Below, piece by piece: positions 1 to 64,000 of a stretch of 64,000 bases of DNA. The DNA is taken from NCBI GenBank assembly GCA_905221615.1, contig CAJNDT010004079.1:62001-126000 (forward strand). Direction: 5' to 3'. Numbering within the stretch: the first letter of the stretch is position 1; every line of letters begins with the position of its first letter. The notes beneath the pieces were generated by a model. The model had not been told where the DNA came from. It saw only the letters and a program-made list of their open reading frames with translations, and ran no database searches. The position numbers and the translations under genes are program-made. The DNA comes from Symbiodinium sp. CCMP2592 (Eukaryota; Sar; Dinophyceae; Suessiales; Symbiodiniaceae).

Positions 1-364
1 ATGAGCCCAAGAAATGATGCTGCGGACGACCCCGTTTCTGGGCCCACGAAACGAAAGCAATTCTGGCTTCGCCACAATGGGCCTCCCCAGTTGCAAATCC
101 GCTTGGTTGTGGCATTTAAGGTGAGCGTGCAGCTGCTTTGGACAAGACTTCTGGCTTTTCAATCTTGCGTCTGCATGATGCCCAAAACTGCGGGAACAAA
201 GGCAGGCAGGCGCACGCCCGAGATCCAGCTGGTTGGCCCCGAACATTTGCGATTTGAGACCCCAAAAATGGGGCCGTTTCGCGGCCCCGAAAACAGGGCT
301 GCGACATGCGCCCGGCCTCATTAAATATATAGTTTGAGCATGAGTTGGAGGCTTGGAACCCCGA

Positions 365-405
365 CCCCAAAAATGGGGCAGCCAAACGGCCCCATTTTGG
401 GGGGT
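365..405. repeat. Foldback in array unit 1
   Basis: An inverted repeat pairs a CCCCAAAAATGGGGC arm with a GGCCCCATTTTGGGG arm around a short AACG-containing loop. The same structure recurs at about 2022-2066 and 3743-3786, with small changes in the arms. Confidence 0.6.
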
Positions 406-763
406 CGCGAATTCTTCTACTTTGAGGCACGTCCGCCTGACTGCTACACAACAAGGCGACTGTGGCACACAGGCGCGCGTCCAGCTTGGAACAAAACAAG
501 CTTTCAGGGTTAAGGCTTCCAAGCCTTGCTTTCTTATGGAAGTACATTAAATCAACATGAAAGAAACGGGCACAGGGGGGGGGCCCGCTCAAGGCGATTT
601 TCACCAACAGTGCAAAGCCTCTCGAACCGTCATTTGTGGGGTTTCGAGACAGAAACTGTCGTGGGTTCGGAGCTTACAATCTTACCGTAGTCTCTGCACT
701 CTTCTGGTCTTGTAGTTCCTGCAGCTTGCAGCTGTTCCTGCTATCTTGTGCTTCATGTTGGTA

Positions 764-836
764 GATTTCTCGGCTCATCCTTGCGCAGGGGCCATGCTAA
801 TCTTCTTTATCTCGTTCCTCCACCTTCGGAAAGCAC
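764..836 (-). ncRNA. U6 snRNA-like sequence, copy 1 (degenerate)
   Basis: Read on the minus strand, this shows the conserved U6 core GATTAGCATGGCCCCTGCGC followed by AAGGATGA, preceded by GGAACGAGAT. U6 is the catalytic snRNA of the spliceosome. The ACAGAGA box reads ATAAAGA and the tract after AAGGATGA lacks the usual CACGC, so this copy is probably a pseudogene. Confidence 0.6.
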
Positions 837-1037
837 ACGGCAAACGAGAGTGCCTCAACTGCTGAAGCAGTGCGAGCTTCGCGAGAACATGCTTTGATTC
901 ATGCATGCTTTCACTGAAGTGTTGACACCGTTTGGGACATGACCTGGACTACAATGCTAAAGGCAGCTCCATGCACAAAAACCGTGCATGGGTCCCGCCT
1001 CGCCGTTCATTTAAACTTTTAAAACCTAAACGGGGTG

Positions 1038-1330
1038 TGGGACCCGGCCCTAGAAAAATGGGACCCGGGTGGACCCAGGTGGGACCCGGATGGGGCCCGG
1101 TGGGACCCGGTGGGACCCGGATTCGATCTGGCTAGCAAAGTATGGGACACGTGACAACCAGATGAAACTTCTTGTGTGGAAAACATGGGACCCGGTGACA
1201 CCCGGATAAGACCCGGCGAGCAAAAAGAAGGGATTCGGTGACGCAGAAGGTGGGACTTGGATGGGCCCGGTGGGACCCGGTTGGGACTCCTCGCAAAAAG
1301 CGGGACCTTGTGACCGCTCAGATGATGTGG
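1038..1330. repeat. GGGACCCGG minisatellite, unit 1
   Basis: Short imperfect repeats of GTGGGACCCGG and GATGGGACCCGG are densest at 1040-1130 and looser to about 1310. Counterparts lie at about 2774-3040 and 4494-4765. Pro-Gly-rich ORFs here on both strands are by-products of the repeat. Confidence 0.75.
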
Positions 1331-1445
1331 CATCAAAACCACACGTTGATGTGGCTTGAGAACCACACGTTAAGTGGCCTTGATGTGGCTTCAAAACCAC
1401 ACGTTTGTGGCTTATGTGGCTTCAAAGCCACACGTTTGTGGCCCG
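1330..1445. repeat. CCACACGTT hairpin cluster, unit 1
   Basis: A repeated motif alternates GATGTGGCTT with CCACACGTT. At 1415-1432 it forms a perfect 8-bp stem with a 2-base loop. Equivalent clusters lie near 3050-3175 and 4785-4865, the last one shortened. Confidence 0.65.
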
Positions 1446-2487
1446 GATGTATTAACGGGGTCACCAGAAGCCTCGGACCTGAACGAGCACGTGGGCTGCC
1501 TTTCTTCTTTCTTTACTACAGAGAATTCTAAGCCGGAGCTGGCTCCAAGTCCACTTGCTGGAGTTAGAAAAGGCTTCAACAAGCTTCGATGATCTTGCAA
1601 GCTATTGGCTATTGATGACTCCATAGAGCCATAGATCTTGGCAATCCTAGACAGGAGCTTCGATGATCGTGTCGCAGCGATGCATCCTAATAAACGTCAA
1701 AGATCTCGATTGGCTCAAAAAGATCCTCGAGATACCTCGATGACATTGCAAACTGACACTGATCTCCAGTGGATATAGAAGCAGGATGAGCCCAAGAAAT
1801 GATGCTGCGGACGACTCCGTTTCTGGGCCCAAGAAACCAAAGCAATTCTGGCTTCGCCACAATGGGCCTCCCCAGTTGCAAATCCGTTGTGGCATTTATA
1901 AGGTGAGCGTGCAGCTGCTTTGGACAACTTCTGGCTTTTCAATCTTGCGTCTGCATGAGTGACATGCGCCCGGCCTCATTAAAAGTATAGTTTGAGCATG
2001 AGTTGGAGGCTTGGAACCCCGACCCCCAAAATGGGGCCGCCAAACGGCCCCATTTTGGGGGGTCGCCGAATCCTTTGAGGCACGTCCGTCTGACTGCTAC
2101 ACAACAAGGCGACTGTGGCACACAGGCGCGCGTCCAGCTTGGAAAAAAACAAGCTTTCAGGATTAAGGCTTCCAAGCCTTGCTTTCTTATGGAAGTACAT
2201 ATTAAATCAACATGAAAGAAACGGACACAGGGAGGCCCGCTCAAGCGAAGCCAGAATTGCTGGACTTTTCCAGCCCTACATTTGGAGTCGCGAAGCTTGC
2301 GATTTTCACCAACAGTGCAAAGCCTCTCGAACCGTCATTTGTGGGGTTTCGAGACAGAAACTGAAGCCTTCCAAAGCCTCCCTCGTGGGTTCGGAGCTTA
2401 CAATCTTACCTTAGTCTCTGCAGTCTTCTGGTCTTGTAGTTCCTGCAGCTTGCAGCTGTCCCTGCTATCTTGTGCTTCACGTTGGTA

Positions 2488-2569
2488 GATTTCTCGGCAT
2501 GCGCGTGTCATCCTTGCGCAGGGGCCATGCTAATCTTCTCTATCTCGTTCCTCCACCTTCGGAAAGCAC
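2488..2569 (-). ncRNA. U6 snRNA-like gene, copy 2 (best preserved)
   Basis: On the minus strand the sequence begins GTGCTTTCCGAAGG, runs through GGAACGAGATAGAGAAG, then has the U6 catalytic core GATTAGCATGGCCCCTGCGC and AAGGATGACACGC. The order and spacing match known U6 RNAs: 5' stem-loop, ACAGAGA region, AGC triad, internal stem-loop. The ACAGAGA box reads ATAGAGA and I see no T-run terminator just downstream, so function is uncertain. Dinoflagellates are known to keep U6 in tandem arrays with other small RNA genes; I found no 5S rRNA or spliced-leader RNA in this unit. Confidence 0.75.
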
Positions 2570-4221
2570 ACGGCAAACGAGAGTGCCTCAACTGCTGAAG
2601 CAGTGCGAGCTTCGCGAGAGCATGCTTTGATTCATGCATGCTTTCACTGAAGACGTGTTGACACCGTTTGGGACATGACCTGGACTACAATGCTAAAGGC
2701 AGCTCCATGCACAAAAACCGTGCATGGGTCCCGCCTCGCCGTTCATTTAAACTTTTAAAACCTAAACGGGGTGTGGGACCCGGCCCTAGAACAATGGGAC
2801 CCGGGTGGACCCAGGTGGGACCCGGATGGGACCCGGTGGGACCCGGTGGGACCCGGATTCGATCTGGCTAGCAAAGTATGGGACATGTGACAACCAGATG
2901 AAACTTCTTGTGTGGGAAACATGGGACCCGGTGACACCCGGATAAGACCCGGCGAGCAAAAAAACGGGATTCGGTGACGCAGAAGGTGGGACTTGGATGG
3001 GCCCGGCGGGACCCTGTTGGGACTCCTCGCAAAAAGCGGGACCTTGATGTGGCCTCAAAACCACACGTTGATGTGGCTTGAGAACCACACGTTAAGTGGC
3101 CTTGATGTGGCTTCAAATCCACACGTTTGTGGCTTATGTGGCTTCAAAGCCACACGTTTGTGGCCCGGATGTATTAAAGGGGTCACCAGAAGCCTCGGAC
3201 CTGAACGAACACGTGGGCTGCCTTTCTTCTTTCTTTACTACAGAGAATTCTAAGCCGGAGCTGGCTCCAAGTCCACTTGCTGGAGTTAGAAAAGGCTTCA
3301 ACAAGATTCGATGATCTTGCAAGCTATTGGCTATTGCTGACTCCATAGAGCCATAGATCTTGGCAATCCTAGACAGGAGCTTCGATGATCGTGTCGCAGC
3401 GATGCATCCTAATAAACGCCAAAGATCTCGATTGGCTTAAAAAGATCCTCGAGATACCTCGATGACATTGCAAACTGACACTGATCTCCAGTGGATATAG
3501 AAGCAGGATGAGCCCAAGAAATGATGCTGCGGACGACTCCGTTTCTGGGCCCAAGAAACCAAAGCAATTCTGGCTTCGCCACAATGGGCCTCCCCAGTTG
3601 CAAATCCGTTGTGGCATTTATAAGGTGAGCGTGCAGCTGCTTTGGACAACTTCTGGCTTTTCAATCTTGCGTCTGCATGAGTGACATGCGCCCGGCCTCA
3701 TTAAAAGTATAGTTTGAGCATGAGTTGGAGGCTTGGAACCCCGACCCCAAAAATGGGGCCGCCAAACGGCCCCATTTTGGGGGGTCGCGAATTCTTCTAC
3801 TTTGAGGCACGTCCGTCTGACTGCTACACAACAAGGCGACTGTGGCACACAGGCGCGCGTCCAGCTTGGAAAAAAACAAGCTTTCAGGATTAAGGCTTCC
3901 AAGCCTTGCTTTCTTATGGAAGTACATTAAATCAACATGAAAGAAACGGGCACAGGGGAGGCCCGCTCAAGCGAAGCCAGAATTGCTGGACTTTTCCAGC
4001 CCTACATTTGGAGTCGCGAAGCTTGCGATTTTCACCAACAGTGCAAAGCCTCTCGAACCGTCATTTGTGGGGTTTCGAGACAGAAACTGAAGCCTTCCAA
4101 AGCCTCCCCTGTGGGTTCGGAGCTTACAATCTTACCGTAGTGCCGTAGTCTCTGCACTCTTCTGGTCTTGTAGTTCCTGCGGCTTGCAGCTGTCCCTGCT
4201 ATCTTGTACTTCACGTTGGTA

Positions 4222-4288
4222 GATTTCTCGGCTTGCGCGTGTCATCCTTCCCCAGGGTCTATCTCGTTCCTCCACCTTCGGAAAGCAC
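4222..4288 (-). pseudogene. U6 snRNA-like sequence, copy 3 (internal deletion)
   Basis: The flanks match copy 2: GTGCTTTC at the 5' end and GACACGCGCAAGCCGAG at the 3' end. The catalytic core with the AGC triad and internal stem-loop is deleted, leaving only a short join. This copy cannot give a working U6. Confidence 0.7.
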
Positions 4289-5239
4289 ACGGCAAACGAG
4301 AGTGCCTCAACTGCTGAAGCAGTGCGAGCTTCGCGAGAACATGCTTTGATTCATGCATGCTTTCACTGAAGAAGTGTTGACACCGTTTGGGACATGACCT
4401 GGACGACAATGCTAAAGGCAGCTCCCTGCACAAAAACCGTGCATGGGTCCCGCCTCGCCGTTCATTTAAACTTTTAAAACCTAAACGGGGTGTGGGACCC
4501 GGCCCTGGAAAAATGACCCGGGTGGACCCAGGTGGGACCCGGATGGGACCCGGTGGGACCCGGTGGGACCCGGATTCGATCTGGCTAGCAAAGTATGGGA
4601 CACGTGACAACCAGATGAAACTTCTTGTGTGGAAAAAAACATGGGACCCGGTGACACCCGTATAAGACCCGGCGAGCAAAAAGACGGGATTCGGTGACGC
4701 AGAAGGTGGGACTTGGATGGGCCCGGTGGGACCCGGTTGGGGACTCCTCGCAAAAAGCGGGACCTTGTGACCGCTCAGATGATGTGGCCTCAAAACCACA
4801 CGTCGATGTGGCTTGAGAACCACACGTTAAGTGGCCTGGGTGTGGCTTCAAAAGCACACGTTTGCTTTTCTTCTTTCTTTACTACAGAGAATTCTAAGCC
4901 GGAGCTGGCTCCAAGTCCACTTGCTGGAGCTAGAAAAAGGCTTCAACAAGCTTCGATGATCTTGCAAGCCATTGGCTATTGCTGACTCCATAGAGCCATA
5001 CACTGGGCAATCCTAGACAGGAGCTTCGATCGTGTCGCAGCGCTACATCCTAATAAATGTCAAAGATCTCGATTGGCTTTAAAAAGATCCTCGAGATACC
5101 TCGATGACATTGCAAACTGACACTGATCTCCAGTGGATATAGAAGCAGGATGAGCCAAGAAATGATGCTGCGGACGACTCCGTTTCTGGGCCCAAGAAAA
5201 CAAAGCAATTCTGGCTTCGCCACAATGGGCCTCCCCAGT

Positions 5240-5588
5240 AACACTACCTGCAGTATGACAGTATAGAGCCTGTTTTCAAATCCATGAGGGCATGAGCTTT
5301 GGAACGGAGTGTTGTTTTCTCCAAATAATGTGGTGCACTTGAAAACATGAGCATGTTTTGCCACGACGTGAGTTTTTCGCCTTAAAGAGTTTTGTCAGCG
5401 AGAAGAGTGTGATGTGCAAGCACATTACTCGAGTTTGAAGCTGCGGTCCGCGTTTTATCTGCATCAAGAATGCAGAGCTCAAAGAGCTGTGAAGCAGCGA
5501 AGTGTGAAGCCGCAAAGCAGTGCAAGGACAGAGTCACGACACCTCTCTTGCTGTGAGTGCGAAAGTGCTGTGCAGGCTGTGCGCTGTG
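5240..5588. other. Unassigned spacer
   Basis: Single-copy sequence lies between the truncated fourth array unit and the integrase gene. I see no convincing coding signal, repeat or RNA gene here. Confidence 0.5.
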
Positions 5589-6152
5589 CTAGTGTTTGTA
5601 AGTTCTAGCTGTTTCGCGTTGGCAGGTGTTCTCGACTTCTTGCACATCGCTTTGAGGCTCGACGCTAAGTTTGCAATCAGGGTGGAATCTGGGACGGGCA
5701 GTCTGCGGTTTTGCGCAGCTTGTCTTTCCACGCTGCTCTCTCGATTGCATGGGAATCTGCGTCTTTGATCCTCGGAGTCCACCTTTCAACCCACCCGAAC
5801 TAAATCTATTTGCGTTCATCTTGACGTTGCGCTTCATCCTGGTCAAGGCCCTGTCTGCGGTTTCAAGGTCGTCATACACTTTGTCTGGAGCGAAGTGGGG
5901 GTTTTCGTTGTACGCTGGGATATCGGGTAGCAGGAGATGCCATTGATTCCTTCTGCCCACTCCTTCCGAAAGCCTGTGGATGAGTGCTTCTTTGAAGGTC
6001 CTGATGGCTCGTTCGGCCACCGTGGCGTGGCCCCCAGTCACCACTTTGTCGATGTCGAAGTAGTCCAGCTTCTGCTTGAATTCACGCTTAAACTCGCTGC
6101 CATCGTCGCTGTAAACCGTTAGCGGTATGCCGAGATCCTTGACAACTCGATC
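5589..6152 (-). pseudogene. DDE integrase, C-terminal part (interrupted gene)
   Basis: Translated on the minus strand this gives the second half of a retroviral-type integrase core. A SDDGSEF segment carries the second catalytic Asp, and VAERAIRTFKEAL carries the catalytic Glu. A YNENPHFAPD segment looks like a shortened form of the usual YN..PH region. The first part of the domain lies at 16144-16534, beyond an inserted Copia element. The layout (an N-terminal YTKPRTGFG-type helix region before the core) resembles Polinton/Maverick-like integrases more than Copia or Gypsy, but the family call is tentative. The reading frame extends about 100 residues past the core. Confidence 0.75.
6148..6152. 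repeat. Target-site duplication, left copy (CGATC)
   Basis: CGATC directly precedes the left LTR and recurs at 16144-16148 directly after the right LTR. Five bases is the usual duplication length for Copia-type integration. Confidence 0.85.
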
Positions 6153-6325
6153 TAACAGAATGTTCAATTTTCCCTCAAGCCCAATTTACCGCCAGTTTCA
6201 CTGCGTATCTCCGTAGGTCAAACGTAGGCTCAAGACAGCCTGACAGCAGAGCGAGTAGTGAGAAAAGAATCCGAAGCTCGCGCCGTGTTGTAACAAGGAT
6301 ACTGGTTTAAGGGTTTAAACTTTCA
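6153..6325 (+). repeat. 5' LTR of the Copia-type element
   Basis: The left repeat runs from TAACAGAATG to ACTTTCA, and its ends are fixed by the CGATC duplication. It does not start with the usual TG, although a TG lies eight bases in. It matches the right LTR at 172 of 173 positions. Confidence 0.9.
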
Positions 6326-6339
6326 TGGTAGCGGAGCTG
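6326..6339 (+). promoter_or_regulatory. Primer-binding site (initiator-Met tRNA type)
   Basis: TGGTAGCGGAGCTG begins at the base after the LTR. Complementarity to a CCA-ended tRNA 3' end, and similarity to the TGGTAGCAGAGG / TGGTATCAGAGC sites of other Copia elements, suggest priming by initiator methionine tRNA. The same 13 bases recur in antisense at 18295-18307. Confidence 0.75.
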
Positions 6340-6562
6340 TTGGCAAAGGCCAGCAGCTGATCAAGCAAAGATCCAGGGAAGCCAGCCACGAGCTGGAAAA
6401 GGTGAAAAGTGTGGAACAGGAAGTTACGGTTTACCAAGAGCATCCTGTCGGAGAACAGCGAGGAGTTACGGCTAAGCCAAGAGCACCTTGCAAAGTCGGA
6501 GAAAAGCGTGGAAGTGAAGACCTTGGGCCAGATATATAAGGACCTGCCAAAGTGTTGGAAAG

Positions 6563-7450
6563 ATGCAAGAGCAACAACAAGCTCAACAGCCACAGCACCA
6601 GCCGAACCCCCAGCAGGTGAGGTTGGAACAGCTGATGACTACACTAGGCCAAGCTACAGAAGCTATGGCAAGAGTTGCGCAAGGAACAGCAATGCAGCAA
6701 GCGCAATTGACAACAGCAATGGATGCACTGGCGAAAGCCCAAGCATCACCGAAGGCAGCCCCTACGGGAGGCCAGCCAGCCTCAGTAAGTTTTGATACTG
6801 GAGGTAAGATCCTCAAGCCACCGGAATCATTTAATCCAGCTACGATTGAAGAAGAAGTGTCACAATGGAGTGACTGGTCATTTACGTTCAAGAACTTCTT
6901 AGCGTTCATGGACCAAGAATTCCTGAAGGACCTGAAGTCGGCAGAAGAACGAAAGGCTGTGATAGGAATGGAGGTGACAAATGCATTCTTCAACAATGAT
7001 CAAGGAAGAGTGAACAGAGGAACGAAGCTTTACTCAGTGTTAAGCAGTTACTTGAGAAACAGACCTCTGAAAGTGCTGAGAAGCGTGAGCGGGATGAATG
7101 GATTTGAAGTGTGGAGAAAGTTGACGGCTGAATTAGAGCCGACATCTCGTTCAAGGAGTCTAGCAATGGCTCAGGCATTGGTTGGATTCCCAGCCATGAG
7201 CAAAGGAGCATCGTTGATGGACTACGTCCTGACATACGAAAAGCTCACAGCAGAGTACGAAAAGCTCTCAGGCCAGAAGTATGATGAAAACTTGAAGATC
7301 GGTACACTGCTGAAAGGAATACCGCAGCACCTCAAGCAGCACGTGATGGTTGATATCACTGATAAGACCACGTACGAAAAGTTAAGAGCAAAGCTGCTAC
7401 AATATGAAAGAAGCAATCAGACATGGTCGGCTGAAAACATCTTAGGATAG
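6563..7450 (+). CDS. gag: Gag capsid-like protein of the Copia-type element
   Basis: This 295-residue ORF starts at ATG 6563. It has a Gln-rich N-terminus, then a helical capsid-like region of the Copia gag (UBN2-type) class with a WSDWSFTFKNFL segment and a conserved FEVWRKLTAELEP stretch. It would form the particle that packages the element RNA. It ends at a single TAG (7448-7450), and the same frame continues into the NC/protease ORF. Expression of downstream parts therefore probably uses stop-codon readthrough, as in some retroviruses, or else the stop is a defect of this copy. Confidence 0.85.
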   Translation: MQEQQQAQQPQHQPNPQQVRLEQLMTTLGQATEAMARVAQGTAMQQAQLTTAMDALAKAQASPKAAPTGGQPASVSFDTGGKILKPPESFNPATIEEEVSQWSDWSFTFKNFLAFMDQEFLKDLKSAEERKAVIGMEVTNAFFNNDQGRVNRGTKLYSVLSSYLRNRPLKVLRSVSGMNGFEVWRKLTAELEPTSRSRSLAMAQALVGFPAMSKGASLMDYVLTYEKLTAEYEKLSGQKYDENLKIGTLLKGIPQHLKQHVMVDITDKTTYEKLRAKLLQYERSNQTWSAENILG

Positions 7451-9559
7451 TTGAGTGTTCCAGACCCAACGTCACACTCAAGCAACAAGACTTACCAAGG
7501 ACCAATTCCGATGGAACTCGATAGATTGCATATGAGGAAAGGTAAAGGAGATGGAAAAGGAAAAGGTGACAAAGGAGGAAAAGGAAGCCCTTATGGAAAA
7601 GGAAAGGACAAAGGAAAGGGCAGAGGATACGGAAAAGGAAAAGGTGGTAGAGGAAGATCAAAAGGAAAAGGAAGAGGTTTTGGAAAAGGAAAAGGATACG
7701 GAAAGAAAGGAGGAAAAAGCATCAGGCAGGCCGAAGGGAAAGGCTACGAGAGTGACAAAGGAAAAGGAAAAGGTGGACAAAACGGACCTGTATGTTTCAA
7801 CTGTGGTAAGACCGGACATTACTCTTCGGAGTGTTGGTCACCACCGAAAGGAAAAGGAAAGGGAAAAGGAAAAGTTCGCAACGTCCAAGCGACAGGCGAG
7901 GAAGAATGGTATGAAGAGCAACCAAGTTCTTCTACACAGGCACAAGCAAAGCCACCAGAAGGAGCAAAAGGAAACGAGCAAGTGCGTAGGTTGGTAACAA
8001 CACCTATGCCAGTGATTGAAGAAGTGTTCTGCGATGAAGAAGAGTACGTCGATCTTGTAGGAATGTTCGAAGAAATGGTGATGGACTATGCTGCAAGAGC
8101 AGTGAAGGCCAACACAGTTATCTTCATGTCAAGCATGGTCGATGAAAGCGACGAAGAAGATTATGAGAAGGATGAACTTCACAAGTGGTATGAAGAGGAC
8201 AAGCAGAATGCCAAGCATGCAAGAGAAAGAGAAAGACTCTTCGATTCGAGTTCTGAGTACTTGAGAAGCGTACAAGATGAAGAGCAAGGAGTGCATCAAG
8301 TTAGAGCAGTTAGCTCAAGCTATCAAGAACTCGTTGAAGTAGTTTTAGACAGTGGAGCGGATTGTCACGTACTTCCGCTATGCTACTACAGTGAAGACTT
8401 AGGAACAGTTGAGTTCCCAGCTTTGAGAATGGTTATTCAAGATGCTCAAGGCAACCGGATAAGAACTACTGAAACAAGAGCGAATATCACATTCGAACTT
8501 CAAAGGACAGATGGAAGAGTGATAAAGGTAAGAGATTCAGCTGTGTTCGGAGATGTAACACAACCATTATTTGCAGTAGGCAAGTTGTGGAAAGTTGGAT
8601 GGGGACTTGATCCTCTAGACCAGTTCAATGCTTACCTGAAGAAAGGTTCAGCAAAAGTGCCAGTGAGGTTTGCAAGAAACTCAACAGTGACTGACCTCAA
8701 GATCTACAGAGCACAAGTGAAGGTTGAAAGTGATGAACCACAAGTAAGAAAGCTGACGTTGATCAAGCAGATGGAAGATGATTTCGAGAAGATGAAGTAT
8801 CATCAAGGATGGTTTTTCATGTCAGATGGGAAGCCAGCAAGGATCGATTATGACAAGTATGTGACCTATGACCCCACATATGATGATGTGAAAGCGTTCA
8901 AGTTCAGAACTACTTTGGTATCGAGGTACGATGGTGACAACATCGTATGGAGCGAACTGGAGTTTGTGGAGTGCGCTGAAAAGTGGGAAGACCGAGAAGA
9001 GATTGCGATAGACGCAGTTGAAGAGAACTCGGTGATCATCACGATCTTGGAGAGAAAGTCTCTGGGACTTGAAGAGTATGGTGATTATGAAAGAACAGCT
9101 TCAAAGAAGAAAAAGAAAGAGCAAGAGAAAGAAGTGGAAGCAGCAGACGTGGAAATGGTGGGTCGCAAGGAGACAAGCGACACAAAGAAGACTATAGAAG
9201 AAGTGGAAAAGGAAGCAGCTGAAGCAATGGAGAACCTGTTTCCTAGTGAACCACCTGCAGAAGAAGATATGAAAGAATGGAAGAAAATTGAAGAGCAACT
9301 GCCAAGACTAGGAGAAAAGATGGAAGAAGCGATGATTGTGGCAGGAGTTGAACTCAGCCCAGAAAGTTCACTCAAGGAGATGAGAACAGCATGTGAATTC
9401 CTGAAGATAGGAAAGACTGGAAGCAAGACTCAGATATGGCAAAGGTTGAAGCAAGCCATTTCGGCAAACAAGATGAAGGAGTTGGTTGAAATCTCCAAAG
9501 GACTAGAACTAGAGTTCACAAGAACCAAAAGGAGAAAAGAGACCAGAGATGCCAACTGA
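7451..9559 (+). CDS. Nucleocapsid-protease ORF of the Copia-type element
   Basis: This reading frame is in phase with gag across the TAG and runs 702 codons. Residues of about 25-105 are a Gly-Lys repeat (GKGKGKG type) likely to bind RNA. A CCHC zinc knuckle follows with C115, C118, H123 and C128. An aspartic protease has the active-site DSGAD at residue 300. The last part is acidic and helical with a SAP-like KTGSKTQIWQRLK stretch. The frame opens on TTG, so it is not expected to be translated alone. It ends at TGA (9557-9559), overlapping the pol start. Confidence 0.85.
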   Translation: MSVPDPTSHSSNKTYQGPIPMELDRLHMRKGKGDGKGKGDKGGKGSPYGKGKDKGKGRGYGKGKGGRGRSKGKGRGFGKGKGYGKKGGKSIRQAEGKGYESDKGKGKGGQNGPVCFNCGKTGHYSSECWSPPKGKGKGKGKVRNVQATGEEEWYEEQPSSSTQAQAKPPEGAKGNEQVRRLVTTPMPVIEEVFCDEEEYVDLVGMFEEMVMDYAARAVKANTVIFMSSMVDESDEEDYEKDELHKWYEEDKQNAKHARERERLFDSSSEYLRSVQDEEQGVHQVRAVSSSYQELVEVVLDSGADCHVLPLCYYSEDLGTVEFPALRMVIQDAQGNRIRTTETRANITFELQRTDGRVIKVRDSAVFGDVTQPLFAVGKLWKVGWGLDPLDQFNAYLKKGSAKVPVRFARNSTVTDLKIYRAQVKVESDEPQVRKLTLIKQMEDDFEKMKYHQGWFFMSDGKPARIDYDKYVTYDPTYDDVKAFKFRTTLVSRYDGDNIVWSELEFVECAEKWEDREEIAIDAVEENSVIITILERKSLGLEEYGDYERTASKKKKKEQEKEVEAADVEMVGRKETSDTKKTIEEVEKEAAEAMENLFPSEPPAEEDMKEWKKIEEQLPRLGEKMEEAMIVAGVELSPESSLKEMRTACEFLKIGKTGSKTQIWQRLKQAISANKMKELVEISKGLELEFTRTKRRKETRDAN

Positions 9560-12500
9560 TGAAGAAAGAAAGAAGCACGAACTGACACACCTACCAAAAG
9601 CTGATTGGTGTGAAAGCTGTCAAGCAACAAGATCAAGAGAAGACAATTTCGATGTATCTGAGAAGAAGAATGAAGCATCGTTAGTCTCAATGGATTTCAA
9701 GTTCACTGGAACTCGAGATGAAGAGAACACAAAAGACAACAAAGATGCATTGACAATCGGACTTGTGATGGTTGATGAAGCAACAAAGTTCGTACATGTC
9801 ATTCCAGTAGCGACAAAAGAAGTGACGGCATACGTTGTTGAAGAAATTTGCAGAGTGCTTATGCTGTTAAATTCTAAGGTCATTCTGAGAACTGACACAG
9901 AACCAGCAGTGATTTCTCTGAGAAAGAAAGTACAAGGAATACGGAAGATGAAGAACCTTGATACAGAGATACAAGATGTAGCACCAGATGAACACCAAGG
10001 ATTGCAAGTTGAAAGATGGGTTCAAACAGTTAGGAACTTATCCAAGACACTGGTGTATGGAGTTGAATCACAAGCGAAAGTGAAGATTACTTCAGAGAGT
10101 ACGCTGTATCCATGGGCAGCAAGACATGCAGCATTCCTGCTGAACAGGTTTGTTGTGAAGAAAGGATCAACACCCTTTGAAGTGCTATTCGACAGAGAGT
10201 ACAAAGGAACATTAGCGCCATGGGGAAGCGTAGTATTGGCAAAGCCTGTACCAAAAGTCAAAGAAAAGGGAGAAGCATGGAGAAAAGGAATCTTCGTTGG
10301 AAAAGACTCGGTGAACAACCTGAATCTGATAAGCACAAGACAAGGAATCATCAAGAGCAGAACGATAAGACAGTGTACGCCACTGTATGATGTCGAAGTG
10401 CTAGCAGAAGCAACAGGAACACCGTGGAACTACACACAAGACATGTTGGTAGGAAGAAAATCGACGAAGAGATTGCCACCACCCAGTGGAATCGAGATAG
10501 CAACTGGTGATAAGCCAGAGTTGGTTCCAAGAAGAGAAAGAAGTCAAGAGCAAGAAGATGAATTGAAGGATTATAGCCCAAGCCAAGAAGCGGCATCTGA
10601 TCCGCCAAGCGAGACTGAACAAGACATGGACGAAGATCCAGGTGAAGGACATGCAGGATCAACAAGCAGCAGTTCAAGCAGTCGTGGAAAAGGAGTCACG
10701 AGCAGAAGAAGAAGCGAGAGAAGTAATGAATCTGATGAGCTGATTCGAGGAGAGAATCCACCGCCAGTATCGCCAAAGAGGAACCTTGAAAAAGGCGAGC
10801 AGCCAGAAGCGGTGAGACAAAAGATAGACGAAGGAACAACGCAAGCCGAAGAGAGGCCAGAGAAGTTTATGGCCATAGGAGATGAATCCTCGGGACAAGC
10901 ATCAAGTTCGGTAAGAAGAGTTATCGACACGAGAAGCGTGAAGAAGATAGAACCATTCCTAAGGAAGGAACTTCCGCAATATCACGATGACGAAGAAGTC
11001 GAATTGGAAGAATTTGAAGAAATGGAAGCAGAGTTCGATGAAGAAGAAGAATGGCAAGAATCAGATGGTGAAGAAGAGATACCAGAAGATATGCCAAAAT
11101 GGTCGAACGATTTCGAAAGCGGACCACCAAAGTTAGCGGATGAAGAAATGGAGAAAGTCGAAGGAGTGTCCAAGAAGCACGAGTTGGAAAGACTTGAGAA
11201 GATGAAAGTGCTGAACAAGTTGCCAAAAGGAACAGACATTTCAAAGTACAAGTTTCTTTCGACAAAGATAGTGTACGATTGGAGACACAGGGACAAAGAG
11301 TGGAGAAGAAGAGGACGATTAGTAGCAAGAGAGTTCAAGTGGTTAGGTGATACAGACATTGCAAGTTTGTTTTCGCCAACCGGTGTAGCAAGCACAGTGA
11401 AGCTACTGTCAGCCCTGTTCGCATCTTCAGAAGGGTACACACTCGGCAGTATCGATGTAGGCGACGCCTATTTAATGGTGGAGCAGGAAGAGCCGACGAT
11501 TGTTGAAGTCGATGGAGAAATTTATGAACTAGGGTATACGTTACCCGGACAACGAATCGGAAGTGCAGCTTGGTTCGGGAAGTTGAAAAGCTACCTAGAA
11601 GAGTATGGGTTAGCAAGTGATAGTGGACTCCCGGCACTATTCTCAAGGAAGCCAGACAAAGAAGGATTCGGAATAATCGTGCTGAGTCATGTAGATGACA
11701 TGGAGCTATATGCGTCAAAAGAAGAATTCAAGAAGTTGGTCGAATTCCTGAGAAGCAAAGTATTGAAGATCAAAGTTGAAGGACGAATGGATGAGAATGA
11801 AGGATCAATGAGTTTCCTGAAGAGAAGTTTCAAGTCGATGGGAGATGGAAACGTAGAGATCACGATGAACTCAAAGTATATCGAAGGACTGGTAGAAGTG
11901 CTCAAGTTGGAAGGAGCATACCCGAAGAAACTGCCGTGTCCAGCAGACAATGGAAGATCGTTTCAAACAAAAGAAGGCGGAATGGAACCGCTGAGTACAG
12001 AAGATCACCACACGTTCAGAAAAGGAGTAGGAATCTTACTGTATCTCGCGCCCGAGAGGCCAGATATCATGTATGTTTTAAAGAAACTGTCAACAAAGCT
12101 CGCATCACCCGTTGAAGCAGACATGGAACTGTTAAGGTACGTTGGAAAGTATCTCAAGGGATCACCAGAGCTCGCACTGGTACATCAAGGAAGTTACCCT
12201 GGAAAAAGTTTCCTCGAAGTGAAGAACAGAAGCGAGAAAGGAAACGAAAGGGACAACTACAAAGTGCCAGCACTCATAGAAGTGATAAGCGACAGTGACT
12301 GGGCAGCAGACCGAGAGTCAAGACAAAGTGCTTCATGCGGAGTGATCATGGTGAATGGAAACCTGATTCATTTCCAAAGCAAGAGGCAGAAGAGCGTAGC
12401 AGTGTCATCTTGCGAAGCTGAGACAATCGCAGCGACATCAATCTTAAGCGAAGGTGTATTCCTGAAAGGATTGCTGACAAGAATCCTAGGAGTTGAACCA

Positions 12501-15332
12501 AGACTGATGTTATACAGTGATTCGTCAAGCTCAAGACAGTTGATCTCAAGAAAAGGTTTAGGAAGAGCACGCCATTTACAAGTGGACCTTTTATGGATCC
12601 AAAGAATCCCGAAGCTTATCATAAAGGCGATAGCAGGAAAGGGCAATCCCTCAGACCTAGGGACCAAATCCCTGACGCGGGAGAAGATACGAAAGTATAT
12701 GCTAAGCCTAGGATATACAGGTGAATTTCTGACACCAAGTGATCAAGAAGTTCAAGAAGCTGAAGTGAGAAGGACAAGAACAAGAAGTGTTCCAAGATTT
12801 GATGAAAGGATGATTACAAGGATTATCCAGACGGTTACGACCGCAGTGCTGATATCATTATCTGAAGCAAGAAGATTCGGTGAGGAAGGAGAACAAGGAC
12901 TGGGAAGAGCAAGTGTAGTTTGCATACTGTTGTGCATGTTCATATCAACGATTATGCATAAAGTCGCAAGCGCAGCCGTTTTGCTCAAGAAGGAAGTCCT
13001 GAAAGAAGAAGAAAAAGAAGAAGATAGGACAAGAGCAATGGCAGATGACAACGCAGTCAAGTATATGATTACGGAGTGCAGCAGAAGCATCGAGGCTACC
13101 ACTTACCTCGAAAAAGTGCTCAAAAGAGACCAGGCACAAAGGCCAAGCACTGATGACCTCTGGAAGGAGGTAGAAGCGATCAATCAACAGTACGAAGTCA
13201 GATCTACTGAAAAGAAGAAGGAAGAGCAGCCAGAGCAGCCTGAAGACTCGAAAAAGGAGGAAAGTGAAGCAGCGTCGGATCCAGAGTCCGATGAATCCAA
13301 AGAAAGCGAGTCAGCAGAGAAGGATGATGAAGAAGAAGTGCCAGAAGACAAGAAGGAAGAAGATTTGGAGACGTTCAAGAAAACTGCAGAAGAATTGGCA
13401 GAAGAAGCAGAAAGGTTGAAGAAGTCTCAAGAGGTTAACTTCGCAGCGTTGAAGCAAGGAACTGTTCGGATACCAGAACACGTCCAGGAAAGGATAAGAG
13501 AGCAAGGAGAGATCATGGATGAGAAGCTGCAGCAGCTGGAAGAGATGAAAGCAGCAGCCAAAGAGAGAAGAGCAGAAGTCAAAGCAGAAGCGGACATAGT
13601 TGTGGAAAAGAAAGAAGAAGAAGAGGCTCGAGAAAAGGAGCAGCCAGCAGAAGAAGAAGAAAAGGAGAATCCAAAAGCAAAGGAGAAGCAAGAAGAAGAA
13701 GAGAAGCAAGAAGAAGAGAAGAAAGAGGATGAACTACCGACACAAGAGAAAGAAGAAAAGAAAGATGCCGAAGAATCGATAGTTCAATCTTCTGACGAGG
13801 AAGCCCGTGAGGCAAAGGAAGCCCTCAGAAGTGGATTCAACGTAGATACAATGTCTATATTCCCAACAGTCATGGGACAGTTAAATATCGAAAGCATTCG
13901 GCGATCAATGCCAACAACGGTTCTGGAAAAAGAATTCTTGATGTGGCAAGAGCAGATGAGACGCCCCGTCTCAAGACTTCCATCGGGGTACGGTTTTAAG
14001 GACCGCAGAGTTTTAGAAAAAGTGGAAGACAACATGCAAGAATATATGGAAAGCATGTCGACGCTCACCGAAGACGAGCGCAGAGCTGAAGAAGCTTACA
14101 AGCAAGCCAGAGAAGAAATGGACCGATATGAGCAAGAACTCAAGCAGGAGATGAAAGAAAAGCTCGAGGCTAAGATGAAGAAAGTGCGAGAACTCGAACA
14201 AGATGCAGTCGCAGCAAGAGGAGATGTTGAGAAGACAAACAACGTGAGAAGTGCTTTACAGCAGCTAGGAGAAGTCGTGCAGACGGCAGAAAAGCTACTG
14301 TCAACTCTAAGCGAAGAGTTCACAAGCCTAGATCTGTACACAAGACCAAAGCCAGATGAAGAGAAGGAGCGACAAGCCCTAGCAAAGCTTATGACGATGA
14401 TCAAGAAGAAAAGCGAAGGAAGCAACCCGTCAACACCGGCAGCAAAGATAAAGGCAATGCCAAAGAAAGTGCCAAGCGTTCTCAAAGGAGGACCGACGAT
14501 TTCTGAAGAAGAGAGAAAGGCAGCGAATTCCAAGGAGAAGCAGATAGCATTGAAGCAAAAGCTGAGAGATCAGTTCAAGGAGGCGACAGACGACTCGATT
14601 GAAAAAGCAGCAAGGGCAAAAGTTGATCATGCCAAGGATAAGCCAAGTGAGCCAGAAGGGACACCACCAAAAAGGCAGGTGAATCCGTATTGGCTCAAGG
14701 ACCAAAAGGAAGAGTCATTCAAGAGGACCAAATACCTACACTGCTATTACTGCACGCAGTCGGATCAACACAAGGCGCCCGATTGTCCCTTGATGGAGGA
14801 CGCGATCAAGATGTATAACAATGGCGAAAGGCCAGATCGCTCAAACAACGCAAGACGCATTTTCTGCAAGGTATGTTATCTCTACTTCCAGAAGCTGACC
14901 GGAAGGTCATTCAGATATACTGGCTGGGGTACCCATACCCCAGACATCTGCAACTACAAGGACAGCGTAAGGACCTACTTGGAAGACAATGCATACAAGT
15001 ATGAGAAGGAGTTGAAAGACTTCCAAGAGACATTGGGCATAGGATACACGCCAAAAGACAGTTGGGGAGCAGAACCCAAGAAGCCCAAGAAAAGTGATGA
15101 AGCAAAGGCTGAAGAAAAGACTGTGAAGAAAGCAGAAGAGAAAGAGCCAAAGAAGAAGAAGCCAGCGGAAAAGTCCAAGAGCAAGGACAAGGACAAAGAA
15201 AAGAAAGCTGAAAAGGCCGAGAAAACCAAGAAGGATGAAAAGGTTGAAAAGGAGAAGAAGCGTAAGACCGAATCTCCGTTTGATCAAGCAAGAGCTGAGA
15301 AGCGCCAGAAAGGAGAGCAAGAGCTGGAGTAA
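9549..15332 (+). CDS. pol: Pol polyprotein with long C-terminal extension
   Basis: This 1,927-codon ORF lies one frame over from the protease ORF; the two are open together from 9513 to 9559. Domains in order: HHCC zinc site (H10, H14, C21, C24); integrase core with D49, D116 and E155; acidic linker; Copia reverse transcriptase with IDVGDAY (635-641) and a HVDD active site (714-717) in place of YVDD; RNase H with SDSDW (914-918) and the SSCEAE motif (E956). RNase H ends near residue 1060. The remaining ~850 residues are unusual: a hydrophobic helix (about 1122-1146), acidic coiled coils, a Cys/His cluster from C1732, and a Lys-rich tail. Expression may be by +1 frameshift or reinitiation at ATG 9549, which overlaps the upstream stop. 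Confidence 0.92.
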   Translation: MPTDEERKKHELTHLPKADWCESCQATRSREDNFDVSEKKNEASLVSMDFKFTGTRDEENTKDNKDALTIGLVMVDEATKFVHVIPVATKEVTAYVVEEICRVLMLLNSKVILRTDTEPAVISLRKKVQGIRKMKNLDTEIQDVAPDEHQGLQVERWVQTVRNLSKTLVYGVESQAKVKITSESTLYPWAARHAAFLLNRFVVKKGSTPFEVLFDREYKGTLAPWGSVVLAKPVPKVKEKGEAWRKGIFVGKDSVNNLNLISTRQGIIKSRTIRQCTPLYDVEVLAEATGTPWNYTQDMLVGRKSTKRLPPPSGIEIATGDKPELVPRRERSQEQEDELKDYSPSQEAASDPPSETEQDMDEDPGEGHAGSTSSSSSSRGKGVTSRRRSERSNESDELIRGENPPPVSPKRNLEKGEQPEAVRQKIDEGTTQAEERPEKFMAIGDESSGQASSSVRRVIDTRSVKKIEPFLRKELPQYHDDEEVELEEFEEMEAEFDEEEEWQESDGEEEIPEDMPKWSNDFESGPPKLADEEMEKVEGVSKKHELERLEKMKVLNKLPKGTDISKYKFLSTKIVYDWRHRDKEWRRRGRLVAREFKWLGDTDIASLFSPTGVASTVKLLSALFASSEGYTLGSIDVGDAYLMVEQEEPTIVEVDGEIYELGYTLPGQRIGSAAWFGKLKSYLEEYGLASDSGLPALFSRKPDKEGFGIIVLSHVDDMELYASKEEFKKLVEFLRSKVLKIKVEGRMDENEGSMSFLKRSFKSMGDGNVEITMNSKYIEGLVEVLKLEGAYPKKLPCPADNGRSFQTKEGGMEPLSTEDHHTFRKGVGILLYLAPERPDIMYVLKKLSTKLASPVEADMELLRYVGKYLKGSPELALVHQGSYPGKSFLEVKNRSEKGNERDNYKVPALIEVISDSDWAADRESRQSASCGVIMVNGNLIHFQSKRQKSVAVSSCEAETIAATSILSEGVFLKGLLTRILGVEPRLMLYSDSSSSRQLISRKGLGRARHLQVDLLWIQRIPKLIIKAIAGKGNPSDLGTKSLTREKIRKYMLSLGYTGEFLTPSDQEVQEAEVRRTRTRSVPRFDERMITRIIQTVTTAVLISLSEARRFGEEGEQGLGRASVVCILLCMFISTIMHKVASAAVLLKKEVLKEEEKEEDRTRAMADDNAVKYMITECSRSIEATTYLEKVLKRDQAQRPSTDDLWKEVEAINQQYEVRSTEKKKEEQPEQPEDSKKEESEAASDPESDESKESESAEKDDEEEVPEDKKEEDLETFKKTAEELAEEAERLKKSQEVNFAALKQGTVRIPEHVQERIREQGEIMDEKLQQLEEMKAAAKERRAEVKAEADIVVEKKEEEEAREKEQPAEEEEKENPKAKEKQEEEEKQEEEKKEDELPTQEKEEKKDAEESIVQSSDEEAREAKEALRSGFNVDTMSIFPTVMGQLNIESIRRSMPTTVLEKEFLMWQEQMRRPVSRLPSGYGFKDRRVLEKVEDNMQEYMESMSTLTEDERRAEEAYKQAREEMDRYEQELKQEMKEKLEAKMKKVRELEQDAVAARGDVEKTNNVRSALQQLGEVVQTAEKLLSTLSEEFTSLDLYTRPKPDEEKERQALAKLMTMIKKKSEGSNPSTPAAKIKAMPKKVPSVLKGGPTISEEERKAANSKEKQIALKQKLRDQFKEATDDSIEKAARAKVDHAKDKPSEPEGTPPKRQVNPYWLKDQKEESFKRTKYLHCYYCTQSDQHKAPDCPLMEDAIKMYNNGERPDRSNNARRIFCKVCYLYFQKLTGRSFRYTGWGTHTPDICNYKDSVRTYLEDNAYKYEKELKDFQETLGIGYTPKDSWGAEPKKPKKSDEAKAEEKTVKKAEEKEPKKKKPAEKSKSKDKDKEKKAEKAEKTKKDEKVEKEKKRKTESPFDQARAEKRQKGEQELE

Positions 15333-15410
15333 GCCGCACCGTGAAGGAGCGCAACGGCGACATGTAAGAGCGGTTTAAAGAAGCAAAAGAGAGTGAGGGC
15401 GTTTACAAAA
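15333..15410 (+). other. Spacer between pol and the 3' ORF
   Basis: Short purine-rich interval following the pol TAA. No feature is seen. Confidence 0.4.
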
Positions 15411-15710
15411 ATGCCCAGCAACAGCAAGGAAGTGAGGCTGAAAGCAGCCAGGGCAAAACGTTTCACAAAAGCTTTGGAGAAGCTACGAAAAGCCACGAGG
15501 ATGGAAAGATCCCACGGCAACGACAAAGTCAAAAGCCACGTGGACGCAAGTCCCACGGCAACGTCAAAGCACTACGAGCACCACGATGAATTCAAAAGGC
15601 CAATGTTTACAAAAGGACTAAAGACAGAAGTCCAACAAAAGTTTCCAGATTGCCGAAGGGCAAGGATGGACTACGACTATCTCGCGTACAGCGACGTACA
15701 GAAAAAGTGA
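15411..15710 (+). CDS. Small basic ORF downstream of pol
   Basis: The first ATG (15411) opens a 99-residue ORF rich in Lys, Arg and His, with a KAARAKRFTKALEKLRKATR helix. I do not recognise it. Its position between pol and the right LTR is where accessory or env-like ORFs sit in some Copia elements, but it has no signal peptide or membrane segment. It could equally be fortuitous in purine-rich sequence. Confidence 0.4.
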   Translation: MPSNSKEVRLKAARAKRFTKALEKLRKATRMERSHGNDKVKSHVDASPTATSKHYEHHDEFKRPMFTKGLKTEVQQKFPDCRRARMDYDYLAYSDVQKK

Positions 15711-15954
15711 GTGTGCACGTAGAGTGGAGTGAGTCCATGCCAAATGTGTGTGGAAAGCAAATTCGCAAATCTGCTATAGGACATCTGAAGATTGAGGATG
15801 AAGACTAAAAGAAGGAAAAGAAAGATGTTCAAAAGTGCTCAAAGAAGCGTGCGAGAAGAGAAGATAAAGGCTCACAGGAGCATGCGAAAACAGAAGTAGA
15901 AGTAGTACAAAGATTAGGAAAGTTTCACAAGATCGTATTACACGACAAAGCTGT
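15711..15954 (+). other. 3' untranslated region of the Copia-type element
   Basis: Purine-rich, without a sustained ORF. Confidence 0.5.
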
Positions 15955-15970
15955 GTATACGATGAGGGCG
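15955..15970 (+). promoter_or_regulatory. Polypurine tract region
   Basis: GATGAGGGCG abuts the right LTR. This is the position of the plus-strand primer in LTR elements, and the sequence resembles the GATGAGGGTG tracts of plant Copia elements. The tract is not purely purine. Confidence 0.55.
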
Positions 15971-16143
15971 TAACAGAATGTTCAATTTTCCCTCAAGCCC
16001 AATTTACCGCCAGTTTCACTGCGTATCTCCGTAGGTCAAACGTAGGCTCAAGACAGCCTGACAGCAGAGCGAGTAGTGAGAAAAGAATCCGAAGCTCGCG
16101 CCGTGCTGTAACAAGGATACTGGTTTAAGGGTTTAAACTTTCA
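15971..16143 (+). repeat. 3' LTR of the Copia-type element
   Basis: This 173-bp repeat is identical to the left LTR except for one T/C difference, and is followed directly by the CGATC duplication. Confidence 0.9.
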
Positions 16144-16534
16144 CGATCCCACGCTCTGGATGCCGTGGCAGCGTCTTTGTTGGCCATTGGTACTGCTGTT
16201 AGCTTCTTGCTGAAAGTGTCGATCGCTACTAGCATGTACTTGTACGGACCTTGGGCGAAGGCCGTCATATCCGCGAGGCCACTTGCAGCTGGAACATCGG
16301 CTCTGGAGGCACAAAACCGTTGTGCCCTCTTTCGGGTCTGTCTTGACGCACGACGAGGCTGTTAAGAAACAGGCGCACGTCGCCTCGGCTGATTGTTTGA
16401 TCGCGAGCTCTAGCCTGCCGCAAAGTTTGATCTAGGTTGCCGAAGCCTGTCCTAGGCTTCGTGTAGACCTGCCTGATGATTTCACGTCTTCTATCGGCTT
16501 CAGCCATTTTTTTAAGAGCTGTTTCTTTTTGCAT
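16144..16534 (-). pseudogene. DDE integrase, N-terminal part (interrupted gene)
   Basis: On the minus strand this starts at ATG 16534 (a second Met lies ten codons on). It contains a YTKPRTGFGNLDQTLRQA helix region, a linker, and the first strands of the integrase core (YKYMLVAIDTFSKK). It runs in frame to the CGATC duplication. If one copy of the duplication and the Copia element are ignored, the frame continues without a break into 6147-5589 on the same strand. The first catalytic Asp expected just before the core strands is not obvious, so the gene may already have been damaged. Confidence 0.75.
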
Positions 16535-16619
16535 CAGGTCTGATCCCGACGATGCGGACTGATTTCGCGGGTCTCGTTGGAGAACAGAATGAGCGAGTTG
16601 GATTGCTCAAATATTTTGT

Positions 16620-16818
16620 TGCGATGGCGTGGTGACCACGTAGTGACCGTAGTGACCGCGTAGTGACCGCGTAGTGACAACGTAGTGACCGCGTAGTGAC
16701 CATGTAGTGACCTCGTAGTGACAGCGTAGTGACCGCGTAGTGAGCGTGTTGTCCGCGTTGTGAGCGTAGTGACGGCGTAGTGACCGCGTAGTGACCGTAG
16801 TGACCGCGTAGTGACCAT
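16620..16818. repeat. GTAGTGACCGC minisatellite
   Basis: About fifteen units of an 11-12 bp repeat with consensus GTAGTGACCGC are present, with point variants and several shortened units. It sits between the integrase start and the second element remnant. The Val-Thr-Arg ORFs read from it are artefacts. Confidence 0.85.
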
Positions 16819-17042
16819 GTGGATTCTTGATCATCTTGTGCAACTCAATCTCGCCGGCTTTTCTCTTTCACCTCTTTCTCTCTCTTGTCTTGCCTGACTG
16901 TGGCTTCTTGCTCAGTGTGGACACAAACGATGATGCTGTGTGCTGCACTGCTTCGCTTGCTCTTGTGCTGCCTGCACAGTGTTGGAGAGAATCTCAGTTC
17001 GATTGCTTGCTGCTGAGTTGCTGTGCTGCTCGTTGCTTGTTG

Positions 17043-17138
17043 TTATTGCTGCTGCTGCTGCAGAACATTGGCAAGTGCTTGTATCTGGACTGCATTTGCT
17101 TGTGTCTGTTCCACGAAATCTTGAATAGCTTGCTCCAT
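17043..17138 (-). pseudogene. Gag-like N-terminal fragment
   Basis: A 31-residue frame starts MEQAIQDFVEQTQANAV and ends in a Gln run at a TAA. Its composition and position resemble the Gln-rich start of the intact Copia Gag at 6563. The frame is broken after the Gln run. Confidence 0.3.
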
Positions 17139-17192
17139 TCCTTCTTCGACTTGCGTGTTGGTGTTGAACAGCACAATGAACAACAAAGCACG

Positions 17193-17444
17193 CTACTGCA
17201 ACCGACATGCACATCTCTTGCGATAACGCTGCCGTCTTGACACTCGCTTCTCGCTCAACTCTTTTCTCTTTGCTGCAACACACATGTACATAATCGTTGC
17301 ATAGGTCTCAACAAGAAACTCTCTATACTTTGTGACATGGTACTCTTTCTCGTAGTTCTTGAACATCTTGAACACATAGGTGAGTCTTGGTACTTCATAG
17401 CGTATTGGGGCTTGAGGTAGATGACGATACATGTTGGTGGCCAT
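17193..17444 (-). CDS. Small basic ORF overlapping the membrane ORF
   Basis: This ORF starts at ATG 17444 inside the TGATG overlap and encodes 83 residues, Tyr-, Lys- and Arg-rich with a basic C-terminus (KRVSRRQRYRKR). No family is recognised. Confidence 0.35.
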   Translation of the reverse strand: MATNMYRHLPQAPIRYEVPRLTYVFKMFKNYEKEYHVTKYREFLVETYATIMYMCVAAKRKELSEKRVSRRQRYRKRCACRLQ

Positions 17445-17773
17445 CAACTCCACATGTCACTTTCTTCTTCTTGCTCTTTACGAACTGGTACTTCTTCTTG
17501 CTTCACCAAAACTGTTCTTCCTCGGCCTTGGGTGTCCTCGACGTAGACGTCCTCCAGGGTACTCTCTTTCTCGCTGCCGTCCTGGAAGGAAATTGCTTCT
17601 TTTACCACGATCGTGTAACTCTTGCTGTGCACTTCTTGCTGTACTGTCGGAGCCGAGGGTACTCGCACTTCTCGCGCAAAGGAGACACCTTCCTTCTTCA
17701 ACACCAAGAACCAACCTTCTAGTAGCAAAGCTCCAGCAAAGGTCAGTAGCAAACCACAGCAAATCACTCGCAT
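17444..17773 (-). CDS. Predicted single-pass membrane protein
   Basis: From ATG 17773 this gives 109 residues: a hydrophobic helix (VICCGLLLTFAGALLLEGWF) right at the N-terminus, then a charged tail ending in an acidic run. The frame is open further upstream to 18022 without an ATG. Its TGA overlaps the ATG of the next ORF (TGATG), suggesting coupled translation. I know no homologue; it may be an accessory ORF of the second LTR element. Confidence 0.4.
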   Translation of the reverse strand: MRVICCGLLLTFAGALLLEGWFLVLKKEGVSFAREVRVPSAPTVQQEVHSKSYTIVVKEAISFQDGSEKESTLEDVYVEDTQGRGRTVLVKQEEVPVRKEQEEESDMWS

Positions 17774-17984
17774 CCAGAAACCACAACCAATCAGGTCTGC
17801 TAAAGTTCTCTCTGTGGTAATTCTTGATCCACGAATAACCAAACCATCTGGGAAGCAAAACTTGCAACCTGGCAAAGAACGTGTCTGGCTCCGGTTCGCG
17901 TTTCTGAGTCCAGGGCAGTCTCGACGCTTGTGGGCACATCCCTGGGACTGGGACTGAGCGATGATCAGCTCTGGAAAACGCGAC

Positions 17985-18098
17985 TCATCCTTCGGGTTCA
18001 AGGTATTTCTCACAGCGAACAAAACCCTCTTTCAACAGCATGAGCGCCACGGTCATGAGGGTCGCACTCATCAGCACAAGGCTTACTGCAAGAAACAT
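17985..18098 (-). CDS. Small membrane-segment ORF
   Basis: A 37-residue ORF starting at ATG 18098 is mostly one hydrophobic helix (MFLAVSLVLMSATLMTVALM) followed by a short charged end. It follows the previous ORF closely in the same direction. Function unknown. Confidence 0.3.
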   Translation of the reverse strand: MFLAVSLVLMSATLMTVALMLLKEGFVRCEKYLEPEG

Positions 18099-18113
18099 GT
18101 CTTCGGTGATTTT

Positions 18114-18275
18114 CTAACTATCAAAACCAAAGTTGCTGAAAGTGTTCTTGCTGGTTGCCATCATGTACTGGAAAAACTCACTCGCGGTGCTGGTATCGTC
18201 ACTGGCTGTGGAGGTTCCAGCTGCAGCAGCCAAAAGCTGCAGGAGGGCGCTGGCCGCCAACATGGATCGCATCAT
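18114..18275 (-). CDS. Small ORF with signal-like N-terminus
   Basis: This 53-residue ORF starts 20 bases after the primer-binding-site copy. Its N-terminus (MMRSMLAASALLQLLAAAAG) looks like a signal peptide or membrane segment, and the rest is Ser/Thr-rich. I do not recognise it. Confidence 0.35.
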   Translation of the reverse strand: MMRSMLAASALLQLLAAAAGTSTASDDTSTASEFFQYMMATSKNTFSNFGFDS

Positions 18276-18294
18276 CGCTCCCTGGGATCGTGGG

Positions 18295-18308
18295 AGCTCC
18301 GCTACCAT
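18295..18308 (-). promoter_or_regulatory. Second primer-binding-site copy
   Basis: Read on the minus strand, ATGGTAGCGGAGCT equals the last base of the left Copia LTR plus its primer-binding site (6325-6338). Confidence 0.5.
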
Positions 18309-18493
18309 AACCACCATGGCTCGCTTCTCTCTACTGTACTTACGTACTGCGCGCGACTCTTTCTCACTTCGGTCCTGAGCCAAAGCCTTCCGGGTTCGCA
18401 CTGCTTCAGCTCGTGCTTGGACACTTCCTACTGCACCACTACTTCATTCTCTACACAGTACACGGTACACAGTGGCAGTCTAACAACAACGCC

Positions 18494-19060
18494 AGCGTCA
18501 AAAACTCAACATCACGCAAGTCCACTTTCAGGGCCGAACAAACACAAAACAAAGGACGCGTCACAGTTCCCCCACAGTAAAGGGTGCCGTCGGCTGTGAC
18601 GACAGTCGCTTGCTTTCAACCTACCCTTGTAAGCGTGGAGGGTTTTCTGCAGGTGGCCAACATTGCGGCCATGCTTGCTTTTGGCTGCTATTGCTGCACA
18701 GTTTTTGGCGCACCGGCCCAGCTTCCAGCCTCTGTGGCTCTGGCGGCATGCAACCAGTGCCCTGAGCGTGAGCAGCTGTGTGCTTGCTCCCTGCATGCTA
18801 TGGACTATGTCTTCCAATTCCCACTTCCACCACAGCAAGGAGCTGGTCTGCAGGCCACAAGGAAGAGCAATGTCAGTGCTCTTCCGCACTCGGTCAACTC
18901 TCCTTGATTTCCACTTGGTAGATTTCTTGGATTTTCATTTCTACAGTCAGGGCGCGGAACTTGAGGACGCGAAGCAAGAAAGCCGCTGCGAGAAATACAA
19001 ACGATGCTTCCATGCCTGCGCGGCTACAAGATTGCTGTTCGAGTTGCGGACCGGCTTAGT
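18494..19060. other. Unassigned spacer
   Basis: No gene or repeat can be supported. ORFs of 100-180 codons occur on both strands but have no recognisable domain and overlap one another. Confidence 0.4.
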
Positions 19061-19189
19061 TTTGGCACGTTTGTTTTTCGGCTGTTTTTTCTCCAGACCT
19101 CCAGATGTTTTTTTTCTAGACTGTGCGATCTTTTTTCGCTTTTTGTTGACACCCGCGGTCCAGAAACAGACTTTGATTTTTTTCGGCCA

Positions 19190-19805
19190 CAGGTAGAGGC
19201 CAGAAAAAAGACAAGTTGGGGCCGGAAAAAAGATCAAATTCTTGCTTTGTCATGTGTGTGTTTCAATTTCTACAATTTCATTTTATTTTCTTTGCTTTTG
19301 CCCCCTAAAGCGACATAGTGTGGCTTCTTCTACCTTCGTGAAAACGTTTTTGTTTGATTCTATTTTCAGTGACACAGTTTGATTTCTTTCGTTCGCTTCT
19401 CCTCTAAAGCGATTTCGTGCTTTTTCTTCTGTGTTTGAGATTTGAAGATAGTATGGATAAGTTGGTTTTGTCCAGCAAATGTAGCGCATTGTTGTGTTGT
19501 TTGATATGTCATGTGCGCGTGCCTCTATCTTTCGCAGAGGTCAGAAAAAAGACCTGAGAGGCCCAGAAAAAGATCCACCGGGGTCCGAAAAAAGACACGG
19601 GGTCAGTTACGAGATGTTTCGGGGCCGAGAAAAAGACGGCTTAAATCGTTGAGTGGAGGTTGAAAAAAAGATCGTAGTCTATTTCTAGACCTCGTCGCGG
19701 GGCTGAAAAAAGATGGAGGTCGGAAAAAAGACATGCCGGGGTCGAAATCAAGATGGATCAAGCGCGTGGTCTGAAAAAAAATTTCGGGGTCGAAAAAAAA
19801 AAGCA
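19190..19805 (+). repeat. Scattered GGTCNGAAAAAAGA short repeat
   Basis: At least ten copies of a 14-16 bp motif, GG(G/T)(C/T)C(C/G)GAAAAAAGA(C/T), lie at irregular spacing: two near 19196-19234 and the rest at 19538-19805. Inverse-complement versions (TTTTTTCGG) occur near 19065-19190. The copies share sequence but not spacing, unlike an ordinary tandem array. Confidence 0.6.
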
Positions 19806-20495
19806 GCCCTTTGTTTTTGGCTGTCTCTTGCCCTTACCTCGCCCGCAAGTTCGGAAGAGTTGGGCTGGTTCTCGCACAGGCCGAAAGGAGGCGGACGCCC
19901 GCCGTCTGAGGGCAGTCTTACAGGTTCGTCCTCGGGCAGAACCGCTTCCTTCATGCAGTTTATGTGGAGTCAAAGGTGAAGCAGGCTAACAGCAAGAACC
20001 GAGATCGGCGCAAGGAGCAGCAGCAAAGTAATCGGCTTAATCCCATCGAAATTGCGCCAGTGGCTTCATGACCTGCTTGGAGGTGTCGCCACGATGGAGG
20101 CCAGTGCTCGCTGGGAGTTTCCTGCCACCAGTTGGAGCGTGTCAAGGTTGGAGGCTGCGCCCGGATTCGACTTTGAGCGGGCGGACTCCGTTTCATCATC
20201 GCCTATTGATTCGGGAATCGGCGAACCTGCAGGGTTTAGGGGAGCTGTGGTGTCCATTGCACTTCAAAGAACTGTACAAAGCTACGGCTGATAACCTCGC
20301 TGGACATCTTTCAGCAGGTCCTACAGCTCGAGCGTGCCCGAGTGCCGCTCGCCTTCGGCATGCCCGTCCACCCGCACACCCGCCCTGTGGCGCGACCACG
20401 ATGCCACTTTGGTGTCGAGTCCCACAAGGTGATGTGCTTCTTACAAGCGTGCGGAGCAGTATACCCCGCGGGGGGCGCTGGAACGAGACTGGCAT
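19806..20495. other. Unassigned GC-richer sequence
   Basis: No domain, RNA or repeat is recognised. It may hold degraded upstream coding sequence for the helicase-like segment that follows. Confidence 0.35.
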
Positions 20496-21266
20496 TTGTC
20501 GCCCTTGCTAATCAGGCAGGAATTCATGGAATTGGCTGCCCTCATGGGACAAACCTTCTGCCGGCAGATTGCCGCACAGATTAACGACCCTGATGGGCTG
20601 CTCATCAGCCACATCGCTGCCGTCCTGGCTGCACGTGCGTCCCGGCGCAGTTCCCTTGGCGTGCTCGGCTGTGCAGGAGCTTCGAAAACCTTCTCCCTCT
20701 GGTGTGCTCTGTTTTGTCTGGATGCTGTCATGGACCAGAAGGTGGTGTGGACTTCGCAGCAGCACGCTGCGCTTATCGTGATACGCATGGCGGTAAACCT
20801 GCTGCGAGATGCACCCAAGTGGCTACGGCCACACTTGGTCGTGCGGCGGGTATCGGGGGACGCAGAACTATAGTGAGTGTCGACCATGACCACGTACCCT
20901 TCACGCACGCTGCCGAGAGGAAGGATGGACCCTAGGGGAGATAGCTATATGCCCTCCCAAGCAACCGCTCCGCCTATTGTATCCGCTAGGATGCTCCTCC
21001 TCACACAAGGGTCAACTGCACCACAAATGCGATATCCCGGTTGGAACGCAGTGTACGCCATTTTGAAAAGTGCGCACATCCTTGTTATCGATGAGGGCCA
21101 GCAGGAGGGCCACCCTGAGTCCGTCGCCGTCGTCCCGGGCACTGTGGGCCAGCTAGTTATCCGCACGGCGACCCTCGCCGTCCAGATCAGTACACTGTGT
21201 AGGCTCATTGCCAAGCCGGCCGGCATCCCTACGGACCTGCCCAGCGCCTTGCAGGCCCTGGATTAG
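20496..21266 (+). pseudogene. SF1 helicase-like sequence (broken)
   Basis: One frame holds two helicase-like halves. The first (20496-20873) has a LGVLGCAGASKTFS stretch, a degenerate Walker A in which the usual Gly before Lys is Ser, and a VVWTSQQHAA strand. The second (20877-21266) has ILVIDEGQQEG, matching the DEAQQ-type Walker B of superfamily 1 (UvrD/Upf1-like) helicases. The halves are in the same frame but separated by TAG-TGA at 20871-20876. This could be a pseudogene or two exons with an unrecognised intron. Motifs further downstream are not clear. Confidence 0.4.
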
Positions 21267-23180
21267 GCAGGCCACAAGACAGGGAGGGTCCCTGCATCGG
21301 GCAACGTGGCAAAGCCTACAGCACCGTCTGCTGGCACATGGAATTGGTGTCCCGCCGGTTGGTGCTACCGTGGGGATGTCCAGTCACCTCGGGTCCTTGC
21401 TCCTGGAGGATGGGCAGTCGATGGAGGGCAGTTTCGTGGAAGACTGTGGCCGCAGGGGGGATGCAAAGTCCGTTTCGGTGACAGGATTTGTTTGTTCCGT
21501 ATGTTGGGATAGTGCGTGTTGGTGATGTGGATTGCCCTCCTCCGAAAAGGGTATAACCCCGGAGGCGCTAGCTGTGGATTTCCTGGCCCAGGGCTCGCAT
21601 CGTGGCGGGTGCTTGCTACGTTGTCTCCATCGTTTGTCCGCGGTGCACGCGGAATTCGCAACTGCTGGCACGGCACTCGAAGCTGAGGGTTTAGCCCCTA
21701 TTACAATGGGATCTGCCTGAATCTTGCATTGGTTTCCTCGGTCCGGTTGCTCACGGAGCTATATCTCCTCATTACGGCCATCAGATACCCGCAGTCAAAT
21801 CGTTGGACTATCGCACAGTGTGCGTTTCGCAGTCGCACGCCTGGCAGAGGTAAAAGCCTCTCGAGGCTATTTTCCAGTGGTGGCTCTTGCCACTGCCAGG
21901 TAGTCAGTGCAGGCACCAGTTTCCTGTGCCTGCACGTCTTCCTCATCCCGTCCTGCAAAGGGCAAGTTCAAAAAGCCACGCGAAGTCAGGTGGAAAAGGT
22001 CGCCCCAACTCCGGCAAGGGCAAGGGGAAAGGAGAGCGAGGAGCGGAGGAGGCAGGAACTAGGCGCGCTACGACCCCTAGGACCTCTAGAGCCGGCTATC
22101 CGGCTCCGCTACCAACTTGATCTTCCCCCAAATGCAACCAAGAAGCAGGAAGAAGGGAGAAAGAAGAGGAGCGGCGCACGAAGTCCTCAGAGCGCTGTTT
22201 TCTACGAGCAATGCTGGTTAGAAAACGTAGCGATAGGCTTTGCCTGGGCAAAAGAAGATCCCACCCTTGGGCCGGCACGGCCGCGGTTCACCTGCAGCGT
22301 GCTTCGGCTGGTGGGACTGATTTGCGGGACGCAAAATCCACAGTCTGTTTTCTGACCACTGCAGATGACCAGGAACGCCACCGTACAGTGAACACATTTC
22401 TTGACACACTCCACCTTCTAACTCAAACCCTGAGCCCTCCCCCAAACAAGAGCGTAGGTTCTGTGATCAAGCATCTGCCCTGTTGCAACAACATCGCAGC
22501 CAGAGGGGCTTTGTATTTGTTTGCTGAATGACAGCGCAGCAAGAGATGGCAACCCATCGCCATCGAAGGAGTTCGCCTATGTCCAACCGGAACCCGTTAA
22601 CGAGTGGATCCCGACATGAGGCGCCTGATGTGATCTAGGGCTAGATTCTACTACGCGGATGTACTGGGGAGGAGGCTGGCTGTATGCAAGAGTGGCCAGG
22701 ATGACCTCCAGACTTGGTTGCATAGTCACCATATGAACGAATATGCCGAAGACGAAATTCATCAGAGCTTTCTTGGCCTGTCTTAACGGTTGGCTTTCCA
22801 CATTCCAAGTGCAGTTTTGTTGTGCAAGCCGGCATTGTACTCCTGCAGCGATCGCAGGAAAGTTTGGGCAGAGCACCGTGAAGATGTTGTGCCTCGCCCC
22901 CGCCGGCTCTGAAGGAAAGGAAGAGTGGAGAGCAACGTGTAACGCACATTGTCTGTTAAAAATACAGACGCAACAGGTAGAAGTATTCGCCTGCCTTGTT
23001 GGCATACACCTAGTTAATAGCGTGTGCTCATGTGGTCGTTTCTTCTACAACGCTCAAAGAATTGATATCCACCGTGCAGCAGCCTTGCGATCACTGTTCC
23101 GCGTCTCCTGCTTCCCCATTTTGGAGCCTTCAGCCTTTGTTAATTGCTTCTGTTGTTGAGGATGCGGAGGTCTCTAGCTT
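21267..23180. other. Unassigned region between helicase-like and caspase-dynamin sequences
   Basis: Several ORFs of 60-200 codons occur, including a Lys-Gly-rich stretch near 21960-22060, but none has a recognisable domain and they conflict in frame. It may contain degraded helicase C-terminal sequence and the 5' region of the caspase-dynamin gene. Confidence 0.35.
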
Positions 23181-23300
23181 AAGGTGTTGGGTCCGTGCTT
23201 CATGGAGTCATGGGATTTGCCATCAGAACGCACCTGCGAGCTTTTTTGTCCCTCCACAGTTCGCCTGCCGAGGCTTTGCAGAGACCAGGTGCTTCAATCG

Positions 23301-26300
23301 ATGTCGTCAATTTCGCTTGGTGCAGACGAGTGCAGGATAGCGCTGGTGATTGGCCAGCAGGCTTATGTTGACGAGAAGTTCGTCAAGTTGAAGTACTGCC
23401 TCCGTGATATAGAGGAAGTGGAGTTCACGCTCACAGTTTCCTGTGGCTTCAAAGTCATACCATACAGAAATGCTACGCACAGCGACAGACATAATGATTT
23501 TCAGACACTCCAGAAGCTGCTTGTGCAAGCGATTCAACCTGCTAGGCGCGTCCTTGTTCTCGTATACTATGCCGGTCATGCAGTCAGCATTGCGGGGCAG
23601 AGTTATTTCATCCCGGTGGACGCAAAGCAAGGGGACGTTAGCAAGTATATCAACGTGTACAACTTCCTGCAGCCCCTCCACGACCTCATCTGCACTGTTA
23701 ATCAGTCACGTGCACAGCGCACCGCAGAAAAGATGACTGCCGAGCCTGTGCCAGGGGCTGTCGTGCTTTTGATCCTGGATGGATGCAGGGATGCTCCACC
23801 AAAAGCAGCAACTGGTCTTCCTGCTAAGGAGCCTTCACCGGTGGGCTCAGAAGGGGGCCAGGCTGAATCTGCCACCATGAGCCAGATTGACATGCAGGAC
23901 ATGGTGCACAAATTGGCTTCTAGCAGACTCAAGGGGACCAACTCGCAGTTCTGTGTTTTCTTTGCATGCGATGATGGCTCCTGTGCGCGAGAATGTGAAA
24001 CCTCAGAGCATGGTTTTCTTACTGAAGCCTTCCTGCACTGCATTGACGCATGTCCGGGCATTGGCCTTCGGGAGCTCTTCGAGAAGATGGCCTTGCGGTG
24101 TCAGCTGCGCACTAATTGTATGCAGCGCCCGTGGATCTACGACTGCTGCCATAGCCTATCTTGCGTAGTGCTCCATCAGCCCTGGCCAAAATCCGGAAGC
24201 TCAGATCCAGCGATGTCCAAAGAAGCAATCGAGAGATCATGCCCGGATGCTGCATTGAAATTGCTTCTCGACATGCTGAAGTCCTGCGTTGGCAACATCA
24301 AGGGCATTACCAAGGCTGGTGAGGTGCTTGATCCTGAAGAGTTGCAGACCCAGATAAAGCTGGTGCAAGATGTGGTTGCCCGCCTGCTCCAACAAGAAGG
24401 GCTTCGTCAAGAAGCAATGTCTGTTGCGGTTGACCTTTTGAGAGGTCTTCAATGCTTGCTTCCAAATCATCGAGCTGTGCCCGCTTTGATGACTCGGGTG
24501 CGTGCCTGTGCCTGGCAGGAAGCTGCAAGGCGTCTCTTCGGCGGCACTCCTGTGGCCAGCGATGTCCAGCGTGGCATTGATGAAGGGAAAGACCTCCTTC
24601 ATCAAATGTCGGTCACGGTAGTGGTTGTCGGACCCACCTCGTCCGGCAAGAGCACCATGGTCAACGCACTTTTCGGACGCAAGGTTTGCCCAATGGGAAA
24701 TACTCCCACCTCATTATTGCCCGTTGCCTTCACAGCAAACGCTTCAATTGCCAGCTTTCAAGTCATCCCACGAGGGCATGGACTTCGTGACTGCTTGGTC
24801 CACCAGCTGGAGGGCAAAGAGCTTCATAACCTCACTAGTGACGAGGCCCATGCTCTGATTGATTCTTGCGACGAGACCCTCAGAAAGCTCATCTCAGACA
24901 GCCAGCTTTGCCCTGAAAACTTGTCTGACTTCGCATCCTGGCACATTGAGGTCTTGGTGCCAGCACCAAGCACAATGGGATGCTTTTCACTTGTCGATTG
25001 CCCAGGTGGCTCAGAGGGAGGAAGGCTTGGCAGTGCTGCAAGTCAGTTGCTTCAACACCAAACGCGTGAGGCATCGCTTATTCTGTTGGAGCCATGGCTG
25101 TGAATCAGAAAATCTCCATGTATGCTTACACAAAATCTTACCGTAGAATTAGTAGAAGCGTGTATATTCGTGAAAACAGCAGTTCAGTTAAAAGCTTGCG
25201 CTGTTGTCGGGAGTCAGGGTCGAGAGCAAGACTGTCACCAGGTGAGCAAACCAGACAGCTTGGCGCCTTTTTCCGATCGCAACAAGGCCCTTGCCTTCTT
25301 TGGTGGCTCCTTCCCCAACAAGGATGTTTTTCTTATCATCACGAAGGTTGAGGGCTTTGCAGAGCGGACAAAGGCGGAGGAGTGGTTGGACCAGAACACG
25401 CCTTCCCTTCGGGACATGCAGGTCAAGCGACAGTATTTTATCAATGCAGGTGCCCTCTTAGCATACCAGATATGTCAAGAAAGAGGTTGGAAACTGTTGC
25501 CACAGCATGCGTCTACAGATTTCGAGCAAAACATCGAAGAGGTCAAGCTCTGTGTCAAGCCAGTCTTGCAAACCCTTGACGTCAGGGACGACGTTGAGGA
25601 TTACAAATCAGAGCGTCAAAACGTGTGGAGAAAGCTGAATACCCTGCACAACAGGACATGGTCAGACAACAGCATCTTCAAAGATGAACTGGAAAAGCAT
25701 GTTTGCCGCACATGGCCGGATTTGTTTTGCGGAAAAGTCCGAAGCTTCGTTCTGGATGCCTTGCGAAATCCGATTGTGCGACTTCGCCAAGCTATGCAAG
25801 AGGCAGAACTAGAGCAACAGGCCGCAAACGCGGCGAAGCACGGAGCACAGGAGTTCCTTCTCCAGAACCCATGGTGCAGCCAGGCTCAGCAACTGTGTTC
25901 TGAGGTGCGTGAGCTTGTGTTGGATCGCATCAATTTCTTCTGCGATTTAGTGGACGAAGGACCTACAGACTGGTTCGACCATGGCCACAGGAATGTACAC
26001 TGGAACACAATAGAACAGATAGCTGATGCTGACGTAGCGGCTGCGTGTCGCAAGTGCAATCACCACGCAAGCAGCAGGAGCCACACACAAGGCATGCGCT
26101 TTGACACAATCACGGACGCAAAGCCCTTCCTGACAAGTTTCGGAAGGTGGGTATGCCAGCTGACACACACAGAGCTGGACAAAGTGTATGAACTGCTTCA
26201 TAACGCATTCGAGCAGCTGAGGGCCCATGGCGTGCATTTACCCATGACCAGAGCCCGGCCGGGTGCCCATGACTCATCCCTCATGCACGTGCCAGATGGT

Positions 26301-26759
26301 GCTCTCCAGAGTGTTGCCCCGACAGACCGCGTGCTTCCTGTCGCATCCGTTGCCGGTGCAGCAGCGGGCAGCTCTGCAGCTCTTGGTGCTGTGGCAACCA
26401 TCGCCGCCACGGCATTCGTTGGGGCGCCAGCAGCAATCCTGACCGTAGCTTACCGGGTAGACAAGTTTGGTGAGCGGTTCGTGAACGATGCGCTCTATGG
26501 GTGGTTCAAGCAGTTGTCCGGCAACGACTTCGTCAACATATGCGGAGAGCACTTGCGCAATGTTGCCGAGGAGGAAGTATCAAAGGAAATACAGAAGACC
26601 GAGAACGAGGTCTTGAGAGAACTTGAGCGGGCCAAGAATGCCTTGAACAGCGCAGCGGGAGAACGTGTGAGAGATGCTGAGGCATCATTGCAAGAGGCAG
26701 CGAACATGCTCGAGTCCACGACGCGTGCTCAAGAGTCACTTAGCCTGGTTCGTGTATGA
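23301..26759 (+). CDS. Caspase-like / dynamin-like GTPase fusion
   Basis: The reading frame is open from 23184 to a TGA at 25101-25103, then open again in the same frame to 26759. I prefer ATG 23301 because the caspase fold starts ten residues later; the upstream part follows a pyrimidine-rich CCACAG resembling a splice acceptor. Numbering from 23184: a C14 caspase-like domain has His132 (YYAGHA) and Cys201 (LDGCRD). A dynamin-like GTPase has a P-loop GPTSSGKST (483-491), a G2 threonine near 507-509 and a G3 VDCPG (604-608). The second part has a G4-like ITKVE, a helical stalk, an Ala-rich hydrophobic stretch near 26337-26450 and a C-terminal coiled coil. The TGA is probably within an intron whose borders I cannot fix, or is a nonsense mutation. 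The fusion suggests a membrane-acting cell-death or stress protein; that is inference. Confidence 0.75.
25080..25245 (+). other. Probable intron or lesion containing an in-frame TGA
   Basis: Between the G3 motif region and VSKPDSLAPF the protein stops resembling a GTPase fold, and a TGA interrupts it at 25101. Several GC and GA donors and AG acceptors (for example GTCAG|G near 25220 and ACCAG|G near 25242) could define an intron of length divisible by three. Confidence 0.4.
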
Positions 26760-27696
26760 CGCCTGGAGGAGTACAGCGCGGTTGGGCCAGAGCGTGTATG
26801 CTTCATGAAGTTCATGGGAGCATCCGTACAGCGCTTTAGGCAAGCTCCAGCTTGAGAGAATGATAAAAAACGGCCGATCGTCGCACTTTCGCTTCTCCAC
26901 CTAGGACTCACAGCAGCCTTGGAGTTAATGCAGACCACGGTAGGGGAGAAACATAGCCTTGTGCATTCTTGCTTTCAAGACCTTGCATCGTGTGCAGTAC
27001 CCACTCCTAGATTTTGCGCAGTCTGCTTTACGCAGCTTTGAGGCCGAATCCCGCCGACAAAATCGTTGATGCAGCTCGCAAGGTTACGTAGCACGTTGAT
27101 CTCATGTTGTTGCGACCTTAGACATCTGCACGGGAATCACATACTCCTGCCAGTGCAATTTGTGATGAGGTCGCTACGTTGCGGTGCGGTGGCCCTTGCA
27201 GGCCTTCAGATTTAAAATGCAATTGCCAAGACTGAACGTCCAAGTCGCAGGCAACCACCAATGCCACGACATTTTTGAGTTTTGCGGTGGGTGAGCTGAG
27301 ATTTTGGGAACAAAAGAACCCGCCTGTTGTTTTTAACATTGCGGACGGCAAGAAGACACACGTATGAACGAAATAAAAAGATCCCAGTAAATAGATTTCT
27401 GATGAGCTTATGTGGGCAAAGTATGATGGGGTAAAATGGTAAAACATACAATAGACTTCCGAAGATTGGAGAATGCAAAATACGACAGGGTATCAGTGCT
27501 TCAACGCTTTATTGGTTACGTCTCGAACAGCCTGCAGGAGTTGGCCAGGAATGGCATATGTTTGACGGCGTGACTTATGGAGCTTCGCTGCATTTCTGAG
27601 GTCCACCACGCTACTAAACTTTGCTTGACACGGCCGTCTGTGTCTAAACAGGGACCCTGTGTATCCGCGCGTCACGACGCTTAGGCCATTTGATGT
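26760..27696. other. Intergenic region
   Basis: AT-richer sequence between the caspase-dynamin gene and the first Cys-rich locus. No ORF with a domain, repeat or RNA gene is recognised. Confidence 0.5.
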
Positions 27697-27749
27697 GGGA
27701 GGCATTTTGCTCCAGCACGTGATTTCGGCACATACCTGATCCTGTTGCC
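27697..27749 (+). promoter_or_regulatory. Conserved 5' box, locus 1
   Basis: A block with GGGAGGCATTTT, GCTCCAGCACGTGATTT and CCTGTTGCC ends at the start codon. It is shared by all six loci (locus 1 is 5 bp shorter). It contains the palindrome CACGTG and a CAG that could serve as a spliced-leader acceptor. Confidence 0.6.
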
Positions 27750-28572
27750 ATGGCGACGATGCTAGGACTGGCCACTGGTCTTCAGGTGGGCATTCAAATC
27801 CACATTCCCATCTTAGGGTCCGGAGAGGTTTGAGGGTGCATCACCCCCGGCCTAAATCCCAGGCTTCAAAACTTCTCGTGGTTTTGGTTCAGGGTGTCGA
27901 GGGGTCAAAAGGGAACGTGGGTTTTCAGAAGTGTGGGAGGAGAGAGTTCCAGTTGTGGGGTTATGTTTCAATCGTTGGGCTCAGGGTCATACTGCAAAAA
28001 CAAGAAAGCATGCTTGAGGCTGGGTTCCTGGCTTTGCAAAAGGCTTTGGGTTGTCGTGCATCGGCCACCTGGGCTTCGAGGTCATGTTCGCGATCGTGAC
28101 GGCCGATGGAACCGGGACCACATCTGCCGGCTCCTGCTACAACATGCCACTCGGGCTCCGCGACTTTGAAGGTTTCGAGCTTTTCTAGTGAGACGTCGCA
28201 GCGGTAGCCAGCTTGTTGAAGGCTTCCACCTTTGAAATTTGAGGACGACGCACGCAGTGTCTTGCAACATGGCGGAGGTCGACTGCTCGGCTCCGCACAT
28301 GTGGTACGGTCCCGGCTACGTCTCCCCGCGCAGTGGCTGCTGCCATTGCGAGGCATCCTGTGTGAACACATCGGGGAACTGCACTTACTACGATGCGGTG
28401 GAGGGCCCTCAGGACAGCTCCGCACCCAAGAACCGGAGCATCACCCAAAGCTCGTCGAAGCTTCAAATCGACATGCCTCACAAGTTTATGGCATCTCCAC
28501 AGAATCTTGAATCGAATCGCAAGCCCTTGGACGGATGAGTTCAGCAATTGTAGCGGTAGCACTAGCGGTGGC

Positions 28573-28640
<68 letters not shown>

Positions 28641-30074
28641 CAGATATCGACCTGTAGTGCAAGGCGTGCCGCACAGTGCAGCATGGTACGGTTGATGTTG
28701 CACTCATTGTTAGTTCCTGAAGCATGGAGGAGAACTGGGGTTGCTATGAGCATTCCGCCCGCCAGTGCGATTGTCTTGTGTCGGAAGCCGGGTGCACAGC
28801 CAAAGGTGCAGGCCACACATGGACATCTGGATGCACTTCCTGTGCCTCACAAGGCTCTTGCTACGACATGACATCTCACAGCATCAGCTGCGATGTTCCC
28901 GAAACGTCGTGCTCGTCGCCGAACATGTGGTACGCACCGGGCTATGTCTCTCCGCGAAGTGGATGCTGCCACTGCAGGGCGTCCTGCAGAGAACCGGCAG
29001 ACAATTGCACCTACAGCGATGTGGTAGCGGCGGAGCTGGAGGACTGCCCACCGCCCTAGAAGCGCAATGCCGAGAGTGAGCCAGCCATAAGCCATCATAA
29101 GCCCCCAGATGACTGAGTTTTGTGAGTTCCTGAAGCATGGAGGAGAACTGGGGTTGCTATGAGCATGCTGCCCGCCAGTGCGATTGTCTTGTGTCCGAAG
29201 CAGGCTGCACAGCCAAAGGCACAGGCCACACATGGACATCTGGATGCAACTCATGTGCCTCACAAGGCTCTTGCTACGATATGACATCTCACAGCATCAG
29301 CTGCGATGTTCCCGAAACATCGTGCTCGTCGCCGAACACGTGGTATGCACCGGGCTACGTCTCCCCGCGAAGTGGATGCTGCCACTGCAGGGCGTCCTGC
29401 AAAGAGCCGGCCGACAACTGCTCGTACAGTGATGTGGAAGCGGAGACCCAGAGAGACTGGGGATGCTATGACTCGTCCACAAATGCCTGCGATTGCGACA
29501 CGACTGAAGCGGAGTGTTCCGGGTCCTGGACGCAGTCTTGCCGCAGCTGCAACGGAGAGGTGTCAACTTCTTCTGCAGGTCGTCCCAGAGGTTTCGTCCT
29601 TGCCCTGCTTGTGTTCCTCTACGGCTTCTTCGCAGCAGAAGCCAACACCGGCAGCGGCACAGGATGCTACAACGTGGAGACTCACCAGTGCGACTGCACA
29701 GTCTCCGAATCTACCTGCCATGCTCGGGGAGGCACCTGGACTGACACGTGTCGATCCTGCGATTCCACCACCAACGAGCAGCACCCCCAGTGCCAGAGGC
29801 AATACTCTTGGGGTTGCTTTGACGAGGCCAGTCATGCGTGTGAGTGCACCGTCTCCGAGAAAACCTGCGAAGCAGCGGCTGGCAAGACCTGGACTCATGA
29901 GTGCCTGGGTCTCTAAGCAATGCCGTCGTAGCCTTGCCATGCATGCTTGGTTTCGGAAAACAAGACGAAGCCCGTGTGCTAAGGTGCTGGTCCTGCTGCC
30001 ACGGCTCTTCTTGGGGCTGCTTCGTGCCGGGGAATGGCGCCGAGTCCGGCTGCCACTGCAACTTGTCGTCCTAA
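27750..30074 (+). CDS. Cys-rich secreted protein, locus 1 N-module
   Basis: Six exons are predicted by comparing paralogues: 27750-27785, 28081-28145, 28244-28397, 28730-29023, 29143-29900, 29984-30074. Together they give 465 residues with frame kept throughout. Introns are GT-AG except 28146-28243, which is GC-AG; splicing it restores an SCYNMTTHAVSC stretch matching the uninterrupted SCYDMTSHSISC of the next exon. Exons 1-2 form a signal peptide. The rest alternates two Cys motifs: GC(Y/F)-x6-CxC-...-W(T/S)xxCxxC, and one with WYAPGYVSPRSGCCHC. A hydrophobic segment (ALLVFLYGFFAAEA) lies inside exon 5, homologous to the signal peptide of the short loci. The family is not recognised. Confidence 0.7.
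28572..28640. repeat. TAG trinucleotide microsatellite in intron, locus 1
   Basis: A run of TAG/AGT repeats lies in the intron between exons 3 and 4. Poly-Ser, poly-Leu and poly-Tyr ORFs here are artefacts. Confidence 0.9.
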
Positions 30075-30515
30075 GCTTCAGAGGAATGCCCATGAGAACG
30101 ATCAGATGGAGCCACCTCCCAAGCCGACACGAAAGATTGTGGGACATGCCCGAGCAAACATGGAACGCGTCGGCCATGCTGTTGAACGGAGTGAAAAGCA
30201 TGATGGATCGTAGTAGGAGTTTAAACCTAAATGTTGCTCACGATTGCTTCCAAAGATTGAGAGTTAGCTGAGTTCTTGAGTGCGTCGAGCGGTTGAAGTC
30301 TTAACTCTTAACGGTACAGTAGTCAAGGCCCGAAGAACAATCCTGAAGCTTTGAGGCAACCTCCACGAGACATCGTGCAGCCTGGATTTCCCAGCCTCCT
30401 GTCGTGCTGAGGTTTCGCGGGTTCTGGGTTTCCCGACTTCAGATCTTGTTGTGGTGCTGGAGTTGCTCGCACGTTAGCGATTGGAGATTGGAGGCTTTCG
30501 ATATCCGCAGCTGAG
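30075..30515 (+). other. Region between N- and C-modules, locus 1
   Basis: This has no supported exon. It would be an intron if the two modules form one transcript, since a GC directly follows the TAA at 30072-30074 and an AG precedes 30516. The same arrangement occurs at every locus. Confidence 0.45.
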
Positions 30516-33500
30516 GATGCAACTTGGTCCCACCAATGCTTCGACTGCGACGTGGACGCAGAGACTTCTGCTGCGGGTCGTCCCACGGGTTTCGTCGTTG
30601 CCCTGCTGGTGCTCCTTTCCGGGTTCTTCATGGCAGATGCCAACACCGGCACGGGCACGGGATGCTACGACACGGAGACTCATCGATGCGACTGCACCGT
30701 CACCGAAACGCAGTGCCTGGCTCGGCAAGGTCACTGGACTGACACGTGCCGATCCTGCGATGCCACCACCAACGAGCAGCATCCCGATTGCCAGAGGCAA
30801 TACTCTTGGGGTTGCTTTGACGAGGCCAGTCATGCGTGCGAGTGCACCGTGTCCGAGCGGGCCTGCGACGCGGCGGCGGGCAAATCCTGGACCCATGAGT
30901 GCCTAAGTTTGCAGCTTCCTGTATGTTTGGGTCTCTCTTTTTTTTCGGATTCGGAAGCAGCACCCAACCACGTCCACCGAAGTTTCGATGTGGAAAGTAT
31001 CATAGGGAGAAGGACGGAGCCAATGTTATTTGCAATGGGACACCCTCCTGCAAGGTGCTGGTCGTGCTGCCACGGCTCTGCTTGGGGCTGCTTCGTGCCG
31101 GGGAATGGCCCAGAGTCCGGCTGCCACTGCAACTTCTCCTGTCAAGTCTGGTACTAGATCTGCTGCGTAACACCGCGCCATACACACATGACACAAGCAC
31201 CAGTTGGCCACAGTCCACAAGAGTCTGGATGTCACTTAGTTCACAGATGAGGTTCCGAGCGGCTAGGAGCAGAAATCCAGCATCGATCCCAAACCATTCG
31301 TTCTGTTGTTCGACATCGGCAGTTGTGTCAATAAATTCCGGGCTCGAGGGTTGAGGAACATCACATCCAATTCACACCCGGCTCCGCCAGCTTTCCCGGA
31401 ACTCCCGAATAGTTAGAGCTGCAGAAGCCGAACGTTCAATCCGCGCAGGGTCGCTAGGAAGGCTCTTGGAAGGTTATGCAAGAGACCGTCATGCGATCAG
31501 GCAACCTCTACGAGGGCGCGTGCGCCCTTGACTTCCCTGCCTCCAGTCTCATGGTAGAGAGGGGCGGAGGCTTTGCGTTGCATGCGTGTCCGACTTCGGC
31601 ATGTGTTAATGTTGTGATCCCTGCCGTGCCTGGCAGCTGCGTGTATGTGTGTGTGTGTGTGTCCAACTCTGTTTCCAAGAGACGCGAGTGAGTTAGGCAG
31701 CAGGGGGCAGAGGGTCTCATTTCACGGCCTCTGCCAACGAAGCTCCGTGATATTGAGACAGGTAAACGTACCTGCAGTGGTCGGCATGGGCACATTTGTG
31801 CAGCTTGCGACTACATAACTGTTGATTGCGGGTAGGAGTGCAGTGCAGTTTCATGTGCAGTTTCATGTGCAGTTACATGAGTGATTCGCGTGTATCCTAT
31901 GGTAATGCTTCTGATTGCATGTTCTGACTTTCCCGTGCAGCCTCTGACTTTCCCTGACAGCTGCTGACTTTCCCTGACAGTATGCACCGACAGATCAGAC
32001 CTGCGACACGATGTGTCAAGTGTGCTTCACAACGGCATTCCCTATGGGCGCCGTGTCTCCCAGAGGTAGCTCTTGCGCTGACTTTCCCGATTGACTGTAT
32101 AAGCATTGGATGACTTTCCCTGATTCTATATCCGTGCTTGCAAGCTGACTTTCTCAGTGAGTCTTTCCCAAATGCCTTTGCCGAAACCTGAATGCTGACT
32201 TTCCCACTGACTTTCTATGATCTGATTGACTTTCCCGAATCTGACTTCACCGCTGACTTGTCGCAGGTCTTCGGCTGCAAGTTGAGTACATGAGCTGTAC
32301 TTTTGGTAGTTGCTGATTCGCCGATCTCTTCTGTTTGCAATGTTGGATTGGGAACAGCAGATGTAGCTCCTGCCTCTGCATCCGCACATGCTGTAAGTGA
32401 TCGACCTGTTCCACAACAAGATGTTCCACCAGCCATCACTCTACACGCAGATGGTACAGGTTTCCGTCTGTCGTTTCGTTCAGTTGCCGATTTTGCAGTG
32501 CGGACCAGAAATACGTCTTTCGTGTTAAACCCCTGCGAGAATCTTACGAGCATCTTGGGAATCGAGCTCTTCTCAGAGGTCATGTGGAAGTAGAGTGGGA
32601 ACAAGATTCAAACTTCTTCGTGATTCCTGAACTTCGTGGGTTGGAAGTGCGTGATGAAGAAGGGAAGCTGATCCAAGTGTACTCAGCCAACTTCAATTGG
32701 GTCGCATTGTATCCCATGTTTACTGCTCTGCGCCCGCGTACCAAACTGCAACTCAGTGTTGCATGTACTTCAATGCAAGTGTATTGCAAGGGATGTGCAA
32801 GGGACGTGCAAATGATGCGCAAGGGATGTGCAAGGGTTAGGCAAGTGATCTGCCGGCAGCATGTGTTGTGAATATTTGCAGACACTGTTTTGATTCATGT
32901 CCTCAAGGCACTCTGCAGTTCTAAAAAGACTTGTAACGTACAGGTAGCTTCAAATTATGTCGGTGTCCAGTTTTGAGAGCGATGCTGCCTCTGTATCGGA
33001 CGTGCACTCGTCCGACTTTTCGTCAGACTTTGCAGTGTCGGACCAAGCTGGAGTGGTTCAGTACATGTTTTTGCTTGCTTGTGCGACTCGTAGACTGCAG
33101 TTTCGCGACATGAGTGCGGTTTGCATATGTTGGAATGCGTAGACTCTGCAGTTTCGTGACATGAGTGCGGTTTGCATATGTTGGAATGCGTAGACTCTGC
33201 AGTTTCGTGACAGGAGTGCGGCTCGCCTATGTTGGAATGCGTAGACTTCAGTTTCGTGTCATCGGTGCAGTTCGCCTATGTTGGAACGCGTAGACTCTGC
33301 AGTTTCGTGACACATGAGTGCGGTTCGCCGATGTTGGAATGCGTAGACTCTGCAGTTTCGTGACATGAGTGCAGTTCGCCGATGTTGGAATGCGTAGATT
33401 CTGCAGTTTCGTGACATGAGTGCGGTTCGCCGATGTTGGAATGCGTAGACTCTGCAGATTTGCGACATGAGTGCGGTTTGCTTATGTTGGAATGCGTAGA

Positions 33501-36500
33501 CTCTCTGACATGAGTGTGGTTCGCCTATGTTGGAACGCATAGACTCTGCAGTTTCGTAGACTTTCTGCTTTGAGACGATGCTGGAAATGATTGCTGAGAG
33601 TATTCTTGCCATGCAGCCCTATCCGATTGAATGACATAACGGAGAGTCCAGCAGTGCAGGTTTGCCGTGCAGCAAGTGTGAGCGCATACTCGTTTTGTAA
33701 TGGCAGACGAGGTCATTGATTGCAGTCTCCTGTGCATGGACTTTCTGTAGAGTGTTGGTGGATGCCCAATTGCTTTGCATCCTCGGTTTTGAACAATAAG
33801 AAAGCCCAGCACGATGCTGTATATTGGCTCTACAAGCGTCTCAGACTCTGCAGTTTCGTGACATGAGTGCGGCTCACCAATGTTGGAATGCGTAGACTTC
33901 AGTTTTGTGTCATCAGTGCGGTTCGCCTATGTTGGAATGCGTAGACTCTGCAGTTTCGTGACACATGAGTGCGGTTTGCCGATGTTGGAATGCGTAGACT
34001 CTGCAGTTTCGTGACATGAGTGCAGTTCGCCGATGTTGGAATGCGTAGTCTCTGCAGACTGGTGACATGAGTGTGGTTTGCCTATGTTGGAATGCGTAGG
34101 GCGTAGACTCTCTGACATGAGTGTGGTTCGCCTATGTTGGAATGCGTAGACTGTGCAGTTCCGTGACATGAGTGCGGTTCGCCGATGTTGGAATGCGTAG
34201 ATTCTGCAGTTTCGTGACATGAGTGCGGTTCGCTGATGTTGGAATGCGTAGACTCTGCAGATTTGCGACATGAGCGCGGTTTGCTTATGTTGGAATGCGT
34301 AGACTCTCTGACATGAGTGTGGTTCGCCTATGTTGGAACGCATAGACTCTGCAGTTTCGTAGACTTTCTGCAGTTGCAAAGAAGAGTCTGTTTGCCAGTG
34401 CTGCTGCAAGTATATTGCAAGGGATGTGCAAGGAACGCGCAAGTGATGTGCAAGGGATGTGCAAGGGTTATGCAAGTGATCTGCTGGCAGCATGTGTTGT
34501 GAATATTTGCAGACACTGTTTTGATTCATGTCCTCAAGGCACTCTCCAGGTCTAAAAAGACTTGTAACGTACAGGTAGCTTCAAATTATGTCGGTGTCCA
34601 GCTTTGAGAGCGATGCTGTCTCTGTATCGGACGTGCACTCGTCCGACTTCTCGTCAGACCTTGCAGTGTCGGACCAAGAACATGATCGACGTGCAGCTTT
34701 GGTATCAGGTGTTACCGCGGTCAGTGATCCGGGTTCCGCTGATTTCGCCTTTGATCATGAAAGCTCAAATGTGTCATCGTTCCTTGGCCGACAGTCTCCG
34801 TCAATGTCCCCTGGTCGATCAGTTCAGTTTCCAAAGTCGAACCGTTCCGCTGCAGAACACACCAACATGTCGAAGATTGTCCCGCCGCGGAAACGCAAGC
34901 TTCGTATGATTGATGAAGGTTCTGATGGTGCGCGTATCAAGATTCGTCCTGCACCTAGAGCCCAATTTCGTCGCAGAATGGAAAGCACGAGAGTGTTTGG
35001 TGACGACTTCTTCATCCACAACAGAGCCCAGTTCATTCTCGATTTCCTGAGACAACACGGGGAGCGCATTGCTAAAGAAAAGCATGGCCCTAGGAAGCGT
35101 TTTTCCTCTACTTTGAAACTTGTGCAGTACGTCTTAGACCGAAAGTGAGAGAGCGTTGACGGTTTGAAAAGAGTCCACCAATGCTTTGTGTCAACCGAAG
35201 TGATTAGCAAGGGAAGAGTAAGCGGATTGCAAGTGATGTGCAAGGGACGGTCGAGGTATGTGCAAGTGCTGTGCAGGAAATGTGCGGAGAGACATGTCAG
35301 GGATGTGCAAGTGCTGCGCCTTTGGGAGTTGCTTTCATCAGACATGGAATAGAGTTTTGTTTCAAGCAGTCTGGAAGTTTTGTAGATTCCGAACAACATG
35401 GATTGGGCCGCTTCTGACGTGCTCGAGAACATCTTGACGTACTTGTTGCCGATCAGAGCCAGAATCACATTCATTACTCGCCTTGATCGAAATGACGACC
35501 CAGAAGAGGCGCAACCCTTAACCGACACCTTGGTGGCCTACACGTTCTTGCAACGTGGGATACAAGAATTTCGGCTGTCCTCCTCGGTTGAGTTGACCAT
35601 GGGTTTTCAGTCTTTGCATACCACCATCCGTTTTGTTCAAATCAATGCCGTGGCCTGCACCATGTTGGGCAGCCCTTCCAAGAGGTGGATGCGTGCTGTG
35701 GTAGACCTAGCACAGGAGCGTTTGCGAGTGAGTATCGTGTCATTGGCCAATGCTGCGTACCAAACTGCAACTCAGTGTGGCATGTACTTCGATTCTGATG
35801 CAGAGGAAGCCGAAGTCGAATTGCACCTAGTGTACAGACTGCGTTTTCTGAAGTTTCGTAGCCCACTCTCCTAGTTCTCCCAAGGACAAGACGTTTCGAT
35901 GATAAATCGGTGAGAAAAACAGCGCGCAACGACCATCAACATTGCACGGAGCCCCTCGGGGCTTGTGTGTGTCCAACTCTGTTTCCAAGAGACGTGAGTG
36001 AGTTAAGCAGCAGGGGGACTCTGCAGTGTCGTCAGTATTACTGATTGCCTGCAATGCTTCAACAGCAACACATGAGCGCTTGCACCTGTTCAGCTTTGCT
36101 GGCTATGTTCCAGTCTTCGGCTGCAAGTTGAGTACATGAGCTGTACTTTTGGTAGTTGCGAAGTGGATTCCACCCCCCCCTCCCCTTCCCCCTCCCGCTT
36201 TCCCTCCTCCACCCCCCACTCCTGCAGTTTGCTCGATGCCATCTTCGTCATCTTTACCGATTTCTTCTGTATGCAATGTTGGATCGGGAACAGCAGATGT
36301 AGCTCCTGCCTCTGCAGTTGCAGCAATCTGCATGACTTCAGGGGTGATCTTGCAAGCGCTTTCAGTCATCTGTCTTGCCATGGGCCTGGAGACCTGTAAC
36401 CTAGAGTGACAGCTTGCGCGCTTTCAGTCATCTGTTTTGCAATGAGCCTGGAGACCCGTAACCTAGAGTGACGGTTTGTATGCTTTCAGTCATCTTTCTT

Positions 36501-36599
36501 ACGATGCGTCTGGAGTTCCGTAACCTAGAACTTGAAATCTCTGAGCTGACTTATCAAGCTGGCTTCTCGAGCTGACTTGAGACCTGTGACACATTGTGT

Positions 36600-36636
<37 letters not shown>

Positions 36637-38848
36637 AGACTGCGCTGTCGGGGTGCGCGTAGACCTTTCGGTTTCGTGACTTTAGCGCGGTTCGCCAGTG
36701 GCATGTGCATCTAGCTGACGCGTGACACGAGTGCGGTTTGCCTATGTTGGAATGCGTAGACTTCAGTGTCGTGACATGAGTGCGGTTCGCCTATGTTGGA
36801 ATGCGTAGACTCCGCAGTTTTGTGACATGAGTGCGGGTTGCTTGTATTGGAATGCATAGACTCTATGACATGAATGTGGTTCGCCTATGTTGGCATGCGT
36901 AGACTCTGCGGTTTCGTAGACTTTCCGCTTCCAGACGCTGGCATTTGTATGTCAACCGGTGTTTCGAGCAAGGGACGTGCACGTGATGTGCAGGGGATAT
37001 GCAAGTGATGTGCAAGGGACGTCCGCGGAATACGCTTTGGTCTCTGGTGGTCTGGTGGCGATCTGGGCAAGTGAGTGCATATTGTCATGCACTTTCAACG
37101 TCACTTCTTCGGACCTGTCTCTGTAACTCTTCTTGTTCGCAGTCGTCTAATCAAATCAGTTGATGACAACGACGACAACAATCCATAGACTCTGACTCTG
37201 CAGTTTTGTGACATGAGTGCGGTTCGCCTATGTTGGAATGCGTAGACCTTTCGGTTTCGTGACTTTAGTGCGGTTTGCCTATGTTGGAACGCAGTCAGTG
37301 TCGTGACATGAGTGCAGGAAATGTGCAGAGAGACATGTCAGGGATGTGCTAGTGCTGCGGTTTCGTGATCTTTGCATACCACCATACGTTTTGTTCAAAT
37401 CAATGCCGTAGCCTGCACCATGTTGGGCAGCATTTCCAAGAAGTGGATGCGTGCTGTGGTAGACCTAGTACAGGAGCGTTTGCGAGTGAGTATCGTGTCA
37501 GACGTTTTGATGCAAAAATCGGTGAGAAAAACAGCGCGCAACGACCATCAACACTGCACGGAGCCCTTCGGGGCTTGTGTGTGTGTCCAACTCTGTTTCC
37601 AAGAGACGCGAGTGAGTTAGGCAGCAGGGGGCAGAGGGTCTCATTTCACGGCCTCTGCCAACGAAGCTCCGTGATATTGAGGCAGGTAAACGTACCTGCA
37701 GTGGTCGGCATGGGCACATTTGTGCAGCTTGCGACTACACAACTGTTGATTGCGGGTAGGAGTGCAGTGCAGTTTCATGTGCAGTTTCATGTGCAGTTAC
37801 ATGAGTGATTCGCGTGTATCCTATGGCCTATGGTAATGCTTCTGATTGCATGTTCTGACTTTCCCTTGCAGCTTCTGACTTTCCCTGACAGCTGCTGACT
37901 TTCCCTGACAGTATGCACCGACAGATCAGACCTGCGACACGATGTGTCAAGTGTGTGGGGAACTCCTGTTGAGCCCGTTGGCAACTGAGGACGCAACTTG
38001 GTCCCACCAGTGCTTCGAGTGCGAAGAGGATGCGGTGCCCAGAACGCGCACTAGTTAGTTCCAGTGGGGGAGCAGCAAGCGTTTTGAAACGTAACGTCGT
38101 GTAACTTTATTTGCATATTGTAGGTCTCGTTTGTTCAGGCTCTGCGCTTGAGTCTTTGGGTGCGGCGTTTTGCAGTTCTTCTTTTGATGCCTGCTAGCAT
38201 CTGAAGAATGTGCACGTCGCGCTCGATTTTCCGCAGTTTGCAGAGTGCCAGCTCTTTGCCGCCGTGATCGCGAACCCCAAGCCGTAGACTGTAGACTCCC
38301 CAGCAAAGGTAAGCGCACCCCAAATCCGACATACTGCAACGCATGGCACCTTGCAGGTGCAGAAGGATGTGGAGGCGGCTGTGGACGATGGGGGCGTCGG
38401 GGTTGCTGTGGCCGTGTCACGGCTATTCTTCAGCAACGGGTTGTTGGGACGACTGACGACGAATGGCTTGCTGAAGCTTTAGGTTTTGTCCCATCATGGC
38501 TCATGCCCTGATATGAGTCGTTCAGAGCCTACCAATCCGCCACTGGAAGCTTGGAAGCAGCTGAGGTGTCCGTTTCGGTCACAGTCGTTGTGGTTGCTGC
38601 ATGCATTGGCATCTACTGCCTCTGGGCCAAGATGATTAAACCAAAGCCGGTGAACGAGCCGCGGCTCGGCACCACCTTGTGCTCAAAATCCCGCGTCCCA
38701 GTCGTTGAGCACCGAAAAACCTTCATCGTCTGTCCTCTGCATGCCGAGGTACAACAGCCCGCAGTTCAATCAGTCAGATGTGGTGGTGGGTCTGGCCGTG
38801 CCGAGTTCGGCTCCATCCCCTGCTGCAAGTCCCAAAGAGGTTGCTTGA
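30516..38848 (+). CDS. Cys-rich membrane protein, locus 1 C-module (intron carries insertion)
   Basis: Predicted exons: 30516-30898, 31055-31145, 37990-38034, 38357-38475, 38550-38657, 38749-38848, totalling 846 nt in frame. They encode Cys motifs (DATWSHQCFDC, then CYDTETHRCDC and WGCFDEASHACEC), a hydrophobic ALLVLLSGFF segment, and WSCCHGSAWGCF. A juxtamembrane stretch (VQKDVEAAVDDGG), a transmembrane helix (VTVVVVAACIGIYCLWA) and a tail ending SPKEVA follow. No start codon or signal peptide has been found, so this part may depend on the N-module exons. The intron 31146-37989 is 6.8 kb because a repeat-bounded element lies in it. The last two introns use GC donors. Confidence 0.6.
31640..31662. 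repeat. GT microsatellite at the insertion point, locus 1
   Basis: GTGTATGTGTGTG-type sequence in the intron marks the left edge of the inserted element. Counterparts without insertion are at about 47253-47266, 50954-50977, 54757-54815 and 60389-60402. Confidence 0.8.
31661..32024 (+). repeat. Left terminal direct repeat
   Basis: It begins GTCCAACTCTG and ends ATGTGTCAAGTGTG. An internal partial copy of the start lies at about 35968-36015, and of the end at about 36580-36610. Confidence 0.85.
31923..32245 (+). repeat. CTGACTTTCCC repeat cluster
   Basis: About a dozen copies of (G)CTGACTTTCCC are spaced irregularly, starting inside the left terminal repeat and extending beyond it. Confidence 0.65.
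32584..32871 (+). CDS. Hypothetical ORF inside the element
   Basis: A 95-residue frame has a plausible globular first part (FFVIPELRGLEVRDEEG). Its last third is read from GTGCAAGGGAT repeats. The preceding frame (32303-32593) also looks partly coding (ADGTGFRLSFRSVADFAVR), so the two may be exons of one gene. Not recognised. Confidence 0.3.
   Translation: MEVEWEQDSNFFVIPELRGLEVRDEEGKLIQVYSANFNWVALYPMFTALRPRTKLQLSVACTSMQVYCKGCARDVQMMRKGCARVRQVICRQHVL
32775..32948 (+). repeat. GTGCAAGGGAT repeat and duplicated flank, copy 1
   Basis: About 170 bp, including several GTGCAAGGGAT units and the AATATTTGCAGACACTG flank, recurs almost unchanged at about 34405-34585. Shorter GTGCAAG clusters lie near 35225-35320 and 36960-37025. 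Confidence 0.7.
32957..33050 (+). pseudogene. Truncated copy of the Ser/Asp-rich ORF
   Basis: The first ~30 codons match the ORF at 34588 (MSVSSFESDA...), then the sequence runs into the 51-bp repeat array. Confidence 0.6.
33095..33560. repeat. 51-bp tandem repeat array, block 1
   Basis: Units of about 51 bp contain GTAGACTCTGCAGTTTCGTG, ACATGAGTGCGG and TTCGCCTATGTTGGAATGC. Units vary by point changes and some lack the CTGCAG part. The same repeat forms block 2 (33845-34375) and partial blocks near 36655-36920 and 37195-37310. Confidence 0.85.
33845..34375. repeat. 51-bp tandem repeat array, block 2
   Basis: Same repeat family as block 1, with a unit order suggesting that the two blocks and their flanks arose by duplication. 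Confidence 0.85.
34588..35148 (+). CDS. Ser/Asp-rich protein with basic motif, inside the element
   Basis: A 186-residue ORF from ATG 34588. The first ~60 residues are rich in Ser and Asp (SSDFSSDLAVSD). A basic PPRKRKLR stretch that could be a nuclear localisation signal sits near residue 100. The C-terminal half is basic and helical (HNRAQFILDFLRQHGERIAK). No family is recognised. Its truncated twin at 32957 shows it belongs to the duplicated content of the element. It may be a DNA-binding or structural protein. Confidence 0.45.
   Translation: MSVSSFESDAVSVSDVHSSDFSSDLAVSDQEHDRRAALVSGVTAVSDPGSADFAFDHESSNVSSFLGRQSPSMSPGRSVQFPKSNRSAAEHTNMSKIVPPRKRKLRMIDEGSDGARIKIRPAPRAQFRRRMESTRVFGDDFFIHNRAQFILDFLRQHGERIAKEKHGPRKRFSSTLKLVQYVLDRK
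35398..35874 (+). CDS. Hypothetical protein, possible F-box-like start
   Basis: A 158-residue ORF begins with a DVLENILTYLLPIRARITF segment that resembles the helical start of F-box domains, though key positions are uncertain. A later Leu/Val-rich part includes a MRAVVDLAQERL helix. About 130 bp encoding that part recur at 37367-37500 with small changes, so part of this gene has been duplicated within the element. Confidence 0.4.
   Translation: MDWAASDVLENILTYLLPIRARITFITRLDRNDDPEEAQPLTDTLVAYTFLQRGIQEFRLSSSVELTMGFQSLHTTIRFVQINAVACTMLGSPSKRWMRAVVDLAQERLRVSIVSLANAAYQTATQCGMYFDSDAEEAEVELHLVYRLRFLKFRSPLS
36603..36633. repeat. GT microsatellite inside the element
   Basis: A run of about fourteen GT units follows a partial copy of the terminal-repeat end (TGTGTCAAGTGTG). 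It marks an internal junction like those at the element ends. Confidence 0.8.
37585..37955 (+). repeat. Right terminal direct repeat
   Basis: Copy of 31661-32024 with an extra CCTATGG and a few substitutions. The Cys-rich gene intron resumes directly after it. Confidence 0.85.
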
Positions 38849-39561
38849 TGCTGCCTGAGACGCCTGAGGGCTGGACGGACACGAGATGCAGTCCCAAGCC
38901 AAACATGCGCCATTTTTTTTCGCTTGAGCTCCAAAGGAGGTTGTTGGAGCAGTTGAAAGTTTAAGGCTGTAGTAGGCCGGCGCATCTGTTCGCTTCCCTC
39001 TTGACCTCCCAGGCAGTCAGATTTTTATGTTCTGCTGTAGTGACCTGCTTGGAGTGTCGGCGGTTTTGTATCGTTGCATCCGCAGACAAGCATTTTTGTG
39101 AGAGGGCCCTTTCCGGCATGCTGATTCTTTCGCCAGAAGGCAGAGGCATGCAAGACTTGTAATAGTTGTATAGTGGAGAAAGGCCTTCATGACTTGTATT
39201 GGAAGTTGTAATATACATCCGATTTTGAATGCTTGTTCCTTCCTCGCTGGTAGGCCCGAGGAGGAGGCCGCAAGGCCCGGCATGCATCAAGACCCTGCGT
39301 GGTGCACAGCGCGCGCTGAGCTCCAGCTGCAAAACCTGGCGGACCATAGACATCATAACGCCACTGAAGCAGACCATACCACAAAGTTGGGAGAGAAAGA
39401 AGCCTAAACCCTAAACAGGCCCCAAACCAATTGGCGGAAAACTTCGGTCTCCCTCCCAAAAGGTAGCTTCAGGCTTTGCGGGTGCAGAATTGCCTGGCCG
39501 TCGAGATGGCGCTTCTCCCCACTCCTACGAGATCTTAAGCGTTGTTAGCACACTCACCTGT
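38849..39561. other. Spacer between loci 1 and 2
   Basis: This recurs after each locus (42613-43362, 48158-48873, 51910-52658, 55747-56495, 61294-61800). It starts with a likely 3' untranslated region and includes a GCAGAGGCATGCAAGA block and a CCTAAACC(C/G)(T/A)AAACAGGCCCCAAA block near its end. No ORF is conserved in frame across copies. Confidence 0.55.
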
Positions 39562-39619
39562 GGGAGGCATTTTTTCTCCAGCACGTGATTTTGGCACTCG
39601 CCTGACGCCTCCTGTTGCC
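39562..39619 (+). promoter_or_regulatory. Conserved 5' box, locus 2
   Basis: GGGAGGCATTTTT, GCACGTGATTTTGGCAC and CCTGACGCCTCCTGTTGCC end at the ATG. The box is 58 bp long here and in loci 3-6. Confidence 0.6.
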
Positions 39620-40104
39620 ATGGCGACGGTTTCTCTGCTAGTGCTCCTCCACGGCTTCTTCGCAGCAGAAGCCAACACCGGCAGCGGCACAGGATGCTAC
39701 AACGTGGAGACTCACCAGTGCGACTGCACAGTCTCCGAATCTACCTGCCATGCTCGGGGAGGCACCTGGACTGACACGTGTCGATCCTGCGATTCCACCA
39801 CCAACGAGCAGCACCCCCAGTGCCAGAGGCAATACTCCTGGGGTTGCTTTGACGAGGCCAGTCATGCTTGTGAGTGCACCGTCTCCGAGAAAACCTGCGA
39901 AGCAGCGGCTGGCAAGACCTGGACTCATGAGTGCCTGGGTCTCTAAGCAATGCCGTCGTAGCTTTGCCATGCATGCTTGGTTTCGGAAAACAAGACGAAG
40001 CCCGTGTGCTAAGGTGCTGGTCCTGCTGCCACGGCTCTTCTTGGGGCTGCTTCGTGCCGGGGAATGGTCCCGAGTCCGGCTGCCACTGCAACTTGTCGTC
40101 CTAA
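39620..40104 (+). CDS. Short Cys-rich secreted protein, locus 2 N-module
   Basis: Two exons, 39620-39930 and 40014-40104, join through an 83-bp GT-AG intron to give 133 residues. The start (MATVSLLVLLHGFFAAEA) is a clear signal peptide. Two and a half Cys motifs follow: CYNVETHQCDC with TWTDTCRSC, WGCFDEASHACEC with TWTHEC, then (after the junction) WSCCHGSSWGCF and GCHCNLSS. The splice is supported because HEC|WSCC restores the WTxxCxxC pattern of the other repeats. It ends at TAA 40102-40104. Confidence 0.75.
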
Positions 40105-40539
40105 GCTTCAGAGGAATGCCCATGAGAACGATCAGATGGAGCCGCCTCCCAAGCCGACACGAAGGATTGTGGGACATGCCCGGGCAAACATGGAACGCGT
40201 CGGGCATGCGGATGAACGGAGTGAAATGCATGATGGATCGTAGTAGGAGTTTAAACCTAAATGTCGCTCACGGTTGCTTCCAAAGATCTGAGAGTTCGCT
40301 GAGTTCTTGAATGCGTCGAGCTGTTGACGTCTTAACTGTACAGTAGTCAAGGCCCGCAGAACAATCATGAAGCTTTGAGGCAACCTCCACGAGACATCGT
40401 GCAGCCTGGATTTCCCAGCCTCCTGTCGTGCTGAGGTTTCGCGGGTTCTGGGTTTCCCGACTTCAGATCTTGTTGTGGTGCTGGAGTTGGTGGCAGGTAA
40501 GCGATTGGAGATTGGCGGCTTTCGATATCCGCAGCTGAG

Positions 40540-42612
40540 GATGCAACTTGGTCCCACCAATGCTTCGACTGCGACGTGGATGCAGAGACTTCTGCAGCGG
40601 GTCGTCCCACGGGTTTCGTCGTTGCCCTGCTGGTGCTCCTTTCGGGGTTCTTCATGGCAGATTCCAACACCGGCACGGGCACGGGATGCTACGACACGGA
40701 GACTCATCGATGCGACTGCACCGTCACAGAAACGCAGTGCCTGGCTCGGCAAGGTCACTGGACTGACACATGCCGATCCTGCGATGCCACCACCAACGAG
40801 CAGCATCCCGATTGCCAGAGGCAATACTCTTGGGGTTGCTTTGACGAGGCCAGTCATGCGTGCGAGTGCACCGTCTCCGAGCGGGCCTGCGACGCGGCGG
40901 CGGGCAAATTCTGGACCCATGAGTGCCTAAGTTTGCAGCTTCTTGTATGTTTGGGTCTCTCTTTTTTTTCGGATTCGGAAGCAGCACCCAACCACGCCCA
41001 CCGAAGTTTCGATGTGGAAAGTATCATAGGGAGAAGGACAGAGCCAATGTGATGTTTGCAATGGGCAAGGTGCTGGTCGTGCTGCCGCGGCTCTGCTTGG
41101 GGCTGCTTCGTGCCGGGCAATGGCCCAGAGTCCGGCTGCCACTGCAACTTGTCCTGTCAAGTCTGTTGGTACTAGATCTGCTTCGTAACACCGCGCCATA
41201 CACACATGACATAAGCGTCAGTTGGCCACAGTCCACAAGAGTCTGGATGTCACCCAGTTCACAGATGAGGTTGGGAGAGGCTGGGAGCAGAAAGCCAGCA
41301 TCGAACCTAAAACATGACTTTCGTTGTGTTGTTCGGCATCGGCAGTAGCTTCTTAATTTCGAGCTCGAGGGTTGAGGAACATCACGCGTCCATTCACACC
41401 CGGCTGCGCCAGCTCTCCCGAAACTCCCAAATAGTTGGAGCTGCAGAAGCCGGACAGTTCAAAACGAGCAGGGTGGCTAGCAAGGCTCCTGGAAGGTAGA
41501 GCAAGTTATGCAAGAGACCGTCGTGCGAACAGGCAACCTCTACGAGGGCGCGTGCACCCTTGACTTCCCTGCTGCCAGTCTCATGCTAGAGAGGGGTGGA
41601 GGCTTTGCGTTACATGCGTGTCCGACTTCGGCATGTGTTGATGTTGTGATCCATGCCGTGCCTGGCAGCTGCCTGTATGCGTGTGGGGAACTCCAGTTGA
41701 GCCCGTTGGCAACTGAGGACGCAACTTGGTCCCACCAGTGCTTCGAGTGCGAAGAGGATGCGGTGCCCAGAACGTGCATTAGTTCGTTCCAGTAGGAAAC
41801 AAGAACCTTGAAACTTACTATTGTGTAGCTTTATTGGCATATTGTAGGTCTCGTTTGTTCAGGCTTTGCGCTTGAGTCTTTGGGTGCGGCGTTTTGCAGT
41901 TCTTCTTTTGATGCCCGCTAGCACCTGAAGAATGTGCACGTCGCGCTCGATTTTCCGCAGTTTGCAGAGTGCCAGCTCTTTGCCGGCGTGATCGCGAACC
42001 CCAAGCCGTAGACTGTAGACTCCCCAGCAAAGGTAAGCGCACCCCAAATCCGACATACTGCAACACATGGCACCTTGCAGGTGCAGAAGGATGTGGAGGC
42101 GGCTGTGGACGATGGGGGCGTCGGGGTTGCTGTGGCTGTGTCACGGCTATTCTTCAGCAGCGGGTTGTTGGGACGACTGACGACGAATGGCTTGCTGAAG
42201 CTTTAGGTTTTGTCCCATCATGGCTCATGCCCTGATATGAGTCGTTCAGAGCCTACCAATCCGCCACTGAAAGTTTGGAAGCAGCTGAGGTGTCCGTTTC
42301 GGTCACAGTCGTTGTGGTTGCTGCATGCATTGGCATCTACTGCCTCTGGGCCAAGATGATTAAACCAAAGCCGGTGAACGAGCCGCCGCTCGGCAACACC
42401 TTCTGCTCAAAATCCCACGTCCCAGTCGTTGAGATCTGAAAAACCTTCAATTAGAGGAATCGATGAGGGAAACGGGCATTCGAAGTCCATCGTCTGTCCT
42501 CTGCATGCCGAGGTACAACAGCCCGCAGTTCAATCAGTCAGACGTGGTGGTGGGCTTGGCCGTTCCGGGAACGGCTCCATCCTCTGCTGCAACTCCCAAA
42601 GAGGTTGCTTGA
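40540..42612 (+). CDS. Cys-rich membrane protein, locus 2 C-module
   Basis: Exons 40540-40922, 41070-41160, 41718-41762, 42081-42199, 42274-42381 and 42513-42612 have the same lengths as at locus 1 (383, 91, 45, 119, 108, 100 nt) and keep frame. This is the uninterrupted version of the intron that carries the insertion in locus 1. The second exon reads SCCRGSAWGC, with Arg in place of His. The transmembrane helix and the tail ending TPKEVA are intact. The 5' start is unresolved. Confidence 0.6.
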
Positions 42613-43362
42613 TGCTGCCTGAGACGCCTTAGGGCTGCACGGACACGAGATGCAGTCCCAAGCCAACCGTGCATCATTTTTCATTTTTTTCGCTTGCGCT
42701 CCAAAGGAGATTGTCGGAGCAGTTTAAAGTTTAAGGCTGTAGTAGGCCGGCGCATCTGTTCGCTTCCCTCTTGGCCTCCCAGGCAGTCTCGTTTTTGTGT
42801 TCCGCTGCAGTGACCTCTTCGGAGTGTCAGCGGTTTTGTATCGCTGCATGCGCAGATAAGCATTTTTGTGCAAGGGCCCTTTCCGGCATGCTGCTTCTTT
42901 TGCTGCTGCTAGACGGCAGAGGCAGAGGCATGCAAGAATTGTAACTGTAACGTTGTATAGTGGAGAGTGGCCTTCCTGACTTGTATTGGAAGTTGTAATA
43001 TGCATCCGATTTTGAATGCTTGTTCCTTCCTCGCTGGTAGGCCCGAGGAGGAGGCCGCAAGGCCAGGCATGCATGAAGACCCTGCGTGGTTCACAGCTCG
43101 TGCTGAGCTCCAGCTGGAAAACGTGGACCATAGACATCATAACGCTGCTGAAGCAGACCATACCACAACTTCGGGAGAGAAGGAAGCCTAAACCCGAAAC
43201 AGGCCCCAAACGGGCTCCATCCACAAATGCAGCTTTAGGGCTTGGGGTTGGGGATCGCCTGGCCGTTAAGATGGCGCTGCCCCCGCTCAAACGACATTCA
43301 AATCACGCTTGAAGCCTTCCACCGGCGCCCTCATCTCGCCATGTCCTAAGGCCACATGATCT

Positions 43363-43420
43363 GGGAGGCATTTTTGCTCCAGCACGTGATTTTGGCACAT
43401 TCCTGACGCCTCCTGTTGCC
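43363..43420 (+). promoter_or_regulatory. Conserved 5' box, locus 3
   Basis: Same 58-bp layout as locus 2, including GCACGTGATTTTGGCAC. Confidence 0.6.
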
Positions 43421-44310
43421 ATGGCGACAATGCTAGGACTAGGACTGGCCACTGGTCTTCAGGTGGTCAGATACACACACCCATTAGGGTCCGGAGAGGT
43501 TTGAGGCTGTATCACCCGGCCCAAATCCCGGGCTTCAAAAAATTCTAAAGGTTTGGGGGTTGGGGTGTTCAGGGTTCACGTTAGGTTTCAATTGTCGGGC
43601 TGAGGTCATACTGCAAAAAAGAAATCATGCTTGAGGCTGGGTTCACGGCTTTTCAGAAGGATTTGGGTAGTCGTGCATGGGCTATCTGGGCTTCGAGGTC
43701 ATGTTCGCGATCGTGACTGCCGATGGAACGTCCGCCGGGTCCTGTTACAACATGCCACTCACGCCCGCAAGAGTTGCCACGACTTTTGAGGTTTTGGGCT
43801 GGTCTAGTAAGACATCGCAACGGTAGTCAGTCTGTTGAAGGCCTCCGCCGTTCAAAACTCGAGGACGACGCACGCAGTGTCCTGCAACATGGCGGAGGTC
43901 GACTGCGCGTCTCCACACATGTGGTACGCTCCCGGCTATGTCTCCCCACGCAGTGGCTGCTGCCATTGCGAGGCATCCTGCGCGAACACATCCGGGAACT
44001 GCACCTACTACGATGCGGTGGAGGACCCTCAGGACAGCTCCGCACCCAACAACCAAAGCATCACCCAAAGCTCACGGAGGCTTCAAATCGACATCCCTCG
44101 CATGTTTATGGCAGTTGCACAAAATCTTGAAGCGAATCGCAAGCCGCTGGATGGATGAGTCCAGCAATTGTCAGAAGTCGTAGTCGATCGTCCCGGTAAG
44201 GGGTTGTATCAGAGTATCGCGAACAAGTAGTAGTAGTGGTACTTGCCGTAGTCAGTAGTAGTAGTAGTAGAAGAAGTAGAAGAAGAAGTAGTAGTAGTAG
44301 TAGCAGTAGC

Positions 44311-44372
<62 letters not shown>

Positions 44373-45840
44373 CAGTAGCAGTAGTAGCAGTAGCAGATGT
44401 CGACCTGTAGTGCAAGTCGTGCCGCACAGTGTAGCATGGTATGGTTGATGTTGCACTCATTGTTAGTTCCTGAAGCATGGAGGAGAACTGGGGTTGCTAT
44501 GAGCATGCTGCCCGCCAGTGCGATTGTCTTGTGTCGGAAGCCGCGTGCACAGCCAAAGGTGCAGGCCACACATGGACATCTGGATGCACTTCCTGTGCCT
44601 CACAAGGCTCTTGCTACGACATGACATCTCACGCGATCAGCTGCGATGTTCCCGAGACGTCGTGCTCGTCGCCGAACATGTGGTATGCACCGGGCTACGT
44701 CTCCCTGCGAAGCGGATGCTGCCACTGCAGGGCGTCCTGCAAAGAGCCGGCGGACAACTGCACTTACAGCGATGCGGTCGCGCCGGAGGACTGCCCACCG
44801 CCACAGAAGCACAATTTCAATGCCGAGAGCGCATAGAAGCTTTGAGCCAGCCACAAGCCATCATAAGCCCCCAGATGACTGAGTTTTGTGAGTTCCTGAA
44901 GCATGGAGGAGAACTGGGGTTGCTATGAGCATGCCGCCCGCCAGTGCGATTGTCTTGTGTCCGAAGCAGGCTGCACAGCCAAAGGCACAGGCCACACATG
45001 GACATCTGGATGCAACTCATGTGCCTCACAAGGCTCTTGCTACGATATGACATCTCACAGCATCAGCTGCGATGTTCCCGAAACATCGTGCTCGTCGCCG
45101 AACATGTGGTATGCACCGGGCTACGTCTCCCCGCGAAGCGGATGCTGCCACTGCAGGGCGTCCTGCAAAGAGCCGGCGGACAACTGCTCGTACAGTGATG
45201 TGGAAGCGGAGACCCAGAGAGACTGGGGATGCTATGACTCGTCCACAAATGCCTGCGATTGCGACACGACTGAAGCGGAGTGTTCCGGGTCCTGGACGCA
45301 GTCTTGCCGCAGCTGCAACGGAGAGGTGCCAACTTCTTCTGCAGGTCGTCCCAGAGGTTTCGTCCTTGCCCTGCTTGTGTTCCTCTACGGCTTCTTCACA
45401 GCAGAAGCCAACACCGGCAGCGGCACAGGATGCTACAACGTGGAGACTCACCAGTGCGACTGCACAGTCTCCGAATCAACCTGCCATGCTCGGGGAGGCA
45501 CCTGGACTGACACGTGTCGATCCTGCGATTCCACCACCAACGAGCAGCATCCCCAATGCCAGAGGCAATACTCTTGGGGTTGCTTTGACGAGGCCAGTCA
45601 TGCGTGCGAATGCACCGTCTCCGAGAAAACCTGCGAAGCAGCGGCTGGCAAGACCTGGACTCATGAGTGCCTGGGTCTCCAAACAGTGCCGTCGTAGTCT
45701 TGCCATGCATTCTTGGTTTCGGAAAACTAGACGAAGCCCGTGTGCTAAGGTGCTGGTCCTGCTGCCACGGCTCTTCTTGGGGCTGCTTCGTACCGGGGAA
45801 TGGCGCCGAGTCCGGCTGCCACTGCAACTTGTCGTCCTAA
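43421..45840 (+). CDS. Cys-rich secreted protein, locus 3 N-module
   Basis: Exons 43421-43462, 43698-43753, 43864-44017, 44483-44776, 44909-45666 and 45750-45840 give 464 residues. Structure follows locus 1: signal peptide over exons 1-2, GC-AG intron before exon 3, TAG microsatellite in the intron before exon 4, internal hydrophobic segment in exon 5, and a TAA end at the shared position. Compared with locus 1, exon 1 has two extra codons and exon 2 has three fewer. Near-identical to locus 6. Confidence 0.7.
44228..44397. repeat. TAG/CAG microsatellite in intron, locus 3
   Basis: AGT repeats interrupted by AGA and AGC units, about twice as long as at locus 1. Confidence 0.9.
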
Positions 45841-46268
45841 GCTTCAGAGGAATGCCCATGAGAACGATCAGATGGAGCCACCTCCCAAGCAGACACGAAC
45901 GATTGTGGGACATGGCTGGGCAAACATGGAACGCGTCGGGCATGCTGTTGAACGGAGTGAAATGCATGATGGATCGTAGTAGGAGTTTAAACCTAAATGT
46001 TGCTCACGGTTGCTTCCAAGGATCTGAGAGTCAGCTGAGTTCTTAAGTGTGTCGAGCTGTTGACGTCTTAACTGTACAGTAGTCAAGGCCCGCAGAACAA
46101 TCATGAAGCTTTGAGGCAACCTCCACGAGACATCGTGCAGCCTGGATTTCCCAGCCTCCTGTCGCGCTGAGGTTTTGCAGGTTTTGGATTTTCGACTCTA
46201 GATCTTGTTGTGGTGCTAGAGCTGCTCGCCAGGTTAGCGATTGGAGGCTTTCGATATCCGCAGCTGAG

Positions 46269-48157
46269 GATGCAACTTGGTCCCACCAATGCTTCGACTG
46301 CGACGTGGATGCAGAGACTTCTGCAGCGGGTCGTCCCACAGGTTTCGTCGTTGCCCTGCTGGTGCTCCTTTCTGGGTTCTTCATGGCAGATTCCAACACC
46401 GGCACGGGCACGGGATGCTACGACACGGAGACTCATCGATGCGACTGCACCGTCACCGAAACGCAGTGCCTGGCTAGGCAAGGTCACTGGACTGACACGT
46501 GCCGATCCTGCGATGCCACCACCAACGAGCAGCATCCCGATTGCCAGAGGCAATACTCTTGGGGTTGCTTTGACGAGGCCAGTCATGCGTGCGAGTGCAC
46601 GGTGTCCGAGCGGGCCTGCGACACGGCGGCGGGCAAATCCTGGACCCATGAGTGCCTAGGTTTGCAGCTCCCTGTGTATTTGGGTCTCTCATTTTTTTGG
46701 ATTCGGAAGCAGCACCCAATCACGTCCACCGAAGTTTCGATGTGGAACATATCATAGGGAGAAGGACAGAGCCAACGTGATGTTTGCGTTTGCGATGGGA
46801 CACCCTCCTGCCTGCAAGGTGCTGGTCGTGCTGCCACGGCTCTGCTTGGGGCTGCTTTGTGCCGGGGAATGGCCCAGAGTCCGGTTGCCACTGCAACTTG
46901 TCATACCAATATGTTAGAATATGTGCTAACCGACCACAGAAGAAGTATGAGTACACAAGAGCTTGGATGTCAACCAGTTAGGAGATGAGATATTGAACTG
47001 CTCGGAGCATGAAGCTAGCAGAGAAACCGAAATCATTGGGAAGGCTCCTGAAACTGCGGCAACTTATGCAAGAGACCGTCATTTGATCAGGCAACCTCTA
47101 CGAGGGCGCGTGCGCGCTTGACTTTCCTGCCGCAAGTCTCATGGTATAGACAGGGGTGGAGGCTTTGCGTTTCGTGCATGTCCGACTTCGGGGATGTGTT
47201 GATGTTCTGATCCCTGCAGCTCCTGGCAGAGTTGGCTTTCTAGAGCTTTCTCTCTGTGTGTGTGTCCGTTCGCAACTGAGGACGCAACTTGGTCGCACCA
47301 GTGCTTCGAGTGCGAAGAGGATGCGGTGCCCGGGACGTCTTTAGGCGGTTTAGTGCGGGGGCTTTTCAGGCTTAACTTTAACATTGTGTGACGTTATCTG
47401 TATATTGTAGTCTATTTATTTGTCTTTGCATTTGAGTCTTTGTGTGAGGCGTTTCACAGTCATTTTCTTGACGGAGCGTAGCACCTGAAGGCTGTGCATT
47501 GTGCACGTGGCGCTCGATTATCCGTTTTCAAAGTACGAGCGCGCCGCTGTCATACTCGCGAACCTTCAGCCATCTTAAGCCGTAGACCTCCCGGCAAGGG
47601 GAAGCTCACCCGAAATCCGACAAGCTTGCAGCGCATGGCGCCCTGCAGGTGCGGAAGGATGTGGAGGCGGCTGTGGACGATGGGGGCGTCGGGGTTGCTG
47701 TGGCCGTGTCACGGCCGTTCTTCAGCAACGGGTTGTTGGGACGACTGACGACAAATGGCTTGCTGAAGCTTTAGATTTTGTCCTATATATCATAGCTCAT
47801 GCCCTGATATGAGTCGTTCCTACAATCCTCCACGGGAAGTTTGGAAGCAACTGAGGTGTCCGTTTCGGTCACAGTCGTTGTGGTTGCTGCATGCATTGGC
47901 ATTTACTGCCTCTGGGCCAAGATGATGAAACCAAAGCCGGTGAACGAGCCGCGGCCCGGCTCCATCGCTCAAAATCCCGCGTCCCAGTCGTTGTGCTCCG
48001 CAAAACCTATGCATTCGAAATCCATACTCTGTCGTCTGGGCATGTCTGGACACCGAGGTACAACAGCCCGCAGTTCAATCAGTCAGATGTGGTGGTGGGC
48101 TTGGCCGTTCCGGGAACGGCTCCATCCTCTGCTGCAACTCCCAAAGAGGTTGCTTGA
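46269..48157 (+). CDS. Cys-rich membrane protein, locus 3 C-module
   Basis: Exons 46269-46651, 46819-46909, 47281-47325, 47649-47767, 47840-47947 and 48058-48157. The end of exon 2 differs from loci 1, 2, 4 and 5: a Cys is lost (NLSYQ instead of NFSCQ or NLSCQ) and the GT donor after CAA is changed to TA, with a GT three bases on. The following intron is shorter and its GT microsatellite is nearly lost. Transmembrane helix and tail are intact. This copy may be less functional. Confidence 0.55.
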
Positions 48158-48873
48158 TGCTGCCTGAGACGCCTTAGGGCTGCACGGACACGAGATGCAG
48201 TCCCAAGCCAAACATGCGCCATTTTTTCGCTTGAGCTCCAAAGGAGGTTGTTGGAGCAGTTGAAAGTTTAAGGCTGTAGTAGGCCGGCGCATCTGTTCGC
48301 TTGCCTCTTGACCTCCCAGGCAGTCAGATTTTTGTGTTCCGCTGTAGTGACCTGCTTGGAGTGTCGGCGGTTTTGTATCGTTGCATCCGCAGACAAGCAT
48401 TTTTGTGAGAGGGCCCTTTCCGGCATGCTGCTTCTTTTGCTAGACGGCAGAGGCAGAGGCATGCAAGAATTGTAACTGTTGTATAGTGGAGAAAGGCCTT
48501 CATGACTTGTATTGGAAGTTGTAATATGCATCCGATTTTGAATGCTTGTTCCTTCCTCGCTGGTAGGCCCGAGGAGGAGGCCGCAAGGCCCGGCATGCAT
48601 CAAGACCCTGCGTGGTGCACAGCGCGCGCTGAGCTCCAGCTGCAAAACCTGGCGGACCATGACATCATAACGCCACTGAAGCAGACCATATCACAACTTG
48701 GGGAGAGAAGGAAGCCTAAACCCTAAACAGGCCCCAAACCAATTGGCGGAAAACTTCGGTCTCCCTCCCAAAAGGTAGCTTCAGGCTTTGCGGGTGCAGA
48801 GTTGCCTGGCCGTCGAGATGGCGCTTCTCCCCACTCCTACGAGATCTTAAGCGTTGTTAGCACACTCACCTGT

Positions 48874-48931
48874 GGGAGGCATTTTTGCTCCAGCACGTGA
48901 TTTTGGCACTCGCCTGACGCCTCCTGTTGCC
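48874..48931 (+). promoter_or_regulatory. Conserved 5' box, locus 4
   Basis: Same 58-bp layout as locus 2. Confidence 0.6.
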
Positions 48932-49416
48932 ATGGCGACGGTTTCCCTGCTAGTGCTCCTCCACGGCTTCTTCGCAGCAGAAGCCAACACCGGCAGCGGC
49001 ACAGGATGCTACAACGTGGAGACTCACCAGTGCGACTGCACAGTCTCCGAATCTACCTGCCATGCTCGGGGAGGCACCTGGACTGACACGTGTCGATCCT
49101 GCGATTCCACCACCAACGAGCAGCACCCCCAGTGCCAGAGGCAATACTCCTGGGGTTGCTTTGACGAGGCCAGTCATGCTTGTGAGTGCACCGTCTCCGA
49201 GAAAACCTGCGAAGCAGCGGCTGGCAAGACCTGGACTCATGAGTGCCTGGGTCTCTAAGCAATGCCGTCGTAGCCTTGCCATGCATGCTTGGTTTCGGAA
49301 AACAAGACGAAGCCCGTGTGCTAAGGTGCTGGTCCTGCTGCCACGGCTCTTCTTGGGGCTGCTTCGTACCGGGGAATGGCGCCGAGTCCGGCTGCCACTG
49401 CAACTTGTCGTCCTAA
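48932..49416 (+). CDS. Short Cys-rich secreted protein, locus 4 N-module
   Basis: Exons 48932-49242 and 49326-49416 (83-bp intron) give 133 residues, nearly identical to locus 2. Signal peptide, Cys motifs and TAA are as described there. Confidence 0.75.
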
Positions 49417-49831
49417 GCTTCAGAGGAATGCCCATGAGAACGATCAGATGGAGCCACCTCCCAAGCAGACACGAACGATTGTGGGACATGGCCGGGCAAA
49501 CGTGGAACATGTCAGCATGCGGCATGACGGATCGTAGTAGGAGTTTAAACCTAAATGTCGCTCACGGTTGCTTCCAAACATCAGAGAGTTATATAGCTGA
49601 GTTCTTGAATGCGTCGAGCTCTTGAAGTCTTAACTGTACAGTAGTCAAGGCCCGAAGAACAATCCTAAAGCTTTGAGGCAACCTCCACGAGACATCGTGC
49701 AGCCTGGATTTCCCAGCCTCCTGTCGTGCTGAGGTTTCGCGGGTTCTGGGTTTCCCGACTTCAGATCTTGTTGTGGTGCTAGAGCTGCTCGCCAGGTTAG
49801 CGATTGGAGGCTTTCGATATCCGCAGCTGAG

Positions 49832-51909
49832 GATGCAACTTGGTCCCACCAATGCTTCGACTGCGACGTGGATGCAGAGACTTCTGCAGCGGGTCGTCCC
49901 ACAGGTTTCGTCGTTGCCCTGCTGGTGCTCCTTTCTGGGTTCTTCATGGCAGATTCCAACACCGGCACGGGCACGGGATGCTACGACACGGAGACTCATC
50001 GATGCGACTGCACCGTCACCGAAACGCAGTGCCTGGCTCGGCAAGGTCACTGGACTGACACGTGCCGATCCTGCGATGCCACCACCAACGAGCAGCATCC
50101 CGATTGCCAGAGGCAATACTCTTGGGGTTGCTTTGACGAGGCCAGTCATGCGTGCGAGTGCACCGTGTCCGAGCGGGCCTGCGACGCGGCGGCGGGCAAA
50201 TTCTGGACCCATGAGTGCCTAAGTTTGCAGCTCCCTGTGTGTTTGGGTCTCGCAGTTTTTTTCGGATTCGGAAGCAGCACCCAACCACGTCCACCGAAGT
50301 TTCGATGTGGAAAGTATCATAGGGAGAAGGACAGAGCCAATGTGATGTTTGCAATGGGCAAGGTGCTGGTCGTGCTGCCACGGCTCTGCTTGGGGCTGCT
50401 TCGTGCCGGGGAATGGCCCAGAGTCCGGATGCCACTGCAACTTCTCCTGTCAAGTCTGGTACTAGATCTGCTGCGTAACACCGCGCCATACACACATGAC
50501 ATAAGCACCAGTTGGCCACAGTCCACAAGAGTCTGGATGTCACTTAGTTCACAGATGAGGTTCCGAGCGGCTAGGAGCAGAAATCCAGCATCGAGCCCAA
50601 ACCATTCGTTCTGTTGTTCGACATCAGCAGTTGTGTCAATAAATTTCGGGCTCGAGGGTTGAGGAACATCACATCCAATTCACACCTGGGCTCCGCCAGC
50701 TTTCCCGGAACTCCCGAATAGTTGGAGCTGCAGAAGCCGAACAGTTCAATCCGCACAGGTTCGCTAGGAAGGCTCTTGCAAGGTTATGCAATCGACCGTC
50801 ATGCGATCAGGCAACCTCTACGAGGGCGCGTGCGCCCTTGACTTCCCTGCCGCCAGTCTCATGGTAGAGAGGGGCGGAGGCTTTGCGTTTCATGCGTGTC
50901 CGACTTCGGCGTGTGTTGATGTTGTGATCCCTGCCGTGCCTGGCAGCTCCGTGTATGTGTGTGTGTGTGTGTGTGGGGGGAACTCCTGTGGTGTCCGTTG
51001 GCAACTGAGGACGCAACTTGGTCCCACCAGTGCTTCGAGTGCGAAGAGGATGCGGTGCCCAGAACGTGCAGTAGTTCGTTCCAGTAGGAAACAAGAACCT
51101 TGAAACTTACTATTGTGTAGCTTTATTGGCATATTATATTGTAGGTCTCGTTTGTTCAGGCTTTGCGCTTGAGTCTTTGGGTGCGGCGTTTTGCAGTTCT
51201 TCTTTTGATGCCCGCTAGCACCTGAAGAATGTGCACGTCGCGCTCGATTTTCCGCAGTTTGCAGAGTGCCAGCTCTTTGCCGGCGTGATCGCGAACCCCA
51301 AGCCGTAGACTGTAGACTCCCCAGCAAAAGCCAGCGCACCCCAAATCCGACATACTGCAACACATGGCACCTTGCAGGTGCAGAAGGATGTGGAGGCGGC
51401 TGTGGACGATGGGGGCGTCGGGGTTGCTGTGGCCGTGTCACGGCCGTTCTTCAGCAACGGGTTGTTGGGACGACTGACGACGAATGGCTTGCTGAAGCTT
51501 TAGGTTTTGTCCCATCATGGCTCATGCCCTGATATGAGTCGTTCAGAGCCTACCAATCCGCCACTGGAAGTTTGGAAGCAGCTGAGGTGTCCGTTTCGGT
51601 CACAGTCGTTGTGGTTGCTGCATGCATTGGCATCTACTGCCTCTGGGCCAAGATGAGAAAACCAAAGCCGGTGAACGAGCCGCGGCTCGGCAACACCTTG
51701 TGCTCAAAATCCCGCGTCCCAGTCGTTGCGATCTGAAAAACCTTCAATTAGAGGAATCGATGAGGGAAACGGGCATTCGAAGTCCATCGTCTGTCCTCTG
51801 CATGCCGAGGTACAACAGCCCGCAGTTCAATCAGTCAGACGTGGTGGTGGGCTTGGCCGTTCCGGGAACGGCTCCATCCTCTGCTGCAACTCCCAAAGAG
51901 GTTGCTTGA
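49832..51909 (+). CDS. Cys-rich membrane protein, locus 4 C-module
   Basis: Exons 49832-50214, 50363-50453, 51010-51054, 51378-51496, 51571-51678 and 51810-51909, with the same exon lengths as locus 1. The GT donor after CAA and the NFSCQ ending are intact. The intron 50454-51009 contains a GT microsatellite at 50954-50977, the position where locus 1 is interrupted. The transmembrane exon reads CLWAKMRKPKP. Confidence 0.6.
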
Positions 51910-52658
51910 TGCTGCCTGAGACGCCTTAGGGCTGCACGGACACGAGATGCAGTCCCAAGCCAACCGTGCATCATTTTTCATTTTTTTCGCTTGCGCTCCA
52001 AAGGAGATTGTCGGAGCAGTTTAAAGTTTAAGGCTGTAGTAGGCCGGCGCATCTGTTCGCTTCCCTCTTGGCCTCCCAGGCAGTCTCGTTTTTGTGTTCC
52101 GCTGCAGTGACCTCTTCGGAGTGTCAGCGGTTTTGTATCGCTGCATGCGCAGATAAGCATTTTTGTGCAAGGGCCCTTTCCGGCATGCTGCTTCTTTTGC
52201 TACTGCTAGACGGCAGAGGCAGAGGCATGCTAGAATTGTAACTGTTGTATAGTGGAGAGTGGCCTTCCTGACTTGTATTGGAAGTTGTAATATGCATCCG
52301 ATTTTGAATGCTTGTTCCTTCCTCGCTGGTAGGCCCGAGGAGGAGGAGGAGACCGCAAGGCCAGGCATGCATGAAGACCCTGCGTGGTTCACAGCTCGTG
52401 CTGAGCTCCAGCTGGAAAACGTGGACCATAGACATCATAACGCCGCTGAAGCAGACCATACCACAACTTCGGGAGAGAAGGAAGCCTAAACCCGAAACAG
52501 GCCCCAAACCAATTGGCGGAAAACTTCGGTCTCCCTCCCAAAAGGTAGCTTCAGGGTTTGCGGGTGCAGAGTTGCCTGGCCGTCGAGATGGCGCGTCTCC
52601 CCACTCCTACGAGAACTTAAGCATTCTTAGCACACTCACCTGCCAGGTCACTTGATGG

Positions 52659-52716
52659 GGGAGGCATTTTTGCTCCAGCACGTGATTTTGGCACTCGCCT
52701 GACGCCTCCTGTTGCC
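52659..52716 (+). promoter_or_regulatory. Conserved 5' box, locus 5
   Basis: Same 58-bp layout. The sequence just upstream (CCAGGTCACTTGATG) differs from locus 4. Confidence 0.6.
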
Positions 52717-53201
52717 ATGGCGACGGTTTCCCTGCTAGTGCTCCTCCACGGCTTCTTCGCAGCAGAAGCCAACACCGGCAGCGGCACAGGATGCTACAAC
52801 GTGGAGACTCACCAGTGCGACTGCACAGTCTCCGAATCTACCTGCCATGCTCGGGGAGGCACCTGGACTGACACGTGTCGATCCTGCGATTCCACCACCA
52901 ACGAGCAGCACCCCCAGTGCCAGAGGCAATACTCCTGGGGTTGCTTTGACGAGGCCAGTCATGCTTGTGAGTGCACCGTCTCCGAGCAAACCTGCGAAGC
53001 AGCTGCTGGCAAGACCTGGACCCATGAGTGCCTGGGTCTCTAAGCAATGCCGTCGTAGCCTTGCCATGCATGCTTGGTTTCGGAAAACAAGACGAAGCCC
53101 GTGTGCTAAGGTGCTGGTCCTGCTGCCACGGCTCTTCTTGGGGCTGCTTCGTGCCGGGGAATGGTCCCGAGTCCGGCTGCCACTGCAACTTGTCGTCCTA
53201 A
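52717..53201 (+). CDS. Short Cys-rich secreted protein, locus 5 N-module
   Basis: Exons 52717-53027 and 53111-53201 give 133 residues. It differs from loci 2 and 4 by a few substitutions, for example EQTCEAAAG in place of EKTCEAAAG. Signal peptide, Cys pattern and TAA position are the same. Confidence 0.75.
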
Positions 53202-53623
53202 GCTTCAGAGGAATGCCCATGAGAACGATCAGATGGAGCCACCTCCCAAGCAGACACGAACGATTGTGGGACATGGCCGGGCGAACGTGGAACATGTCAG
53301 CATGCGGCATGACGGATCGTAGTAGGAGTTTAAACCTAAATGTCGCTCACGGTTGCTTCCAAACATCAGAGAGTTATATAGCTGAGTTCTTGAATGCGTC
53401 GAGCTCTTGAAGTCTTAACTGTACAGTAGTCAAGGCCCGAAGAACATTCCTGAAGCTTTGAGGCAACCTCCACGAGACATCGTGCAGCCTGGATTTCCCA
53501 GCCTCCTGTCGTGCTGAGGTTTCGCGGGTTCTGGGTTTCCCGACTTCAGATCTTGTTGTAGTGCTTGAGCTGCTCGCCAGGTTAGCGGTTGGAGATTGGA
53601 GGCTTTCGGTATCCGCAGCTGAG

Positions 53624-54750
53624 GATGCAACTTGGTCCCACCAATGCTTCGACTGCGACGTGGACGCAGAGACTTCTGCTGCGGGTCGTCCCACGGGTTT
53701 CGTCGTTGCCCTGCTGGTGCTCCTTTCGGGGTTCTTCATGGCAGATTCCAACACCGGCAGCGGCACGGGATGCTACGACACGGAGACTCATCGATGCGAC
53801 TGCACCGTCACAGAAACGCAGTGCCTGGCTCGGCAAGGTCACTGGACTGACACATGCCGATCCTGCGATGCCACCACCAACGAGCAGCATCCCGATTGCC
53901 AGAGGCAATACTCTTGGGGTTGCTTTGACGAGGCCAGTCATGCGTGCGAATGCACGGTGTCCGAGCGGGCCTGCGACGCGGCGGCGGGCAAATTCTGGAC
54001 CCATGAGTGCCTAAGTTTGCAGCTTCCTGTATGTTTGGGTCTCTCTTTTTTTTTCGGATTCGGAAGCAGCACCCAACCACGTCCACCGAAGTTTCGATGT
54101 GGAAAGTACCATAGGGAGAAGGACGGAGCCAATGTTGTTTGCAATGGGACACCCTCCTGCAAGGTGCTGGTCGTGCTGCCACGGCTCTGCTTGGGGCTGC
54201 TTCGTGCCGGGGAATGGCCCAGAGTCCGGCTGCCACTGCAACTTCTCTTGTCAAGTCTGGTACTAGATCTGCTGCGTAACACCGCGCCATACACACATGA
54301 CATAAGCGCCAGTTGGCCACAGTCCACAAGAGTCTGGATGTCACTTAGTTCACAGATGAGTTTCCGAGCGGCTAGGAGCAGAAATCCAGCATCGAGCCCA
54401 AACCATTCGTTCTGTTGTTCGACATCGGCAGTTGTGTCAATAAATTCCGGGCTCGAGGGTTGAGGAACATCACATCCAATTCACACCTGGGCTCCGCCAG
54501 CTTTCCCGGAACTCCCGAATAGTTGGAGCTGCAGAAGCCGAACAGTTCAATCCGCACAGGTTCGCTAGGAAGGCTCTTGGAAGGTTATGCAATCGACCGT
54601 CATGCGATCAGGCAACCTCTACGAGGGCGCGTGCGCCCTTGACTTCCCTGCCGCCAGTCTCATGGTAGAGAGGGGCGGAGGCTTTGCGTTTCATGCGTGT
54701 CCGACTTCGGCATGTGTTGATGTTGTGATCCCTGCCGTGCCTGGCAGCTC

Positions 54751-54816
<66 letters not shown>

Positions 54817-55746
54817 AAACTCCTGTGGTGTCCGTTGGCAACTGAGGACGCAACTTGGTCCCACCAGTGCTTCGAGTGCGAAGAGGATGCGGTGCCCAGA
54901 ACGTGCAGTAGTTCGTTCCAGTAGGAAACAAGAACCTTGAAACTTACTATTGTGTAGCTTTATTGGCATATTATATTGTAGGTCTCGTTTGTTCAGGCTT
55001 TGCGCTTGAGTCTTTGGGTGCGGCGTTTTGCAGTTCTTCTTTTGATGCCCGCTAGCACCTGAAGAATGTGCACGTCGCGCTCGATTTTCCGCAGTTTGCA
55101 GAGTGCCAGCTCTTTGCCGGCGTGATCGCGAACCCCAAGCCGTAGACTGTAGACTCCCCAGCAAAGGCAAGCGCACCCCGAATCCGACATACTGCAACAC
55201 ATGGCACCTTGCAGGTGCAGAAGGATGTGGAGGCGGCTGTGGACGATGGGGGCGTCGGGGTTGCTGTGGCTGTGTCACGGCCGTTCTTCAGCAACGGGTT
55301 GTTGGGACGACTGACGACGAATGGCTTGCTGAAGCTTTAGGTTTTGTCCCATCATGGCTCATGCCCTGATATGAGTCGTTCAGAGCCTACCAATCCGCCA
55401 CTGGAAGTTTGGAAGCAGCTGAGGTGTCCGTTTCGGTCACAGTCGTTGTGGTTGCTGCATGCATTGGCATCTACTGCCTCTGGGCCAAGATGATTAAACC
55501 AAAGCCGGTGAACGAGCCGCCGCTCGGCAACACCTTCTGCTCAAAATCCCACGTCCCAGTCGTTGAGATCTGAAAAACCTTCAATTAGAGGAATCGATGA
55601 GGGAAACGGGCATTCGAAGTCCATCGTCTGTCCTCTGCATGCCGAGGTACAACAGCCCGCAGTTCAATCAGTCAGACGTGGTGGTGGGCTTGGCCGTTCC
55701 GGGAACGGCTCCATCCTCTGCTGCAACTCCCAAAGAGGTTGCTTGA
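53624..55746 (+). CDS. Cys-rich membrane protein, locus 5 C-module
   Basis: Exons 53624-54006, 54164-54254, 54847-54891, 55215-55333, 55408-55515 and 55647-55746, all with standard lengths. The intron before exon 3 carries the longest GT microsatellite of the array (54757-54815). An open frame (53561-54463) runs through exon 1, the first intron and beyond, but it reads out-of-frame sequence after the splice site. Confidence 0.6.
54757..54815. repeat. Long GT microsatellite, locus 5
   Basis: About 29 GT units in the intron before the 45-nt exon. Confidence 0.9.
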
Positions 55747-56495
55747 TGCTGCCTGAGACGCCTTAGGGCTGCACGGACACGAGATGCAGTCCCAAGCCAA
55801 CCGTGCATCATTTTTCATTTTTTTCGCTTGAGCTCCAAAGGAGATTGTCGGAGCAGTTTAAAGTTTAAGGCTGTAGTAGGCCGGCGCATCTGTTCGCTTC
55901 CCTCTTGGCCTCCCAGGCAGTCTCGTTTTTGTGTTCCGCTGCAGTGACCTCTTCGGAGTGTCAGCGGTTTTGTACCGCTGCATGCGCAGATAAGCATTTT
56001 TGTGCAAGGGCCCTTTCCGGCATGCTGCTTCTTTTGCTAGACGGCAGAGGCAGAGGCATGCAAGAATTGTAACTGTTGTATAGTGGAGAGTGGCCTTCCT
56101 GACTTGTATTGGAAGTTGTAATATGCATCCGATTTTGAATGCTTGTTCCTTCCTCGCTGGTAGGCCCGAGGAGGAGGAGGAGGCCGCAAGGCCCAGCATG
56201 CATCAAGACCCTGCGTGGTGCACAGCTCGTGCTGAGCTCCAGCTGGAAAACGTGGCGGACCATAGACATCATAACGCCACTGAAGCAGACCATACCACAA
56301 CTTCGGGAGAGAAGGACGCCTAAACCCGAAACAGGCCCCAAACGGGCTCCATCCGCAAATGCAGCTTTAGGGCTTGGGGTGTTGGGATCGCCTCGCCGTT
56401 AAGATAGCGCCGCCCCCGCCCAAACGACATTCAGATCACGCTTGAAGCCTTCCACCGGCGCCCTCATCTCGCCATGTCCTAAGGCCACATGATCT

Positions 56496-56553
56496 GGGAG
56501 GCATTTTTGCTCCAGCACGTGATTTTGGCACATTCCTGACGCCTCCTGTTGCC
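56496..56553 (+). promoter_or_regulatory. Conserved 5' box, locus 6
   Basis: Same 58-bp layout, identical to locus 3. Confidence 0.6.
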
Positions 56554-57446
56554 ATGGCGACAATGCTAGGACTAGGACTGGCCACTGGTCTTCAGGTGGT
56601 CAGATACACACACCCATTAGGGTCCGGAGAGGTTTGAGGCTGTATCACCCGGCCCAAATCCCGGGCTTCAAAAAATTCTAAAGGTTTGGGGGTTGGGGTG
56701 TTCAGGGTTCACGTTAGGTTTCAATTGTCGGGCTGAGGTCATACTGCAAAAAAGAAATCATGCTTGAGGCTGGGTTCACGGCTTTTCAGAAGGATTTGGG
56801 TAGTCGTGCATGGGCTATCTGGGCTTCGAGGTCATGTTCGCGATCGTGACTGCCGATGGAACGTCCGCCGGGTCCTGTTACAACATGCCACTCACGCCCG
56901 CAAGAGTTGCCACGACTTTGGAGGTTTTGGGCTGGTCTAGTAAGACATCGCAACGGTAGTCAGTCTGTTGAAGGCCTCCGCCGTTCAAAACTCGAGGACG
57001 ACGCACGCAGTGTCCTGCAACATGGCGGAGGTCGACTGCGCGTCTCCACACATGTGGTACGCTCCCGGCTACGTCTCCCCACGCAGTGGCTGCTGCCATT
57101 GCGAGGCATCCTGCGCGAACACATCCGGGAACTGCACCTACTACGATGCGGTGGAGGACCCTCAGGACAGCTCCGCACCCAACAACCAAAGCATCACCCA
57201 AAGCTCACGGAGGCTTCAAATCGACATCCCTCGCATGTTTATGGCAGTTGCACAAAATCTTGAAGCGAATCGCAAGCCGCTGGATGGATGAGTCCAGCAA
57301 TTGTCAGAAGTCGTAGTCGATCATCCCGGTAAGGGATTGTATCAGAGTATCGCGAACAAGTAGTAGTAGTGGTACTAGCCGTAGTCAGTAGTAGTAGTAG
57401 TAGTAGAAGAAGTAGAAGAAGAAGTAGTAGTAGTAGTAGCAGTAGC

Positions 57447-57502
<56 letters not shown>

Positions 57503-58976
57503 CAGTAGCAGTAGCAGTAGTAGCAGTAGCAGATGTCGACCTGTAGTGCAAGTCGTGCCGCACAGTGTAGCATGGTATGGTTGATGTTGCACTCATTGTT
57601 AGTTCCTGAAGCATGGAGGAGAACTGGGGTTGCTATGAGCATGCTGCCCGCCAGTGCGATTGTCTTGTGTCGGAAGCCGCGTGCACAGCCAAAGGTGCAG
57701 GCCACACATGGACATCTGGATGCACTTCCTGTGCCTCACAAGGCTCTTGCTACGACATGACATCTCACGCGATCAGCTGCGATGTTCCCGAGACGTCGTG
57801 CTCGTCGCCGAACATGTGGTATGCACCGGGCTACGTCTCCCTGCGAAGCGGATGCTGCCACTGCAGGGCGTCCTGCAAAGAGCCGGCGGACAACTGCACT
57901 TACAGCGATGCGGTCGCGCCGGAGGACTGCCCACCGCCACAGAAGCACAATTTCCATGCCGAGAGCGCATAGAAGCTTTGAGCCAGCCACAAGCCATCAT
58001 AAGCCCCCAGATGACTGAGTTTTGTGAGTTCCTGAAGCATGGAGGAGAACTGGGGTTGCTATGAGCATGCCGCCCGCCAGTGCGATTGTCTTGTGTCCGA
58101 AGCAGGCTGCACAGCCAAAGGCACAGGCCACACATGGACATCTGGATGCACTTCCTGTGCCTCACAAGGCTCTTGCTACGATATGACATCTCACAGCATC
58201 AGCTGCGATGTTCCCGAAACATCGTGCTCGTCGCCGAACATGTGGTATGCACCGGGCTACGTCTCCCCGCGAAGCGGATGCTGCCACTGCAGGGCGTCCT
58301 GCAAAGAGCCGGCGGACAACTGCTCGTACAGTGATGTGGAAGCGGAGACGCAGAGAGACTGGGGATGCTATGACTCGTCCACAAATGCCTGCGATTGCGA
58401 CACGACTGAAGCGGAGTGTTCCGGGTCCTGGACGCAGTCTTGCCGCAGCTGCAACGGAGAGGTGCCAACTTCTTCTGCAGGTCGTCCCAGAGGTTTCGTC
58501 CTTGCCCTGCTTGTGTTCCTCTACGGCTTCTTCACAGCAGAAGCCAACACCGGCAGCGGCACAGGATGCTACAACGTGGAGACTCACCAGTGCGACTGCA
58601 CAGTCTCCGAATCAACCTGCCATGCTCGGGGAGGCACCTGGACTGACACGTGTCGATCCTGCGATTCCACCACCAACGAGCAGCATCCCCAGTGCCAGAG
58701 GCAATACTCTTGGGGTTGCTTTGACGAGGCCAGTCATGCGTGCGAGTGCACCGTCTCCGAGAAAACCTGCGAAGCAGCGGCTGGCAAGACCTGGACTCAT
58801 GAGTGCTTGGGTCTCCAAGCGATGCCGTCGTAGCCTTGCCATGCATGCTTGGTTTCGGAAAACTAGACGAAGCCCGTGTGCTAAGGTGCTGGTCCTGCTG
58901 CCACGGCTCTTCTTGGGGCTGCTTCGTGCCGGGGAATGGCGCCGAGTCCGGCTGCCACTGCAACTTGTCGTCCTAA
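56554..58976 (+). CDS. Cys-rich secreted protein, locus 6 N-module
   Basis: Exons 56554-56595, 56831-56886, 56997-57150, 57619-57912, 58045-58802 and 58886-58976 give 464 residues. Near-identical to locus 3, with a few substitutions (for example a TSGCTSC in exon 5 where locus 3 has TSGCNSC) and a TAG microsatellite three bases longer. Ends at the shared TAA. Confidence 0.7.
57361..57533. repeat. TAG/CAG microsatellite in intron, locus 6
   Basis: Counterpart of 44228-44397. Confidence 0.9.
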
Positions 58977-59404
58977 GCTTCAGAGGAATGCCCATGAGAA
59001 CGATCAGATGGAGCCGCCTCCCAAGCCGACACGAAAGATTATGGGACATGCCCGGGCAAACATGGAACGCGTCGGGCATGCGGATGAACGGAGTGAAATG
59101 CATGATGGATCGTAGTAGGAGTTTAAACCTAAATGTTGCTCACGGTTGCTTCCAAGGATCTGAGAGTCAGCTGAGTTCTTAAGTGTGTCGAGCTGTTGAC
59201 GTCTTAACTGTACAGTAGTCAAGGCCCGCAGAACAATCATGAAGCTTTGAGGCAACCTCCACGAGACATCGTGCAGCCTGGATTTCCCAGCCTCCTGTCG
59301 CGCTGAGGTTTTGCAGGTTTTGGATTTTCGACTCTAGATCTTGTTGTGGTGCTAGAGCTGCTCGCCAGGTTAGCGATTGGAGGCTTTCGATATCCGCAGC
59401 TGAG

Positions 59405-61293
59405 GATGCAACTTGGTCCCACCAATGCTTCGACTGCGACGTGGATGCAGAGACTTCTGCAGCGGGTCGTCCCACAGGTTTCGTCGTTGCCCTGCTGGTG
59501 CTCCTTTCTGGGTTCTTCATGGCAGATTCCAACACCGGCACGGGCACGGGATGCTACGACACGGAGACTCATCGATGCGACTGCACCGTCACCGAAACGC
59601 AGTGCCTGGCTCGGCAAGGTCACTGGACTGACACGTGCCGATCCTGCGATGCCACCACCAACGAGCAGCATCCCGATTGCCAGAGGCAATACTCTTGGGG
59701 TTGCTTTGACGAGGCCAGTCATGCGTGCGAGTGCACGGTGTCCGAGCGGGCCTGCGACACGGCGGCGGGCAAATCCTGGACCCATGAGTGCCTAGGTTTG
59801 CAGCTCCCTGTGTGTTTGGGTCTCTCATTTTTTTGGATTCGGAAGCAGCACCCAATCACGTCCACCGAAGTTTCGATGTGGAACATATCATAGGGAGAAG
59901 GACAGAGCCAACGTGATGTTTGCGTTTGCGATGGGACACCCTCCTGCCTGCAAGGTGCTGGTCGTGCTGCCACGGCTCTGCTTGGGGCTGCTTTGTGCCG
60001 GGGAATGGCCCAGAGTCCGGTTGCCACTGCAACTTGTCATACCAATATGTTAGAATATGTGCTAACCGACCACAGAAGAAGTATGAGTACACAAGAGCTT
60101 GGATGTCAACCAGTTAGGAGATGAGATATTGAACTGCTCGGAGCATGAAGCTAGCAGAGAAACCGAAATCATTGGGAAGGCTCCTGAAACTGCGGCAACT
60201 TATGCAAGAGACCGTCATTTGATCAGGCAACCTCTACGAGGGCGCGTGCGCGCTTGACTTTCCTGCCGCAAGTCTCATGGTATAGACAGGGGTGGAGGCT
60301 TTGCGTTTCGTGCATGTCCGACTTCGGGGATGTGTTGATGTTCTGATCCCTGCAGCTCCTGGCAGAGTTGGCTTTCTAGAGCTTTCTCTCTGTGTGTGTG
60401 TCCGTTCGCAACTGAGGACGCAACTTGGTCGCACCAGTGCTTCGAGTGCGAAGAGGATGCGGTGCCCGGGAAGTCTTTAGGCGGTTTAGTGCGGGGGCTT
60501 TTCAGGCTTAACTTTAACATTGTGTGACGTTATCTGTATATTGTAGTCTATTTATTTGTCTTGGCATTTGAGTCTTTGTGTGAGGCGTTTCACAGTCATT
60601 TTCTTGACGGAGCGTAGCACCTGAAGGCTGTGCATTGTGCACGTGGCGCTCGATTATCCGTTTTCAAAGTACGAGCGCGCCGCTGTCATACTCGCGAACC
60701 TTCAGCCATCTTAAGCCGTAGACCTCCCGGCAAGGGGAAGCTCACCCGAAATCCGACAAGCTTGCAGCGCATGGCGCCCTGCAGGTGCGGAAGGATGTGG
60801 AGGCGGCTGTGGACGATGGGGGCGTCGGGGTTGCTGTGGCCGTGTCACGGCCGTTCTTCAGCAACGGGTTGTTGGGACGACTGACGACAAATGGCTTGCT
60901 GAAGCTTTAGATTTTGTCCTATATATCATGGCTCATGCCCTGATATGAGTCGTTCCTACAATCCTCCACGGGAAGTTTGGAAGCAACTGAGGTGTCCGTT
61001 TCGGTCACAGTCGTTGTGGTTGCTGCATGCATTGGCATTTACTGCCTCTGGGCCAAGATGATGAAACCAAAGCCGGTGAACGAGCCGCGGCCCGGCTCCA
61101 TCGCTCAAAATCCCGCGTCCCAGTCGTTGTGCTCCGCAAAACCTATGCATTCGAAATCCATACTCTGTCGTCTGGGCATGTCTGGACACCGAGGTACAAC
61201 AGCCCGCAGTTCAATCAGTCAGATGTGGTGGTGGGCTTGGCCGTTCCGGGAACGGCTCCATCCTCTGCTGCAAGTCCCAAAGAGGTTGCTTGA
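59405..61293 (+). CDS. Cys-rich membrane protein, locus 6 C-module
   Basis: Exons 59405-59787, 59955-60045, 60417-60461, 60785-60903, 60976-61083 and 61194-61293. Each lies exactly 13,136 bp from its locus 3 counterpart and shares the same lost Cys and changed donor at the end of exon 2. The tail ends SPKEVA as in locus 1. Confidence 0.55.
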
Positions 61294-62165
61294 TGCTGCC
61301 TGAGACGCCTTTGGGCTCGACGGACACGAGATGCAGTCCCAAGCCAAACGTGCACCATTTTTGTTCGCTTGCGCTCCAAAGGAGGTTGTTTTCAAGCTTA
61401 AGGCTGTGCTAGGCCTATCGTTGCATCCGCAGACAAGCATATTTGTGAGAGGGCCCTTTCCGGCATGCTGATTCTTCGCCAGAAGGCAGAGGCATGCAAG
61501 ACTTGTAATAGTTGTAGAGTGGAGAGTGGCCTTCATGACTTGTATAGGAAGTTGTAAAATGCATCCGATTTTGAATGCTTGTTCCTTCCTCGCTGGTAGG
61601 CCCGAGGAGGAGGCCGCAAGGCCCAGCATGCATCAAGACCCTGCGCGGTGCACAGCGCGCGCTGAGCTCCTGCTGCAAAACATGGCGGACCACAATTTGG
61701 GATGGAGAGAAGGAAGCCTCAACCCTAAACAGCCTCCAAACCAATTGGCGGAAAACTTCGGTTTTCATCCGCACATTCAGCTTTAGGGTTCGGGGTTGTG
61801 GGATCGCTTCCCCCCGGCTCCTACGAAAACCAAAACATGGTTGAGCCAGAAAGGCTTTACTGCAGACGCGCCGAGAGTTAGATCCAGCTTGACGCAGCAT
61901 CGTTCTGTAACCTGATACAGCAATCTTACATTCCCGGCCCTTTCACTTTAAGGCATGATGTTCTCTTATGTTCCGTATGCAACCTTACGTCTAGTACTCC
62001 AAAACCTTTATTCCGGTGAACCCTATAAGTTCTACGATTCTACACCAAAGCCCTAAACCCTCCGTGCATAGTAAAGCCGACTCGGTAGTTTCTTGAAACT
62101 GCAACGATGGCTTCGGCTGAGCCCTTGCTGCCGGGTCTCACGGACACCCAGGCCTTCGTTTCGAT
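61294..62165. other. Spacer after locus 6 and unassigned sequence
   Basis: Array-spacer homology continues to about 61800. From there to 62165 the sequence is unique, with isolated CCCTAAACCC motifs near 62050. No gene seen. Confidence 0.5.
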
Positions 62166-62340
62166 AGGGGTTTAGGGTTAGGGTTTTAGGGTTTAGGGTT
62201 TAGGGTTTCAGGGTTTTAGGGCTCTTAGGTTTTAGGGTTTAGGGTTTTAGGGCTTTAGGGTTCTAGGGTTTAGGGTTGTAGGGTTAGGGTTTATTAATAG
62301 GGCTTGGGGCGGGGTTAGTGATTTAGGGTTTGGGGCTTCG
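62166..62340. repeat. TTTAGGG telomere-like tract
   Basis: Degenerate repeats of TTTAGGG, TTTTAGGG and TTAGGG. TTTAGGG is the plant and dinoflagellate telomere type. The tract is short and imperfect, so it is interstitial or subtelomeric. Confidence 0.8.
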
Positions 62341-62700
62341 ATCTAGGTTTCAGGTTCCTCTGAGGGCTTCGGTACGGGTACCCTGGCTTTTTTTTTAGGT
62401 GGAGTTTCGGACTTTGCGGGATTTTGGGCAATTCAACCTACGCTGGTCGAAAAAAGGGTGTAATTCTGGTACCGGGTCCGAAGGTTCGATACGGGAGTTT
62501 CCGAAAAGAGCTAATATAGTACCCTAAATAGTAGGATCCTTTTTCTATGGACCCCAAGATAAGGTACCCCCAATGTTTGGAAACTCCCATACTGCCCCCA
62601 CTCAGTAACAGTTGACTACGCCCTTCAACGTAGGTATACAAGGCCCTGAATCGTAGCCACATTATAATTGTAGGCTGTTGCTGTATGGGGGCAGTACTCA
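62341..62700. other. Unassigned sequence with weak inverted repeats
   Basis: A CATACTGCCCCCA motif near 62588 has an inverse counterpart near 62682-62695. No gene seen. Confidence 0.4.
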
Positions 62701-62708
62701 TGTTGGTT

Positions 62709-62815
62709 TAAAGTAAAAGCCAGAAAGTCGGAATATGGTTTCAGGGTAGGATACCTTATACTTCACCATAAAGGGCTTAGGATAATCATATTCCAACTTT
62801 CTGGCTTCTACTTTA
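62709..62815. repeat. Foldback with 29-bp arms
   Basis: Arms 62709-62737 and 62787-62815 are inverse complements with two mismatches, separated by 49 bp. The size suits a MITE-like or other foldback element; no flanking duplication is evident. Confidence 0.7.
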
Positions 62816-63516
62816 GGTGTGTCAGCATGGCAGGTTCTTGTAAAGCTTGATCCGACTGGATCCCGCATTCGCTGTTCTTGTTGCACTTGTGGCTTTGTTC
62901 CTTTCAGTGTCTCTTGCGGACGCTGCTTTGGCCGGAGGCATCTGCCTGGTCGGCCCTTCTCTCAAGCCCGCATTTCGCACGCCCTGAGGTGCAGCAGAAG
63001 CTCTTCTTGAGCCATGCGATCACAAGGCTGGAGATGCAGGGTTTCTAGAAGCACACGTTCGCAGGCTACATCAGGGTTCCTGTGCTGCTCTTTCGACGGA
63101 CTCTCGCCCTCTGCTGCTTAAGACGAAGCGGCAACAGCGGGGGTGGCAGCAGTAGCAGCAACAGCAATGACGGCAACAACAGGAGCAACAAGAAAGCATT
63201 GATGGCGACTGCAGCTGCAGCCTGCAGTTAGAGGCACAAACCCAAGCGTGCAGCCGCACGGACATAAAGCGGACGGGAGCGTGCGGCAACCACCCCTTCA
63301 TAAGTAGTTCTACTGTAGTTACCTTACTTATCACCCCAATTACAAAGTCCCAAGATCCTTTAAGTAAGCGATCCCGAAACCCTGAAGCCCAGAGCCTGCC
63401 CCCTCATCGCGGTAAGTCATGAAAATAGATTGAGACTTCAATCCTTCGGCTCCTCCCCATAAAAAACTCACGCAATGCAAGCGACATGCTTGGAGTCGTG
63501 TTTCGGATCATACTGT
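62816..63516. other. Unassigned sequence
   Basis: Includes a CAGCAA/GCAACA-rich stretch at about 63130-63195. No supported gene. Confidence 0.4.
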
Positions 63517-63618
63517 AGGAACCTGATTAAGAAACCTTGGGACCTTAGTAGGGTTCTTGATATGGATCCCATTTTAAAATGGGGGTCATCGGGCCAGGGT
63601 TTCTTAATTCAGGTTCCT
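63517..63618. repeat. Foldback with a nested palindrome
   Basis: Arms 63517-63536 (AGGAACCTGATTAAGAAACC) and 63598-63618 are inverse complements except for one extra base. Between them, 63568-63583 is a perfect 16-bp palindrome, CCCATTTTAAAATGGG. Confidence 0.75.
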
Positions 63619-63670
63619 CCATTACAGGATTTGAGGAGAAAGAGACTTCATGAAACTAACCCCAAAATCA

Positions 63671-63950
63671 TAAACCCTAAACCCTAAACCGAGGCTCGGC
63701 ACACAGGGCTGGCTCTTCATCGCCCCGCTGGTCCTTCTCCGGTTCACGCCGGGATGTCTCATCGGCCGGGGAGATTGAGTCAACCTAAACCCTAAACCCC
63801 AAAGCCTAAGCCCCTAAACCCTAAACCCAAATCCTAAGCCGCTAAACCCTAAACCCCAAAGCCTAAGCCCCTGAACCCTGAACCGTAAAGCCTAAGCCCC
63901 TAAACCCTAAACCGTAAAGCCTAAGGCCTTACACCCTGAACCCTAAACCG
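63671..63950. repeat. CCCTAAA telomere-like tract (opposite orientation)
   Basis: CCCTAAACC repeats mixed with AAAGCCTAAGCCCCTAAACC units form a higher-order repeat of about 35-40 bp at 63784-63950. Its orientation is opposite to the tract at 62166. Confidence 0.8.
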
Positions 63951-64000
63951 TTCGGGTTTGGGGTGAGGGTATAGGGAGGGGCGTCTCTCAAGGCCACGAG

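What the first reader, a model, noticed from the sequence alone, without database searches (positions are those of the whole stretch)
27697..61293. Six-locus array of a Cys-rich, receptor-like gene family with resolved exon structure
The sequence shows six loci with the same 5' box, signal peptide, alternating Cys motifs, transmembrane helix and short tail. Exon borders inferred by aligning paralogues keep frame in all twelve modules (N-modules 402, 1395 or 1398 nt; C-modules 846 nt each). I recognise no named domain in the two Cys motifs. Order is long-short-long-short-short-long. A surface or secreted role is inferred from the signal peptide and helix.
Basis: partly seen in the sequence, partly recalled or inferred. 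Interest (0 to 1): 0.8.

Follow-up and report, generated by a model that had tools for sequence, protein, structure and literature searches.

The report
Six-gene array of cysteine-rich surface proteins
A Symbiodinium-type dinoflagellate carries six intact tandem copies of a gene for a cysteine-packed membrane protein built from a small module that the searched domain libraries do not name, a module that some marine proteins attach to iron- and copper-type domains.

Summary
The array is real. A spliced alignment to relatives gives six complete, in-frame genes in the order long-short-long-short-short-long (643/404/642/404/404/642 aa), ending exactly at 61293. Introns have the GC/GT/GA...AG|G form reported for Symbiodinium; dN/dS between copies is 0.07-0.17.

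The ectodomain is built from one Cys-module family in two forms, A and B: long = ABAB+BBB+BBB, short = BBB+BBB, then one transmembrane helix and a tail. No Pfam family reached its cut-off on the module, and no PDB match was significant. Relatives occur in Symbiodiniaceae and Prorocentrum; module A also in pelagophytes and Triparma, and fused to Fea1 or DUF305 in marine proteins.

One of them is the N-terminal signal peptide of the short genes, which lack a ~1.9-kb block whose edge lies in codon 3.

Most likely: multi-module type I surface proteins, receptor- or adhesin-like, possibly metal-linked. Function and topology are inferred, not shown.

The parts
27750..38848 (+). Gene L1 (long), 13 exons: 27750-27785, 28081-28145, 28244-28412, 29143-29900, 29984-30057, 30356-30393, 30516-30898, 31055-31128, 31501-31538, 37990-38034, 38357-38413, 38566-38660, 38749-38845 + TGA; 643 aa
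   Evidence: spliced alignment; intact
39620..42612 (+). Gene S2 (short), 10 exons, 404 aa
43421..48157 (+). Gene L3 (long), 13 exons, 642 aa
48932..51909 (+). Gene S4 (short), 10 exons: 48932-49242, 49326-49399, 49678-49715, 49832-50214, 50363-50436, 50811-50848, 51010-51054, 51378-51434, 51587-51681, 51810-51906 + TGA; 404 aa
52717..55746 (+). Gene S5 (short), 10 exons, 404 aa
56554..61293 (+).
28730..29023 (+). Possible extra in-frame exon 3b of L1 (B+A module, 294 nt, AG|G acceptor, GT donor), in intron 3
44483..44776 (+). Possible exon 3b of L3 (294 nt, open, same splice signals)
57619..57912 (+). Possible exon 3b of L6 (294 nt, identical to that of L3)
45353..45406 (+). Internal signal-peptide-like segment 1 in exon 4 of L3 (RGFVLALLVFLYGFFTAE, residues 238-255); its counterpart is the N-terminal signal peptide of the short genes
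   Evidence: coordinates worked out from the exon list
46269..46651 (+). Exon of L3 holding internal segment 2 (PTGFVVALLVLLSGFFMADS); homologous exons in all six genes
48932..48942 (+). Start of S4: homology to the 5' box of L3 ends at 48939 (codon 3) and homology to exon 4 of L3 resumes at 48942, so S4 lacks L3 43429-45365
   Evidence: query 1-740 against 42655-43428; 743-2247 against 45366-46902
61416..61798 (+). Further partial copy of the upstream box, with no complete gene behind it in the window
   Evidence: spliced alignment of 61300-64000 scores -178
31652..37955 (.). LTR-like insert in intron 9 of L1, terminal direct repeats 31652-32024 / 37576-37955 at 97%

Best explanation
The six loci are intact, duplicated genes of a family of modular, disulfide-rich type I membrane proteins found in Symbiodiniaceae and Prorocentrum. 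Shown by sequence: complete spliced reading frames under purifying selection; one Cys-module family (A and B); a final hydrophobic helix of about 30 residues with acidic residues before and basic residues after; a tail motif (about PYNSPxxxxSDVVVGxA in Symbiodiniaceae, core VVVG in Prorocentrum, VVVG or IVVG in two MMETSP transcripts). Inferred: the N-terminal signal sends the chain into the ER; each block between hydrophobic segments (28, 20 and 20 Cys in the long form, 20 and 20 in the short) folds by internal disulfide pairing in the lumen; the final helix anchors the protein with the tail in the cytosol. At the surface the blocks act as a ligand-binding or adhesive stalk and the tail couples to a partner inside. 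The array raises dosage and varies ectodomain length (long/short, perhaps an extra A-B exon). The internal signal-peptide-like segments are relics of in-frame fusion of once separate signal-peptide-bearing units. Module A's presence in Fea1 and DUF305 proteins suggests, weakly, a metal-related surface role.
For: Models and controls. Introns: 33 GC, 27 GT, 3 GA donors and 63 of 63 AG|G acceptors; Symbiodinium is reported to use GC about as often as GT, also GA, and AG often followed by G (PMC4083563, passages). The aligner allowed only GT/GC/GA...AG, so those types were imposed; the G after AG was not. dN/dS 0.07-0.17 in 15 of 15 pairs over the shared part and 0.07-0.15 in the three long-gene pairs over the ABAB part. 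Cys counts between segments are even in 6 of 6 genes, and the last block has 20 Cys in 7 of 7 relatives checked. Final-helix charge pattern in 11 of 11 relatives with such a helix (read). Relatives: 35 hits, 120 hits (capped: only the 7990 candidates sharing most words were scored). P0038 and P0011 lie on contigs of transcript size (1531 and 1130 nt); P0040, P0041 and P0044 list MMETSP as a source. Fea1 in 24 and DUF305 in 4 of 120 hits (precomputed); six of them re-scanned, six confirmed (P0018; P0067, P0070, P0072, P0077, P0110).
Against: No transcript of this genome was available; expression is inferred from relatives. The N-terminal signal of the long genes is weak by my measure (L1 just passes, L3 and L6 do not); if it fails, the ABAB block would stay in the cytosol. 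If the internal segments insert as true helices, the blocks after them would alternate sides and the tail would not be cytosolic in both gene types. No trained signal-peptide or topology predictor was run. No experiment supports surface location, ligand or metal binding. The Fea1/DUF305 fusions concern module A only, which the short genes lack. Foldseek found nothing for P0007 and only four insignificant matches for P0017 (E 7 or more), so the fold gives no functional hint.
Confidence: 0.6

Rival explanations
1. Secretory polyprotein: the internal segments still work as signal peptides, and signal peptidase cuts after them, so one mRNA yields separate Cys units, the last one membrane-anchored.
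For: In the 14 relatives that I counted, a K or R lies just before or at the start of the internal segment and an Ala sits at the -1 position of a likely cleavage site, with a small residue at -3 in 13 of 14 (read by eye; P0009 and P0013 left out, see Tried and rejected). The counterpart of segment 1 is the N-terminal signal peptide in the three short genes. An internal segment is present in Prorocentrum P0041, which lists MMETSP among its sources. Dinoflagellates express polyproteins for light-harvesting proteins, luciferase and Rubisco II (PMC11453091, PMC3480386, passages).
Against: A segment of ~19 residues reached from the lumen is expected to act as a stop-transfer, not as a signal (general knowledge). 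In the window's own segment 2 the -1 residue is Ser in five of six genes. The documented dinoflagellate polyproteins are not secretory-pathway surface proteins, as far as the passages show. No trained predictor was run.
Confidence: 0.15
2. Metal-binding surface proteins: A/B modules bind or help to deliver iron or copper, as accessories of a phytotransferrin-like uptake system.
For: Module A is fused to Fea1 in 24 and DUF305 in 4 of 120 hits; several have His/Asp-rich tracts beside it (P0067, P0077, P0087, P0094; P0101, P0122); P0070 scores 50 bits against NCBIfam CopM, under its cut-off of 90.
Against: No Fea1 or DUF305 in the window's ORF pieces or in spliced L3, and no His-rich tract is visible in L3 or S4; even Cys counts argue for disulfides rather than free metal thiolates; module A also occurs in proteins with no metal domain found (P0019, P0020).
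Confidence: 0.2
3. Structural coat or wall proteins: rigid disulfide-linked spacers of the cell covering rather than receptors.
For: Repetitive Cys-rich stalk; P0017 and P0039 end in a short hydrophobic stretch as in GPI-anchored proteins (by eye).
Against: A similar tail in the anchored forms suggests coupling to the inside.
Confidence: 0.15
4. Decayed or unexpressed copies.
For: No expression data for this genome; one copy carries a 6.3-kb insert.
Against: Six of six frames intact, dN/dS well below 1; the insert lies in an intron.
Confidence: 0.04

Closest known systems
AK812_SmicGene314 (P0003), Symbiodinium microadriaticum, uncharacterised
   Same: Same MAT... start, same two B-module units; its two units fall in the same two clades as the window's N and C units
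   Different: The public model skips the WSCC exon and has no N-terminal A-B part; no function assigned
P0036/P0037 (ENA, unnamed; P0042, named S. necroappetens, carries a near-identical C-terminal part)
   Same: A-B repeats, internal segment, BBB unit, helix, tail
   Different: Four and three A-B repeats and a single BBB unit
P0041, Prorocentrum cordatum, labelled 'TNFR-Cys domain-containing'
   Same: B repeats, internal hydrophobic segment, BBB unit, helix, VVVG in the tail
   Different: No A module; no Pfam family up to E 10, so the label is not supported here
Fea1 proteins with an attached Cys module (P0067, P0077, P0110, P0152); Fea1 as the phytotransferrin domain is recalled
   Same: Carry module A
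   Different: Main domain is Fea1, not found in the window genes
pTF.CatCh1 / ISIP2b of diatoms (PMC7972479, passages)
   Same: Cys-rich, CXC and CXXC motifs; pTF.CatCh1 has a predicted transmembrane domain near its C terminus
   Different: Homology not tested; sequences were not in hand; described as heterokont-specific

Membership tests
Phytotransferrin (Fea1, PF07692) | Fea1 domain | tested here: not met
   None in the spliced L3 protein or in P0036 up to E 10
Phytotransferrin (Fea1, PF07692) | Attached Cys module A (seen in 24 Fea1 hits; not a published criterion that I found) | tested here: met
   long genes only
TNF-receptor Cys family | TNFR Cys-domain match in Pfam | tested here: not met
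   No such match up to E 10 for L3, P0041, P0036, P0040, P0044 (HMMER filters drop most weak matches)
SP-Cys module-TM-tail family (P0005-P0007, P0015, P0036-P0038, P0040, P0041) | BBB unit with CWSCC and ATWSxxC motifs | tested here: met
SP-Cys module-TM-tail family (P0005-P0007, P0015, P0036-P0038, P0040, P0041) | Final helix with acidic-before, basic-after charges and a VVG-type tail | tested here: met
   (P0040 reads IVVG, the others VVVG)
Dinoflagellate polyproteins (LHC, Rubisco II, luciferase) | Repeated units in one reading frame | tested here: met
   Two BBB units per gene
Dinoflagellate polyproteins (LHC, Rubisco II, luciferase) | Cleavage into separate mature units | not testable with these tools
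   Only a likely signal-peptidase site by eye
Type I surface receptor | Surface location and ligand | not testable with these tools
   none

The most novel reading that the evidence does not exclude
A dinoflagellate secretory polyprotein: internal, still functional signal peptides between 20-Cys units let one gene deliver several surface units, and the short genes arose (or the long ones grew) by a block whose edge in codon 3 switches the same segment between internal and N-terminal signal peptide.
Probability: 0.15. Interest if true: 0.65.

Novelty: new variant of a known kind. Interest (0 to 1): 0.42.

Why it matters
Modules A and B match no Pfam family at its cut-off and no solved structure in the searches made, yet relatives occur in dinoflagellates, pelagophytes, Triparma and marine metagenome proteins, some with iron- or copper-type domains. 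Naming the module would let a set of 'dark' surface proteins be annotated. The array is also a natural series (with and without the A-B block) for testing how an internal signal-peptide-like segment behaves in a secreted chain.

Tried and rejected
So the copy number outside the window is unknown, and the species is inferred only from relatives.

Solved structures: phmmer one chance hit at E 0.8; profiles of A3 and A4 none up to E 1. Foldseek none for P0007, VIA none of 5 chains for P0007, four insignificant matches for P0017. The AlphaFold models are modest (pLDDT 72.1 and 68.7, pTM 0.27 and 0.36): in P0007 several modules are confident, their arrangement is not.

Weak domain matches not used: PF17463 (GP79) on module A of P0009, E 0.0008, 19.8 bits under the cut-off of 25; low-scoring helix matches. 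NCBIfam was run on eight relatives only, not on window proteins. P0012 (29 weak or repeat-driven families) and P0042 (fused to 'ytbE') look like faulty public gene models.

Rows dropped before counting internal segments: P0013, whose hydrophobic stretch has no basic residue before it and whose model seems to run upstream of the Met that starts P0015; and P0009, whose stretch ends three residues before the end of a truncated model. Counts (14 internal segments, 11 final helices) cover the 25 relatives examined there, of the 166 proteins found. One search gave dN 0.038-0.040 for L1 against L3/L6 in the N part, but without aligning an indel; redid it from TSAGSC on (dN 0.015-0.017).

Viral origin: one scan (P0015) gave 5 pattern matches, none a relative. 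Spliced-leader relic: none within 3 mismatches. Literature: seven searches, of which three were aimed at this family, showed no paper on it in the listings; that is no proof that none exists.
Full report
Setting. The window looks like nuclear DNA of a Symbiodinium-type dinoflagellate. Named relatives of the array are from Symbiodinium microadriaticum, S. pilosum, S. necroappetens, Symbiodinium sp. CCMP2456 and Effrenium voratum. The species is not established, because the own-genome search did not complete.

The array. Repeat finding and a self-comparison show six head-to-tail units, long-short-long-short-short-long, and a further partial upstream box at 61416-61798. I wrote a protein-to-genome spliced aligner and used as query a chimera of three relatives (P0002, P0003, P0011), not the window itself. 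It returned six complete genes: three long with 13 exons (643, 642, 642 aa) and three short with 10 exons (404 aa). All frames are intact and end in TGA. Scores are 2030-2034 for the short and 3241-3300 for the long genes. Controls: three shuffled short queries 45-50, reverse strand 14, an unrelated stretch 20; the long query on the stretch after the array -178. Upstream, five genes share about 770-810 nt, but L1 only about 70 nt before its ATG.

Introns and selection. Of 63 introns 33 start GC, 27 GT and 3 GA, and 63 of 63 acceptors read AG|G. This agrees with the published Symbiodinium pattern (PMC4083563, passages). The dinucleotides were imposed by the aligner, the G after AG was not. Over the shared 1158 nt, dN/dS is 0.07-0.17 in all 15 pairs (the L3-L6 pair rests on five changes). 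Over the ABAB part of the long genes, aligned from TSAGSC, it is 0.15, 0.15 and 0.07. Between the N and C units of one gene it is 0.21-0.31. A 294-nt stretch (3b) in intron 3 of all three long genes is open, in phase, with AG|G acceptor and GT donor, and shows dN 0.033 against dS 0.188 between L1 and L3; L3 and L6 are identical there. It may be an extra exon, since relatives P0036 and P0037 have four and three A-B repeats; its use is not shown.

Modules. Profiles built from the hits resolve the ectodomain into A (~57 aa, GSCY...H.V.C.V...C...WY.PGYV...SGCCHC..SC...C.YY) and B (~36 aa, WGCY...H.CDC..SE..C....WT..C.SC): long = ABAB BBB BBB, short = BBB BBB. A and B align at hhalign probability 93.6 over 25 columns, so they are probably two forms of one module. 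Cys counts between hydrophobic segments are 28, 20, 20 in the three long and 20, 20 in the three short genes; in seven relatives the N block has 22 to 56 Cys, even each time, and the last block 20. AlphaFold of relative P0007 gives confident single modules (hairpin, short helix, strand) and poor overall arrangement (pLDDT 72.1, pTM 0.27); no solved structure matches significantly.

Relatives. One search found 35 and one search found 120 proteins (capped list of candidates). The tail core VVVG reaches Prorocentrum (P0041) and an MMETSP transcript (P0044); P0040, also MMETSP, reads IVVG. The organisms of P0040 and P0044 were not shown in the listing. Module A occurs in Pelagomonas, another pelagophyte (P0030; taxid checked) and Triparma. 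It is fused to Fea1 in 24 and to DUF305 in 4 of the 120 hits (precomputed domains; six re-scanned, six positive). In one search (66 hits from P0019) three bear Fea1 and three DUF305, two of the latter already counted. Many of these hits look like close kin, so the counts are not independent events. In a tree of the BBB units, N units and C units form two clades (99/98 and 98/93), each holding one unit of S. microadriaticum P0003 (both lacking the WSCC exon in the public model). So the doubling probably predates the split from that species; 12 of 20 inner branches are drawn open, and P0041, P0044 and P0040 are long branches.

Internal signal-peptide-like segments. Besides the final helix, short genes have one and long genes two internal hydrophobic stretches of about 19 residues. 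In 14 of 14 relatives counted (P0009 and P0013 left out) a basic residue precedes or starts the stretch and an Ala lies where a signal peptidase could cut; in the window's second segment that residue is Ser in five of six genes. The final helix has the opposite charge order in 11 of 11 (read by eye, no trained predictor). The short gene S4 matches L3 up to codon 3 and again from 45366 onward, so 43429-45365 is the block between. The counterpart of segment 1 is thus internal in one type and the N-terminal signal peptide in the other. P0003 shows the same junction (MAT + ISLL). If the internal stretches crossed the membrane, the Cys blocks would lie on alternating sides, which fits neither the even Cys counts nor the tail. 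I therefore favour blocks that all end in the lumen, with the segments as relics of unit fusion, and leave cleavage open. Against this: the long genes' own N-terminal stretch is weak (L1 just passes my threshold, L3 and L6 do not).

Function. Receptor- or adhesin-like surface protein is the best reading of the anatomy. A metal-related role is a lead from domain company, not a result. Tandem arrays and polyproteins are known in dinoflagellates (PMC11453091, PMC3480386, PMC8045281, passages). The array as such is ordinary; the unnamed module and the segment switch are what deserve attention.

Noticed in passing
594-5239: A ~1.7-kb tandem repeat with two U6 snRNA matches on the minus strand (752-852, 2476-2585).
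   Followed up: partly
6518-15332: Copia-type retrotransposon ORFs (zinc knuckle, RVT_2).
   Followed up: no
23178-26759: ORF with a caspase domain followed by a dynamin-type GTPase domain, and a further long ORF, upstream of the array.
   Followed up: no
31652-37955: LTR-like insert with 97% identical terminal repeats and a 51-nt minisatellite, inside intron 9 of L1.
   Followed up: partly
28573-28640, 44226-44393, 57359-57529: AGT microsatellite between exon 3 and stretch 3b in all three long genes.
   Followed up: no
62165-62293 and 63784-63949: Telomere-like repeats (GGGTTTA and CCTAAAC units) downstream of the array.
   Followed up: no
P0163, P0166: Module A also occurs in a DUF305 protein (P0163) and in a protein with precomputed PF01079 (P0166; 'Hint' is recalled).
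   Followed up: no
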